Assembly: GCA_036362985.1 (NCBI GenBank)
Contig: JAYGXS010000006.1
Coordinates: forward strand, 14,337,756 to 14,401,755
Direction: 5' to 3'
From: Ligula intestinalis
Lineage: Eukaryota > Platyhelminthes > Cestoda > Diphyllobothriidea > Diphyllobothriidae
Length of the DNA stretch: 64,000 bases
Both the position numbers and the translations under genes were made by a program. Shown in pieces: positions 1 to 64,000 of this stretch. The notes under the pieces were generated by a model, which was given only the letters and a program-made list of their open reading frames with translations, ran no database searches and was not told where the DNA came from. Positions within the stretch are counted from its first letter, which is position 1. Each line of letters starts with the position of its first letter.

Positions 1-1849
1 GCTTTCTGTAACTCGCATATTCTCCTCTATTGGAACAACGGCTTTTGGAGACAGCTTTGGCATACAATGAGGTAGACACAATAAGCCATAGAAGAGCAGA
101 ATAAAAACCCTTCTGCGCGTATTGGTACGCGAAGGAGGCTGTGAAGTGCATCAAGAAGACTCCGAAAACTTAGGCCAAAATTTTGCTCGAAGTCTACGCT
201 TCATTGGATTCACTCTGGAGATTTTGGGTTATGTTGCTGGGACGAGGTTGTGTGACCCCACCAACACCAAGGAAAAACCTTAGTCGTAACCCCACTTCCT
301 AACCTTAATCCTGACATTCGAACCCAACCCATAACCATAAGCGTAGTCTTCAAGCTCAAACTCCAACCCTACACCAAGACCCTCAACCTGAAATCTTAAA
401 TCCAAACCTTAAAAATTCCAATGGTAACGGTGAAAAACTGGCCTTTCATGAACTATTGTCAAAACAGACTGCGATAAACCACACCTTCCTAAATATAATA
501 AGTAGGAAGTTCTCGAACAGCAACCCAATGGGATAACATACCATACCCTCACCGAATTTTGGCTGGGTTTTTCAGCCAGGCTCTGGAGGGCAAACGCAAT
601 TCCGCAGATTATGGTGCCTCGCTTATAGATGTCAAACAGCACAAAGAAAGTGGGCATCGAAAGAACACGTACGCAAAGATAAAGAGCACTTTGGTAGTGC
701 CTGATCATATTTTCTCATCATCTGGCAAATATATTGCAAATTAAAAGACCACGCAGCATCCTCCTTCTGAATTTTAGAAACTAATGGCACCCCATCAACT
801 GGCTGTTTTTAAAAAAAAAACTATCGATAGGATGTGGCACGGATCTCTAGTAGAGCTTCCTATGATTGCAAACACTCGCAAGCAAAACACCAGGGGATAG
901 GGGGTAGAATTCATTTTTGACAGCGGAACATCATAAAGACACAGTGCGTGAACCGTGTGATTTTTTCGTTCTTCTTATTGTAGGCGGAGCAGACAAAAGA
1001 ACACGCCTGGCTGACTTATTTTGGTTACCTTGGCATCCAACTTCAGGTTGTGCCCCTACGCCACCAGACCCTCATAAAACAATAACCATACAGATGACGC
1101 AACCGTCACTATCTCCCCACCATCTCTTCCCCTCATGTCCGCTGTCGGCTAGTGAGTAATGCTCACTCAGGCTGACCAAGCCCAGGTGCACAGATTCAGT
1201 GCAATGACCAGAACCGTCACAGTCTCCCGCCCAACTAACGGAAGTGTGCAGGTTGGGCGGGGCTTAGCGGGTTAACAGCAGTAGACGGTATAAGGAAGAG
1301 GCGGAGGGTACCATAGTAAATTGACGGCTCAAGCGGAACTGGTAAGAATGCATCTCGAAAGTATGGCTGTGGCGAACAAAATAGGCTTCGTCTGCTTCAT
1401 ATATTCAGATCATAGTGCGATTTGTGGGCTGAGCGACCGTAACTGTAATGCGCTTGCAGGGTCAGTTTGTGACATGCTTTTAGGGTCAGAAAAAGAGCGC
1501 AGGTTGTTTTTAGGGGGCTAATCTCTGACGCCTTCTGAGTCCAAACGTAGTCTGGTGCATGGATTTAAGAAGAAGGGATAATTTCCTCAGACAAATAATT
1601 TATGCTCTCGGTATAAATTAGTATATTCAAGGCCTATAGGCATAGATCGACGTTTGGCGTATACATTTGGGCCGAATTCCATCAGCAACTGTGATAAATG
1701 ACAATAGCAGTTTCTACTACTGTCTACCCGTTGGCAGCGTCTAAATATTACGTGGTTATCCTGCAGTGGCTGATGAAGTTCGGCCGAAAAATATACATCT
1801 AATTTCGGTCTATGACTATAGGCATTTAATATACTAATCTATGAGGTGG
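1..1849. other. No gene recognised; likely intron or repeat DNA
   Basis: No exon, RNA gene or known element could be supported here. Short open frames lack similarity that I recognise. About 270-415 is a low-complexity stretch rich in AACC/CCTAA-like words. About 1200-1310 is richer in G and C. If the ankyrin gene continues leftward on the minus strand, this lies in one of its introns. Confidence 0.5.
270..415. repeat. Degenerate C/A-rich low-complexity tract
   Basis: The plus strand carries repeated words such as aacccca, aacctta, aaccca, aaccata and aaccctac at irregular spacing. This resembles a worn CCCTAA-like array, but no unit repeats exactly. An old simple repeat is the safest reading; an internal telomere-like remnant is only a possibility. 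Confidence 0.35.
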
Positions 1850-2195
1850 AACCGACAAAGGCAAACGAGAGTGGAATAGTCATTTCTGGCTTATTAGTTG
1901 TAATCAATCAGTCATACCTAATCCTAGGTCTGGATCACCTGCGATTCGAACCCGGGACCTTTAGTCAGTGAATGCTGTGCTCTACCACGGGCTCGTTGCT
2001 TTTGTCAGTAGGGATTGAGAAAATGATGAACGACAGGGGCTGGTCGATCTGGTAAACGAAAATCTTATGTTCCATTGAGCCGGTATGACAAAGGGTTCAG
2101 AGTTCAAATCCGGGTGACCCACATCTAAAATTGGGTATGACTGGCTGATGACAGCTTATAAGCCAAAAATGGCCATTCCAGTCTCTCTTACGTTA
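1850..2195. repeat. tRNA-derived SINE-like composite repeat, unit 1
   Basis: A tRNA-like head lies on the minus strand: a B-box-like GGTTCGAATCG at about 1941-1952 and an A-box-like TGGTAGAGCAC at about 1977-1988. A tail related to GTATGACTGGCTGATGAC follows toward 1862 on the minus strand. The same tail appears on the plus strand at about 2134-2190, after a second B-box-like GAGTTCAAATCC near 2099-2110. The block is thus two SINE-like halves in opposite directions. The tail also occurs near 2391-2460, 33900-33950 and 40660-40735, which makes it an interspersed family. It is not a functional tRNA: the cloverleaf is incomplete. Confidence 0.7.
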
Positions 2196-2465
2196 CCTTA
2201 CTTCCCACCCGGGATTCGAATCCGGGACATTTGGTCATTGAGTGCAATACTCTACCATTGCACCACGAGCTCGTAGTTTTTTTCGGTTGGGATCGAGAAT
2301 AAGATCAATGGCAGAGGCTCGCCGATCTGGTAGAGAAACATTTATGTTCCGTTGGGCGCGTATGACCAAAGGTACCGGGTGATCCACATCTAGGATTGGC
2401 CGTGACTGGCTGATGACGACTAATAAGGCAGAAATAGCCATTCCGTTCTCCCTTACCTTTGGTGG
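2196..2465. repeat. tRNA-derived SINE-like composite repeat, unit 2
   Basis: This repeats the layout of the preceding block in the same order. A minus-strand head has a B box GGATTCGAATCC near 2212-2223 and an A-box-like TGGTAGAGT near 2251-2259. A shared middle stretch follows (about 2285-2385), then the plus-strand tail near 2391-2460. The two blocks therefore form a diverged tandem direct repeat with a period of about 270 bp. Confidence 0.65.
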
Positions 2466-2472
2466 CTCCATT

Positions 2473-3170
2473 TCATCCTGTCTTCCTACTTGCTATGTGA
2501 GTGCTTGCGCGAGCTTTATAGTAAGCTCCAGAGTATAATGGAACATAAAATGGTCCGCTACCAGATTGACCAACCCTTACCATACATACTGATCTATTAA
2601 TATGCGAGAAAATTCGAGGTCCAGATAAAATATTCCTTACATCATCCCCGGAAGAGGAAGAAGAGGAGACGATTTCTGAGACCAAAGTATATTCAGGCTG
2701 ACGTTTCAAAAGCTCTCTCGCTTTCATTGACAGAGCAAGGTGTCTGTATTCCTGTGTGCGTCAAAAAGATGTAAACCTCCATTCGCCCATGCGTCAGTCG
2801 ACTGCGCCGATCGATTTTCTTGGCTGTTTGAATTGCTCGCGCCGTCGTGAGCTATTTCAAGTCGTTTTTGTGACTCGTGAGAGTTTCCCACCCTCTTCGC
2901 TCGCGGCTACCGGCTGTTGGCCCTGCTTATCTCTCTCCGCCCAAACTATTGCTCCGTTTTGAGCCGATGTTAGCCTTTCGCGGAGCGCTTGGTAGGCGGG
3001 ATGAAGGTCCATGGCTCTGTTTAGTGTGCCAGTCGAGGACCAACTTTCTAGCAGCAGTCTGGCCATCTTGTCGTTGGCCCGGCCTATTACCCTTGCTTTT
3101 TCAAAGGCGAATTTGTGTTTCTTCTGCTTTACGTGGTCATAGCAAACAGGGAAAGCTGGAGGACCCAACG
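2473..3170 (-). mobile_element. Penelope-like element: C-terminal tail and terminal region
   Basis: Read on the minus strand, 3150-2950 encodes a peptide with KARVIGRANDK, LLLESW and HPAYQALR. This matches the segment that follows the GIY-YIG nuclease in PLE proteins; the plus-strand PLE at 4390-4480 has the related NRAVDLHLTYQALR. After a stop near 2857 comes a terminal (pLTR-like) region with the hammerhead-type word GAAACGTCAG near 2702-2711. It then runs into a serine-rich frame, SEIVSSSSSSG, that resembles serine-rich frames after the same word at 16 and 18 kb. No complete reading frame survives. PLEs copy themselves with a reverse transcriptase fused to a GIY-YIG endonuclease. Confidence 0.7.
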
Positions 3171-3559
3171 ACGAGCCGAACCCCTTCGCAGCTGTGTCAA
3201 GCCGCGGTAGAATACCAGCGAAACACGTATCTGGGCTTTAAGCTTGGAATAGTAAATTGCAACATCAGAGAGCATTCTAGCATGTTATACCAGCTCGGAT
3301 ATTTTTTACTTTAGCAAAGACTAAGTAGTCCATGATGTGGAATAGTTGTATCACGTGAGGTTTTTATTGAGTTTCTAGTAAATATTTAAAAAAGGGGACG
3401 GGGAGTAGCAAACAAACACGAATTTGACTAGCCAAAATAAAATACCCTGACAAAATGGGAAAGGTTGCCGATTTTAAATTGGATTAATGAAATTTACTCA
3501 TTGTGCACAACAGTATCAGGATAAGAAGCAGAGTTAGCAACTTAAGCAGATATTTTATT

Positions 3560-4520
3560 CGATTGACCTGTAGGACGAAAACACAAGCCCACCATGTCAG
3601 AGAAGAACGAAGAGGGCTAACTCTATGCCTGATTCAGATACATCGAAGACACACTTGTTCTAAATACGAAAAGCGACCTGCTGGTTTTCAATATTTTATT
3701 GAACTCATTATTCCTTGACACCCAAGGTACATGGGAAGAGCCAGACAACAACAATTTGCCCTTCCTTGACGTAAATTTTATAAGGATGGCTGATGGAAGG
3801 ATAGGAAGTACGCTTCACCATAAGGAAATGAAAACTAAACGCATCCTCAAATTCCGAAGTAACCATCCAGTTGTTCACAAGCGCAGCTCTATCAGAAAGC
3901 TATTTCAAAGAATTCCCAGAGACTGTAGTGACAACTACAGGAGGAAGGGGAAAGCGAAGTCCTTAAACTCCAGATTAAAAGCCACTATCTATCGATGATT
4001 CTTCGTACGTGATTCTCGAATAAAGCTTACTCATGAATGATCTAACGATGACAAACCGAAGTTAAGCCTTGCGATCCCCCATGTGAGGAATTTTTTCCGA
4101 AACAATACCAAGAATCCCGAACGCTTTTGGGATTGGGGGTGCCCCCTGTACCGGAATCTACTGTCGGATAGCAGATAATGAGGCCTAAAAACCTGCTACT
4201 AGCAACGGAACACTCAGCAGCAAGCTACAACATACTTTGCCACAAGTGCAGCGTAAGGTATGTTGGTTAACCGGGCAAATTCTTCTGCACGAGAATTCAT
4301 GAGTTTCAGCTAGAAGTCATCCGCGACGACAGCATGTCCTGGTGCATGGCCAGATATAATGGGAGAACCACGGCTGAGCCAATGCCAAGATGGGTAGACT
4401 GGTGCTCAGAAATTGGTTCTCACCTGGCAGAATTAATAGAGCTGTTGATCTGCATCTAACCTACCAGGCACTACGCACAAGGGTCAAGGCAGGCCAGACG
4501 GGACCACGAGCAATAACGAA
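3560..4520 (+). pseudogene. Penelope-like element: decayed RT end, GIY-YIG and tail
   Basis: The stretch at 3630-4000 encodes RYIEDTLVLNTKSDLLVF, a worn RT motif C (YVDD-like), then LPFLDVNFIRMADGR and ILKFRSNHPVVHKRSSIRKL. These are hallmarks of the RT C-terminal part of PLEs. At about 4211-4330 another frame gives YNILCHKCSVRYVG, the start of a GIY-YIG nuclease, broken by a stop right after it. Then 4390-4480 gives LVLRNWFSPGRINRAVDL, the usual tail. Frame changes and stops separate the parts, and the 5' half of the RT is missing. This is a dead fragment, pointing away from the PLE fragment on its left. Confidence 0.8.
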
Positions 4521-4541
4521 CAAATGGAGGCTCCCCAATAG

Positions 4542-4949
4542 TTGTCACCTTCACAGCACGGAAAAGAGCCAGCCGGCGGTCACACGACCGATGTGACACA
4601 TCTACCCTCTGATTTGCCTAAACAGCCGAACGTGCTTAGCACACGCGGCGACATTAGAACAGCCCACCCAAATTGTGAGGTAAGGGCCAACGAGCACAGA
4701 CACTACTGGTACAACGGCAGTCGCACAGGCGACAGAGGTAATACGAGTGCGCCAGTGGTCGACCACGGAGGGGTCAAAGCCAATGTTCAGTCAGCAGGCA
4801 AGTCAGAATTCGTGCGCCAGACAGGCCTAAAAAACGAGGCAGGCGGCGAGACAGAACAATTTGTGCCAAGCAGGAACAGACATTCCACCTTTCTGATGAT
4901 GAACAAGAGGAAGTTCCCGAAACGGCAACAGAAACACATGGGTTTTTAA
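4542..4949 (+). other. Open frame of 135 codons downstream of PLE, function unknown
   Basis: This open frame lies just after the PLE tail. It encodes a hydrophilic, basic, Gly/Asn/Arg-rich peptide with no domain I recognise, no membrane segment and no signal peptide. It probably reflects 3' sequence of the neighbouring PLE and not a host gene. A run of ten G residues follows at about 4986-4995. Confidence 0.3.
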
Positions 4950-4959
4950 TGAAGTGATC

Positions 4960-7030
4960 TCGTTATTTCTTCACTTTCTTTCGGACGGGGGGGGGGTGAA
5001 ATGGATAATTCATCAGAAATTGGGAACTTTACTCCTATAGAGAGTGGATATGGCTGTTTAAGTGACGGTTAATAAGCCAGATATGGCTACTCCAAACTTC
5101 CTTGTCATTGTCAAAATTCACCACAAAATACATGTTTGGGAATTATGCAACTGCTTGCATAGGCTCAGCCCCAGACAAAAAAGGTCCCTTTAACCGATCT
5201 GCCAATTCCTACGATAATAAAAAAATCTGATGCCAATCGATCGCACAACGGGCCCAAGGTTCAAGTACGCCGTTACCTTACTCGCATACACTTGTGTCTA
5301 GACTGACGTGAGAAATTGCGAGGATGGGAAAGCAACCTCTGACCTTAATGCCTTGCTGGACATTCTCAAGCTTAATTTTCTCATCATGCCCTGCGATGCA
5401 GGCTGCAGTATTAGAAATAACACCTTAAAGTCTTTTACCTGTAGACTAGAGAAGAACCAATAGCATGGCAACGGTGGTCAAGTGGACGGCAATAAAACTG
5501 ACAAAGTTTCTTAAAAGTTGGTTGACTGTAACGTGCTGGTTTCCAGGCACCCTGAAAAATGTTAAGACCGCAGCCAATTGACTGGTTTCGTGAGCTACTG
5601 ACTGGAAAGTACGCTCAATGGGAAATACAGACGGCTTGCAGGAACCACTGTGCCAAATCTGAGGAAAATACATTTACAAAAGGACCCAAATATTCTTTCA
5701 ATCACTGTAGACGGTGATCTTTTTTTCAAATATGGCTACATCATAATTCGCAATTGATCTGGTTGAAAAGAGACATGCTTTTTGTCCACGGGTCCAGTTT
5801 GGAAGTAGCAAGTGTATGCATACTAGAGGTAAAGCTGTCCGCTCACTACTATTATACTTCCTTTACCAGACAAAATATGATTTCGGTCACAGGGGACGCA
5901 CTGCTGGATAATTATGTGATTTTAAATGTTAGCTTGGACAGTTGCAAAGGAATACAATAGGAATGTAGCTTCTCGTGGAGCTTGACACACAGTGAAACAA
6001 TGGCCCATCCGGTTAATCGACGACCGGAAGTCGTAATTGCGCTCTCACATCAGTTTGCAAAGAGGATCTCGCGACAAACGGAGTTCTAGGACAAAACCGA
6101 GGTCCCATAATGGTCTGTGCATTCAGACAGAGCGCTGACCCCATGGGAAAGAGGGCTGATTTTGTAGCTGTGATCGCCAAAGAGGACAGAGTTACGCTGT
6201 TACCGGATCGAAAACCAAGTGTCAGGAAATGTTTGTGGAGATTTGCTTCAGCCTCCTCTACGCCTGACATGGAGCACTTTAAGATTTACACCCAGAACTG
6301 CATTTTAGTACTTTCTTGAGAAATAGGATAGCCTACACAAAATAGGTTGAGGGAAATGCCATAAATGCAAGGCAACACAAGAACGTAGAAATTAGTCTCT
6401 TTTGAATGGAATAAAGCAACAAAAGCTAGCAGTGAACAGTAATTTTTAGAAACAAGGTGTATAGCAATAGCAAAAAAGTTTGCATAAAGTTAACGCTGGT
6501 GAAGTTTCAGGAGTTTCTGCACCCAGATGCCACTTCTCGAGCAATTAATTATGCTTAAATTCACAGACAGGTTTCAAAATTGAATATTGTTGTAGGGAGA
6601 GCGTGAAATGCATACGAAAATGGCAATCAAGCTATCACTCAATTTTTGCTTGTTCCTCTGATAGGCGGTTGCCTATGCTTATAGGGATAGTTGAGTGTAG
6701 CTTCGATAAGACTTAGTGTTTGGTTAAATGATACCGAATTGAGGCTGGAACGCCTCAAACAAATTACCTACACTAAAAACGCTGGCATGCGTAACTGGTA
6801 ACAAAAAGACTGAAAAAATCTTGCAGGGTCTTGCCGACTCACGCGAAATTTATGAGACGCAGCAGATTACGTGTTTAGTTTCTTCTTATCTACGTGAGTT
6901 TGAAATTGAACGAATACCTTTCAGTCACTCGATTTTCGTTTGCAATTTTACTTTACAGTTTCACTTTAGGCTTGAGAATATTATGAGACATAATGCATAT
7001 CATAACGGATAAGTGAAGTAAGTTGCATTC
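4960..7030. other. No gene recognised; SINE-tail scrap and an odd richer island
   Basis: About 5040-5100 resembles the plus-strand tail of the SINE-like family seen at 2.1-2.4 kb. About 6000-6290 is richer in G and C than its surroundings and open in two overlapping frames, but I recognise no protein. The rest is ordinary AT-rich sequence. Confidence 0.45.
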
Positions 7031-7039
7031 CAAGATGAT

Positions 7040-7125
7040 ATGATGAAAAGAAAGAAGATCATCAGAAAATCGAGTTGTACTCATGAACTTTCGAACAAGT
7101 ATCACGTGTTCGTCGTCAGACAAAA
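7040..7125 (-). repeat. PLE terminal fragment with hammerhead-like core
   Basis: On the minus strand the core reads CTGACGA (7119-7113), then a stem of GAACA pairing with TGTTC, then GAAA followed by GTTC (down to 7085). It aligns with 17808-17850 on the plus strand. The flanking sequence is also shared (TACAACTCGATTTTC versus TACAACTCAATTTTC), so this is one interspersed family. The layout fits a hammerhead with a two-pair helix III, with one unpaired base before helix II. Confidence 0.5.
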
Positions 7126-7459
7126 ATAAAAAGGAAGGGCTGGGAATGTTATAATGTTGATTCAGAAACTCAGCTCAGACAGACTAATTTAAACAAATTT
7201 TCCGTGACTTTATACAGGAGTTAGGGACCAAAGTACGTAGCAGTTCGACTCAAATCCAAATGTTTCATCACTCATTCTGGGGGTAAATCCACGTCTTGCA
7301 AAGTTTCCGCATTGGTTCTTGGACAAACAAATATGGTAGTTGTCCAAACGTGACCAAGAATTAGCGAGTTTCTAAGGTTCATTATGCTCCTGACCATTCG
7401 ACATGCATCAGTGAAATCCTGCGTTCAGCAAACAGTTTAAATATTGAAAATAGGCAAAA

Positions 7460-7510
7460 CAGCAGAATTTATTGATATCAACAAATTTCGCGACAGCTTA
7501 TCAGCTGCTT
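7460..7510 (-). ncRNA. Hammerhead-ribozyme-like motif (mutated core)
   Basis: On the minus strand, helix I is AAGCAG (7510-7505) with the partner CTGCTG (7465-7460). The core is CTGATAA (504-498 side), where the G of the canonical CUGANGA is A. A short GCTGTCGC helix II precedes GAAA (7489-7486). Helix III is TTTGTTG pairing with CAATAAA around a four-base loop. The lost G should make it inactive. It lies downstream of the minus-strand GIY-YIG fragment, where PLEs are known to carry hammerheads. Confidence 0.55.
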
Positions 7511-7705
7511 CTTGTCGCTGCATAAAAAACAATAACGAGGACACATAGAGCAGTCGTGAATTTCAGAGAATTACTGGCAACAGCAAGGGACGTGGGTCAG
7601 TTTAAAAATTAATTGATAAAGGTCGGGAACGTTAAGTCAACATATGGGAAGTAGTGGATGAGGGAAGTTAACGAAAAACACGTGGGAATTAAATAAAATG
7701 ACCAA

Positions 7706-8400
7706 TCACCAGGGCAATTGGAGGTTGACGACATGGTCAAGCTGCTTGCATAGGTCAGGTTTCTCACACCGTATGTGTGCAGCTTCTAAATAGCGCGGGA
7801 TTCGGTTGGTTCGAACCCGAACAAGTACTCGAAATGCTATTTTGAGGTCGACAGGATGACCGCTGTCTAATAGATGCTTTCTAACAGAGGACCTTGGTAT
7901 TCTGTCTTCTTGCTTCAAAAGCCGTTGGGCAAGTGCTCAGTGGCCCTGGCTGCCAGTTGCCTTTGCGTGCGCCCAAGGTATTTGCATCCGTAATAACATG
8001 TGAATTCGTAAACACAATTTGAGGTGGCAAGCAATGGTAAGGCATCCTTCGCCCATTTTACTGGAATATGTTTAGTGGAACTTAAGAAGACTAGTTTTGC
8101 TGCGTTGTAGGTCCTTTCTATCGTACAGCGTAACCGTCGCTTGATTAAGGTGGAAATGTCGTCACCCTTGAGAGGTAAGGATATCATGACGGGCTGTTTT
8201 GAAATTGACTGTTCCATAAATGTTGGCCTTAGGGGATTGCTATACTTTTGATCAAAGCGTGCCGGGTAGCCACAGTTTAGTAGGGTTGAGTTGAGGCGAG
8301 AAAGCTCTCCTGGTAAGGTATCACTAGAGCAAATGTTCCTTGCTCGTTGAAAGAGGGTATGTAACAGATTACGCTTCCACTGAATTGGCACGAAGCTCAT
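7706..8400 (-). pseudogene. PLE GIY-YIG endonuclease fragment
   Basis: The first part, from 8400 down to 7915, encodes SFVPIQWKRNLLHTLFQRAR, the RT-to-nuclease linker, and then CVYEFTCYYGCKYLGRTQRQ, a GIY-YIG motif with the cysteines typical of PLEs. It continues at 7918-7706 in another frame with SSVRKHLLDSGHPVD and ends ...LDHVVNLQLPW. A frameshift at about 7916 breaks it. The 23459-23794 copy has the same order, with closely similar residues and the same VVNL.LPW ending, so both belong to one PLE family. The nuclease cuts the target during insertion; this copy cannot be functional. Confidence 0.8.
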
Positions 8401-8402
8401 GA

Positions 8403-9026
8403 AGTGTAGGTATGGCTCTTGTCAAGGAAATAAAGCCCATTCGAGAACGGCTCTCCACATATTCTACGAAGGACACTTTTCATTTTATCGAGGACATCAA
8501 GCTGCAAAACGTTACTGACAAATGTATGATTTCACTAGACGTCGAATCACTATTTACAAATGTACCGCTGGACGAGACAATAGACATTATTTGTGCCCAT
8601 GCGCCAGAAACACACCTGTCACCTGCAATACTGCGCCAATTACTGTAACGCTGCACCAAAAATGTTAAATTTCTATTATATGGACAACTTTACAAACAAA
8701 TTGACGGTGTAGCAATGGGCAGTCCACTAGAGCCCACATTTGCGGATGTTTTTATGGGTAATCTAGAAGAAAAAGCGTCATCAAGACTTAATAAGACAAA
8801 CTTATATGGAAGATATATGGATGGCATATTCACAATTGTTGATTCCAATGAAGACGCCAATGACCTCCTCAAATTCTGCGACAGCTTTTCAGCTGCTACT
8901 TGCCGCTGTCTAAGAAAGGTAGCGAGAACACATAGAGCAGTTGTGAATTTCAGTATTTCGAGTACTTGTTCGGGTCCGAACCAACTGAATCCCGCGCTAT
9001 TTGGAAGCTGCACACATACGGTGTGA
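8403..9026 (+). pseudogene. PLE reverse transcriptase fragment
   Basis: Residues LVKEIKPIRERLSTYSTKDT, SLDVESLFTNVPLDETIDI (motif A), GVAMGSPLEPTFADVFMG (motif B) and RYMDGIFTIVDSNED (motif C) appear in order. This is the palm of a PLE reverse transcriptase. Motif C should read YxDD but has MDG, so the second catalytic Asp is lost. A stop at 8646-8648 interrupts the frame between motifs A and B. After about 8950 the frame continues into sequence from the far end of the GIY-YIG region, showing an internal deletion. Confidence 0.85.
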
Positions 9027-9278
9027 GAAACCTGACCTATGCAAGCAGCTTGACCATGTCGTCAACCTCCAGTTGCCCTGGTGATTGGTCATTTTATTTA
9101 ATTCCCACGTGTTTTTCGTTAACTTCCCTCATCTACTGCTTCCCATATGTTTACATAACGTTCCCGTCCTTAATCCATTAATTTTTAAACTGACCCAAGT
9201 TCCTTGCTGTTGCCAGTAATTCTCTGAAATTCATCACGGCTGTATATGTCCTCGTTATCCTTCTTATGCAGCGAAAAG

Positions 9279-9329
9279 TAGCAGCTGATGAGCTGTCCCG
9301 AAATTCGTTGATATCAATAGATTCTGCTG
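9279..9329 (+). ncRNA. Hammerhead-ribozyme-like motif (intact core residues)
   Basis: Helix I is TAGCAG (9279-9284) pairing with CTGCTG (9324-9329). The core is CTGATGA (9285-9291), a short weak helix II follows (GCTGTCCC), then GAAA (9300-9303). Helix III is TTCGTTG pairing imperfectly with CAATAGA around ATAT. Cleavage would be expected after 9323. The conserved core residues are all present; helix II is poor, so activity is uncertain. Confidence 0.6.
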
Positions 9330-9359
9330 TTTTTGCCTATTTTCAATTCTTACCGGGTA

Positions 9360-10130
9360 AAAATGCGTCAAAGTTTGAATCTTATCAAGTATGGGGCTTG
9401 AGATCTTTTTATCAAAAATTGCGAGTTAAAAATACTATATAAAGCACTGAAAAAAAACAGTAATTTGTCTGAGAGCAAGACGCAAGTTATGTCTATCTTT
9501 ATGATAAACCTCAGGGAAATTGTTGCTATTTTTATGTAAAAGCAGCAGCCATTTTTCCGTTGAGAGTATAAAAAGACAATAAATCTCTTGGCCCTGCGAT
9601 CCGTTAGTCACAGAGCATACATTGGTCTATATCATCACAATCCATTATACCAGAAACTCAATAACCAAAAAATAGCCTCAGGGATGATTATTTTTAGTTT
9701 ATTTTGCTTTGAGCCAACCATATAAATCTCAGATGTGGTTAGTTTATGAGCAAACATTCTACCTCTGGGCCACGAGTGCATCTCATATTCACTGGTATTG
9801 AGAAGATGAAAAGTCAACTGAAAATAGAACCTATCGATTTGTCCTAAGTGTATAAGGAAATGTCACCTTGTCGTGTACTAAGTCAAACACGTTCAAGCTA
9901 TCATGGACAAAAATGGAGTGAGACAACCATAAAGAGGTGAAAACCAATACGTTATCCTGATCTCTAGGCAGTTAAGAATAGAAGCTACATGTCTCATTAG
10001 TGGAAATCTGAGTATAATAGTAAAAGCAATAGTTATAAACTAGAAAGTACAGAGGTAAGCATTCATATATAACACACAGAAAGGAAGAATGTAGGCGTTT
10101 ATAATCTTTTTTACCCTCTCTGGATAGCGA
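9360..10130. other. No gene recognised
   Basis: AT-rich sequence between a PLE pair and a Tc1-like element. Nothing beyond short chance reading frames was seen. Confidence 0.5.
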
Positions 10131-10134
10131 CTAA

Positions 10135-11096
10135 GGTGTGTTCCGAAATTCTTTGTATCCTTCTAGTACACTCACAATTTCTAACGTAACACATATTTCA
10201 CAATTTACTTTACAGGGGAATTTCTCCTGACCTTGCGGACAGCTTCTACCCTGCTTGGCATCGAACAAACGAGATTGTGGAGGACCTTCATGGGGATTTT
10301 TCTCCAGGCATCCAGCAGAGATCTCGCCAATCCAGCGACAGTAGTAGGAATAGGCAGTTTCTCGTTCACCATATTGACAAAATTGAACATGGATTTTCAA
10401 TTCGATTAAAGGCAGGAATATTTAGTGGCCAAATGTCTTTCTTCCAGAAATGTAGATTTTTTACTGATGGCAACCTCTGGCTATCCAAAGCTGTATGAAC
10501 TGTGGCCCCGTCCTGCATAAAACTACCCCTTGACAAGTCCGGAACAAGTAAATTATCAAATTTTGACCTGCTAAAACAATATTTTTCAATTGTTTAAGCG
10601 GGTTTTCTTTTCTAATCTCCCCTTTTTAATATTAATCATTCCCTTGCTGACTCCATGGTATAATTCGGAGATCAGAGAGCCCTCCAAAGGACCTTGCTTC
10701 CCACGCCATGACTATAGGGCTCAACTTTAGAAGTTCAACATTCTCAACCATGTAACGACTTGGAGTCCGAATAACATCATTGTTAGTGTTTGGCTGATTA
10801 AATAGTTCATACAGCGATGCATTAGCGAAGACGACTTTTTTCCAGTCGTCTACAACCACCTCCTGACCAGCTTAGAGAAGGTCATCGCATTTATGATTTG
10901 TTTTCTGGCGCTGCCTACCACAAAGTTTCTTTAAAATCTATTCTGCTGTACTGTGCAGTAAACTTTGTGTACAACTGGTTTTTATCAAATAAAACACCAA
11001 CCAATGAGGTTAAAGATGCATAGGAATCGTTGTTGAGTAACTAATTTTAAAGAAATTGTTTAACGTTTAAATGGTGCAAATAATTTTGGGACACCC
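10135..11096 (-). mobile_element. Tc1-like DNA transposon, decayed, both ends present
   Basis: Imperfect inverted repeats mark the ends: 10135-10160 and 11073-11096, the latter reading GGTGCAAATAATTTTGGGAC on the plus strand. The length of about 960 bp is close to that usual for Tc1-like elements. The minus strand encodes a broken transposase. Pieces are MVVDDWKKVVFANAS with GGLSDLRIIP at 10859-10632, MQDGATVHTA near 10530-10500, and LLDAWRKIPMKVLHNLVCSM with PSRVEAVRK at 10330-10210. The first catalytic Asp (usually F-S/T-D-E) is lost (FANAS), the second Asp (MQDGA) is kept, and several frameshifts are present. Confidence 0.85.
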
Positions 11097-11514
11097 AATA
11101 CTACACTTGCTAATATGAGCGGCTGAATACAAAAGGTAGACGATCTGAGAAGACAGTTCAAACGTACAGTAACTTGATGTAAATGTGAAACAGTATTGGA
11201 TCAACAGATAACTAGAAAGAATCCAACATTAATAACTACTTTAGTTGCAGCGACATTTTTATACTCCAATGCGGTTGCTTGGATGAAGCATAGACGTCAG
11301 GTGGGAAAACAGTGAGGAAAATGTGGCGTTTCCTTTCGGTTAAAATGTCGGTTCCAGGCAAATAGGATCGTAGCTTTTCAGCTTATCTCTAGGAATAATC
11401 AGTCACTTGAGTACGAGTAACCGGTTTCATTTAACTGTTATCTGAACGGCCTCTGATAAAGAGTTCGAGTGCGAATCCATAAACCTATGGCAGTAAAATT
11501 CTTGTAACATTCTG

Positions 11515-12175
11515 CCAACGAAGTATCCTCTTTCCGATACCTTGGTGTTACTTTAGCATCCCACTTAAAATTTTCTCTTCAGATAGAAGGCTTTTTTTAT
11601 GAAAATCCGTAAACTTTTATATTATATCCGCCACTTGCATTCCTATCACACACCGCAAGCCCTAATCTGGCGTTTTATAGATGCTTGTATTCTCCCCTTT
11701 ACTGCTCTCCAGTTATTTTTCCAGCCTAACTTAAAGAAGACCTAGTCATTTTTAAGCGTAGCCTCCAAATGCGCTCTTCGGTTGCCGGTGTTTCCAATGT
11801 TTTTTTAGCTGATATTATAATACAGCACCACTTTAAAACAGTCAAGCAATTTGCCGATCGCATACTTACTGAGGTCGCTCACGCTCTCCACTCTAAGTTA
11901 ATGACTGCGAAGTCTTCCCGTCCCATGAGTCGAGGTTTGCATTATATGACTTGCCACACATCAGCATATCAGCACTCGGTACTCCCATTCCTAGCACGCT
12001 ACCTCACGTGTGAAGAAGCGGAAATGGAGAAGTTGAAAGCTGATCTGTCTCTCCATAGATGAGTTTTACATGACCCATTGCTGAACCTATCCTTTGCTCT
12101 CCGTGAATGGAGCCATTTTTCGCTGAATTATTCATGATTTTTCATGATAAATAAAGCAAGTATTCTCTCTATCAT
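11515..12175 (+). pseudogene. Non-LTR retrotransposon, 3' end of reverse transcriptase ORF
   Basis: Starting at 11521, one frame gives SFRYLGVTLASHLKFSLQIE, and then RKLLYYIRHLHSYHTPQALI with WRFIDACILPF. This is the thumb region after the RT palm of jockey/CR1-like elements. Another frame at 11769-12062 gives SGVSN-like SVAGVSNVFLADIII, RPMSRGLHYMTCHTSAYQ and VLPFLARYL, then a stop. An AATAAA lies at about 12150. Only the C-terminal part is present, as expected for 5' truncation on insertion. A more decayed relative appears to lie at about 36020-36530. Confidence 0.8.
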
Positions 12176-12363
12176 GGCATCTTATTCCTCCTGTTAGTTT
12201 CTATCGGTAATTTCTTTGCATGCCAGGATCTTAGACCGTTCCTATGGGGGAGGTATTTGCCTTATTTAGTCACCTACCTATACGCAGATTCGGTTTATTC
12301 ACTGGTGTCTTGACAATAAGGCTTTACCGGAATGCGTTTCATACTAATCTCCGGTAAAGCGAG

Positions 12364-12895
12364 GAGCTGTGGTTTAGCAACTAGATAGGTAGGTTCTATA
12401 AATAATTAACTGTTTGTCCTCTTCGTATCAAACTAATAAATAACTCGCCTGTCACTTAATCATTTAAATCACTATATCATCTTTAGAAAATGGTGTAGAA
12501 ACAGTTTCGACGGAACATGGGGCAAAATTAATTGAATATTATCTCGCAACTCAACGATCCACTGTTTTAACGTATCGATTATATGTGCGCCCATTTGCAT
12601 AGTTAAAATCTGCGCGCAAGATAAACCACACGCTTCCTAGCTGTGGTTTAACAGCTAGATGAGTAGATTATATAAATAATGACTTCTAAGTGCATTAGTC
12701 ATCAAACTAATAAATCATTCGCCTTACATGTAATCTTTTAAATTGCTCTATTATCTTTTGAAACATGTACGCCGGATCAACTAGCAGAATTTATCGAAAA
12801 TTATCTCGCAAAGCAAAGACCAACTGTTCTAAAGCACATAATATATGTGCACCATCGTCGGACTCTGCGCGCAAGTTAAACTACACACCCCTTGG
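12364..12895. repeat. Tandem duplication, unit about 275 bp
   Basis: Unit 1 starts AGCTGTGGTTTAGCAACTAG near 12365 and unit 2 starts AGCTGTGGTTTAACAGCTAG at 12639. Both share an internal CAAACTAATAAAT, TTATCTCGCAA and TGCGCGCAAG-TAAAC in the same order. A partial third start (CTTGGTTTAGCA) follows near 12891. The copies are diverged, so the duplication is old. No coding content was seen. Confidence 0.7.
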
Positions 12896-12899
12896 TTTA

Positions 12900-13968
12900 G
12901 CACTTCCGGAAATATTTACCCGTTAGTGATTTGCGATTAGTTAGGAGATCGCGTTGGGCACGTACATACAAACTTACTGAACGCATGCGGCAGGACATTG
13001 ATTAAGAATCAGGAACGTCTGATCAAATAAGATTTTGCGAATTTGGAATCGCACAGACTTTGTTGCAGCGCATGCAAGTATATTTACAAATTCAGCCGCA
13101 CAAAATCTAATTAGCAAATGAACTAAAGCAGACCAATTGTCGGCAAAAGGGACAAGCAAACAATCTGGACTAAAATTACGACCAAATGAAGCAACAGCCC
13201 AACGTGCAATCCCCCAGTTGGAGATTTACTTCATTTTACCTAAAATATTCAGCTTTTGTACACCAAAAACCAGAGGGTAACTGAGTGCCATGCAATTCCC
13301 TCTATCTAAGTCACGGTTACCTTGTAGAACGGAGATGCCAGTGACCAGCAGCCGATATGAAGCAGTTTTGAAAAATTAATGTACTGTTTAGAGGAGGGCA
13401 GTTTAACCACGGTGGCAGCAAGCCGATGTAGCTGATCATAAGGACAGAGCCACCATTCGGATGCTAAGGCACATTCTTGACTATTTAATAAGTTTTCGGA
13501 ATGCCGATTTAAAGTGAAGACCAGGCTCGCCTAAATGAACGTCAGTTAACTATTCACTGTGATTATTCGCCCAATCAAAAGTATGCAAATGAACCCACAG
13601 GCATCTTACAGCCTGAGTACCATATAGTGAAAGGTAATTAAAAGCTGGAGGCAGAGATGCTAAGGGTCATTGAAGAAATTCCCAAAAAGAAACCCACGCT
13701 TATAAAGCGAGCAACATCCCTGTTCCTTCATTAACAGAAAAGTCAGCACTTTATAATCCATTATGAAGGGATTGTTCGAAAAATAAATAGGTAAAAACGA
13801 CTTCATTTTTACATGGTAGAGTGATATATGGGTCACCAAATATTGCAATTTGTCCAAATCAGTGGCGGTTCATGGTAAAACCAGCATTGCCACCTGATAA
13901 ATATGAACACAATAACTAAAAAGGAAGAAGGAGAAACATACAAAGGCGTCCACAGTGTTTTGTCTTAC
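12900..13968. other. Ankyrin intron sequence; no element recognised
   Basis: This lies directly downstream, in the minus direction, of the ankyrin repeat-7 exon, after its donor site, so it is inferred to be the start of the following intron. I saw no further ankyrin exon from here to position 1. Confidence 0.5.
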
Positions 13969-14067
13969 CTTGGCTTGGAAGTTAACATTCGCCCCTCGGG
14001 AAAGCAGTAAGTCGACCATAGCGACGTTGCCATAATGCGCGGCAATATGCAGAGCTGTGAATCCACT
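13969..14067 (-). CDS. ANK: Ankyrin, exon encoding ankyrin repeat 7
   Basis: This 99-nt phase-0 exon encodes 33 residues: [20 protein letters not shown] followed by [13 protein letters not shown]. That is one complete ankyrin repeat with the TALHIAA helix motif and the GANV turn. It matches the [14 protein letters not shown] repeat that follows the sixth repeat in canonical ankyrins. On the minus strand the acceptor is TTATTTAG before AGTGGA and the donor is GTAAGAC. Canonical ankyrins have about 24 such repeats that bind membrane proteins, followed by spectrin-binding ZU5/UPA domains and a death domain; none of those are in the window. The previous recognised exon lies 28.7 kb upstream. Confidence 0.95.
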
Positions 14068-14219
14068 CTAAATAAGGTGATGTAAAGAAAAAGTATATTT
14101 ATATCAACCATGTGTTAGGCTTACATAATAATATCTTCAAGCAAGAACGCTATCGTGACTAACCTCGAACATAATTAGTGAGCCATGCACATATTTGGTA
14201 CATTAGTTGCATTGACAAG

Positions 14220-14290
14220 GAAGAAGACGTTTCGAGCACCGGATCAGCTGGTTTATTGTCAGGACAATAAAACAACGTCTTTCCATCTGT
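14220..14290. repeat. PLE terminal fragment, TTCGAGCACC family, small inverted pair
   Basis: The stretch AGACGTTTCGAGCACCGGAT with TGGTTTATTGTC matches the repeat at 26907-26977, 27300-27370 and 31960-32111. It folds back at once into GACAATAAAACAACGTC, so a very short inverted pair is left. No coding content. Confidence 0.55.
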
Positions 14291-14339
14291 GAAACATCTT
14301 TTCCCAGGAAGAAATTTGAAGCAAGCAAATACGGCAGAA

Positions 14340-14412
14340 TTTATTCGATCAAATAAATTTCGTGACGGGCCGCAGCTGACGAGCCGTCACGAAATTTATT
14401 TGATCGAATAAA
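14340..14412. repeat. Perfect inverted repeat, 29-bp arms and 15-nt loop
   Basis: Arm 14340-14368 (TTTATTCGATCAAATAAATT continuing TCGTGACGG) is the exact reverse complement of 14384-14412. The loop contains CAGCTGACGAG. On the plus strand CTGACGA, then a short CCGTCA stretch, then CGAAATTTATTTGATCGAAT resemble a hammerhead core with a hairpin helix III. On the minus strand the GAAA, helix III and following CTGC match the PLE motif at 7460-7510. It looks like two PLE ends fused head to head. The right flank (GCAAATACCTGGAACGCGAA) belongs to the same family as 26881-26905 and 31934-31955. Confidence 0.8.
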
Positions 14413-14479
14413 GTCTTTCTATTTATCTGCGCAAATACCTGGAACGCGAACCTTTTCATTCATTCGGGTACACTAGCTG

Positions 14480-15950
14480 TTTTCAGTTCACACAAATGTA
14501 CTTTGTGGATTACTTTTAACTGTACTTCAAGACACAAGGGTTACAACAGGTGTTGATAGACCTGACAACTAAGATTTCACAGAAGCCTGGGATAAGAGGA
14601 TGCAGTCAGATCTGAATCTATCCCAATAGGAGAGAAAGTCCAACTCAGTTCTATATTAAAGTTACAGGAAGACTTGTCGTCACTAAGATTTCACATTGTT
14701 CAGGGTGGTCTTGCGGAAAATCCACGGTTTGCAAGAATTCTTTCACCCTTCATAAGCAAATAAATTTTAATATTTAATAAAAAGTTGATTGTAACAATGA
14801 TTCAGCATTGAGCACTTCAATTCTGAGGAGCTCATTCACGGCGTCAAGCTAGTCCGGCGTGTATGTGCATTCATGCGTGCCCTGAGACGTCAAATAGATC
14901 GGTATTTGCATATTCACTTAAATTCATGCGTAGTCTTCACCAACGGGTGAAGAGGAGCTGAAAATAATGGTCAGTGTCTCATCTTTAAATTATCGGTGCT
15001 TGATGAGCATCCTATTTGCGTATACGATTGCGATCTCTACAAAAGTGTAAAAATGCGTAAATAATCCCGAAGTAGATGCTGCCTTAATTCTAAGCGTCTC
15101 CAATGGTCCGGTTTTATTGCTGTTTGCTTGATAACTTTTTTGCCCTCATTATAGTGCGGTTTGCTTATCATTAATCACCTTGGGACTTATTTTCGCTGAG
15201 AAGGGATATCGATCGATCTTTGACTCATTCAGAATGACCATGCATATTCAGGAATACAACGTCTAGGTATGGGTGAAAAGGCAATGAACACATTCTTTTG
15301 CTAAAATATTTTATTCATCTGCCAGTTCATGATAGCATTCGAGAGCGCAATCATAAAACCATTAATCACTAAGGTCTCTGCAGATAATTGGTTGCCCCAG
15401 TGATTATATTGGTGGCTTATGCTGCTCACAGGAGTTGTATAATTCCAGTCTTCCGCTTTTGTTTGCTGCCGTGTGAAACAAACCACATATGGTGTGCTTC
15501 TATTGCACGTTTTAATGACCAGCCTACTGACCAAGCAAGCTTGAGAAGCCGAATTGCTAGCATGTAACCGAACTTAAGAGCGGGTTATCGACATAGTAAA
15601 ATATACTGTCTGCAAAGAAAAGAATGAAGAAGTCAAGTTTGGCGGATGTATTTTTTCGATCCTTCTTTCCCATACCTTTACCTGGGGGTGCGCAAAACAT
15701 GAGAAGTAGTTTCTGTGGGTAAGTGGGTTGGCAGCGCTATCCGCTCCCATTAAGTCCGTGTACTAAACATGTTTCCTGCTCAGTTAGCCAAGTAGTGTTC
15801 AGGAGAAACAATCGGAGCGGACAAAGGGATTGATGAGGCCGAAATTCACGCAAGAGGTGATAATCGTGTGAGCCGAGAATTACTTGAGGCATGGTTCACG
15901 GCCCCCCGTCCATAAACAAGTACAAAGATTCGTTCAATCCATATTCGGTG
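14480..15950. other. Intron sequence with no recognised feature
   Basis: No coding exon or known element could be supported here. A short frame at 15534-15301 on the minus strand has no recognised domain. Confidence 0.45.
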
Positions 15951-15954
15951 CTGA

Positions 15955-16310
15955 AGCTGAATTTGGCAACAGCAAGCGCCCACTTGGGGAACCAGATGGC
16001 TGATCAATCATCACGTCCAATTCCACCACGCGTGATGCAAATTCAGCAGACCACGGTCCGCATGCCCGTCATCAAGCAATCCACGCACATTAGAGCAATT
16101 ATCGTCAATTGTCGTTATTTGTCATATGTGTGCAGTAATAATAGTGCCCTATAAATACTGCAAAATCCTGTGCATGTATCATACGGTTCTGATATTATTT
16201 TCAGCTCATATCTCTGATGAAGATTCCGCGACGGATGTCAAAACGTCAGGCGAATAAAAAAGTCGTCTCCGCGATCGAATCTTCTTCTTCTTCTCAATTT
16301 CTTCCTGGGA
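15955..16310 (+). repeat. PLE terminal (pLTR-like) region with hammerhead-like core
   Basis: This region shares an ordered series of words with the minus strand of 45000-45330, for example CAGATGGCTGATCAATCATC against the CAGATGGCCGAGCAATCATC seen there. Both have TATAAATA followed by the hammerhead-like words. Here CTGATGA (16214-16220) is followed by a TCCG/CGGA stem and then AAAACGTC, so the G of GAAA is mutated. Downstream, CAGGCGAATAAA leads into a serine-rich frame. The identity as a PLE terminus rests on similar words beside the PLE tail at 2.7 kb. Confidence 0.6.
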
Positions 16311-16379
16311 TTCGCCTGTTCTCTTGCACTGGTATTGTTTCACTAACCTCCCCACCCACCGATGCTCTCGGCGATTTTG

Positions 16380-16950
16380 CAATGACAAACTATAAGAAGC
16401 AACGTGTGCACGATGGCTTTTGTTCTCAACATCAAGGGATTTGTTCTGGCTGACATTTTTCCTCGTAATACCCCAATGAGCCAGCATTACCATCGGCAAG
16501 TGTTGAAGCGAATGCTTGAGGCAGGGGTAGAGAAAAGGACCAGCAATGTGACGATCGGGGCCCGGTTGCTTCATGATGACAACGCATTCGCCCACATAGT
16601 GTTCAAGATCAACCAGTTTTTGACAAAAAATGGCATGCCAACGGTTTCAAACCCCCCCCCCCCTACTGGCCCGACTTAGCCCCATGCGGCTTCCTTTTGT
16701 TTCCAAAAATAAACAAAAGCCAAAGATAGAGCCTTTTAAGAACGTAAAAATGGTTAAGAAAACATTGCTGGAAGTACAAAACAGCATGCACCAAGAAGAA
16801 TATAAAAATTTGTCGAACTGTGGAAAATCAGATAGGACATGTACAATTCGTCTAATGAAAAGTATTTTGAAGAAAATTAATTTTTTAAATATTACCTTGA
16901 ATAAAAAGAACATAAATAATTATCTTTTTTGGGTGCTTCCACCTTAAATT
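16380..16950 (+). pseudogene. mariner-like transposase, C-terminal half, broken
   Basis: The frame at 16404-16650 gives SQHYHRQVLKRMLEAGVEKR and LLHDDNAFAHIVFKINQFL with TKNGMPTVS. This matches mariner transposases around the second catalytic Asp (HDNAxxH). A run of C residues at 16651-16662 shifts the frame. The next frame gives YWPDLAPCGFLLFPKI, which includes the third catalytic Asp (PDLAP). Weak matches continue to about 16900 (LLEVQNSM..QEEYKN). The first Asp and the N-terminal DNA-binding part are missing. It starts right after the PLE terminal region, so one element probably inserted in or beside the other. Confidence 0.8.
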
Positions 16951-17600
16951 AGTATTGAGTAAAACTGTAGACCATAAAACAGCTAATGAACGTTTATTAT
17001 CCGGAAGGGGGTTGAGGATGTTCAGATATGTAAGCAATGTCAGAGGCATAACACGGGAGGTAGAGGAGGGCTCTGTTACTATTATGTGACTAATAAACAC
17101 AAATATGTAACAGAAATCAAACGAGAACTAGTCAACGCTGACTATTTGTATTTAGATTGGACTAATTCCCAACCACTAACGATAGGAATAATTTTTCAAT
17201 GGGACTAAAATTTGCTTGCTTTTCTAAAGTCTGCACGCCGATCTGCTCCCCGCCTATCGGTAGTTCAGCACCAAGTAAGCCCGTTTCTTCCGACAAGGGT
17301 GCCCTGGAGGAATTTCGCTAATCTTTGTCTTTAAATCTGGTTTATTATATGAAGATCAAGTCGTTTGAGACACATGTAGGCGGGCTGTTTAGCACTATGA
17401 GTCACTACGACCAATTGCCGCATCGACTGACCAGCACGGACAATGAGCTCGGGTCACAGTGTATGCTTTTCAGCATAAATAATCTGATGCGCTTGAATCT
17501 AAAAAGGATGCGAAAAAAGCCGTGGCTTGAGGGGATGCTAATCTGGACTAATCGACTAATCTGGACCCAGCCTGAGACAACAGCAGGCTGTCCGTGCTCG
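16951..17600. other. Intron sequence with no recognised feature
   Basis: No exon or known element was recognised. A frame at 17325-17609 on the plus strand has no domain I know. Confidence 0.4.
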
Positions 17601-17631
17601 GTCAAGTAGAATTTCACTAACTCTGATCCAG

Positions 17632-17646
17632 CCCCCCCCCCCCCCC
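17632..17646. repeat. Poly-C run (15 C) in a C-rich stretch
   Basis: Fifteen C residues in a row, inside a C-rich stretch of about 17600-17800 that also has CACCCCCCCTCCCC. This is low-complexity sequence; length errors in assembly are likely at such runs. Confidence 0.8.
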
Positions 17647-17807
17647 GAACACGTGGCCCACAGTCCAAACGTTAACACCCCCCCTCCCCTCACCAGCACA
17701 ACCTATCGCCGCGGGAGTCACGTCACCATAACCCTCCTCCCCGTTCGCTGTTACCTCTGCCCCCAAAACCCCTAGTGCGACATTTCCCAGCCCTCACTTT
17801 TGATTTA

Positions 17808-17885
17808 GTCTGACGACGAACATGTGATACTTGTTCGAAAATTCACGAGTACAACTCAATTTTCCGGATATCTTTCTTTTCAGGA
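17808..17885 (+). repeat. PLE terminal fragment with hammerhead-like core
   Basis: CTGACGA (17810-17816) is followed by CGAACA pairing with TGTTCG, then GAAA (17837-17840) and ATTC. This is the same family as the minus-strand copy at 7040-7125. At the two helix-III bases this copy has A and U where the other has G and U; both can pair. Confidence 0.5.
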
Positions 17886-18224
17886 TGCTAACCGGTAGGA
17901 TATTGTGGTTCTCCTCACAGAATGGAGAGAAAAGTTGCACTGCTACATTCTTAGTGTAGTTGCTATGACACTCCCATTCAACTGGGAGTCGAGCCGCTCC
18001 TACCTTGTTTGTGTAAAAGCTCGACCCGTCATGTGCATATCACGTGCGAGCAGCAAGCACAAATAAACTCAACTCTCTGCATAGTATCATTGTCAATGTC
18101 AGAGGTAATCAATAAAGTAAAACATTAACAGCCTAGGAATGTAAAACGTAACTTTGTGCTTAATACGTTAATAGTACAAATTTCTATCAATATGTTCATC
18201 ATGGCAAAGCATAAAGAAGTCGGA

Positions 18225-18459
18225 AGTTCAGAAGAAGACGTGACCACTAGAACAAGAGTTTTAATTTCCTGACGCTTCGGATTCCGTCGGGAATCCTTTC
18301 TTATAGGTAATGGAAGCATAGCCTGAGTCATGCACATATAGAGGTGAAACAGACTCAGACTATGTTACCATTACCTATGAGTGAGGAGTCCCGACCGAAT
18401 CCGAAACGTCAGGAAATTAAAACTCTTGTTCTAGTGGTCGCGTCGTCTTCTTTTGAACT
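18225..18459. repeat. Inverted pair of PLE terminal fragments, about 105-bp arms
   Basis: The left arm 18225-18329 and right arm 18352-18459 are diverged reverse complements around a 22-nt spacer. Each arm, read outward, has CATTACCTAT, a hairpin, GAA-CGTCAGGAAATTAAAAC and TCTTGTTCTAGTGGTC. The left arm on the minus strand has a 7-bp hairpin, GGATTCC with GGAATCC around CGAC (18296-18279), then GAAGCGTC. The right arm has GGAGTCC with GAATCC, then GAAACGTC (18403-18410). The CUGANGA part of the hammerhead is worn away in both arms. Confidence 0.65.
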
Positions 18460-18609
18460 GCTTCCTGGAACTCACATAGTTAAACCTATGGACAGTCGGA
18501 AGTATGATGCATGCGAAAGAACAGTTCACTATCCGAGAACGTTTCGTTTAGTTAAACATTTTCTATTACTTGGTCATTCGCATGCAGCATCCAAAATTCT
18601 TTAATGCTT

Positions 18610-20465
18610 TACTCAGATGTCAAGTTCTCATTTATTTTATTTACTCCTTCCCGGAATTTTAGTATCTCCTAACATTTACGATGTGCATGCTAGAAATCAA
18701 ACCATTGTATACCGTTCTAAGGTCTGTTTCACCGTTGGTTTTCTTACGTTTTAGAACACATTGAATAGATTGGGTGCTGGAAGGACTTAACACGGACCGC
18801 AGTTATCCCTTTTATTTGCAGGATGTTTGAAAACAAGACTGCAGCGATCTTTGTTTAAATGTTTTTAGATTAAAGAGCGTAGAAACATAGTCACGGTGAC
18901 CTGTTTTTCTATCCTGACTGCCACTTGGAGGATATATTTGTGGTGTTAATATAGCTGCACTGAATATTCGTTAGCTGATCCGCAAATACGAATGATGAAG
19001 ACCACATTGCGGTTCTGCAATCAATATCTTGTTAAACAATAACTGCGCCAGTGTCAACAGAGACAGCAAGTCTGAAGCGTATACCGTCATGTTAAGTTCA
19101 AAGTCCTACAAGAGAAGTCAGCATTTCAGCTGTTAAAATATATGAGAAATACTAAAACGTATCAAAAAAGAACATTATAGGCTCCATGATAAATTTTCGA
19201 GGGGATCATGGGATACTACTCGGCTGGTGTACACATAGATAATTTTTTTGAAAAGCCAATTTTTAATTAATCTTGAAGTTGTACTAAGTATGTTATTGAC
19301 AGCATTGGATAACGTGTAAAATATTCGTCAATGCTTTAAGAAAGATTCCTTACGGGCCAACTCATTAATCTGCAGGTGTTTCGTAGTAATATATTTCACT
19401 ACATCGCAGAAGAAAAGATTAAAAGTATTCAGTTTTCACAAAAAGAAACAGTGTTAGCTGATATATCAAGTTTTATTTCAGAATGCATTCTGAAAAAGAG
19501 TTTGGAACAAAAAGACAAATTGAGAGATGATGCAGTCAATTTCTCCATGACGAATGTAGACAGTTCTATTTATTCAGATTGAAGTAATAATTTGAATTAC
19601 AGAGGTAAATTAAATTGGGAAGAAGTGTAAGACAGGCTCTACTTTTTCAGCTTCAGAATACAATAATTAAACAAAAATATGAATTTATATGCACGAGTGC
19701 AGATCTGAAAAGGAATTAATACCACATTACTTAACGCAATCGGTCCATGTAATTTCATTTTTTCATACTGAAAGGTGAAGCTGAAATATTAGACTAAGCT
19801 GCTTTAGTTAAAGGAGGAATTTGGCCGAAGGGTACTCTAACACAAGATAATTATTTTCAGTGGGTTTGTCGAAAGCACCATGAGGACAAAATGAACAAAA
19901 ACATGGAGTGCAATAAACGCACAGATATACAATAAGTATTGGTTTCACACGAAGATATCTCTTTCTGAACAGAAAACTAAAAGTAAAATATTATTATTTT
20001 TCAAATAATATTACTTCTGTCTTATTTATAATTTGTAGCTATTCACTGACTCAAACTGAGGCTAGCCTTCAAATCCAAACCAGTTCCTCCTGTATACTTC
20101 ATAAAAGTCTTGCCTTCCTCTGTGTGGACCTCCATTATCATTGGTCCCAGGGGTCAGATTAAAATGCCTTCCGCATTTTTTGCACGCAGGCATGCGCACC
20201 TGTCTGTATGTTGGTAACGCGCGATGCGCCACCTGCCTTTCGCGCGCCAGTCCGTACATCGATCACAAAAGGGACAGTGCCGGTGTCACTGTGTCTGTGT
20301 TTGTCCCCTTTACCATTGGTGGCAGGCAGCTGTTTCAGACTCGCGATTGACATCCGACGAGACAGACGGGTGTGAATACGCCACGGGGGGTGAGCGGGGG
20401 TGGGGTGGAGGAGCAAAAAGGGCGAGGCCGCTAAGATCTCGAGGACTAGTCGGGCGCTGTCTACC
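18610..20465. other. Intron sequence, unresolved; a GC-rich part at 20130-20460
   Basis: From 18610 to about 20100 this is AT-rich with nothing recognised. About 20130-20460 is clearly richer in G and C, just before the Helitron coding start. It could be the 5' part of that element or another insertion; I recognise no protein in any frame. Confidence 0.4.
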
Positions 20466-20469
20466 TCGC

Positions 20470-21387
20470 TATATCCATGAGAAAACTCAAGATGCGTTGA
20501 TTTACGTAAGACTTTTGGACGCCCGGATCTCTTCATTACATCTACTTGCAACCCACCATGGCCTGAAATTACCGATGAGCTGCTCCTATGTCAAATGCCA
20601 GAGGATCGCCATGACTTTTCCGCGCGGGTATTACAGCTTAAGTTGAAAACCATGATGAAACACATCACAAAATTCAAAATTTTCGGTGACGTTAGGTGTC
20701 ATATGTTCATTGTAGAGTGGCAAAAGAGAGGACTGCCCCACGCTCACATTTTGGTCTGGCTAAAGGAAAAACTGTGCTCTTCTGATGTCAACAAATTCAT
20801 ATGCGCAGAGTTGCCTGACCGGTCCGTTGACCCTGTTCTGCTTGAAACGATCAAAACTCAAATGGTGCATGACACATGTGGTCAGATAAATTCTAGCAGT
20901 CTTTGCATGAAGGATGGTAAATGTACCGGGATATATCCCAGGTGCAACTCAGACTGATGGCGATGGTTACCCTCTCTACAGAAGGCGACAACCTGAGATT
21001 GGCGGACTCGAAGCAGTTATCAATGAAAAGCGAACCGGTGGGGTGGTAATTGATAACCCTTGGATTTTGCCGAATTCTACTCTACTGTCAAAAGTATTCA
21101 ACGCCCACATTACTGTTGAATTTTGCAACTCAGCGAAGTCCATCAAGTACGTCTGCAAGTACATTAACAAAGGTTCTGCCCCCCTAAACGAAGTTCCATT
21201 ACTGGCAACGCCACATGTTCTGCATCACAGCTATGTACAAAGAGGGAGTTCAAAGGGATTTACCTATATTTTTCTAATAAAACTGAACTGAAAATAATTA
21301 TTTTGAGAGGTTCTCATTTACAGTTTACCTACATTAGGGACAACAAAATGTAAGGAAGCCCAAGGCGAAGCCGGGATTTCGAGCTAG
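20470..21387 (+). mobile_element. Helitron fragment, copy 1, with Rep domain and 3' end
   Basis: Two frames read GRPDLFITSTCNPPWPEITD (near 20513-20575), then VEWQKRGLPHAHILVWLKEK (20714-20773), which holds the H-x-H metal motif of rolling-circle Rep. Then come GYPLYRRRQPE and NAHITVEFCNSAKSIKYVCK with YINKGS, which holds the two tyrosines that cut DNA. Frameshifts lie near 20512 and 20940. The helicase part is absent. The 3' end has a hairpin made by GAAGCCC and GGGATTTC, and then CTAG at 21384-21387, a proper Helitron terminus (CTRR), followed by T. Confidence 0.85.
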
Positions 21388-21540
21388 TATATATATATAT
21401 ATTTTATATTGTAGTATATTGTAGTATTTGCTTGTTCCCCGATCTACCTTTCAGGATGTACCCATCCTGGGCTGATGCTTTTGTGACTTGGTTCAGCCGA
21501 TTGTGTTTCGCACAGCTATTAATAATTGATATGTCACTAG
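21388..21540. repeat. AT-rich spacer with a TA run between Helitron copies
   Basis: A (TA)n run starts at the exact end of Helitron copy 1 and merges into TTGTAGTATATTGTAGTA, a short tandem. The rest, 21430-21540, is not shared with copy 1. Confidence 0.6.
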
Positions 21541-22162
21541 CTAAGTGGCGAAAGAGAGGACTGTCCCATGCTCACATTTTGGTCTGGCTAAAGGAAAAAC
21601 TGAACTCTTCTGATGTCGACAAATTCATATGCGCCGAGTTGCCCTACCGGTTCGTTGACCTTGTTCTGCTTGAACCGATCAAAACTCGAATGATGCAAGA
21701 AATATCCCAAGCGATTCCTAGGTACAACTCAGACTGATGGCGATGGTTACCCTCTCTACAGAAGGCGAAAACCTGAGATTGGCGGATTCGAAGCAGTTAT
21801 TAATTAAAGGCGAACCGATGGGGTTGTAATTGATAACCATTGGATTGTACCGTATTGTCCCCTACTGTCAAAAGTATTCAACGCCCACATCAATGTTGAA
21901 TTTTGCAACTCAGCGAAGTCCATAAAGTACGTCTGCAAGTACATCAACAAAGGTTCTGCCTCCCTTAACGCAGTTTCATTACTGGCAACGCCACATGTTC
22001 TGCATCACAGCTATGTACAAAGAGGGAGTTCAGAGGTATTTACCTATATCTACCTAATAAAACTGAACATAGCTACTTTAAGAGGTTCTCATATAAAGTT
22101 TGCCTTCATAAGACACAACAACATGTAGGGAAGCCCAAGGCGAAGCCGGGCTTCCCCGCTAG
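21541..22162 (+). mobile_element. Helitron fragment, copy 2, truncated with 3' end
   Basis: This is a diverged direct copy of 20711-21387, on the same strand. The frame at 21541-21737 gives KWRKRGLSHAHILVWLKEK, keeping the H-x-H motif. About 75 bp present in copy 1 (around 20860-20940) are missing. The later part (RRTDGVV region) has stops. The 3' end is better kept than in copy 1: GAAGCCC (22130-22136) pairs perfectly with GGGCTTC (22148-22154), then CTAG at 22159-22162 and T. Confidence 0.85.
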
Positions 22163-22169
22163 TGTGTAT

Positions 22170-23120
22170 TAATAAAAGACAGATAAATGCAGTTTTTTTA
22201 ACTGCAGACTATTAGTTGGGAGGGAATCGTGGTCCTAGTCTCATTTCAGGATAGCCGTTTGTGATATAGCAGTAAGTCCATTAAGGGTGAAATTAAAACG
22301 TCTCCGTCAGAGCGTTTAGCGAAAAAGTAAGCAAATAACAGTAACACAAAATGTAATTCCGACTTCAGTAGAAGTAGAAAATGCGATTGCTGGAATAATA
22401 AATTTGATGCCTGACATTACGGATTCCGGCTTCAGCCCTTCATTCCAGACAACCGCAGAATAGGGATGATATATGCACAGATAACGCGGTATTTACAGTT
22501 CGTAGCAGTCACGCGACCGTTTGCGTACCACAATTAGCAGCTGCCATTACCATCGCGGCAAAGCAGCATAATAAGTTGGATGCAGCATTAAGAAAGCAAC
22601 TTAGAACGAAAGGATGGCGATAGGTGCGCTTAGGGCAGTGATTTTACATATATCCGTGGCTGTTACCCCCATATACCTAGACTTTTTACAACTAAACGTT
22701 TTCCAAGCAAAGAAAAAAGGGCTGGAAAACAATTCTAATTAACAATAAAAAGTAGAAGTAGACTCAGTAAAGACAGCCTTCCGATGCACATTTTAAAAAT
22801 GCGAAGAAAATGACAGAATAAACTAAGACCTGAAAATCTAAGACAAACGTTCAAATGCTGCAATCTGAAATTCTCCTTAAGAAAATTTACAAAACTCCCT
22901 TGAATTTTGGTATTTTTGCCAGAGCTCTTAATAGTGTCGTTAATATGAGTATCAATGGGTGATATTTCCTTGACTGAGATTTTGTGTAGCGATGGATTAT
23001 CAGAAACAAAAATGTATATTGGGTAAAGTGACAGGTTTGGCAAAGGTTGCTTGAATAGCAGTGTATAATCCATTTCATGAAATATGCTGACGGTAAATTA
23101 GGCATTTAATTGTCGGTATA
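22170..23120. other. Intron sequence with no recognised feature
   Basis: No exon or known element could be supported; short frames at 22735-23105 on the minus strand are AT-rich and unlikely to be coding. Confidence 0.45.
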
Positions 23121-23197
23121 TAAAATCCTGAAGGTTAAAAACGTGTTTCAGCAATTTAAAGCAACGTTTCCCTGGTGCAAATTTAAATATGGCAATA

Positions 23198-23253
23198 GCA
23201 GCAAAATGATTTATTGGATCCATATCATTTCGAGAGAGCTCGTTAGTTGCCGC
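23198..23253 (-). ncRNA. Hammerhead-ribozyme-like motif in PLE end (one core change)
   Basis: On the minus strand helix I is GCGGCAA (23253-23247) pairing over seven bases with TTGCTGC (23204-23198). The core is CTAACGA (23246-23240), where the canonical G of CUGA is A. A small GCTCTCTC helix II is next, then GAAA (23231-23228). Helix III is TGAT with ATCA, and two U residues close at the cleavage site. All stems differ in sequence from the motif at 9279-9329, yet they still pair. The changed core base should abolish cutting. Confidence 0.6.
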
Positions 23254-23458
23254 CTCTCATTACTTAACGTGAATCACAAAAGAGAAGATACACAATGAAT
23301 TCGTACAGAAAAATCGATATCAACACAAGGTCATAAGGAGTGGCCAAGTGGCTAATCAATAACATGAGAAGTTCAAAAGCTATGGTCAGCAAAAATAACA
23401 GGGAAAAACACCTGAAGTAACAACTTAGGAGGAAAAATGTATAAACAGGGAGCCAATG

Positions 23459-23930
23459 TTACCAAGGCAAAGTTAGGTTCACTACATGCTCCAACTGTTT
23501 ACATAGGTCGGGTTTGACCCGCCGTATGTAGGCTGCCTTCAGGTAGCGTAAATTGCGAGTCGTTCGTGCTCGAACAAGTACTCGGAAGGACGTTTTGGGG
23601 TCAACAGAATGGCCCGAGTCTAACAGATGTTCAGTAATTGAGGATCGGGGAACTCTGTTTTCTTGTTTCATTAGCCAGCTAGGTAAATGTTCCTTAGCTC
23701 TGGTGGCCAATTGCCTCTGCGTTCGCCTTATGTACTTGCATCCGCAAGTACATGTAAATTCATAAATGCAGTTTGAAGTGGCGTGCATCGGCATGGCATC
23801 TTTCGCATGAGGAACTGGTAAAGGCTTTGTTGGATTGCAAATTATCAGATCAGCAGCATAGTACGTCCTTTCATTGGCTTGAGAAGGCGTCTTTTGATGG
23901 TGTTTAGTATGTTGTCACCCTGTTCATACA
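23459..23930 (-). pseudogene. PLE GIY-YIG endonuclease fragment
   Basis: The open part 23794-23459 encodes CIYEFTCTCGCKYIRRTQRQ (GIY-YIG motif; the usual G after YI is R), AKEHLPSWLMKQENRVPRSS, SFRVLVRARTTR and ...LEHVVNLTLPW before a stop. Upstream, to 23930, worn frames give GDNILNTIKRRL, the linker seen also in the 8 kb copy. It is the same PLE family as 7706-8400. The RT is absent. It lies between two inverted terminal regions. Confidence 0.85.
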
Positions 23931-24114
23931 TTTTTCCTCCTAAGTTGTTACTTCAGGTGTTTTTCCCTGTTATTTTTGCTGACCATAGCTTTTGAACTTC
24001 TCATGTTATTGATTAGTCACTTGGCCACTCCTTATGACCTTGTGTTTATATCGATTTTTCTGTACGAATTCATTGTGTATCTTCTCTTTTGTGATTCACG
24101 TTAAGTAATGAGAG

Positions 24115-24170
24115 GCGGAAACTGACGAGCTCTCTCAAAATGATATGGATCCAATAAATCATTTTGCTGC
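24115..24170 (+). ncRNA. Hammerhead-ribozyme-like motif in PLE end (one core change)
   Basis: This is the inverted partner of 23198-23253. The core CTGACGA (24122-24128) is canonical here, but GAAA has become AAAA (24137-24140). Helix III is TGAT (24141-24144) with ATCA (24158-24161). Helix I is GCGGAAA with TTGCTGC (24164-24170), one mismatch. Each arm thus keeps the core base that the other lost. Confidence 0.55.
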
Positions 24171-24209
24171 TATTGCCATATTTAAAAATCTTGAAGGTTA
24201 AAAACGTAA

Positions 24210-26870
24210 CCCTGCCTATTCTGAAAGGTAATCCTTTGGATTTAGAAAATGTTTATTAAAATTTTCTAGAATATGAAATGTTTATAAATTTGAGCAGAAA
24301 TCTAAGCTACCTTCTATTACGGTGGTTTCCACTGCCAACAACTATGCTAGACGAAGTTTGCTCACGCGTGCGCCTACTCCTATGAGAAGACAGTAATTTA
24401 ACTTCGTACGGTTAACCAAATGGAATTGTCGCACTTGAACGTTCTTCAGGGGGGAAAACGGCACAAGTGGATGGGTTATTTTTAGAAAGTTAGACGTTTC
24501 ACCCATTTTAAAACTTCAGATTTGCAAATCCGTGTGCTTTGGTGACCTGAAAAGTTGTAAATGTGCCTGCCGGTAATCCATTGTTTAAACAGCCTGACAT
24601 TTTTTCTGCCCTTTGCGGTTAGTCTACGACTGGGCCTCGGAGCAGGCGTAACGTTACGTTTGAAGCATGTTGTAAGCTACTTTTGCATGAGCCCGTTTTC
24701 GCTAGTGCGTCATTTAGAACTGGAAAGAACAGACTGTCATCCATCTTCAAAGTGTCTTTGTATTTATAAGGGAACTCGGTTGTGCGTTTAAAATCTTAGA
24801 ATGGAGCCCGTCGGCAAACATATATAATGAAAAGCTTCATATATAACGATCGAAATAATCCCTTTGATTTTCACCAGAAAATAAGTGTCGTATATTAACT
24901 GGAAAAATAAAAACTGAAACACCTCGAATGTTCCACTTTGTACCTGCGCTTGCATACCTCTCTTACCGATGAGCTCAAAGAAAGTCCTGTTTGTCTTCAC
25001 CAATCCTATTTTAAATAATGCATAGACGGAAGAAAACATTGGCAATGTCTGTGAAATCGTGCGTGGATATGTACTCGATATATAGTTGGTTTGCTTACAA
25101 CCGCACATTAAACCTATCGCCAAGGGCCTCTTAGTTTGCTACTTTAATTACTCAGTGTTTTGCACTGCCAAATTTTCGGCACAGTTTAAAATTAATTTTT
25201 CAGAATTTGCTGCCTTTCTAAAGATACAGTATTTATAAACAACATAATATTCTTGTTACTATTTATTTTATATTTTTAGCTCGCTTAACCTTGTTCAGAA
25301 TTAATTTAGAGCTTTGTACTATTCGTTGGCAGCGGTTTGCAACGGACGAGTACTGCTTCGCACGATTTGGAATTTTGCAGCAGATGTGTCACATGAAAAA
25401 GGTTTCTGCTGGCATTTAAATGCATGGTAAAAAATTTAAATAACTCCTCATCCACCTAATAAAATTACTATATAAACTATATAAGGCCATATAATTATGA
25501 GTCCTGAAAATGTTCTCAAAGGTTACCACCAGCTTTTCTTATCCGAATTCTTTAAAAACAGTAGTTTAAATTCATGAGAGTAATAAAGAATATTCTGTGT
25601 AAAGAAATTTGTTTTGATTTTTCGGGTATGGATAGTCAAAGGCGAATATCTGATGGAAATGAGACAATAATTTAATGTTTTGTATTTATTCGGTAAGTGT
25701 TGACTCAGTGGCGTCTACGCCCCCCTAACGTGCTCCGGAAAAGAATCCTTAGACCACGAACTTGAGAGGATGATTGAACTTTGATCAGCAAAATAGCTAC
25801 TTATATTTAATTCGAATCATAAGCAACAATATATAGAAACAAGCGACTTCCAAATCGAGGGTAGACCATCTAGTGATTTGGCTGAATACCTCCCATTGTG
25901 GAGAAAATTTTCACTGAGATTGTTACAAAGAGGAAATATTTTATCGTAAGGAACAATAGGCGTGCTTCCAGTAATACTTGCAACCACCATTATTCGTAGC
26001 AAAACGGCTAAGACGGCTTATTATCATGAAAAAGGCCTCGAGACGAAAAATTTACGTTTAAATAATGCCAGAATCGAGATTTGTTTCAAAAAATGTTTCT
26101 CCAAAAGGTAATACTAAAATATTAAGCATTACCTATTTTATAGGAAGATTGTCATTGTAAGCGTCATCAACCGTGGAGAACAAAAAGGTTATAAAATGAG
26201 TCGCGCAGGTCAAATCGGGTGTTACTCTGAGAGTTTTAAAGTGAGGCAACTTCGGTGGCTTACTGAAAGGTATGCAAATGTAAGCGCATGCGCTCCCACT
26301 GGGTTTATAGGCCGTAAACATGGTTGCCCGGTTAGTTCTATCTTCTCTCTTTCTGACCCAGAGGAGTGAATACCGGCTGGTTGCGCCTTGCGAATTTGTG
26401 GGCGGCGCGATGGCGGCGGCGGCTGTCACGCTCTCGTCTGTGTAGTCGCAAGGGCCACCCAACCAGTCGCTTCGTGCTTATCTTACGGAACTAGCCTTTC
26501 TGAGCATGATTGCATGCTTAGAAGCGGCCTTGGCCACACCAGTCACATGTACTCTTTCCCATCTCCCGTCTTGTCTTGCGGGAGTGATGAGAAAAAAGGA
26601 GGTAGATCCTGCGAGTCTTTTTTCAGGATAATGCACCTACAGTCACCGCGTCTGCCTTTGGCTTACGGAAGCTCGTGGTGGACATCGCCGAAATTGACGG
26701 TTGACATTAACAAATGACCAAAAGTTTTGAACCACTAATGGACGACTTTAAAGTTACTGAAATCGTAAGCAAAATATGAAATTTAATATAAGGTAGTTCA
26801 GAAATACAAATATTTTATAAAAGCGGCAAATTTCAAAAAAGGTCAAAAATTGCTGTAGTTGGCTAAACTT
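24210..26870. other. Intron sequence, no feature recognised
   Basis: No exon or known element could be supported. About 26370-26560 is richer in G and C (GGCGGCGCGATGGCGGCGGC) with overlapping open frames on both strands, but the encoded peptides are not recognised. Confidence 0.4.
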
Positions 26871-26976
26871 GCTGAATGAAAAAGTTCGCGTTCCAGGTAT
26901 TTGCGTGGATAAAGAAGGAGGCCTGTCGAGCACCATATCCATTCATTTATCCTCCTGAGCTTTCGAACTCTTACAG

Positions 26977-27034
26977 GTGGGGTCCTTTTCGTTTGCAATT
27001 CTGACTTCAGAATTGCAAACGAAAAGGACCCCAC
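26977..27034. repeat. Perfect inverted repeat, 28-bp arms and 2-nt spacer
   Basis: Arm 26977-27004 (GTGGGGTCCTTTTCGTTTGC continuing AATTCTGA) is the exact reverse complement of 27007-27034, with CT between. The sequence forms a near-complete hairpin. It starts at the inner end of the PLE terminal arm (ACAGG). A perfect palindrome in otherwise decayed surroundings suggests a recent origin, or an assembly or copying artefact. Confidence 0.9.
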
Positions 27035-27284
27035 TAAGAACCGGCCAGAAGAGGAGGCAGGGTCACCGGGACCCTCTTCCCTGGGAACAAGGCATTACAC
27101 TGATTACTGTTTATGACCCCGAACGACCGCTGTCTTCACTGACAGTTAATTAGCGTTTACCACTATAATTGTCCACTCCCGACCTCCATCCTTTTGGTTG
27201 ATTTTTCTTTCCCCTTGACGACCGCTAACAATTGATTGGCCTTTGGCCACCATAATTACCTTCCTTTTGGTTGCTGCTTCTTAT

Positions 27285-27325
27285 CTCTGAAGATAAACTC
27301 CTGTAACAGTTCGAAAGCTCAGGAC
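27285..27325 (+). ncRNA. Hammerhead-like motif with two-pair helix III
   Basis: CTGAAGA (27287-27293) fits the core CUGANGA. It is followed by AAACTC-CTGTAA-CAGTTC as a helix II hairpin with imperfect pairing, then GAAA (27313-27316) and GCTC (27317-27320). Helix III would be only two pairs, the second of them G-C. Related motifs here have C-G, A-U and G-U at that pair. Cleavage would be expected after 27320. Core residues are intact; activity is unknown. Confidence 0.45.
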
Positions 27326-27374
27326 AATAAATCAATTGATCCGGTACTCGACACGTCTGCTTCCTTATCCATGG

Positions 27375-27755
27375 CTAAACTTCATTTTTTACCGTACAAA
27401 AAGCTTGCCAATGCAAAATCCCGAGCAAAAAAACAGCACAACTGGAATGACATTTTTTAAAAGAATCCCTAGGGAAAGGTTGCAATTCAATATCGTTCAT
27501 TAACAAATGCAGTGTAAAGCAGTCTATAATTTGAATATCTATTCCAACACGGTCTAACAAGAGTTGACTGTCCTTTCTTAGGCTTCCCCGTTGTTTAAGA
27601 CACAGCTGACAATAGCAAACAGGTTTCTGCTTGATTATGTCGAAAGGAACGTGACAGAAATAATATTGCTTATGCTCATCTGTTTCCAGGCTTATCAGTG
27701 ATTAATAAATTTGAATAGAATTGGTAGGAGGCTTGGTAGATTTGAATAATTGATT
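27375..27755. other. Intron sequence with no recognised feature
   Basis: Only short frames; nothing recognised. Confidence 0.4.
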
Positions 27756-27757
27756 GT

Positions 27758-27865
27758 ACCCAACTGTGAAGACTCAGCGGCCTCGATTGACTCGAACCCT
27801 TGCCAGCAAAGGAAAGGCTTTATTATGGCCAACACTCTAGGCAACTGTGCTATGAGGCCCACACC
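27758..27865 (-). repeat. tRNA-derived SINE-like repeat, family 2
   Basis: On the minus strand, TAGCACAGTTGCCTAGAGTG with TTGG resembles a tRNA A box (about 27852-27825), and AAGGGTTCGAGTC (about 27800-27788) resembles a B box. It belongs with copies at 28060-28270, 28461-28545 and 37890-38212. The A-box to B-box spacing exceeds that of a plain tRNA, so this is a SINE head and not a tRNA gene. Confidence 0.6.
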
Positions 27866-28057
27866 AGCTGTGAGATCAATGAAATCTGGTTCAATTTACC
27901 CGCTCAGCATACTATAACACACAAATTATAATACAATACTATTAGGAGGTTTGGCAAATTTGCTTGGGCAGTCAGCTTACTGTTCCGTATTGGTAAATTC
28001 CATACGAGCGGTAAAGTTGGGCGGGTAAAATCGACCCAAATGTGATTAACTTCATGG

Positions 28058-28275
28058 CGCGAGGTGGGGCGTTTGTAGCTCGGTGGTTAGAGTGTTGGCT
28101 TCCGGTAAAGGCCTTTTCTGATACGCGGGTTCGAATCCCGCAAATCATCTCGAGTTTTTTCAAACTTGGGTGAACTCAAATCTAATACAATTAGCTGACT
28201 GCGCAGGCAAGAATCCCGTGCCGGCGTGGGTTCGGATCCCACTGAGGTCGCCGAGTTTTTCAAAATTGGGTCCAG
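28058..28275 (+). repeat. tRNA-derived SINE-like repeat, family 2
   Basis: TAGCTCGGTGGTTAGAGTGT (28076-28095) is a good A box and CGGGTTCGAATCCCGC (28126-28141) a good B box with its T-stem. The tail begins CTCGAGTTTTTTCAAACTTG. A second part, with GGGTTCGGATCCC near 28229-28241 and GAGTTTTTCAAAATTGGGT, follows at once, so two heads are in tandem. The T-arm is well kept, but the acceptor stem does not pair. Confidence 0.7.
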
Positions 28276-28460
28276 TGAATTACTCAAAGGTATCAACCCC
28301 CCTCCCGGCTAATTAAGTGTGCCTGGTAGTCATCTGGTGAATTTTAGATCGATTGATTAGGTAATCTTGCTTGGACAGTCAGCTCACTGCACCAGCAGTG
28401 GCGGATTTCAAACAATGCAATGGACTGGGCGAGTAAATTGACCCACGCTTGACTAAACTG

Positions 28461-28560
28461 ACGACTCCCATTGGGGACCTCGTACCTCAATTGGCTAGAG
28501 GGTTGGCTTTACCAGAGCCTTCCCATGGAGACCGCCGAGGTTTTTAGAATTGTTTACTAT
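28461..28560 (+). repeat. tRNA-derived SINE-like repeat, family 2, truncated head
   Basis: CTCGTACCTCAATTGGCTAG with AGGGTTGGC resembles the A-box end of family 2. The B box is replaced by a deletion running into GACCGCCGAGGTTTTT. About 28365-28460 resembles the 3' part of the same family (TTGGACAGTCAGCTCACTGC). Confidence 0.5.
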
Positions 28561-31500
28561 CAATCAAATATAATTATTAGATGCAATCATAAACATTTGT
28601 GTACACAATTTTTTGTATGCCAAGAGAAACATCCTTCACTCCAATGTCTTTATAGGTATTTATAGTGATGGAGGACTAGCAGTCAACGAAGTTGTTTGCA
28701 ATAATAAATGAAGAATATGTTTTGGCGGACTTACTACCAAATACTGGGTTAAAGTTTTAAATTTATTTCTTGAGTGCGATCAGACTCATATATACGGATG
28801 CCTAGAATGATAATTTTTGTAATGTACCATAAAACATTACGGGTGTGATGAAATAAGCGGCCCTGGCTACTTCGCTTAGCATCCTTCGAGTCTCACGTAT
28901 TCTTTTAGAGAAAAGGCGCTTAACATCTGGTAAATTCGGCTTTTCTATAAACCAAAATAGCAAAAATATCACTTTCCTTCTGATTACAGCTCATCAACTT
29001 GGGAAATGAAGGCCTCATTTGTTATTTTCACTAACTTTTATATAGCCAACTATGCGGTCGATCTGATCGGCCTTAATAAAACCACAACGACTTAGTGCAA
29101 CATGCCGCAAAGGTGGCTTAAGCTGAAATAGTGCTGAGCATTACCTAGAAAAATGCGCCGAGAATTCCGCAGCCCAGACATGGTCGCTGCCTAGTCTCGA
29201 GCCTCTAGCACTAGCATGCGACCTCGCAGAATGCGGTCCAGCGACGTACGTGTTTTTAGCACCTACACATGCACGCATGCAACGCGATAGGCTAAAAGTA
29301 CTGCAAATGGCAGACGTAATGTCCTCCTCCTCTCCTTAGTTCTCCTTCATCTCCTTTTCCTCACCCATCGTCTGTCAACTTGAGTCTTACCTAGTTCTAC
29401 GTTTGACTGCTTAAATATGTCCACAGAAAACGCTTTTTGATCCTTAAACTCGTGTGGGATAGGATTAAATAATTTGCACCCAGCATTAAATAATTTTAGT
29501 TTTCATTAAATCTGTGTGGAATCAAGGGTCCAGCGTTAATAATTTTGATTGAACAAGTCAGGATTGTGCTCGATCTGTCACAGATAGCTCACTGTGAGTC
29601 GGACTGTTTTTGCGATAACGTGATTTTCAACTAACGCCTGTGGATGTATGAAAAGTAGAATTGGACCGTAAAAGTATTAAATTCGCAAGTTGGGGATAAT
29701 TCCGTCTTTCACATGCGGTAGGCGTCAGTGGCGATTGTCAGCATCCTCAGGCCTCGCCCCCATGATTTTTAAGTTGACAGAATATAGTAATAAAGGTACA
29801 TCCTGTAAAAAGTTGCCAGAGAGTAGTATTACCCGACAGTGTGCTTTGGCCGTCCGCCAACAATTTTCAGCCACCGGGCTGCGTCGAGCTCCAGCAACGA
29901 GCCTACATTTTAAGAGCGATAAAATTTGTCATAGTTGGCTTTAATAAGTCTCGCGAAGACGCGATCCCACTGAAATATTATAGGCCGCAGTCTCGTAGAA
30001 CTAGGATCTGTAGAGTAGACTATATATCTGATGAAATGTGAAGATAAACATTTGAGTGGGGAATGTAACACGTAGTTGAGGTTATTTACTTTGTTCATTG
30101 ATTTGACTTGAGACGCAAAATGCTCTTTACTAGAAAAGACTTCCATTCAGATCAGTATCCTGGGGGCAAAAAGCGGCGAAATGGCACCAAATCCAAAGTT
30201 TGTTGATGTCCATGGAACTTCTTACGCTATTAAGCGCTGCAGAAAAAAACTTCTTGTTTGTGCATGTTATACTATGAAAAAACATTAATAAAAACCAGAA
30301 ACCTTTTAATTATGTGTTCAGACAACATAAATTTTGTTTTATGTTCATGAAAAGAGCTAATTTAGTTTCAAAAATTTATTTTGCAAATCCGCTAAGTTTT
30401 GTGCCAGAAAATAATGCCTAAACTTATAACGCTGTAATTTGTTTTACCTTGCCGAAAATTACGACTATATACAAACGTATATAAGACGCTCGAGACATGT
30501 CGTTAATTTTCTCTGTCAAGTCCTATTCAAAAGATGCCAAATATTTTTGTTCAATAAAGTAGAATCAATCAATAGGAAAACTTGAAACGGAAGGGGCAGA
30601 AGTTTATTGGTTCGTACAAAATCGTCCTTGATATTCTACCACTCTGCTCCGTATTTGTTACCTTAGAAATGAGCCTAGAAGTAAACAAATATACTGAAGA
30701 CTGCGACTGTCGTTGTGAACTTTAACTTTTTTCGGCAATGATTGAACCTGTTTGTGTGATTCTGAAACCATGACCTAAACAGACAGCTGCTTAAGAAATA
30801 ATGTTTGAAAACTCGCTATTAAGGCAAACGCTTTTAAGAAATATCTTTTTTGAAGGTTAAGATAACAACGTAGACGAAATTATTTATTTATGGCCGATTG
30901 ACTAAAACCGGCGAAAATCATAAAGTGATAATAACTATTTCAAGAAAGATCAGAACCCCAACGTAATCAAAATCCCAAAATAATTACAAAGACATTTGGC
31001 GGAAGGAAATGCAGCTTTGTTTTCAAAATGGCACGTTTATATTACTGATACCTACTGATTATTACTCACTGACCGGCATTTCCGCACGTTAGCTCAAAAA
31101 ATGTCTTACTCTGGTGACCTCTCATTCGGTAAAATCTTGCGCAAATCTGGTTGCCTTAGTTCACTTTAAGTCAAGCAATGAATAAATGGAAGAAAACAAC
31201 TAGTCATTCTCATGAAACCGTGTGGGAATACATACTCGAACATTGAGCTGTTCGTTAGAACCCATACAGTATATTATACCTAATATAGAAAAATATAATA
31301 ATATGCGCAAATACTCGAGGCTAAAATTTTACAAAAGGATGACTTTCCAGCACAATTCTACTTGTGCTAATTTATTATTTCGATTTTTTGCATGAATAGG
31401 CTTTCCCTAATTTTGAAACTTAAGTCTACCTAGTACGCCAGATTTTCACTTTTTGGGAATTTTCCATTTTGCTAAAAAATCTGGTATTTCTAAACAATGT

Positions 31501-31930
31501 TATATTACTTGATAAATCGCAATATGCCCTATTATGGAGAACGACCATTACTTTATTGCTGAAAATCTTTGGGGTATGCAGCTTGGGCTGTGTTCACGTA
31601 AGAGGGTGCTTTTTTGTAAAGATCCTTGGATTTATGAGTTAGAACCACTACTGTAAGGCTTTTGCTGCATAAATTACATGCTGAAACTCAACGAGCATTG
31701 ATTGGCTACCATCACCATGCTTCTATATGTAAGCTGTTATATTAAACATTCAAAAAATGCTAGTGTACATATGTTTTCCGATGAACATTCGTTTTTCTCG
31801 CAAGGATTTAAAGATTATATTTGCGGGACAATATTTTGGGAAAAATGAGTCCATTTTACGACTGAGTTTTCGAGAAAGGGATCACTCCATCTAAAAAGTA
31901 CATTCATTAGGAACTCCCGAATGAATTAAA
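28561..31930. other. Intron sequence, no feature recognised
   Basis: This 3.4 kb is AT-rich and has no exon or element I can support. About 29150-29290 is somewhat richer in G and C. Confidence 0.45.
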
Positions 31931-31933
31931 ACG

Positions 31934-32111
31934 TTCGCGTTCCAGGTATCTGCATGGAAAAGGAAGACCTGTCGAGCACCAAATCAACTGCTTTATTGTC
32001 CTGAGCTTTTCATCTCTTACAGGAGTCTATCTTCAAACATCTAGACTTCTGTAAGAGTTCGAAAGCTCAAGACAACGAACCACTTGATCCGGCGCTCGAC
32101 AAGTCTTCCTT
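31934..32111. repeat. Inverted pair of PLE terminal fragments, 68-bp arms
   Basis: Left arm 31960-32027 and right arm 32044-32111 are diverged reverse complements around 16 nt. The right arm reads GACTTCTGTAAGAGTTCGAA, AGCTCAAGACAACGAACCAC and GGCGCTCGACAAGTCTTCC. GAAAGCTC at 32061-32068 matches the hammerhead 3' word at 27313-27320. The CUGANGA core is not intact (CTAGACT). The left outer flank (GTTCGCGTTCCAGGTATCTG) is shared with 26885-26903 and, inverted, with 14434-14454. Confidence 0.65.
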
Positions 32112-32119
32112 ATTAATTA

Positions 32120-35100
32120 AAAAATTATCTGAACTATTTTTTGGCCACGGCGCCTCTTATCTTATCTAAAAATTGCTAATATAATATGCAAATGTTTTCA
32201 CCAAACTTTATTAATAGGTTATTTTTCAACAAACCACACAAGAAATCATGTCTGTGTGCTCTTCGAGAGAGCAATAAAACTTTGCATCAGTGATACAGTG
32301 AACTCGAAATGTGCCTGTCCAACAGTAGTCCATGCGGACCATGATCCTTTAATGTTCTGCCGTCAACGCTGGCGGGACAGTTAGTCCCAAAAAGGCCGAT
32401 ATATCAGGCGGCTGCAGAGTTGCATCAGGGCTTATGAAAAATCCCCAATAGAAAGTATTAAGGGGGCTTGATCTATTTTGCCATCTTAAAGTGTGTTTAT
32501 AATTTTGTGTAAACTGGTTAGTATATGGAGGCCGGCTTTTGAATTTGAAGTTCCATTTTTTAATGTTCACTCGTCAGATGCAAAATATGGTTAATGCACA
32601 GCATGGTCTCATTAACGATTTCTTTAAAATTACGATCATGAGGTCATTTGCACAGTACGCTTGCACAATTTTGAAAGAATAAAAACAATAACATAATTTT
32701 TTGAACATTAACCATTAAAGAGTGATGCTGAAAAAAGCAACTGACGACCACTATGTCGTATTTATGACCCCCTGTCATACTTTTCATATTTCAATCAACA
32801 ACTAATTACACTTTTGATTTTCTATACAATGAGATTTCAGACATATTTCTGAAACACATTTTCGATTCGACAAAATTACTGAAGCAAGGTTGTCAGATTG
32901 ATTATCATGCAGCCTGATCCCAAGATATTTCAGTAACTTCACCACATTGGCTTTCGAAGGAACTCATTTTGCAACCGCAAATCAATGAGTAGCCTAATTT
33001 TACTGAATATGCCTTTTGCAGGCAGACACAAATGAAGTCGTTTAACCGCCAGCATCCTAGTTTTGCTGAAACCCCTTAGGATTAGTTTGCACGATGATCA
33101 GTATTACAACCCTACTTAAGTAACCTGGTAGAATAAAAAAAATACATTTTTCGGCATCTGTTGCACATGAAAACATCGCTGCGTTTGAAAAATCTCACTG
33201 ATGCGTCAACTCAAGAACATGCTGTCAATGTCAAGCTTCCTTGTATCCATCTGGCATCAGCCGTTTTAAAAGAAAACTAATTCTGTTAGGAAGAGATTAA
33301 ACTTAGAGGAACGTTAACTGTCGCCGAGAGAAATAAATGAACGGTGAAAGCGATTCGCAAATAATGACACACACGTCCTTCTGCAGCTTTCAAAATGAAA
33401 GGAAATGTGCATTAAGCCGCTGGGATGAGATGACCAAGTGTCTCCCTGAGAGCTGCTATGAAATTGTAGGCCTTTATTTTCGACCCCAAAGATGTGACAG
33501 GTGTTATTGTGGCTATGCGCAAGTCACGTGTGTTGAATAATTTGAACGGCATTATATTTGTTTTAGTGCATATCCTCCCTCTGTGAAAATGTACAGTTCT
33601 GTCTATTGGCTCCCTTTCAAACAACATGTTTTATCGTCTTGGGAACATCTCATTATTTTATGCGGAAATTTTAATCGAGCGAATGTATTTCTCTTTATAC
33701 CTTAACGCTTTCAGGACCTTGGTCTTTCAATACTTATTTTAACGTTTCTTTTATTCACATTGCCATCAACCAGCCTAATTGTTAGCCCGTTAAAGTATAT
33801 ATCCGATATCTGTTAGGACTAATTTGTGTTAAGGGGACTTGCTAAAATCGACTCAGATTTTGAGCGCATATTTTTAACCAAAGCTGGCATTCGCAAGGGC
33901 CATTCTTAACTTATAAGCTGTCGTCAACTAGATATAATTAACTTCCGGTCTCATCCGGGGTCTTTTTTTGTTAATGACGATCAGGCCTGTAGCCGAGCAC
34001 CTACCGACATGTTCATTTCGCTATGCTTTGGGACTGATTCTCGGACCGCTTCAGTCTCCCTTTGCTTTGTCGGTAGTGTTATTCTGCCTATATTACTGTC
34101 GACCGTGCGGCTCCGGGCGGGATTCGGGAATGAATTCCGAGGCATAATCAGGCGAGTACGACATGAAACACAGTCGGTGAATGCCCGTTGACCAAAGAGA
34201 ATTTTTGTTCGTTATATTACCCCAAAAACTTTCGTTTGTTCTAGAGTTCTATAATCGCCATCATCGACAATTTTCTTACACTATCGTACATTAAATCACA
34301 ACATTGCGTGATAACATTGGCAAAAGTAGCTTTCGTAGACCCACTAATACACCCCTTGTCCCTGCATTTTATCCTGCAAAAACGGTGGTTATCGAAATTT
34401 GTGGGGTGGGGAAATAGGATAGGCAGAGAATGAAATTTTTAGAAGTGAGCGTAAAGTGAAAACATGTAGTCGATGTTGCTTCCCACGGCCGCTGGGAGCA
34501 GGTTGTTCCGCATGTAAATTGAAGGTGTGCGAGGCGCTTCGCACGGCGGACTATGCTGATCTTACTCTAGAACGGTAAGCTGGACCACAGGTTAGTTGGA
34601 GTAGACGATCTCCTAACCACCATTTCAATTTTTCGGGAAATTCAAGAAACCTGCTGTTTAATAATCGGGGTTTTCAGCAACAAGTTAAATGATAATACAG
34701 ATAATGAATGTCTGCAGATATAAATCAACAACACTTCTAAATACAGTAAAAATTAAAATTCATTTAGCATTTATTCAAGTATATTCCACTGCGTGTCCTA
34801 ATTTCCCGCCCATAAAACCCGATAACCACCGTTCACATAGGAAAACATGCAGGTTGTAGGGAATTTTGTGTGGGGCTACATAAACTAATGTTGCCATAAC
34901 ATTTATTGTAACCTTTCGAAACTGGTATGGTTAAATTTTACAGAGCTTCTTCATCATACTTAATATGCTTAAGGCGCCAAAGGAACTCTGCAGACCACGC
35001 TTGCCTGAAGGTCTTAAGTCATTATAGAAAGGGAGCTCTCAAGGCTGAATTATATTTTTCTCTTTTCTCGTCTTTAACCCTTTATTTCTTTTAATCTTGG

Positions 35101-35920
35101 TTGACATTTGGACGAGTCTTCAAGCTTTCACTCACCAAAAAGCATGCCGGTACTCATTTTATATTTTCTCCAAACGAGTCTGATATTCTCTTAGATGATT
35201 GTTTCTTCAGTCAAACGTCTTTTTTTCTGTGTTTCATTGGAGAAACAACTTTAAAAGGACCGCAAATCAACAGCCGCGAGGCCGGATGCTGTCTTGCCAT
35301 TCCTATTGAAGTCGTGTTTCTTTACAGCTGTCACCCGTTCTTAGTAACATGCCTTTCATGGATACCTGAGGCTAAGAAATAGCTTCATTCCTAAAATATA
35401 TTAGTCTTCTGCTAATTCCTTCTATAAGCTGCATGTCCACTCCCCATTGATGAAGCTCGCTGAAGGGGTTGCCCTGAATTCTAGTGTGCGTTATCCGCCA
35501 ACTTCTTGAACCCTGGAAAATTTGCATATGAACCTGGCTCAGCGCCCCAGCTGCGATTTCCCTTGTAGTTCACCCTGCTTTAAGATGCTCATATAAGAGT
35601 TTTTATACATGTGCATGTGCAGTTATTGCTTAATAATCTGCCACCTCCTTCATAGCAAATTACCTGAGTGCTTTTTGGCTTACAGATCACTTTGCCACCG
35701 CACTCAGTTTGCCCAGTCTGATAAGTGTAAAGCTATTCTTCTTTCTAACAAGTTTGACGTGCTTCAGGATTCTATCTTATCCTCCCACCTCTTTTTATTC
35801 CGCATAATGGCTGTCCATATATTACGTATGTTGGCACTGTGGTGTTGGCTAACGTATAAAAATGAAACTCATCTCGATTTTCGATAGACTTAGTTGGACC
35901 ATATTGTTGTACGGCCTTTA
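32120..35920. other. Intron sequence, mostly unresolved; one SINE tail
   Basis: About 33893-33950 matches the family 1 SINE tail on the minus strand (GACGACAGCTTATAAG, then AGAATGGCC). The rest has short frames with no recognised domain. Some of 34.9-35.9 kb may be the 5' part of the decayed non-LTR fragment that follows; I could not confirm it. Confidence 0.4.
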
Positions 35921-36019
35921 TGACATAGTGTTTACTTGAAAATCAGGCATCAGTCCCACGTGTGCTTCTACTATGACCATCTTTCATGTCTGACTTCTTT
36001 GAAATTCTTCACAATGCAG

Positions 36020-36530
36020 TATAATCTTTTCGATATGTTAGCGTTATGTTGTCTTCAGACGTGCAATTTACTCGCCGTGCTCAAATCATGCTTTTGTGAC
36101 GATTCCTTATCTTATACATTACCTTCGTCGGCTACGTTCCACTAACACACGATAGGTCCTAATCTAGAGGCTTTTAGATGTCTCTATTTTCCCTCTCATT
36201 CTCGTTCCTTATTAATCTTTTTTGCTTAAAATATTTGCTCATTTTAAAGCGCTTATTTCCGGAGCCTTTGTACACCGCCAGTATTTCTAATGCCGCTACA
36301 GTCATCTCATAATACCATAACAGCTCAAAACGGTCAAACAATTTTCTAAGCACATTCTGCACGCTTTTGTTCATCCACTTTACTTTGAGTAAATTGCTGC
36401 AACGGCTCGCCGCTCCATTCACGGTGACGCGCGAGGAATTTACTATCATACATCGCCATAAAGATATTCCGCATTACCAGTTCTGACACAATATTTTGCA
36501 CGTACAGGGATCAGAATGCAACAGCCCAGA
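36020..36530 (+). pseudogene. Non-LTR retrotransposon fragment, heavily decayed
   Basis: One frame gives SFRYVSVMLSSDVQFTRRAQ, in line with SFRYLGVTLASHLKFSLQIE at 11521. It goes on, through several stops, with YITFVGYVPLTHDRS and LLILKRLF. Later NSSKRSNNFLSTFCTLLF and LSKLLQRLAAPF take the place of the matching 11.8 kb segment. It is an old copy of the same or a related family. Confidence 0.5.
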
Positions 36531-36539
36531 CTTGACTAG

Positions 36540-37880
36540 TCCAGATGATAGTTGCACAGTCTGCTTTAAATCTGGTAACTTTATCACCGCTTTTCTACGG
36601 TATCCTGACCACAGACTATAGAAGAAGTTTTTTTCTGAAAAGACTTAAAAACAAATATTCTAAAAACAAAGTATATTCCTATCTTTTTATCCGCCGAACG
36701 CAAAAGTAGCTGGTAGGCATGTAAGTCACATCCGTGCAAATAGCTTTAATGGCCAGAAGACAAATTTTTATGACCTTATGTAACGGACATTTCTTCACAC
36801 AGCGGATTCCTTGTCACAAAATTGTTCCTGAGAATTGTGAGGAAACAGTAAGACTTCTGTGTTATGCCGAGACTGCCTCAATACGGTGACAAAACCGACT
36901 CGGGCCAACAACCAATCACGTGGTAGACCTAGCCTTGTCCTGGGTGCTCTCTCGTTTTTTTAAAGGTTGTGCTGGTTTTTTACGTTTCCGTATGTTATTT
37001 TTTCTTATTTAGCATTTGAAATATACAGTATATTTGAGGGAGATTTAGGTGAATAACCTATGAGTTTCCTATGTGTACATGCGCGCTGTGGTATCAGAAA
37101 ATATTATCGCAGTTTATTGGCGAGGCTAATTTTTATGAGCCAATGAGGTGGAAAATATTCCAAAAGGAGCAGACAGTGAAACCAACTCCTTGGGAATTTT
37201 AGAAGGAAAAACCGTCGCACTTGCCTGCTTCAAATGCTCTGTTCATTATTTCATTCTGAAGACAACAACCACTTTTATATAAGTCCCAAGGGAAACAATA
37301 CTCAATTAAATATAGTTTCTCAAGCGAAGTGAACGAATATGTGCTAAAAGTACAGTAGAGGTGCTATCTTATTAATCACAATTTTGAAATGGGTTTTCAG
37401 TTTTAACATTCATTATCATTCAGCCTAAGCCCGAGATATTTATCTCACGTCAGGATGCTATGTTTGAACAAACTTGAAGAAAAGATTTCCTTCGGTTTGT
37501 AAAACTTTCTTGTCATGAGACGTTGTGGGGTTATGAATAATCGCTTCATAGAGCGTCATGTCTTTCAATTTATTAATGCTGTTTGCAGAGTAAACTATAT
37601 AATGCATATTTACTGCAACATTTAACGAGCGCTGCTTTTTCTTAACAGCGCATATAAATGTAAGATGTCTCTCAGAGTTTGTAATTTGGAATCCCTGAAT
37701 GCAGCTATGATAGCAGGTAGGGTTCAAGTTATTCAGGAATGTGGAAAAATTTCAATGCCGAACGAACGTTACAGGACCTAGCTAAAACATATGGACAGGG
37801 AATCCGTACAAAATTCTCGTCACCATCGACTGATAATATAAGGCACGAAGCAGAAGGATGAGTGATGCTCAAGTTACACG
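36540..37880. other. Intron sequence, no feature recognised
   Basis: No exon or known element could be supported. Confidence 0.45.
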
Positions 37881-37884
37881 TAGC

Positions 37885-38215
37885 TCAGTTGACTCAATAG
37901 TGAAAAATTCCGGCCCCGTTGAGCTACAAGGCTCACTGTGAACCATGAATTCAGTCACAATTAGATTGATTTTACCGGCCCAACTTACTGCTCGTATGGA
38001 ATCTACCATTACCGAACAGCAAACTGACTACCTAGGCAGGATTTCCTAAGCAATCATCCGTAATCCACCAGAATGACTGCTAGAAGAGTTTAGCAGATTT
38101 TAATAATTCAGTTGACCCGATCGCGAAAAATTCGCGGCCTCGGTGGAAGTCGAACCCACACTGCAGAGAAGGCATTTGCACATCCAATGCTCAACCGCTG
38201 GGCTAGGAGACTCAC
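37885..38215 (-). repeat. tRNA-derived SINE-like repeats, family 2
   Basis: On the minus strand CTAGCCCAGCGGTTGAGCAT (about 38204-38185) is an A box and GTGGGTTCGACTTCCAC (about 38159-38143) a B box with its stem. Downstream, to about 37890, the tail (GAATTTTTCGCGATCGGGTC) and a second, headless piece follow. Confidence 0.65.
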
Positions 38216-38293
38216 CGTGAGTCCCAGTGCAATAAAAATGCAACTGCACATTTCACTAGGTAAAGTCAATGGTGTCTGACAGTTCAGGCAGAT

Positions 38294-39273
38294 TATAGAA
38301 CTTCATAGGAGGTACAGTAAGATTTGAACGCGTAAGTTGAATGTTTCACAAGAAAATTAAATCGGATAGGCAAAATGTTTTATTAACCTTTTGCTAGACT
38401 TCGATTACACGTTTTGCAATCTTACAAAATCCGAGTAGCTTATTGCATGTACTGCGCGATATTTGAGTTGTATTCTCCGATAAATTGTCTATCTTAGTAA
38501 GAAATAGATACCATGGTGGTCCTTTTCAAACCGACTTCGGACCACAGGTGCAAAGGCTTTAATTCAAGGAAATTAACAATACGCCTATCTGTACTCACAT
38601 AACTCAGTCACATATTAGGAGGAACTTCAAAAATAAAAAGGCCTACTATTGCGGCACGTATCTGACCGACACAGTAGGTCTACTTTATGCGAATTTTACT
38701 GTTTGAAATTCGAACTCATTGCTCCTATTTATAAAATTTCATGACAATCTGAAATGAAAGCACAGTTCATTCTCTTCGGGCAGAAAGTAGCAAACAGTTC
38801 TAAGATGAGTCCAAAAAGAGCACCAGAATTTTCTTTTTCCACTAACTGCGGAAATAGCGGTTAATTTGGATACCATTTTGACGTTTGAACTCACTGCTCG
38901 CGTTTATAGAAATGCATTACCAAGTGAAATGAAATTGGAAGCGATGTTAACTCTCTATGGGCCAAAATTAGTCACCAATTCTAGTATGAGCCAAAATAGA
39001 ACATCAAAATTTTCTTTTTTCAGTAACTGCGCAAATGTCGATTTCCTTGACGATTTTAAGCCCTAAAATCTTCATATTGGACATTTTAACCGTGAAAATA
39101 TTTTTTTCCATTGCCACAAAGTGCGCAAATCCGCAGACATTAATATATTTGTACTACGATGCAGCATGCGCACTGGCACATATTCCAGAGCATAGAACTT
39201 CGTAGAAGGAACAGTAAGATTTTAACGCCTAAGTTAAATGTTTCCCAGAAAACTTAAATCGGACAGGCAAAAC
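38294..39273. repeat. Element flanked by 83-bp direct repeats with tandem interior
   Basis: 38294-38376 and 39191-39273 are direct copies (for example ATAGAACTTC-TAG, ACAGTAAGATTT, TTAAATCGGA-AGGCAAAA). Between them, about 38695-38865 and 38872-39050 form a second, internal tandem pair (AACTCA-TGCTC, TTCTA-GATGAG, AATTTTCTTTTT, then AACTGCG-AAAT). I saw no coding domain. It could be a small LTR-like non-autonomous element or an old nested duplication. Confidence 0.55.
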
Positions 39274-39279
39274 AACGTA

Positions 39280-40655
39280 AATCTTACGGAGACTCGCACC
39301 TTTGAGTGATACTCGAGATGGTTTGCATACTAATAGCAACGAGCTTGGGTTGGCTTATTTTATGATCCAACTTCCTACTTCATAGCTAATGAAGAGTAAA
39401 ATGCATTAGTGTGGGAAAGCAAAACCCGCTTTTATTCTTTAATTTTCGAATAAGGCTCATAATATGCTAATATTTTCATCAGAAATACAGATGTTCATAA
39501 TTTCAGTCAAGTTAAGTTCATGGAAAAGATGACTCATTGACTCTTAACTATTATTTATTAAGGAATCAATCAATAACATTTCATCATTTTTAACTGGGGA
39601 TTGACCTGAATTTATTTCTCTTTTGGCCTAGCAACTTTTGTTTTAGACGATTGCGTGATTAAATTGGATTTTATATGCTGTATCCTGTTTTTTAACCGCC
39701 TGATGTTAGCTTAAAATCAGAATCAAACACAAAACACACAAACCTTTTTCGGTCAAATTTAGGCTTTTCATCATAAGTAATGAACATTTTTATTAAACTT
39801 CATATGGATTTTTTCTAAGTGAGCAATACAAGAAACACTTTTGTGGTCGGGTTTGGCTGGCTGAGGATAACTTATGGGCCGGAATTGAACATTCCTGTTT
39901 CCACTCTCTCTTTCGGTAATGTTCGCCTATTTAAAACGTTTTATATTTACTATGACGGCCATCTTCACACGTTTTTCGGAAGGCTTTAAGCAGCATATAA
40001 AACTTTCTCAAAACACTTAAGAAAAGTTTTGACCGGTCCCCGCAGTATTTTATTTTAGATAGCACTACTCAGAGGCCTCACCGCAGAAACTAAAAACTAA
40101 CTTTTTATTGCATAGAGTGGAAAGCCCTATGGTTTTTTTCTAAAGATGCCATAAGGACAAAAAAGGCCATCAAAGAACAAAAATATAAAGCAACTATTTA
40201 AGTAGTTAAGAGAATGAATTTCAAACCCAAACTCTTGCAGTAAGAACACCTTTAATTTGGAACTCAATCCTTTTGGAAATCGTAACAATTGGACACAGAG
40301 TCGACTGTGCGGTTTTATTCTACTATGTCGGTATAAAGGCCGTCTTATGATTGTTAGGTAAAAATATTCCTCCAGAAAGTATTTCGAGTAGATTTGTATA
40401 AACTCAATGCTCCAATCTTCCACGTACTAGGGATAGTCTATTTTTGATTTCTATCAACAGTACCGATAGAAGTTGTTGGACATACGTAAACGCTTGGCTA
40501 GGAAGATGCGTTCATAATAAAAATAATTTGCCCATCCCCTTGAGTTTCTGTCTCCCAGTACAACATAAGACTTTTCTTTCTCCAATGTCTAAATGCAACA
40601 CGAAAATCAATTTAGAGGATCGATTGGTGTGAAAGAAGATAGCCTTACCGGCGAA
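39280..40655. other. Intron sequence, no feature recognised
   Basis: AT-rich; only chance frames. Confidence 0.45.
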
Positions 40656-40810
40656 GACAAGGGAGACTGGAATGGTCATTTCTGGCTCATATGCGGTCGT
40701 CAGCCAGTCATACCTAACACTAAATGGTGCATCACCAGAGACTCAAACTCGCAACTTTTTTGAGCAGAAGCCTAACGCTCGAACCCCTGAGCCACGAGCT
40801 CGTTTTCTTG
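40656..40810 (-). repeat. tRNA-derived SINE-like repeat, family 1
   Basis: The minus strand reads CGAGCTCGTGGCTCAGGGGT, an A-box-like head (about 40803-40784), then a worn B box (GCGAGTTTGAGTCTC). It continues into the tail GGTATGACTGGCTGACGAC and GCCAGAAATGACCATTCCAG near 40705-40665. It matches the copies at 1.9-2.5 kb. Confidence 0.7.
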
Positions 40811-40814
40811 GTAG

Positions 40815-42778
40815 TTTACATCGGAATATATTGAAGGAATTTGGTACTAGCAAGGGGATTGGTTAATAACACAAAAACTCAGTGCGACAAGTAAACTCAT
40901 GCATTTGTATCAAGAAAAAAAATAGGCATGCCTAAGCAGGCTCGTTGTGAGGCAGCCAACGATAAAACTTATATCGAGGAAGAGTTGATAATCGAACAGT
41001 TAAACACACACGCTCCGGTCACTGCATTTTAAACCTCAATCTAGAGCACACACAAGCAGCTGTATTGCCTCCAGCAGCTAAATGTAACGAGCACCGACGA
41101 AGACCAGAGAGATCAGGATGTTCAGTTGTGACTTTGTTGACACTAGTGAAATTTTGAGTTGAAGGAAATAGCTCAGAAGAAATAGATGCGTCAGGCAAAT
41201 AAAGTACTTATTCTAGCGATCGCATTTACTTCGTTTTATGCCTTTATCGTCGTAAGCGAGCCATCCGCTGATTTTTGGTTTGGCTAATTGTTTGGTTTTC
41301 ATAAGTAAACCAAGGACTCCATGTAATGGCTGCTTGTGAAAAAGTATTCTGTTCAACCGGTGTATGTTCCCAGACTGCGTCCTGTTTGCGCAGAGATCAT
41401 ACGTTAATAGATACTGCAAGAAATAACATATAGGTTATTTTACTACGACTGGCACTATTACAGCGAGGGCTCGAAGTGATTAAAAAGTCTTCAACACCAA
41501 GCTACCAAGAGCACATATGCATTAACAAAAAATGATTTAATATTAAGTCAACGCTCCCTTGTATCCAAATGTTCACTAAGGGTACTGCAAGCGTTTCTTA
41601 GCTCGGAAACGGACACAATATCAGAAAATGTTGGTACCAGAAAGCAAGCGATATACAATGCATGGGCAACTCAAACAAATTCGGACAGTAGAGTAGAAGT
41701 CCATTCACAGTTTACTTATCGGCATATCAACATAAAAAATATTCCTAACTTCTCAATCAGTCATCACATATTAATCTTCAATAAAATTATTCAGTACTGA
41801 ATTACGTCATCATATCATGAAAGCAGGCCTATGCGACGCTCATATAACTAATTGCCATATATGTACAGGCGAACTGAGGTTCAGGGAGAGTTCCTATTCG
41901 ATGACTTGTTTAAGAAGAGTTTAAAACTTTACAATTATCTATGGGGTTCTTACTGAGCTACTTTGAGTACTGAACGGAAATCTCGGGCTCTTTAAAAGCA
42001 ACTCTGGCACCGGAAGGATAAATCAAAATGGAATGTACGAATAAAAGCCTTAACCAGAAAGACTTCTTAAAAGTAATTCGCAAAATAGTTGCATCAAAAA
42101 TATATACAACCGCAAACTTCGTTTTATAGTCAACATAGAGAATTAGACGGAACACTTCAATTGTTTGGTAGCCTAAGCAATGGTGCGATAAAATTTATTC
42201 CTGTCAACTAGTTTTGTGTCCGAAATGCAGCAACACCATCAAACGGGTTTTCAGAACGCTGTAAAACGGAGGTATTTGCATGAAAAAAAATAAAATTTAT
42301 TTGTGACAACGCCTAAGTAAGAAAAGGATTTGGTTATGAGGAGGGTTAGTAGTTTGAAAAAAAGGCCACTTGTACTACCAAAGGTTTATTATTTCGTGTC
42401 TTGCCACAATCGAAGTCAAATTTAACCTGAAGAATCTACGCTTACTTTCTATTGAAGACTAACGCATGCAGAAATTACCCTAAATCATAGTTTCTCAGCC
42501 TAAAGTCGGCGAAATCAACGCTTTTTCTTTGAAGGGACAACGATTCGAATGATATACGACCGTGAAACGCCCTGACTTAAGGTTAAAAAAGTAGAAATTC
42601 AAAGTCACATTAACCTATCTCAAACGTCTGCACTTCGCATGTATTCACCAAACTGAGAACATTCCTACTTTCAGGTTCAAGCGTTATAAGGATGCCTGGA
42701 GAGAAACAATTCAATTATATAGTTCTATTCACTTTGCTTCGTCGTCGTGCGTATAAAGAGGGAAAAAATAAGGCTTAC
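40815..42778. other. Ankyrin intron sequence, no feature recognised
   Basis: This is the part of the long intron next to the donor of the repeat 4-6 exon. Nothing could be recognised. Confidence 0.45.
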
Positions 42779-43063
42779 AGCTGATTGGTGGTCCACATTC
42801 ACATCTCCATTCAACAGCAGGCTGGCAGCCTTGACATCGTCTTTTTTGGCGGCAATGTGAAGGGCGGGCAGACAGACCTTGCCTCTAGCATCGCTCTCCA
42901 GTAAGACAGCCACAACGCGCTCGTGACCCTGTTGGATGGCCACGGCGAGAGGTGTGAAGCCGTCGTCAGTAGTAATGCCTGGATTAGCTCCATTGGCCAA
43001 CAGCAGAGTCAGAACCTCTAAATTATTCTCTTGTGCTGCCATGTACAGCGGAGTGAACCCATT
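42779..43063 (-). CDS. ANK: Ankyrin, exon encoding ankyrin repeats 4 to 6
   Basis: This 285-nt phase-0 exon encodes 95 residues with three repeats: [20 protein letters not shown], then [20 protein letters not shown], then [20 protein letters not shown], ending NVDHQSA. The middle has the [16 protein letters not shown] block that marks canonical ankyrins (ANK1/2/3) and sets them apart from other ankyrin-repeat proteins. The minus-strand acceptor is CTCTGCAG before AATGGG and the donor is GTAAGCC. The coding strand is clearly richer in G and C than the introns. Such ankyrins link membrane channels and adhesion proteins to spectrin under the plasma membrane. Confidence 0.97.
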
Positions 43064-44282
43064 CTGCAGAGCGATAAAACGGAAAGTATGAGAGGATATA
43101 AGGACAGTCTTTGAGTATGAGTAGGGCTTATCCGCAGTAGGTGACGAAACTCGCGAAACATTGACTTAACTCATAAGCTTTTATCTCAGCCAGAAACTAT
43201 TACGCAGGGGACTAAGTCGTGGCATGACGCTATGGCACTTCCTGTTACGACTACTTTAGAGTGAGGATCTTCCTTGATATTGGCAAAAAATGGAATTCGC
43301 TAGAAAATGACAGCTTGTGTAGTGTGGATCTTTTTCATAGACTTTTGATTCGATCAATCTTTTGAGAGAATGCTCAGAAAAATTTGGGTGGCATCTTTAC
43401 ATTAGAAAATTAAGTCTTCTTAAAAAGTTGTACTCGCATAGGGATATCTACCATATTTTAAGCATTTGCGTCTGTGAGGCGTCAAAATTAGTAGTTACGT
43501 ATGAAGGGAGCTGCATATAGTCGATAGTACATTTGGCACTTATCAAGTTAATCATTAAACAAATTAAATGATTATCAGAGGAAGTCTTCCGAAGAGCAAA
43601 TATCTCACAAAATTTCGCTCAAATGTGAACAAGCAAGTTTGTAACACTAAAGCCGGATGCAACAGCAAGCTAGGTTTAAATTAATAGTTGCTGCTGTGCG
43701 GTTTCTAGCGCGGTCCGATAGCAGAGCGGTAGAGGTGAGTTCCGTTAGCGGTCGGGTAAAAGCTCATCAACGAGGTATACTAAGTTCGACTTTATCACAA
43801 ACGTAGTCTTCTGTGCAAGAAAACTAACGAACACAAAGTGGTGAGGGAAATGGCAGGGTGGGCACTCGACTAACGACTTGTTTTAGAAATCCCCTTTAAA
43901 AGTGTAAAGATGGTATAGTTCGGAACTCAGAGTTCTGTAACAGTTGTTAATCTATTGTGCATAGTCCTACAAGAACTGATATCTGATGGCCGGTTTAAAA
44001 AAAGCAGCATAGGCCATACGAACCTGCCTGCTTTTTAGTCAAAACTCCCTCAGCCAAAATGTCCTGGCCAAGTCCGAGGCCTCATTAGTGCTTTTCTATT
44101 CATGCCCATTGCTATCCCCTTCAGCACTTCATCGTTTCCGGGAAACGGAAGTATCGACATGCGCTTATGCCTGCATGAATGTTTAGGACTTCGTTGGAGA
44201 GGAGTTGGCAAGTTAGAGTTTACAGTGTCTCTTTATTAGAGGCATATTTTCATTTATCGAGAGAAAGAGAGAGATCGCGATT

Positions 44283-44325
<43 letters not shown>

Positions 44326-44483
44326 CCCTCATTAAAGCTAACGCAAAACTGACAGTTGGATCTCTCGTCCTTAATGCGTCTTTTAAATATACGTACACAT
44401 ACATAAATATTGAATGATGTTAACCAAGATGGTTAAAGCTGTAGAAGTTTGAATACAGGGATAAAAAGTAAAGAAGACAAGAC
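43064..44483 (-). other. Ankyrin intron of 1.42 kb
   Basis: It lies between the repeat 2-3 and the repeat 4-6 exons. It holds a TA microsatellite near its upstream end. About 43705-43760 (CCGATAGCAGAGCGGTAGAG) has an A-box-like word but no partner B box. Confidence 0.85.
44287..44324. repeat. TA microsatellite, about 19 units
   Basis: An uninterrupted run of TA dinucleotides inside an ankyrin intron. Length is likely to vary between individuals and may be misassembled. Confidence 0.95.
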
Positions 44484-44681
44484 CTGCGACTGGACATTCA
44501 CGTCGGCACCGTGTTCCAGTAGCAACTTCACTACTTCAAATTGGCTTGCCAAGCTCGCGATATGAAGCGCAGTATTGCCTTTTTTTGTAGGGCGGTTGAC
44601 GTCCACGCCGCGAAGCAGGAGTTCACGAACTATCTCCGTGTGGCCTTCCTTGGAGGCCAGGTGCAGGGCGGTAAGACCGTT
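44484..44681 (-). CDS. ANK: Ankyrin, exon encoding ankyrin repeats 2 and 3
   Basis: Exactly 198 nt, phase 0, encoding 66 residues: [20 protein letters not shown], then [20 protein letters not shown] and [19 protein letters not shown]. The [14 protein letters not shown] block is typical of the third repeat of canonical ankyrins. The minus-strand acceptor is AACCTTCAG. The donor is GTCTTG, a GT site with weak match to the consensus. The 198-nt, two-repeat exon is also the usual layout in animal ankyrin genes. Confidence 0.97.
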
Positions 44682-44984
44682 CTGAAGGTTTTTTCCCAGT
44701 TTGGTTAGATAAACAAAAAGAGAGAAGGAATATGAGAAAGAAAAACAATTTAGCGGATTAGACTACATTTTGGATCAGCTTCCCTTAAAAGGTTGTTTGT
44801 CGCACTTTTTGTCTAAAAGACGTGGCTCAAATAAAAATGCTAACATGCGATTTGAGAACTTTTAAAGTTAGTAAACGGATTACCGACTGTAAGCGTCTAC
44901 TAAGAGTGTTTTTCAAATTTAACTGGTTAATAGCACAAAGCCAATCCAAGCAAACCTACGAGTCTCTGGAAGTAAGTGAGCAGA

Positions 44985-45472
44985 AGAAGATTCGATCGCT
45001 AAGACAACACTTTTATTCGTCTGAGGTTTCGATATCCGCCGCGGATTCTTCATCAGAGATATGACCAGAAGCGAGTAAAAAATTCAGAGTAATTTGCAAT
45101 ATTTATAGGACAGAGTCATTACCACACACGTATGACAAATAACGACAATTAACGATAATTGCCCTCTTGAGTGTTGATTGCTTGATTACCGGCATGTGGG
45201 CCCTGACTTGCTGAACTTTGATTCCACGTGGTGGAATTGGACGTGATGATTGCTCGGCCATCTGGTTCACCGATGTTAGCGTAAGACGACGCGGCGGCCT
45301 GTGTCGCGTCATGTGTGGGCAGTAATGACTCTCCGCCCTATAAATACCGCAAATTCCTGTGAACCCATTTCTGTTACTGCTTTCTGATCATTGCTCTAAT
45401 GTAGAAACCTCGACGGGTGTCCAGAAGTCAGGCGAATAAAGGTGTTGTCGCAGCAATCGAATCTTCCTCCTA
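44985..45472. repeat. Inverted pair of PLE terminal regions
   Basis: 44985-45115 on the minus strand and 45340-45472 on the plus strand are diverged inverted copies: TATAAATA, then the hammerhead-like block, CAGGCGAATAAA-like words and CAATCGAATCTTCCTCC. The stretch between them (45115-45330, minus) matches the plus strand at about 15960-16150. The right arm has lost most of the hammerhead core. Confidence 0.6.
45020..45060 (-). ncRNA. Hammerhead-like motif with strong helix II
   Basis: On the minus strand CTGATGA (45056-45050) is followed by AGAATCCG, a CGG loop and CGGATATC. ATCCG and CGGAT pair perfectly over five bases. GAAAC (45030-45026) then CTC (45025-45023) end the motif; related copies read GAAACGTC. 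The core residues are intact. The helix-III pair C-G is lost here (C faces C), so cutting may be weak. Confidence 0.55.
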
Positions 45473-48400
45473 ACAGTATATAATTACCCTGGGAAAAGCA
45501 GTTTCAAAAAGTAGCAATCAAGTTTTTTTTCACGGAGACCACCTAAGTAAGAAGTGGAATATATACAATTAGCTTTCACTCCCAGAACCAGTGCATGTAA
45601 TCTGGCAGCAAAGCAGCTTCATTTACGGACAGACTCATGCGGTCATTCCTCGTTTATTTCCCGTCCGTTTTGAACAATATACTAACCAGATTCCAGAAAT
45701 ATCTGCGCTATCAAACGGGAATAACCTATTCAAAGTCCAAATTGTAGACATGACCGGCGGATGCATGCACTGTCGGTCGGAATCTGGAGTCAGTCGGAGA
45801 TATTGTTTCTCTTTTGATCCAATTGCGGGATGTCGATTGGATGCAAAGTCGTGGTGTTTTTTTTTCAGTTTAAGAGCCGTGGTTGGGTTGTTTTATCACT
45901 ATAAACAAACCTGGAACGATCATTTAAATTTTCTGTGTTCTATTTGGCAATATTTATTTGATATAATGTAAACTGTTTGAGTACCACCGCAAATACCTAA
46001 CGTAGCTTATTTATTGAATACATTCTCACCAATATAATAAAAGAGGGCCAACACTGAGAGTGTAAGAAATATCGTCTAGAGGTTATTTTTATGCAAGAGT
46101 CTCGAAGTGCTCACAAGACACATCATTAAATGCGTAGGAGCGGTTTCTGAATACACTGCTTTCCCCTAAGCCTTTTAATGGAAGGTGGTACAACTTGAAT
46201 ATCTATCGCATCTGACTGGTGCGGTGCATATGAGAGCCAATGCAATTTAATTTTTTACGCTAAGTCAGTGTCTCATGAGGAATAAGCTTGGGTTTTTATT
46301 TACTATATAAAATATACTTTCACCTTAGAGTGGCAGACTTGAGCTTGAGTAAGGACGCTTTCAACTGTGATTGCGATCTTCACATGGACGTCTGTAAACA
46401 CGCTTGGAAAATTTCTAGAGGATCATCGAGACCTTTAGGGTTTGCGCGTTTGAAGCGCGTTAACAAGAGGGTATTATACGAACACATTGCAATTCGACCC
46501 ATTTACACCAGCAGAACTAATAATAAATGCCCGTTAATACCGGCATTTTCTGGGCAAATCTCGCTAGGCAAGCGAGGTTTTAACCCTAGAAGATAAAATG
46601 CGAGAATTTATTCGATAAAAAATTGCTCAAGTATTTTTGTCCGGTATCGAGCATACATGCTTGCAAATTAAGTCATTAATAGACTGATGGACAAGTCCTA
46701 CATTAATTATCAGCTTAATGTAATGCGTAGCCTAATCTCTCTATAAGACCTCGCTGCTGACAAAACCATCCACCTTGTCTAAGGAAATGACAAGAGATAA
46801 TCTCTGTAAATATTTTTAGGTGTAAAAAACACCAGGGAAAGATACTTTGCATTCAGATCATTATCATCTCAAGAAACTATAATATATAAAAAGTAGCCAT
46901 TTTTTTAGTTCAATATGACAAAACAGATTATGAATTTTGGTTTTAAATATAAACCTCTGATGCATTCTGAAAAGGAGCATAATGAAAACAAACGGAAGTG
47001 ATAGAAAATCACATCAGCGTTGCTTTTATCCGTCAGTCTTAAACTGTAAAATACCAGCGGATAACCGATTATTTACCTTATTTTATATTTCTATTTAAGA
47101 GTCACCAGTAAGGAGAAAACGCAACCGGCCGAATAACAATCACTGATGGAATGCTGAAGCGTTCAATTCAAATTTTCAGAGACTCGACTATATCTGTGGT
47201 CGATTCCAAAGGATTATCTACCAAAGATAGAGTCAAAACTTTATAATAAACAGCACTACTGACATCATATTTACGGTTTCGTTTGCAATTCTTTCAAGGC
47301 CCCCGTGAGCTTTTATCTCTGCTAAATTATGAATACGACAATGCACACGTTTAATTTTGGCCAGATTAGAACGTGTTATATAACTCCTATATTTATTATC
47401 AATTTTTCTATTAAACTACTTTTTTAGACTCCTAGGTCTCAGTGGCACCTTAGAAACCGAAGGATTTATATGACATAATTACTACGTTGAGCGAAATTTT
47501 CAGACTTTTGCTTGAACAGGTGTGTAGTTCGATACCAACTAGTTCCTGAGATCATATGTGCTGCCTTCAGTTTTTCATTATTTCTGAATCTCAGGATATC
47601 CCTAACACTATGGCAAAAAAAGTTTTTTGCGCATGAAGTGGCGTTAAATAATGCGTATGGATCGCAGAACGGAATAAGACCGTTCCGGCCATCATTGGCG
47701 ACCGCATGGCGATAAACAACAGATAATCGAAAAGTGTTGCTGTCAAGAGCAGTACTAGAGTGCAAATGCCCTGGCAATGTGTCACTGTCAGCCTGACATA
47801 CCCCAATTACAGGGCAGGACACCTCCGAATTTTGAACCCGAATTGGCGTATTACTCGGTAAAATATGCAACCTGAGATATTAGATTACACAGAAGTGGAG
47901 TTCGCCTGTCTTTTGGGCTGTTAAACGTAACAAGGATCATTCCATTCTGCTTTGGGTCCTTATGGTTAGGGGGACACAGTTCTTGAAATATGTTATGATA
48001 AAGGACAGCTTTCATACTTGAAAATAGAATCGGGAACAAGGGATAAATGCAAAACGCCAGTCTCCGCCTTTGATATATGAAGCCTAATTGAGTGCGGACC
48101 TGGCTGAACAAACGAAACAAATACTCCGTGGCCCAGTTAACCTCATAAGAATTAGCGTATACCGTGTCAAATCCTACAGTTGCTGCGGTCCTTACTTACT
48201 TATTTATGCAAATAATTTCTTAAGACAGTGCTGCAGATACTTAAAAGCTTAGCCACAGAGGCTCCGTAGTGGCATTCTAGAATATACGTTGGTTTCTGTA
48301 GCTTTGGACTGAATTTTTCACAATGACAGCCCAAGTAAAATGAAAAAGATTGCATCAACTACTTCCACTACGATGTTTCTCACAAACACAAAGGCGACAA

Positions 48401-48539
48401 CAACGAAGTAATTGCGTGCTCTAATTGGCAGTTTTATTCGCTGTTCTGCGTCATGAAAACAAGGTTAACAAAATCTTCTACGTCAGACACTAAACACCAT
48501 TGAAGACTGTAATTAATAAATTAAATAGGGACAACTTAC

Positions 48540-48644
48540 CGCATTCGAACTATTTATATTAACGCCAGCCAGGTCAATTGCCTCCAGTACTTTTTGCAGA
48601 TTTCCCGCTCTAGCTGCACGGAGAATCGCCTGGCTTCCTTCGGT
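48540..48644 (-). CDS. ANK: Ankyrin, exon encoding ankyrin repeat 1
   Basis: This 105-nt phase-0 exon encodes 35 residues: TEGSQAILRAARAGNLQKVL followed by EAIDLAGVNINSSNA. The LRAARAGNL-KVLE block is the first repeat of canonical ankyrins. The minus-strand acceptor is TATAACCTAG before ACCGAA; the donor is GTAAGT, a strong site. There is no Met, so at least one more exon with the start codon lies upstream, at higher coordinates. I could not identify it before the window ends. Confidence 0.93.
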
Positions 48645-51600
48645 CTAGGTTATAAAAAGTCACAGAAAGTCGCTAAATGGAAAGGCTATAAAAATTACGT
48701 CAAAAACTATTGCTATACATAGGATTATTTCCGGTTTAAGAGAGTGCGTTTTAAAGCCTTAACGAAACTACTCAAGAAATAGTAAAATTTTACTAGTATT
48801 TTTGAAATAAAGAAAATAGTCCTCTGATACGTTAAGTTAAGAAATAACGACAGTCGTTGACGCATATTGAAAGTTAATTAAGCACAGGAAATAGGTCGTT
48901 GCATACAACTTGCTTCTAAAGCGAACTGAATACACTAGTTACCAGCAAAAATATTTCTGCCGTTTTAACTGCAGTATCATCAAAACAACTTTAGAAAAAA
49001 GTGAAACTCCTTCTGCATAGAATTTGGTGTTTCCATATGTGACAGCAAATTCAACGAGCTTGTAAACCACTGCAGCATAAAAAATTAAAAGAATGTGTTC
49101 AACCTATCCTGGAGACCGTTCATGTAATTGGTTGGATTTTTATGCCCTTATGCTCCTGCCCTTTATGGCCCTTCAAAATTTATCGAATGTGATTTCTTCA
49201 GACATTAAAGTTGAACAGATGTATAAGTTACACAGACGAAGCTTCAGAAGCCATACTGTCGAAAACCTAAATAAACTGATCAGATGGCAATCTTTAAAGA
49301 CTTCCGCGTAATTAACGCAAAAAGGAAAAAAATAACTTGCAGTCAACTAGTGCTTTTGAATAAACCCTTGATGGTATGGAAAGTTACGTACAGAATATGC
49401 GGATTTTGGGTGCACAAATAAAATTAAATAATCTACTGCATCACAAAGGACAAAATTTCCCTCTGCGTGGACCTAAAGGCTTGCGCAAGTCAAACTAGGT
49501 GATTGCGTACTCGGTAGCAGCACGACAAACGAGCATGTCAACAATCGCAGATGAAAAAATAGTGAATGAGCCAACGTTTTGGGATATTTTGAAAGCTAAC
49601 TGTAAGCAGGTAACCTAGATACTTATTTTCTAATCGGGAAATAGATACAATGGAGCGGAAAGTAGGCTATTCCGCTGCTAGTTCGCAGTGACATCAAAGA
49701 AGGTTTATGGGCATAAGAGGAAGATGATATGCACCACGGACTGCAACCTATATATATGGTTCGGGCATCTTTGCTTCTACTAAAAATTCAGGCAATATAT
49801 TGCGTGGTATAACTTTGACAGACTGTTCAAATTTCAAACAATTTCGCTCATCAGAATCTATTGCTCCCTCTTACATGTTCTTGGTAATTTTATAATTTCG
49901 TTGAACTCAGTCCGGAGATTAATGATGTGTAAAGGAAACTTGATCAGTGCGAAATTACGATAGTTCCGAGTAGCCTATCTAATTAGTGGGCTATTTGTAA
50001 TGATGATGATGAGCCCTTTGTCCGATATTGGGAATGTAGCCCGTGTTAGCATACTCGGTGTGTCCAAACAAATTTCAGTAAGCGTCAGTCTTAACACAGA
50101 CTAGCCTTGGGTAACATGAAAGGACGTTTTGTTGAATGGATTAAATTGCGGAGGTAAATTAAAGCTATCGCTGGTTCACGCAAGCAAGGCACCTGGTAGT
50201 GTTCATCGTTAAACCGTTAAAAGACTGCGTTGGATATGATTTTTACAAATATTTCCACCTTCATTTGGAAGAATTGTGGGTCCATATAGCTATCCAGGGC
50301 AAAAAAGCCGACCAAGTATCTTCAATTAGGAGACTTAGTTGCTTGGGTAAGACCAAATCTGTAAAACATATTAACCGCATAAATAAACATATACAACTTC
50401 TGAGTTAAGCTCGTCGGGCTACTACTAGCAGGACTTAGCACAAATATCCAAGGTCCGAAAATGGCAGCAGCTGTCCACAACCAACAATGCCGTCGTAGAA
50501 TACTCCGACACCACTCGGAAAGGGCCCCTGACAGTTAGGTCCGATTTAAGTTGAAAAAGGACTGTACAATGGCTTACTTTACCTCGAAGAGTGCGCGTTT
50601 AGCTTTTTCCTGGCCTGCATGAACACAATTTCGCAATAAATATTTTTCCAAGACCACGATCAAAACTAACCCCCACCCTAACAAGAAAAAGGTACTCGCT
50701 ATTGCCCCAGAAATTTCTGTAGTAGCTCAGCTACTCTTTAAAAACTCTCATAAACATATAGAATGCGTCACGTAAACTTAGATGAATGCGTACGAAGGTA
50801 GTTCGGAATAATTAGTGTTGAATTTGATTTCAGGGGAGACCACTAGGCTGGACATTGCAAGACGAGTTAAATACAATGACATATGTCGCCGAACATAATC
50901 CTCTAGAAAACCTTTAGCGCATGGGTACTGATAATGGTTTTGACATTTCAAAAGGTAGTAGTCTACTTCTGTTCATAAATACACATTATGGTCCAGACGT
51001 GCAATTTCAGCATTTCAACGTTACTAGTTAACTGAATGACTAAACAAGCGACCACCAGCGACAGTTGTGTTAATACCGTGAAAATTTACTACAGTAGGCA
51101 AGCAGCCTTTCGTCGAGCCTTCATGCAGGTCAGTATTTATTCTACCTCAACTTAATGTTCTTAAAATGGAAAAAGCAAACTACTCAACCGTAAATTCTCA
51201 TTAAAGTTAAAATTTCCAGATTGTTCATCCCTTAGAATGGAGGGAACTTCGACATAGCTGCCGAAAATAGAAAATGAAGGATTTTCCGACGCGAAAACAT
51301 TCAGACTCAAAGAGATATTGATTTTAGGATATTATGACGAGCGTTCGTTTCGGGAGGCATATCTAATGCAAAAGTGGTAAAGCTACTCATTAACCGGGAC
51401 AGTAACCACTGTATATTAAAAATTAAAAGCAGCTTAATGTATGCTTAACGTAAATATCACTAAAGATTTAGCAGCGTATTGATCAGTTGTGCTCAGAAAA
51501 GTCACTGTTTTCAGTATTAGCAGCAGTGGATACACCACCGCAAAGCTTGTAGGGCAATTGCCTTGAAATATTCACAGAAAGAAGCTGTTAAAAATCATAC

Positions 51601-52114
51601 TTTTCTAATTGGTAACAAGGCAATCCCAGATGTCTCTATCGTGATCAGAATATAATAACGCCTTAGTACGCTGTATCTTGCTCTCAAAAAGCTCTTTGCT
51701 CCAATTTAATTGCATCTCTATGTATTTTGGTCTATGGAATAAAAGACAGAGCGCTGTCTAAATTATTAAAATTTGCGGGTTCCAGGCTCACCTTAGAGTT
51801 TTTGACAGTAATTTTTGATTATTTTAATAATAACGCATACTTCTTGGCTAAGACGTCGAATGTCTAACGTCATGAATGACAGAAAGCACGATTTAGTTAC
51901 CTCTTTGTCCAAGGAATAATTATATGGCCGATTGCAATCTACTGACCCAGTGCAGTAGGGAAAATGGTGGACTAACGTTCATAGATCGGTTTTGCGACTC
52001 ACGCGTGCCTTTGCGTTTCCAGTCTCACACATAGAACGTCATCTTGGATCGTCTATGTCACATTTTTTCCAGATTAAACCTTCTGTTTCGGAATCGCACT
52101 ATCTTTTCTGAAGG
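48645..52114. other. No exon recognised upstream of ankyrin repeat 1
   Basis: This should contain ankyrin intron and possibly its first exon. AT-rich, with only chance frames. No promoter could be named. Confidence 0.4.
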
Positions 52115-52296
52115 TCCTAGGGCAGGGGTCGACAACCTTTTTAACTCAGAGAGCCAAGAAAGCAAATATTTGGAAATATATTTCAGAAACAGCCATATAG
52201 TATACTTCAAACGGAACTTCTATCAAATGTGAGTATAATAAGCCTCTGAATTTATTCTTTTTAATAATGTTCTTATAATACTCATTTTTAATGTGA

Positions 52297-54178
52297 CTTC
52301 TGGCGTTCCATGGATTCGCTGAAGGTTTTAGAGTCTGGCCGGTATTTGGTGATGTGAAGCTTCATGCAAGCGATGAGGCTTTCATCCACTAGACTTGATC
52401 TTATTGTGGACTCGATGTATCTAAGATGTGAGAATAACTGCTCAAATGCATATGTAGATCCAAACAGCTTGAATACAGCAATACTCACACGCTGCAGTGT
52501 GTGGTAGGTGACCGCAAGCGTGTTCCGATTTTCGATTATCAGCTAGTCTTCGGGTTGAACTTTTTCAATTTCTGTCAACATGAGCTTGCTTGCCAACTCC
52601 ACTTTATGTCGTGCGATCCTTTCCAAATCTTCATTGAGTAACTCAAACTCGAAATCTCTAATGGAGAGGCCAGGAATATAATGTAGATCAGCTGTGTTCA
52701 GCTAACACTCGGTTGGGTGGGTGATGAACTTAAAAAGACAAGTGTGCTGTCGAAATTCTCCAAAGCGTGCTTTGAACGACTGTAGGAGACTAGATGTGAA
52801 GCCAACTGGCTGCTGGAGATCAAAGTTTTGAGTAGACTCACTTACTGTATCTGCATGTTGGTATTGTCGTAGTTTTTCAAAATGCAGTCAACAATTTGTT
52901 TCAAGATCCATGATAAACCGTTCAAGCAATTGCAATTAAACGTTAAGTAAGTTTAGATATTCGGCCATATCCACGAGATAGTAAAACATGATGAGCCACT
53001 CAGTTTTGGCTAGCTCATGATGCTCAATGCCCTTCATTTCAAGGAACGTCCGGATTACGTTCAGGCAAGCTGCAAAACGGCTAAGCACCTTGCCTTTTGA
53101 CAACCAACGTAGCTTGCTATGCAAAATCAGACCATGATATTTATTTCCAACTTAATTGAGCAGTGTTTTAAACTTTCGATCATTCGAGGCTCGAGCAACA
53201 ATAAAGTAAATCACACGAATGACCAGCGACATTACTTCGCCAAGATGCCCGTCACATATCTGAGCACAAAGAGCTTCCTGGTGTAGAATGCAATGGAAAC
53301 GTTGGATGGGTCTTTTTTCATCTTCACAGAGAAGCGCCACAAATCCTTTGTTTTTCCGCACCATGCACGGAGCACCATCAGAACACACTGAGATAAGTTT
53401 ACCCAAATGTAGTTTTTCTCTGGAGCGAAATCCATGAAAGACTTGAATAAATCCTCACCTCTTGTGGACCTTATTATTGGCAGAACCGCAAGACTTTCTT
53501 CGTGCAGTGTATCACCAGCAGCATATCTTGCAATAACACTTAACTGCGCCAAATGGTTTGTGTCTGTTGACTCATTCAAAGTCAGGGAAAAGAACGGCGC
53601 AACATTTATGCATTTCACTTGCGTTTCCTCCACGTGGGTTGTCATCATGATGGTACGCACATGAACAGTTTTGGCCGACAAAGGCATGTCTTGGATCCGT
53701 TTAATAATCTTGTTTTTGTTCGAAACATCATCGAAAAGTTTATCGGCTACATCCAGCATGAAAGTTTTAGCAAATTCGCCATCTGTGAATAGTTTTTCGT
53801 TCCTGAATATTGCTAAAGATCCAGTAAAGCTCGCGGAGTTACAGTCAACTTGATGGGTCCTTACGCGGAGTTGCTTCAGGCTGGTTTGTATCTTGCTCAT
53901 TAGGTCTTGGCATGCTTTCTTTCGGCTATCTGCCGCAGGGTATGTTGATGCAAACGTATCTTGGCGCGTGTTGAAGTGGCGCTTTACATTTCTCTTTTAA
54001 TCGATGTAATCTTGTCATTGCGAATGAGGCTCATCGCATAATCTGTTCTCTGCACAAAGGCAAATTTTTCGGCCCATTCGTCCTGAAGTGTACAATACTC
54101 CTCATCTCCTTTTCGTTTCACCATACTCTTTGTTGCAGAGGTTAACTTTGGGCAAATGAGAGAGAGTGCAGCGTTCAA
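52297..54178 (-). pseudogene. hAT transposase (GTF2IRD2/ZBED5-like lineage), broken
   Basis: In order on the minus strand: KRKGDEEYCTLQDEWAEKFA with a degraded BED finger (the first Cys pair is lost), FTDGEFAKTFMLDVADKL, SLTLNESTDTNHLAQLSVIA (the DESTD site with N in place of D), then VCSDGAPCMVRKNKGFVALL and ILHQEALCAQI. LHSKLRWLSKGKVLSRF follows, and at the end GSTYAFEQLFSHLRYIESTI with RSSLVDESL, the hAT dimerisation domain. Frameshifts or stops lie near 53985, 53410, 53150, 52925, 52700 and 52540. The domain order is that of the hAT transposases from which GTF2IRD2 and ZBED5 derive. It cannot be made as one protein. Confidence 0.9.
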
Positions 54179-54199
54179 AGGTGTGCGAGCCGTATGATG

Positions 54200-55520
54200 A
54201 AAGAAAGCAGTCAGATGTTAAGATTGAGGTATTAGTCCACAAGGCAAGTGTTCGCGAATGAACTGTTTGCTTCTTCTGGGGGAAATAAACACGGGGCACT
54301 ATATGTAACAAAGCCAGCTAGCCTATGTGTGTAAGCTAGCCTCGTCTGCCAGTGTGAACTTGACCAAACTGAGGTCAAGTCTGCGGGCTGTCGTGCTTAA
54401 GTAGAGCGTCTGTTATTTAGCAAGCTTGTCGCTTGGGACGCAGAATAAGACAGAAGCAATTGCTGTCGGCAAGTCGGAAAGGGACCAGCTAGGTCAAACC
54501 TAGAGGTGCTAAAACTCCAGAGACCGGTCGAGATTAAATTGATTCTAATACGCGTCTCGGTGGTGGCACATCATCGGAGATGGACGGCTACAATGCGCGC
54601 CCTCCCCCCTTCGTTCTCCAAACCCCGCTGTCCCAAAGACATGTGTTATCACAAAAAACTGTTCCAGTGCTCTCTTACACTGACACCCGCGTCCCTCGAG
54701 GCTTCACCTTACAACTGCGTCTAAGAAACCGGTAACAGCTGCGCGAGCGTCCATTCCCTTCGGTTTTCTAGTGGCCCCGAGACCGCCGCCATTTCGACCG
54801 CAGTTTATTCAGTCACGCACACACACCTGAGCATACGCGCGCGTCCAAATACCTAAGGTCCATTTAAATACTCCACCCCTCGGCTGATGCAGCAAAGATC
54901 TCTGCAGGTGACATCCCTCGGGCAATTGCAAGACACAAATAACATAGCAACTGAACCTGCTACGCAATCCTACTGAATCAGCTGTCACCGCTGTCTCAAG
55001 CTCTCTCGGGTCTGGCTGGGCGCAATCAACACTAGCCCTGGCTACGCCAGTGGTCACAGCCACCTGGGACGGGAACCACAGCAGACGCGTCTTCGAACGC
55101 GATCCCACCTGCCCTCACAGCAGTCAAGGTCTGCTACACCAAACCTCCCTAGGATGGATCCATCTCCCCTCCTCTACATCTCTGTTTTCGACGACGGAGC
55201 AGTCCCTCCCCACCACGCTGCTCCGACTTCCCCTTCTCACCGTCGGGACTGGGGCCTAACCGGTGGGGCTCCATATCCAACGAGGGCTACTAGCCAGCCA
55301 GCTACCTGGGACAGCAATTGGGCGTTCTGAACACTCCTTCATGTGACTTGTGTCTTTTAACTTCCAACCTGGGATTTGGCCTGATGATTGTAGTGATCTG
55401 AGTACAACCCACTACCTAGAACTCTAAAAGTAACCAAATATCCTAAAGTCGGAAGTTTCTAAAATAGCCATAAGCGATCATCAAAAGAGCCATATATGAC
55501 TCGCGAGCCATGGGTTGCCG
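54200..55520. other. GC-rich noncoding part of the hAT element
   Basis: CpG and C-rich words are frequent (for example 54590-54620 and 54760-55300), unlike the AT-rich surroundings. Frames at 54506-54724, 54809-55108 and 55050-55259 have no recognised domain. It may be the element's own promoter and leader, or captured foreign sequence. Confidence 0.5.
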
Positions 55521-55535
55521 ACCCTAGTCCTGGGG

Positions 55536-58475
55536 TCTCAAAAACTACATATTTATGTACAAGTCTCAAGCTGCAAGCCTCAGATGAAATAAAAACATTT
55601 GGTCAGCTTTTTAGATCGCCGCGCGGTTCTTCACAATTAACTAAGGATAACGTTTGGAGATAGTTAATGGAAATGGTATCAATGTAACGCTGGCAAGTGA
55701 GCTTAGAATATTCTGGAGCGTAAGACCGAATGTATACCCGTTAACAATGCTATATGATTAAGTTTTGTAGCATGCAGCATTTCAAATCGTTAAAAAGTGA
55801 AATTTTCCCTATATAAACATCTACTTTGAGTCCTTGAGTCGATTGCTTAGTATGATCTCGAATAAGTGCAAAGAAACTCGAGTCTACAAAGAGCATTTGA
55901 AAAGGTATTATTCAGGGATCTGTTTGGGCAAAAGTGGTATTTAAGTATTTTTAACTTTCATCGAACCTTGTGAAATATGCACCTTTTATAGCAAGCGCTA
56001 CTTTTACATTGTTATAAAAACAGCGGTCTAGAATCACAATGTGCAGATATAAGAGAAACGCGTAAGAAGTAAACAGCGAAGTATAAGATAAATGTTACAG
56101 CCTATTTTTCGGTATATCCATGGGCTAAATATTATACGGCTCCACAGGGGATAATGTCTTCACAAGATGCTAGTAGCTATTGTAATGGGTTACCTGAGGA
56201 GGGTGTCACAAACCACACATATATTTTATTAATGAAGCGTTATTATTTCACCAAAGAATCATATGAGCCCATTGAAGTAGAAGGATACGAGTGTCTGGCA
56301 ACAAGATATTGTATTCGCAAATAAACTACACATCATCTCCGGTTTGCATGTATTTTCGGGTTTGTTTGATCATCACTGGAACCTCTGAAGCTAACTTAAG
56401 CTTGATTATACAAGGTTCCTGTTTTCGTTGTTCCGTTTCCCACCATTCACTATTTTATCTTTATATTTCACCATGAATCGTATTATAATATTGCATTATA
56501 ATAAGGCCAAATTAGTAAAAGTATACTTTCAAACTAATAAACAAGAGAAAATAAATGCTAAAGCAATAATCAAATATTCAATCAGCCTATCTGGTTTACT
56601 TAACTTCCATAAATGGTGTCATAAAATTATAATGTAGGGTTCCATAAACAATCCAGTGCACAATATTTCATGCATCAGATCGCAGTTACCCAGCATAATG
56701 TATTAAACATACCCTTGAGGTTGAAGAATTTGTTGTGGCCACGGGAGAAGATGCTAACTGCGCAGGCAGAGTCATTTTTCTATATAATTTGCCAACCAAA
56801 ATATCGTCAATTAGTTAGCATGCCTTCAAAAAGTGCGCATTTAATTTTTAGATTATATTGATAAGTTCTAATTCTTTCAAGGTCATGGAGATAAATGCAG
56901 TGATTTGAATAGAAATAATCGATCTTCAAAATTCCAGAAAAACTAAAAAACGACTTGCAGCAAAAAATAATATGAATTATAAGTATTAACCTACAATTAA
57001 AATAAAGGATCAACGATCCGCACCTGTACAGACTGCAGGTGATGCGCAATACCCTTCGGCAGTCCAACAAGTCAAAACGAAGGCCCCAGTTATCCACTAA
57101 TTATCAAAGTTCGGCCAGGTATTTCAGTGAAAACATGGTTCAGTACTTATCATAACTCTTATTTTGATGTCATGTTTTCAATGTCCGCAATATTCTATTT
57201 AGGTGCCTACCTAAGAATGGATACAGCCGTAAAGAACCGTCATGTGTGGAAACTGGGTGTCATTAAACACACTCAAGCCTGATAAATTATATAAAGGTAG
57301 CAATTAAGCTGGGGTTGTTCATTTCTGCCCTTCCGCAAATGAGAATGAATTGGAATGGAAATATACCTTCCTGTTATTCTAGGCTTTGTCTATCAGGCCG
57401 TCTATAGTGACCGTTAGTACGCATGCTAGAAAAAAACCTTCCACAGGGCACTGTGACCGTTATTGTTCAAATGATTTATAAAAACACTGATAAGGAGAAC
57501 ATTTATTAGGTTTTATCTTGACTGTCATCTCTTGGCTTGTATATAAAATGGGAGGACGTTAATGGTCGCGAAAGGAATTATAATGGTGGCGGAAATACAT
57601 GTGGACATCTCAACCATAAACCAAATCAGTAAGTAGTTATAGATATCAAAATACGTGGTGCTTTATATAAGGAATTTTTACTGGTATCTTTATGAAAAAG
57701 CATCCAACCTGCTTCGGTGGACATTAGAAAATGACGATGTTCTCCTACTAACCCCCTCTTATCCATGGACAGTTAGATGGTGTCTGTGAATATGCGTTGC
57801 GCGGCAGATACAATCCAAAATTACTCAAGAAATTTCTTCAAGGAAGTCAAGAAAAAGGCGGCCGGTTTCGAATTCGATGAAAAATGAACGATTGCATATA
57901 AAAATATTTTCCAAAAGACAAGTAAAAAATTAAGCTTTTTTGAATAAAGTTCCGCAAAAATAGTCCGCTCTTTAAGTACTGTCGGTTGCAAATTCCCCTT
58001 TAACTTTGCTAGATCGTGTCTGCTGATCGCTAGTCGCGTCGTGCAATGCACTCGTTCACCTGCCCTCAGCGGTTATTCTTCGAATTAGTCTCAGGTAGCA
58101 TCGCTTCTACCTGCGATCCAACTGCGACTACTTCGTTCTCACTTCACAGGTACCGTCCCTGGTATAACTGCTGGAATCATAGATTTTATATTAATTTCTG
58201 TCTCTGGCAAGTGTTTTGGCCTGTGGCATATGCCCCGAAGTTGAAATAAAAGTACACGCTGTTTTTTAACAAATTCTATTGCGGCACAGAGCTGATACAC
58301 GCACAAATAAAGGTCTAGGAAAAAAATCGTCGAGGTGCGGATAATTCAGTACATATAAGGGAGAAAGGCAGACCCTTTGAAAACCCTTATTACAGATAGA
58401 TGCTTTTAGATCATGCAGGTGTTTCAAAGCCATATACATTACTTCACATTATACAGATCGTTTTTGTCTACCAAA
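55536..58475. other. No feature recognised
   Basis: AT-rich intergenic or intron sequence. About 58010-58250 is slightly richer in G and C and ends with AATAAA (58244-58249), but no coding exon could be supported. Confidence 0.4.
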
Positions 58476-58479
58476 GGTA

Positions 58480-59465
58480 TGACCTACATGTAAAATATGA
58501 TCGGGTCTTCTTTTAAATGTGTCAACGCTTTCAGCAAGAACAACTGAGGAAAGAAGTTTATTCCAGTCTTCAATGACCAGATGGAAGAAGAAAATGCCTC
58601 GCACTTATAGTTTGCTATGGTGTTTCTTCAGTTTTCATCGATGACCTCGGAGATGTGTTGCTTGTGTGAATGCAAAGAAATCAGTCATCTGAAGAGAACA
58701 GTCTTCACCCTTGACGAGTTGAAACACCATGATCATATCTCCTTTGTTTTGTCTATAATAGATAAGAAAAATATTAAGCCTATCTAGTCGACCTTCGTAT
58801 GGTAGACTTCCTAGGCTGCTAAATAATTTGGTCACCTTCCTTTGAACTTTCTCTAGCACTGCTTAATCTTTCTTTATCGAGGGTCACCACGGCTGGATGC
58901 AATACTCTAACATCGACCCAACAAATATTTTGAATACTCACCCAAAAAGCTTCCCATCAAAATAGGGGAAAAACCTACGGATCACTCCTAGGATGCCCAC
59001 AGCCTTCTTTGTGGTTTTGCCACAGTGAGTTGACGGTTTGCGTGTGGGTGTCATGCATTTACCGTCATTCGCTTACATGCCTGAATCGGTGACCTCCTAA
59101 TGGGTAACCATACTCAAACGGTACCACCTTTCTGTGAATAGACAGTACGCGGTTGCCTTCACATTAGTTGATATTCAGCTGCAGTAGTAATTTTTCACAA
59201 CACTTTTGCAAGTGATCCAAGTCATTTTGTAATGTCTATCCATCCTCCAAACTTTCAATTGGCTTCAAAATCTTCAGATCGACCGCACACATGACTTTCT
59301 CATAGGTGAGGCAGTCAAGGCAGTCGTTCACATATACCAGAAACAGAATGTGACCCAGAATGCTCCCCTGCGGAACCCCACTGGGAAAGGTTTTCATTTT
59401 GTTTTGGTGTTTCCGATACAAACACGCTGACATCTGCGGAAGTTATCAGGAAACTTCGACACATA
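58480..59465 (-). pseudogene. Non-LTR retrotransposon, RT C-terminal part, broken
   Basis: The minus strand reads FPSGVPQGSILGHILFLVYV with NDC (59396-59320, RT motif B), then MCAVDLKILKPI where the YADD box of motif C should be (reduced to AVD). LQNDLDHLQKC follows near 59220. Then MLEKVQRKVTKLFSSLGSLP, YEGRLDRLNIFLIYYRQNKG and DMIMVFQLVKGEDCS (58859-58700), and IEDWNKLLSSVVLAESVDTF near 58580-58510. This is the order found in CR1/jockey-like elements. Several stops and frame changes separate the pieces. Confidence 0.85.
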
Positions 59466-59469
59466 CAGA

Positions 59470-61840
59470 TGGCTGAGTCATATTAGCGCAAACTTTATAG
59501 AGTTTATCAATGTTTAGGATTAACTGTGAACAAGTAGGTGCATTGTTCCCTCATTGTGTTTTGCAGATTTACCATATCTCATCAAGAATGGACTGTCATC
59601 ACTTCGTTAGTAGGAACGCGTGAGGATTGTACCTTAATATCTAGAAGTTGCTTTCGCTTTTTTCGAGCCTGCAGGCCAGACTTAATGACCTTAACAAGTG
59701 CAGATTCTAGGATGAACCGTGCGTTATGTGCACATCCTGATCGAAATATTAAAAAAAACACAAAACGAACTTATGGATGCAAAGAAGCTCATGAAGCAGA
59801 ATATAGTTTGTCAGAAAAACGTCATCAATGTTAAAACAAAAGGTTTGAATTCAAAGCGAAAATATCTAACAGAACACTTCAGAAGCATCTTAATTTATGG
59901 GCTGTTATGCAGTGACAGCCAACGCATATAACAGTAAGTGCAGGGCAGTGGCACCCACGCCACTGCTTAAGGTAGTTCACACTTCCATACACGCTGGGCC
60001 ATGTGCGAACGCAAACATGTTGCCTATTGGGAAAAATAACCATAGAGAATCCGTGCTTGTGGTTGTATAAACGTAAACAATGAAATTCATCTCCTAGCAA
60101 TAGTTTTTTAAGTAGCTGCCCAATCAGCTATTGTCATCCTGTCCCCTCTGGTATTCGAAGTATTTAGTTGAGTGTTATGATGTGTGGATTTGTGGCAGTG
60201 GAGCATAGCACAACACTAAAAAAGCAGCTGGATGTCTAAATCAACCAAAGTGAAAGCCTCGTGACAGTTAGTCCACAAAAGAAACTTAAATCTTCATGGT
60301 GACTCCTTAAATTGCCGACAACCAGCTACAGGTAAGCCAAGATCCGGCGCACCTGAATTAATAATAGTATTTAGTTATTCGGAGCTTGCAGGCATCAATC
60401 TGAGGACAATGTCGTGGAATACCTCACTTCTTTTCATTGCCTCATTCACCAGCAGCTCTCGTCAGCCGTGGAGCTCAAAGTTCTCAAACGATTTTGGATA
60501 ATGAACAGTACGATCACGACCCGATAAACCGTAAAGAGGGATCCCAAATCGCTGCCTACCACAGTAAGTGAGAAGAATGTGGGGCAACATCTGGGGAGGT
60601 GTGGTTTTATTATCTGGTATTGTACATTAATATTCGAGTACCTAAGGGGAAACCAGCAAACCGAAGAATACAGTTCTCACCGGTTATTAAGCTCACGGTT
60701 AATAGACCCATCTGCTTATCAAGCCCAATTTGGTCTGGGCCCGAGGTGGGCTTAATAGCCGGAGACTACTGTACTTAACTACTGTACAAGGCGCACAAGT
60801 TGTGCATGATGGCCTCGTATGACACTTATGTCTAAAGCCTCAAAACCAGGGAAGTAATTATGCTAGAGCTGTGTTAAACATAGCAGAGGTGCGTAACTCT
60901 GTAACTTTCCAGTCCAAAGGCCGCACTTTACAGAAAAATATGTGCTCTACAATTCTCAGCTCATCCTAATGCCAAGATGACAGCATCTATAAAAAAGAGT
61001 GTCGTAACATTGAGCTGTACCGGCATGGATGAGTAAAGGAAAAACTCTCTGGTAATTAATAACCAAACTTCCGGGATAAAGAGTGTTCCAGAGACTACAT
61101 TTCATATTTCAGAATAACGAATGGTGCATGACCAATATTTTCTCCCTGACAATACCAATACTCAAATATAGTGCGTGGATCTTATTACTGTATAATAGAT
61201 TGCTAACTAGGCAATGCAAGGTCAACTCCTGACCTGAAACCAGCCCAAAGATTCCTTAAAAGCATTCCAGAAATAAGTCCAGACGGTGCGCCGGCTAGAA
61301 ATAAGAAGCGTCTCACTGAGTTGGCACAAAGAAACATTTTTCCGCCGGACTAAGAACCAAAGGCGAGACTGATAAGAAGAAATGTAGGATGCAACTGACC
61401 AAGAGAGTGGAAAAAGGGGAGAAAGGGTGGACAACAAAATGATTAAAATCAAGGATGCATGTACTGCATGTACTTAAAACCCGTCCTTATGGATGCTGTG
61501 TGCCCTCGAAGATAAGATCACCAGAAGTAATTTCGAAAATTCAAAAAGCCTATTCAAAAACAAGACAAATTTATAAACTAATTTGATCCAATTATCAGAA
61601 ATAATAAAGATCCTGGCACGATTATCCACCGATCTCGTTGCACCATAGGGAACAATATATAGCTCCCTTAATAGCCGGTTTGATACAAGTGTTAGATGTA
61701 GAGCATATTATGATATCATATGGTCACACAAAACCGCACTTATCAGGAGATACTAATAAAAACCGAATTATATAACGATTTATTAGAACCAATTGAAGCT
61801 TTAACTTACAGGACAGTGTCCCCAATGTCCTGTATTTGAA
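59470..61840. other. No gene recognised
   Basis: This lies upstream of NDUFV2 on the plus strand. A frame at 59538-59834 has no domain I know. The interval probably holds the NDUFV2 promoter and perhaps the ankyrin 5' end, if that gene begins this side. Confidence 0.4.
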
Positions 61841-61848
61841 TTATTTTA

Positions 61849-61866
61849 GTGCACTATAAAGTGCAA
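61849..61866 (+). promoter_or_regulatory. Candidate TATA box in a short palindrome upstream of NDUFV2
   Basis: GCACTATAAAGTGC (61851-61864) is nearly palindromic and contains TATAAA (61855-61860), 41 bp before the ATG. It could set a short 5' leader. In AT-rich DNA such words arise often by chance, so the support is weak. Confidence 0.25.
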
Positions 61867-61900
61867 GGGCAAATCAGATCGCGGGCTTGTTACACCAAAA

Positions 61901-61981
61901 ATGCTCTTACGGACATTTAAGGAGGCTTTCTGTGGCCGTTCTTCCATTGTAGCCAAGCGCTATTCCTCCTCACAGTTTGTC
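61901..61981 (+). CDS. NDUFV2: NDUFV2 exon 1: start codon and mitochondrial presequence
   Basis: The ATG begins MLLRTFKEAFCGRSSIVAKR and then YSSSQFV. This is a basic, Ser-rich, acid-poor stretch as expected of a mitochondrial targeting peptide (K7, R13, K19, R20). The donor used here is GTAATT at 61982, giving a 39-nt intron. An alternative GT at 61979 gives 42 nt and drops one Val; both keep the frame. The intron has no stop codon, so read-through would also stay open. NDUFV2 is the 24 kDa subunit of the NADH-oxidising arm of complex I in the mitochondrial matrix. Confidence 0.85.
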
Positions 61982-62020
61982 GTAATTTGTTCTATTTTCT
62001 TTTTTACTTCGTATCCTCAG
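61982..62020 (+). other. NDUFV2 intron 1, 39 nt (or 42 nt)
   Basis: It starts GTAATTTGTTC and ends TTCGTATCCTCAG, with a T-rich centre. Skipping it joins the presequence to HRDSADN, the conserved start of mature NDUFV2. Read as coding it would add a hydrophobic stretch, VICSIFFFTSYPQ, absent from the family. Confidence 0.8.
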
Positions 62021-62171
62021 CACCGTGACAGCGCTGATAATAATCGAACTGTTAAGTTTGAGTTTACTCCCGAAAGTCGGAAGCGCCTGGAGAGCGTGCT
62101 GGCACAGTATCCACCTGCCCACAAATCGGCTGCGATAATGCCAGCTCTGGATATAGCTCAAAGGCAACATG
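62021..62171 (+). CDS. NDUFV2: NDUFV2 exon 2: start of the mature protein
   Basis: The 151 nt encode [20 protein letters not shown] and [20 protein letters not shown], then [11 protein letters not shown]. This matches the mature start of animal NDUFV2 (HRDTPENN...FTPEN), with the helical segment before the thioredoxin-like fold. It ends after the first base of a Gly codon that is completed in the next exon. Confidence 0.95.
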
Positions 62172-62205
62172 GTTAGTACTAACCTAAAAGGCGAATCCTC
62201 TGTAG
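62172..62205 (+). other. NDUFV2 intron 2, 34 nt with TACTAAC
   Basis: GTTAGTACTAACCTAAAAGG starts the intron and CTCTGTAG ends it. TACTAAC (62177-62183) is an exact match to the strict branch-point consensus known from yeast, lying 22 nt before the 3' splice site. Removal joins QHG to WLPLSAM, exactly as in the family. Confidence 0.92.
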
Positions 62206-62305
62206 GCTGGTTACCCTTGAGCGCTATGTCCAAGGTTGCGGAGTTAATAGGCGTCCCTGAGATCCGTGTTTTCGAAGTTGCAACGTTTTACACAATGTTT
62301 AATAG
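62206..62305 (+). CDS. NDUFV2: NDUFV2 exon 3 (gene continues past the window)
   Basis: The 100 nt encode [20 protein letters not shown] and [14 protein letters not shown], the strongly conserved VATFYTM-NR block. It ends two bases into the Arg codon before GTAAAAT. The four Cys ligands of the [2Fe-2S] cluster are in later exons that I could not find up to position 64000, so the next intron is at least 1.7 kb or the exons are out of the window. Confidence 0.95.
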
Positions 62306-63125
62306 GTAAAATTAATTTTTATCTTCAACTTCTTTCCAAAATCAAATATGTGGTTGGTTTATTTCAGTGCCATCTAAACCTTTTGCTTACCTACGAACCG
62401 TCGTTTGTTCAGACCTTATCATATCATAAACCTTAGTGCGTCAGGTTTCGCCATTTTATTCAGTCATTCATGCATTTCGGTCTTTTGCTCATGACATCTT
62501 ACAGGTTGGAGTTTCGTTCTTTTGTGTCTCGCCTGACTTGTAGATGGGCATTTGCAAACTAAATACGAACTTAGTTAACATTATGTAGTAAGCAAAGTTC
62601 AACCCCAGTCCCTGCTAGCATAGCTCGAGCGTTTTTCCATCGATGCACGACAATGCGCAATTAGGTAGTATTCGGTACTCTGATTGGCTGAGCCGGCACC
62701 CCTTATTCGAGTAAGTGAACCGTTTCTGCCCGTGAAGTTACACTTACGTTTAACACTGTCGGTCAGGCAGTCCTCCTTCAGGAGCGTTTCCGTAGTTCAC
62801 AACCACGTACATTTCGCCACTTCGATTCAGAATGGTTGCAATTCCGACATCGAGAGGCCTTTGGGAAGCCTCTGTGGTCTAAGCGTTTTGGGTGAGCACA
62901 TGTGCTTACGTTTCAAGATGGAAATATGATCAGGGCCTTCCTGTCATTCCATTGTGGTATAGACAACCGAGGATGCCAAAGGAGTCAAATTGGCCATTTC
63001 AGTCATCTCACTCAACTGAACGAATTGTCTGCTTTCGCCTCATAGCAACTCGTGGCAGTCAATAGAATGGCCGCAATCAGAATCTAACCGCTTATTAAGT
63101 GAGCTCATACATTCGAAAAACGGGT
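62306..63125 (+). other. NDUFV2 intron 3, left part; no element recognised
   Basis: This follows the exon 3 donor. A frame at 62684-62929 is open on the plus strand but not recognised. About 62640-62930 is richer in G and C and may be an unrecognised repeat. Confidence 0.5.
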
Positions 63126-63129
63126 AAGT

Positions 63130-64000
63130 GTGTACTTACTTGTACTTGTAACGGCTGTGATCATGCCTGATCTAGCCGCACTCAATGATGTCACAAACGG
63201 TACCTCTCCATGCGTGGCGATTGGCGGCAACGGATCTCGAAAGCTCCACCTAGTCTCTTCTCCAGCGACGGAGGCCGAAGATAGAAGGTCCACGAACTGA
63301 TTCCATGTCTTGACGGATGGTGTCTAGCCAAATCTTCAGTTGCCCTCCTCTTTGACATTTCCAGGTGGGCTGCGGTGCCGGGTCGAGGGCAGCATAGGTA
63401 AGCTCGTAGGGCGGACGACGGAGAACGCGTCCAAACCACCTCAGTCACCTTTCTTGAATGGCCTGAGATAGCCTCGAGATACGATCGCAGCGGATGCGGA
63501 CTATCTCATTTGAGATGAAGTCGCTATACTTAACTCGCAGGATTGTCCTCAGGCACTGGTGGTCAAAGATCTCCAGTTTTCGCTCATCTTCAGTGCGCAC
63601 AACCCAGCATTCACATCCATAGAGGAGAACTGACCGGATGGATGCACGGTATACACAAATCTTCGTGGCGATGGAGATGTCACTTCGGATCCATAGGCGC
63701 TTTCGAAGGATTGAGAAAACCCAGCGAGCAGCATCGATACGGGAGACAATGTTGTCCTTGCTCTGCCCATTCGGTAGCAGCCTCGCCCCGAGGTATTTAA
63801 GGCTGTCCACTTTTTCAAGTTGATGGCCTTTAATCCCCAGGGGTGCCTTTTCCTAGTCAGGGATGCAGCTCGAGAACAACTTCGTCTTTCCAGAATTTAT
63901 GGACATGCCTACCGACATAGCGATCTCATTTATCCGTGACACTACTGACTGTAGACCATTAAAGTTTGAGGCTAACAGCGCAATATCATCGGCGTAGTCA
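63130..64000 (-). mobile_element. Non-LTR retrotransposon (RTE-like), RT 3' end, cut by window
   Basis: From the window edge the minus strand reads DYADDIALLASNFNGLQSVV, an intact RT motif C (YADD), then KTKLFSS. It continues with SLKYLGARLLPNGQSKDNIV, IDAARWVFSILRKRLW, CVYRASIRSVLLYGCECWVV and then RLSQAIQER with LRWFGRVLRRP-like words, the order seen in RTE-type elements. One stop replaces a codon near 63855 and another lies near 63445. It is the least decayed element in the window. It lies antisense inside the presumed NDUFV2 intron 3. Confidence 0.87.

Follow-up and report, generated by a model that had tools for sequence, protein, structure and literature searches.

Head-to-Head Inverted Pairs of Penelope-Like Element 3′ Ends in the Genome of Ligula intestinalis

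Inverted Pairs in the Window

The window (the whole stretch of Ligula intestinalis DNA that was analyzed, 64,000 nt) carries 3′ ends of Penelope-like elements (PLEs), both as head-to-head inverted pairs and as lone ends. BLAST comparison of the window with itself verified inverted pairs at all seven sites (7/7) listed in the original prediction, with arm coordinates close to those predicted and measured spacers between 15 and 1113 nt long (15 nt to about 1.1 kb had been claimed). Local self-matches numbered 13 in inverted and 6 in direct orientation, while 20 dinucleotide shuffles of the window run with the same settings gave none of either kind; the 13 inverted matches include some SINE-like copies and one hairpin, which are not PLE ends. 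Beyond the predicted sites, the window proved to contain two extra pairs (1613/1842 and 2645/4982) as well as three lone ends. The features, with target-site duplications (TSDs) where detected, are as follows.

Pair P (not in the original prediction), 1613..1842: arms 1613-1697/1756-1842; hammerhead-like core 1770-1789
Pair N (not in the original prediction), 2645..4982: ends 2645-2735 (minus strand) and 4890-4982 (plus strand, E 6e-3)
Pair N, 2857-3237 (minus strand) and 3633-3998 (plus strand): PLE-like coding pieces, outward-pointing on both sides, read by eye
Lone end S1, 7044-7146, minus strand: hammerhead-like core 7089-7119
Pair A, 7443..9371: arms 7443-7838/8952-9347, 93% identity; right tail 9348-9371
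Pair A, left copy, 7443 to about 8421, minus strand: contains endonuclease-side ORF 7915-8421
Pair A, right copy, about 8430-8869, plus strand: RT piece
Pair A, right copy, 8870-8953: 84-nt inverted pLTR fragment
Pair A, 7434-7442/9372-9380: weak TSD, 8/9, p 0.23
Pair B, 14327..14424: arms 14327-14368/14384-14424; short palindrome with a hammerhead-like core at its center
Pair B, tails: tail-like sequence on both sides, the right one (14422-14462) from a different end family
Lone end H, 16121-16332, plus strand: pair-G family, tail present
Lone end S2, 17784-17882, plus strand: 86% identity to S1; core 17810-17840
Pair C, 18218..18503: arms 18225-18329/18352-18459, 89.5% identity; tail 18460-18493
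Pair C, 18218-18227 and 18494-18503: TSD AGTCGGAAGT, 10/10, overlapping the left arm by 3
Pair D, 23122..24207: arms 23182-23456/23912-24186, 97% identity; tail 23145-23181
Pair D, 23459-23914, minus strand: endonuclease-side ORF
Pair D, 23122-23144 and 24185-24207: TSD, 22/23, overlapping the right arm by 2
Pair E, 26860..27382: arms 26906-26977/27300-27371, 83% identity; tail 26871-26905
Pair E, 26977-27034: central, perfect 28-bp hairpin
Pair E, 26860-26870 and 27372-27382: TSD TGGCTAAACTT, 11/11
Pair F, 31921..32122: arms 31960-32029/32042-32111, 81% identity; tail at left; uncertain TSD, 10/11 but overlapping tail sequence by homology
Pair G, 44941..45471: arms 44983-45136/45308-45469, identity 83% of aligned letters and 74% with gaps
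Pair G, tails: left 44941-44982; the right side may also have a tail-like stretch

Pairs B, C, F, G and P have no visible coding sequence. The structure at the site of pair A (7440-9350) goes beyond that of a simple pair, and two end families are mixed at the site of pair B (14327-14424). Near-misses to mir-2767 and MIR7504 in Rfam, which fall on palindromes B and F, were taken for accidental hits on long hairpins. Near 14224-14281, evidence for a second short palindrome did not hold up on check, and a plasmid similarity search retrieved no matches.

Coding Pieces and Hammerhead-Like Cores

The identification of the paired regions as PLE ends holds: RT and endonuclease-side pieces lie between some of the arms, and hammerhead-like cores and TSDs are present. 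The RT piece of pair A matches RVT_1 (E 4.6e-4 at 8649-9026, below the Pfam curated cut-off) and has three homologues, one of them with PF00078. In its translation the sequences LDVxSLF, GVAMGSP and YMDG can be read, which we take to be RT motifs. A CKY(I/L)xRTQRQLAxRAxEHLP pattern, which may be that of a GIY-YIG endonuclease, is common to four sequences. No Pfam match to the GIY-YIG domain was obtained for the endonuclease-side ORFs, a PDB sequence search with them likewise gave nothing useful, and the structure model of an endonuclease-side ORF was too poor to use (pLDDT 36). The coding pieces of pair N had no Pfam matches.

The hammerhead-like core pattern occurs 11 times in the window versus 0.8 expected, and 8 of the 11 are, by our assignment, located in PLE ends; Rfam returned a single weak Hammerhead_HH9 match (19.7 bits versus a cut-off of 52). 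Judged by this pattern, the terminal regions carry the hammerhead ribozyme motif of PLEs. Two other PLE features are present as well: inverted (or direct) pLTRs, some of them with a tail of about 30-40 nt on one side, and short target duplications that vary in length.

Arrangement of Ends in the Genome

A search of the genome gave 5303 first-look candidate ends, 40 of which were scored; one family was sampled in this way, with flanks of 1.5-2 kb around the sampled copies. The targeted set excludes L001, which is the window itself, and one scored place on C71 that is almost identical to a place on C72. A head-to-head partner was present within 2.5 kb in 20 of the 38 other copies of this family, and 18 of the 38 had no partner within the flanks. 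Neighbors in the targeted loci were head-to-head in 24 cases, tail-to-tail in 7 and direct in 12, so that the head-to-head share is 24/43 (p 1.6e-5 versus 25%). Random stretches gave 4 head-to-head, 2 tail-to-tail and 2 direct neighbors. Other end families contributed only 10 ends in the fetched loci, and their neighbors (2 head-to-head, 1 tail-to-tail and 1 direct, all in L040) are too few to count.

Inner geometry, defined as arm truncation points plus spacer, was common to none of the 465 comparisons among 31 pairs; each pair thus has the appearance of a new insertion with its own truncation. Pairs E and F, which belong to one family, have unrelated centers. The original prediction had held that chance would not explain the pattern and named, as signs of coincidence, a genome-wide majority of single or direct copies and a lack of shared junctions. 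Judged by these signs, 18/38 sampled copies are partnerless, head-to-head neighbors outnumber direct ones, and junctions are common to the pairs on the outer side but not on the inner. The pairs are thus neither a coincidence nor copies of one inverted master.

Two Classes of 3′ Ends and Target-Site Duplications

The pair-G family supplied 111 ends, and 104 of these stop within one of two ranges of profile positions, 163-179 or 190-206. The tail measures 34 nt in C, 37 nt in D and 35 nt in E, and that of the profile 39 nt. Exactly one end is tailed in 22 of 26 typed pairs (p 2.7e-4 versus 50%; 5 of the 31 head-to-head pairs, with an untypable end, are left out), and the rule is broken in 4/26. 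When a previous profile of lesser length was used, G and L018 had right ends that reached positions 190 and 189 of 200, so their typing as untailed is not firm. Partners consisting of nearly the tail only were seen in L022 (4215-4268) and L017 (2508-2567).

Arm-anchored TSDs were found in 3 of the 8 window pairs tested, C (10/10), D (22/23) and E (11/11), and are thus 10, 11 and 23 bp long; none was found for B, G, P and N. A first, unanchored scan had given p values of 0.014 (C), 0.001 (D), 0.0055 (E) and 0.04 (F), the remaining pairs scoring 0.38 (A), 0.12 (B) and 0.38 (G). In the larger set, the TSD score reached p <= 0.02 in 8 of 31 pairs versus 0.6 expected (Mann-Whitney p 9e-5), and in 20 of 31 it lay under the null 95% cut. 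At least part of the pairs, as the duplications around C, D, E and these 8 indicate, formed in one event.

Origin of the Pairs

Head-to-head inverted pLTRs with a one-sided tail and a TSD are already in print for PLEs (PMC3846280, PMC8969392), and since this landing habit has been described, the pattern is ordinary for such elements. The observation behind the original prediction was right, and the pattern recurs in the genome (20/38 sampled copies of one family). Its proposal that the pairs are made during PLE copying was right too, though this was known.

We consider it probable, at roughly 70%, that each pair is one 5′-truncated PLE insertion made by reverse transcription primed on both cut target strands (bilateral target-primed reverse transcription). 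The PLE protein would cut both target strands, and each cut end would prime reverse transcription of PLE RNA, starting close to the 3′ end of the RNA. Two copies would then grow toward each other and be joined head to head with the target duplication outside. Reverse transcription would begin at either of two sites about 35-40 nt apart, two RNA ends presumably being used; one arm would usually begin at each start site, so that a single arm is tailed. The model fits in vitro work on the PLE protein of Anolis (PMC11167929), which is able to cleave both strands and to extend both, and whose two start sites delimit the tail. In that work the top and bottom strands did not differ in the start site used, which leaves the one-tail rule without a demonstrated cause; PMC3846280 presents the tail as something that one of the inverted pLTRs may carry.

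Several observations go against priming on both strands: the 18 partnerless copies among 38 sampled, the absence of a TSD for B, G, P and N, the low TSD scores in 20/31 pairs, the one-tail exceptions (4/26) and the tail-like sequence on both sides of pair B. The near-symmetric palindromes B, C, F and P and the hairpin of E also count against independent truncation, which would rarely give them, whereas self-priming would. It is possible, if doubtful, that every insertion starts as a head-to-head pair, a dimeric protein cutting both strands and its two halves beginning to copy at different RNA start sites, so that one arm is tailed, and that lone copies are pairs with one arm extremely short; the nearly tail-only partners and the 22/26 one-tail pairs fit this extension.

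Self-priming, in which a single growing cDNA (or an antisense RNA) turns back on itself so that the first arm serves as template for the second, was proposed for palindromic junctions and is argued for in the Discussion of PMC3846280. Besides the palindromes and the perfect 28-bp hairpin, it is favored by arms that are nearer to each other than to the average copy in 16/21 pairs (p 0.013). We nevertheless think it rather unlikely. An arm copied from its partner would be expected to have an identical end, so the tailed and untailed arms of 22/26 typed pairs speak against it; arms are also unequal in A, D, G and many genomic pairs. The outer arms of E differ at 12/72 sites and its central hairpin at 0/28 (Fisher p 0.018), and mismatches are in excess in the outer halves of A (21 versus 7, p 0.006) and G (19 versus 7, p 0.011), these being 2 of 9 tests with uncorrected p values. 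Mismatch comparison of the coding and non-coding parts of pair A gave p 0.095. As to different source RNAs, arm-to-arm identity was 82.1% versus 78.4% to other copies, and the partner ranked first for at least one arm in 7/21 pairs, which a star-like family history could also give.

The further suggestion of the original prediction, that the inverted pair spreads by itself as a small non-autonomous element, is unsupported. The lack of visible coding sequence in B, C, F, G and P would suit such a unit, as would the report in PMC3846280 of solo pLTRs that enclose captured, unrelated sequence within TSDs, but not one of the 465 comparisons among 31 pairs (one family, sampled genome-wide) shares inner joints, and the centers of E and F are unrelated, which makes it very improbable. 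Independent neighboring insertions of the same elements, head to head by chance, are less probable still: PLE ends are dense in the window, tail-to-tail (7) and direct (12) neighbors do occur in the targeted loci, and random stretches hold 2 of each versus 4 head-to-head, but TSDs bracket whole pairs, and the head-to-head excess (p 1.6e-5) and the one-tail rule stand against it. Foldback or terminal-inverted-repeat DNA transposons, suggested by inverted termini and short TSDs, can be practically dismissed, as the outer ends are unequal (one-sided tail) where equal termini belong, TSD length varies (10, 11 and 23 bp) instead of being fixed, A and D hold RT and endonuclease-side coding sequence, and hammerhead-like cores are present.

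Comparison with Known Systems

PLEs have been described as a third class of eukaryotic retroelements (PMC11167929). The window alone adds more examples and no new kind of element, and its pairs show how regular the head-to-head habit is. Thousands of candidate ends and mostly one-tail pairs offer a countable test of two-sided priming versus self-priming, and such counts address the question of how insertions are completed in PLEs.

One close likeness is to Pen1-Pen6 of the rotifer Adineta vaga as presented in PMC3846280. These Penelope elements have head-to-head inverted pLTRs, one of which bears a 31-bp tail, and they show TSDs of 8-10 bp, truncation at the 5′ side and palindromes where inverted copies join; all of these features have counterparts here. 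Unlike in the Adineta vaga elements, several pairs here lack visible coding sequence and a TSD of 23 bp occurs, and that paper does not use the word “hammerhead”, whereas hammerhead-like cores occur here. PAc, a Poseidon element of Anolis (PMC11167929), likewise has a hammerhead motif near its end and two reverse-transcription start sites bounding the tail, and it cuts and extends both target strands. Unlike the pairs here, PAc is described as tandem repeats in the lizard, and the main text of PMC11167929 does not link both-strand extension to inverted pairs. Metazoan retrozymes, as described in PMC7229834, are likewise repeats that carry hammerhead ribozymes and no coding sequence, and their TSDs exceed 4 bp. 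Their units are tandem and without coding sequence, whereas the pairs in Ligula intestinalis are inverted and some, A and D, hold PLE coding pieces, so that the pairs do not fit the description of retrozymes.

Inverted Pairs of Penelope-Like Ends

Inverted arrangement of 3′ ends (arms) of Penelope-like elements (PLEs) had been claimed for seven sites of the window (A to G). BLAST detected inverted, outward-ending arms at all seven, at most a few bases from the positions originally given. Two pairs absent from that list, P and N, were also found.

Features of the window
7443-9371, pair A
14327-14424, pair B
18218-18503, pair C
23122-24207, pair D
26860-27382, pair E
31921-32122, pair F
44941-45471, pair G
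1613-1697/1756-1842, pair P
2645-2735/4890-4982, pair N
16121-16332, 7044-7146 and 17784-17882, three partnerless ends
1936-2194, 2206-2459 and 40647-40759, SINE-like repeats matching one another at about 73%
42725-43165 and 44433-44762, minus strand, ankyrin-repeat exons (Pfam Ank, E 5e-20 and 3.7e-22)
20481-22169, Helitron-like protein piece (PF14214, E 1.2e-27)

Local self-matches numbered 13 inverted and 6 direct, compared with none in 20 dinucleotide-preserving shuffles searched with identical BLAST settings; the 13 include non-PLE items, namely SINE-like copies near 2 kb and a hairpin in E. All 8 pairs in an ordered list of 19 window ends are head to head, a biased count, since the list was made by hand from already noticed pairs.

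At the inner joint of pair E (26977-27034), 28 bp pair perfectly into a hairpin closed by a tiny loop. Palindromes B and F drew Rfam microRNA matches below threshold (14340-14412 and 31967-32104), a caution that annotation might mistake PLE palindromes of this kind for microRNA precursors. Pair G adjoins an ankyrin-repeat exon, so the introns of a gene of the ankyrin type may house some of the pairs. The Helitron-like piece contains an 82% direct duplication (20716-21394/21544-22169), and a 254-aa open frame at 53232-53996 (minus strand) had no Pfam match at E 0.001.

Coding Pieces and Hammerhead-Like Cores

A 151-aa ORF lies between the arms of D; its relatives P0001 and P0002 (83% and 78% identity) have a nearly identical C terminus, and a related ORF occupies the minus strand of site A. 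The plus strand of A carries a piece with reverse transcriptase motifs (RVT_1, E 4.6e-4, under the Pfam curated cut-off), whose relatives include an Oratosquilla oratoria protein with PF00078. Neither Pfam searches nor structure modelling confirmed a GIY-YIG domain in the ORFs at A and D.

Hammerhead-like cores (CTGANGA...CGAAA) occur 11 times in the window, where 0.8 are expected and the maximum in 100 shuffles was 3; by our own assignment, 8 of them fall in PLE ends. Allowing one mismatch, 15 of the 19 ends have a core; by plain count, the distance between the outer end of the arm and the start of the core is 62-86 nt in 13 of these 15. Rfam returned a single weak hammerhead match in the window. 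One SINE-like copy has, near 2140-2185, a hammerhead-like stretch flanked by ACTGG and CCAGT arms when read by eye, and may be a SINE that carries a ribozyme of its own.

Arrangement of Ends in the Genome

The window lies at C6:14337756-14401755 of a 644-Mb assembly, across which the pair-G family was sampled. The query gave 5303 first-look candidates, of which the best 40 were scored and 39 examined; having been picked by likeness to a two-arm query, these places may favour pairs. Twenty spread-out 6-kb stretches (120 kb) served as a random sample. Among 38 targeted anchors (window left out), 20 are joined by a head-to-head partner no more than 2.5 kb away; the other 18 lack one. The claim that inverted order exceeds chance was borne out at these loci, where neighbouring ends were head to head in 24 cases, tail to tail in 7 and direct in 12 (24/43 versus 25%, p 1.6e-5). 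The random sequence gave 4, 2 and 2, respectively, too few to stand alone, and the window, scanned with the family profile, 3, 1 and 0. In one random stretch (L048, 3562-5704), six ends of the family are clustered in mixed order, including two head-to-head pairs.

One Tail per Pair

Twenty-five tail-bearing copies, the tail being an extra 3′ stretch beyond an arm, served to derive a profile of the non-coding end with 206 positions; conservation declines past the tail. In 58 loci plus the window, the profile matched 111 ends at E < 0.01. Of these, 59 stop at positions 163-179, 45 at 190-206 and 7 elsewhere, the class limits having been preset at 157-179 (no tail) and 187 or more (tail). Both ends could be typed in 26 of 31 head-to-head pairs, and exactly one tail was present in 22 of them (p 2.7e-4 versus 50%; targeted 18/21, random 2/3, window 2/2), the exceptions being three pairs without a tail and one with two. 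Against this rule, an earlier, shorter profile took the right ends of G and of locus L018 to 190 and 189 of 200, and window pair B, which lies outside the family, is flanked on either side by sequence resembling a tail.

Target Duplications and Probable Separate Insertion

Target duplications (TSDs) were sought as direct repeats abutting the tailless arm in eight window pairs (A to G and P), with 1500 random position pairs as the null; the p values are single-test values, and both sides of each pair were tested. TSDs were found for C (10/10 bases, p 0.0027), D (22/23, a score unmatched by any null pair) and E (11/11, p 0.0027), which points to a single insertion event for each of these pairs. 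In C, D and E the stretch from the other arm to the TSD measures 34, 37 and 35 nt, respectively, the size of a PLE tail. The candidate of F (10/11, p 0.029) overlaps sequence common to the F tail and B, and that of A matches at 8/9 bases (p 0.23); this arm-anchored search found none for B, G and P. The motif CCNGGRA, counted after it had been spotted in tails, is present in the 40 nt beyond 8 of the 19 ends versus 0.7% of random flanks; the tail of A lacks it.

Family-wide, TSD scores reached p <= 0.02 in 8 of 31 pairs (0.6 expected; Mann-Whitney p 9e-5), while the null 95% score of 6 was reached by 11 of 31 pairs and also by 11.7% of null scores. The three window pairs of this set score low; C was missed because the profile ends before its tail does.

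The proposal that the inverted pair spreads by itself found no support in the pair-G family: arm truncation points and spacer were jointly shared in 0 of 465 comparisons among the 31 pairs (tolerance 6 positions; arms exceeding the profile resolved by spacer alone). E and F, which belong to one family, have unrelated centres. The pairs look like separate insertions, each truncated separately.

Origin of the Second Arm

Two models remain. In bilateral priming, both cut target strands would prime copying of PLE RNA, which explains the outward 3′ ends, the TSDs, the unequal arms and the differing ends of the two arms. In keeping with this model, cutting and extension of both strands is reported in vitro for the PLE protein of Anolis, and the tail of that element is the stretch between the protein's two start sites (PMC11167929). 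In self-priming, proposed for rotifer PLEs (PMC3846280), the second arm would arise from one cDNA; this accounts for the symmetry of palindromes B, C, F and P as well as for the perfect hairpin in E, but leaves the one-tail rule unexplained. A mixture of bilateral priming and self-priming is possible, since the outer arms of E are divergent (12/72 sites) while its hairpin is perfect (0/28; p 0.018). The arms of a pair may come from one RNA or from two: arm-to-arm identity averages 82.1% versus 78.4% to other copies, and for 16 of the 21 pairs the two arms are closer to one another than to the average other copy (p 0.013), yet the partner ranks first in only 7.

Comparison with Known PLEs

A limited literature search, which does not prove absence, found neither a count of the one-tail rule nor both-strand priming as its cause. 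The inverted pairs themselves are already known and not a new feature: PMC8969392 lists inverted pLTRs (the PLE terminal repeats) and short 3′ extensions among PLE peculiarities, and PMC3846280 describes inverted pLTRs, one of which bears a tail of 31 bp, together with TSDs, gives head to head as the commonest order and reports high conservation of the structure across animals that have PLEs of this kind.
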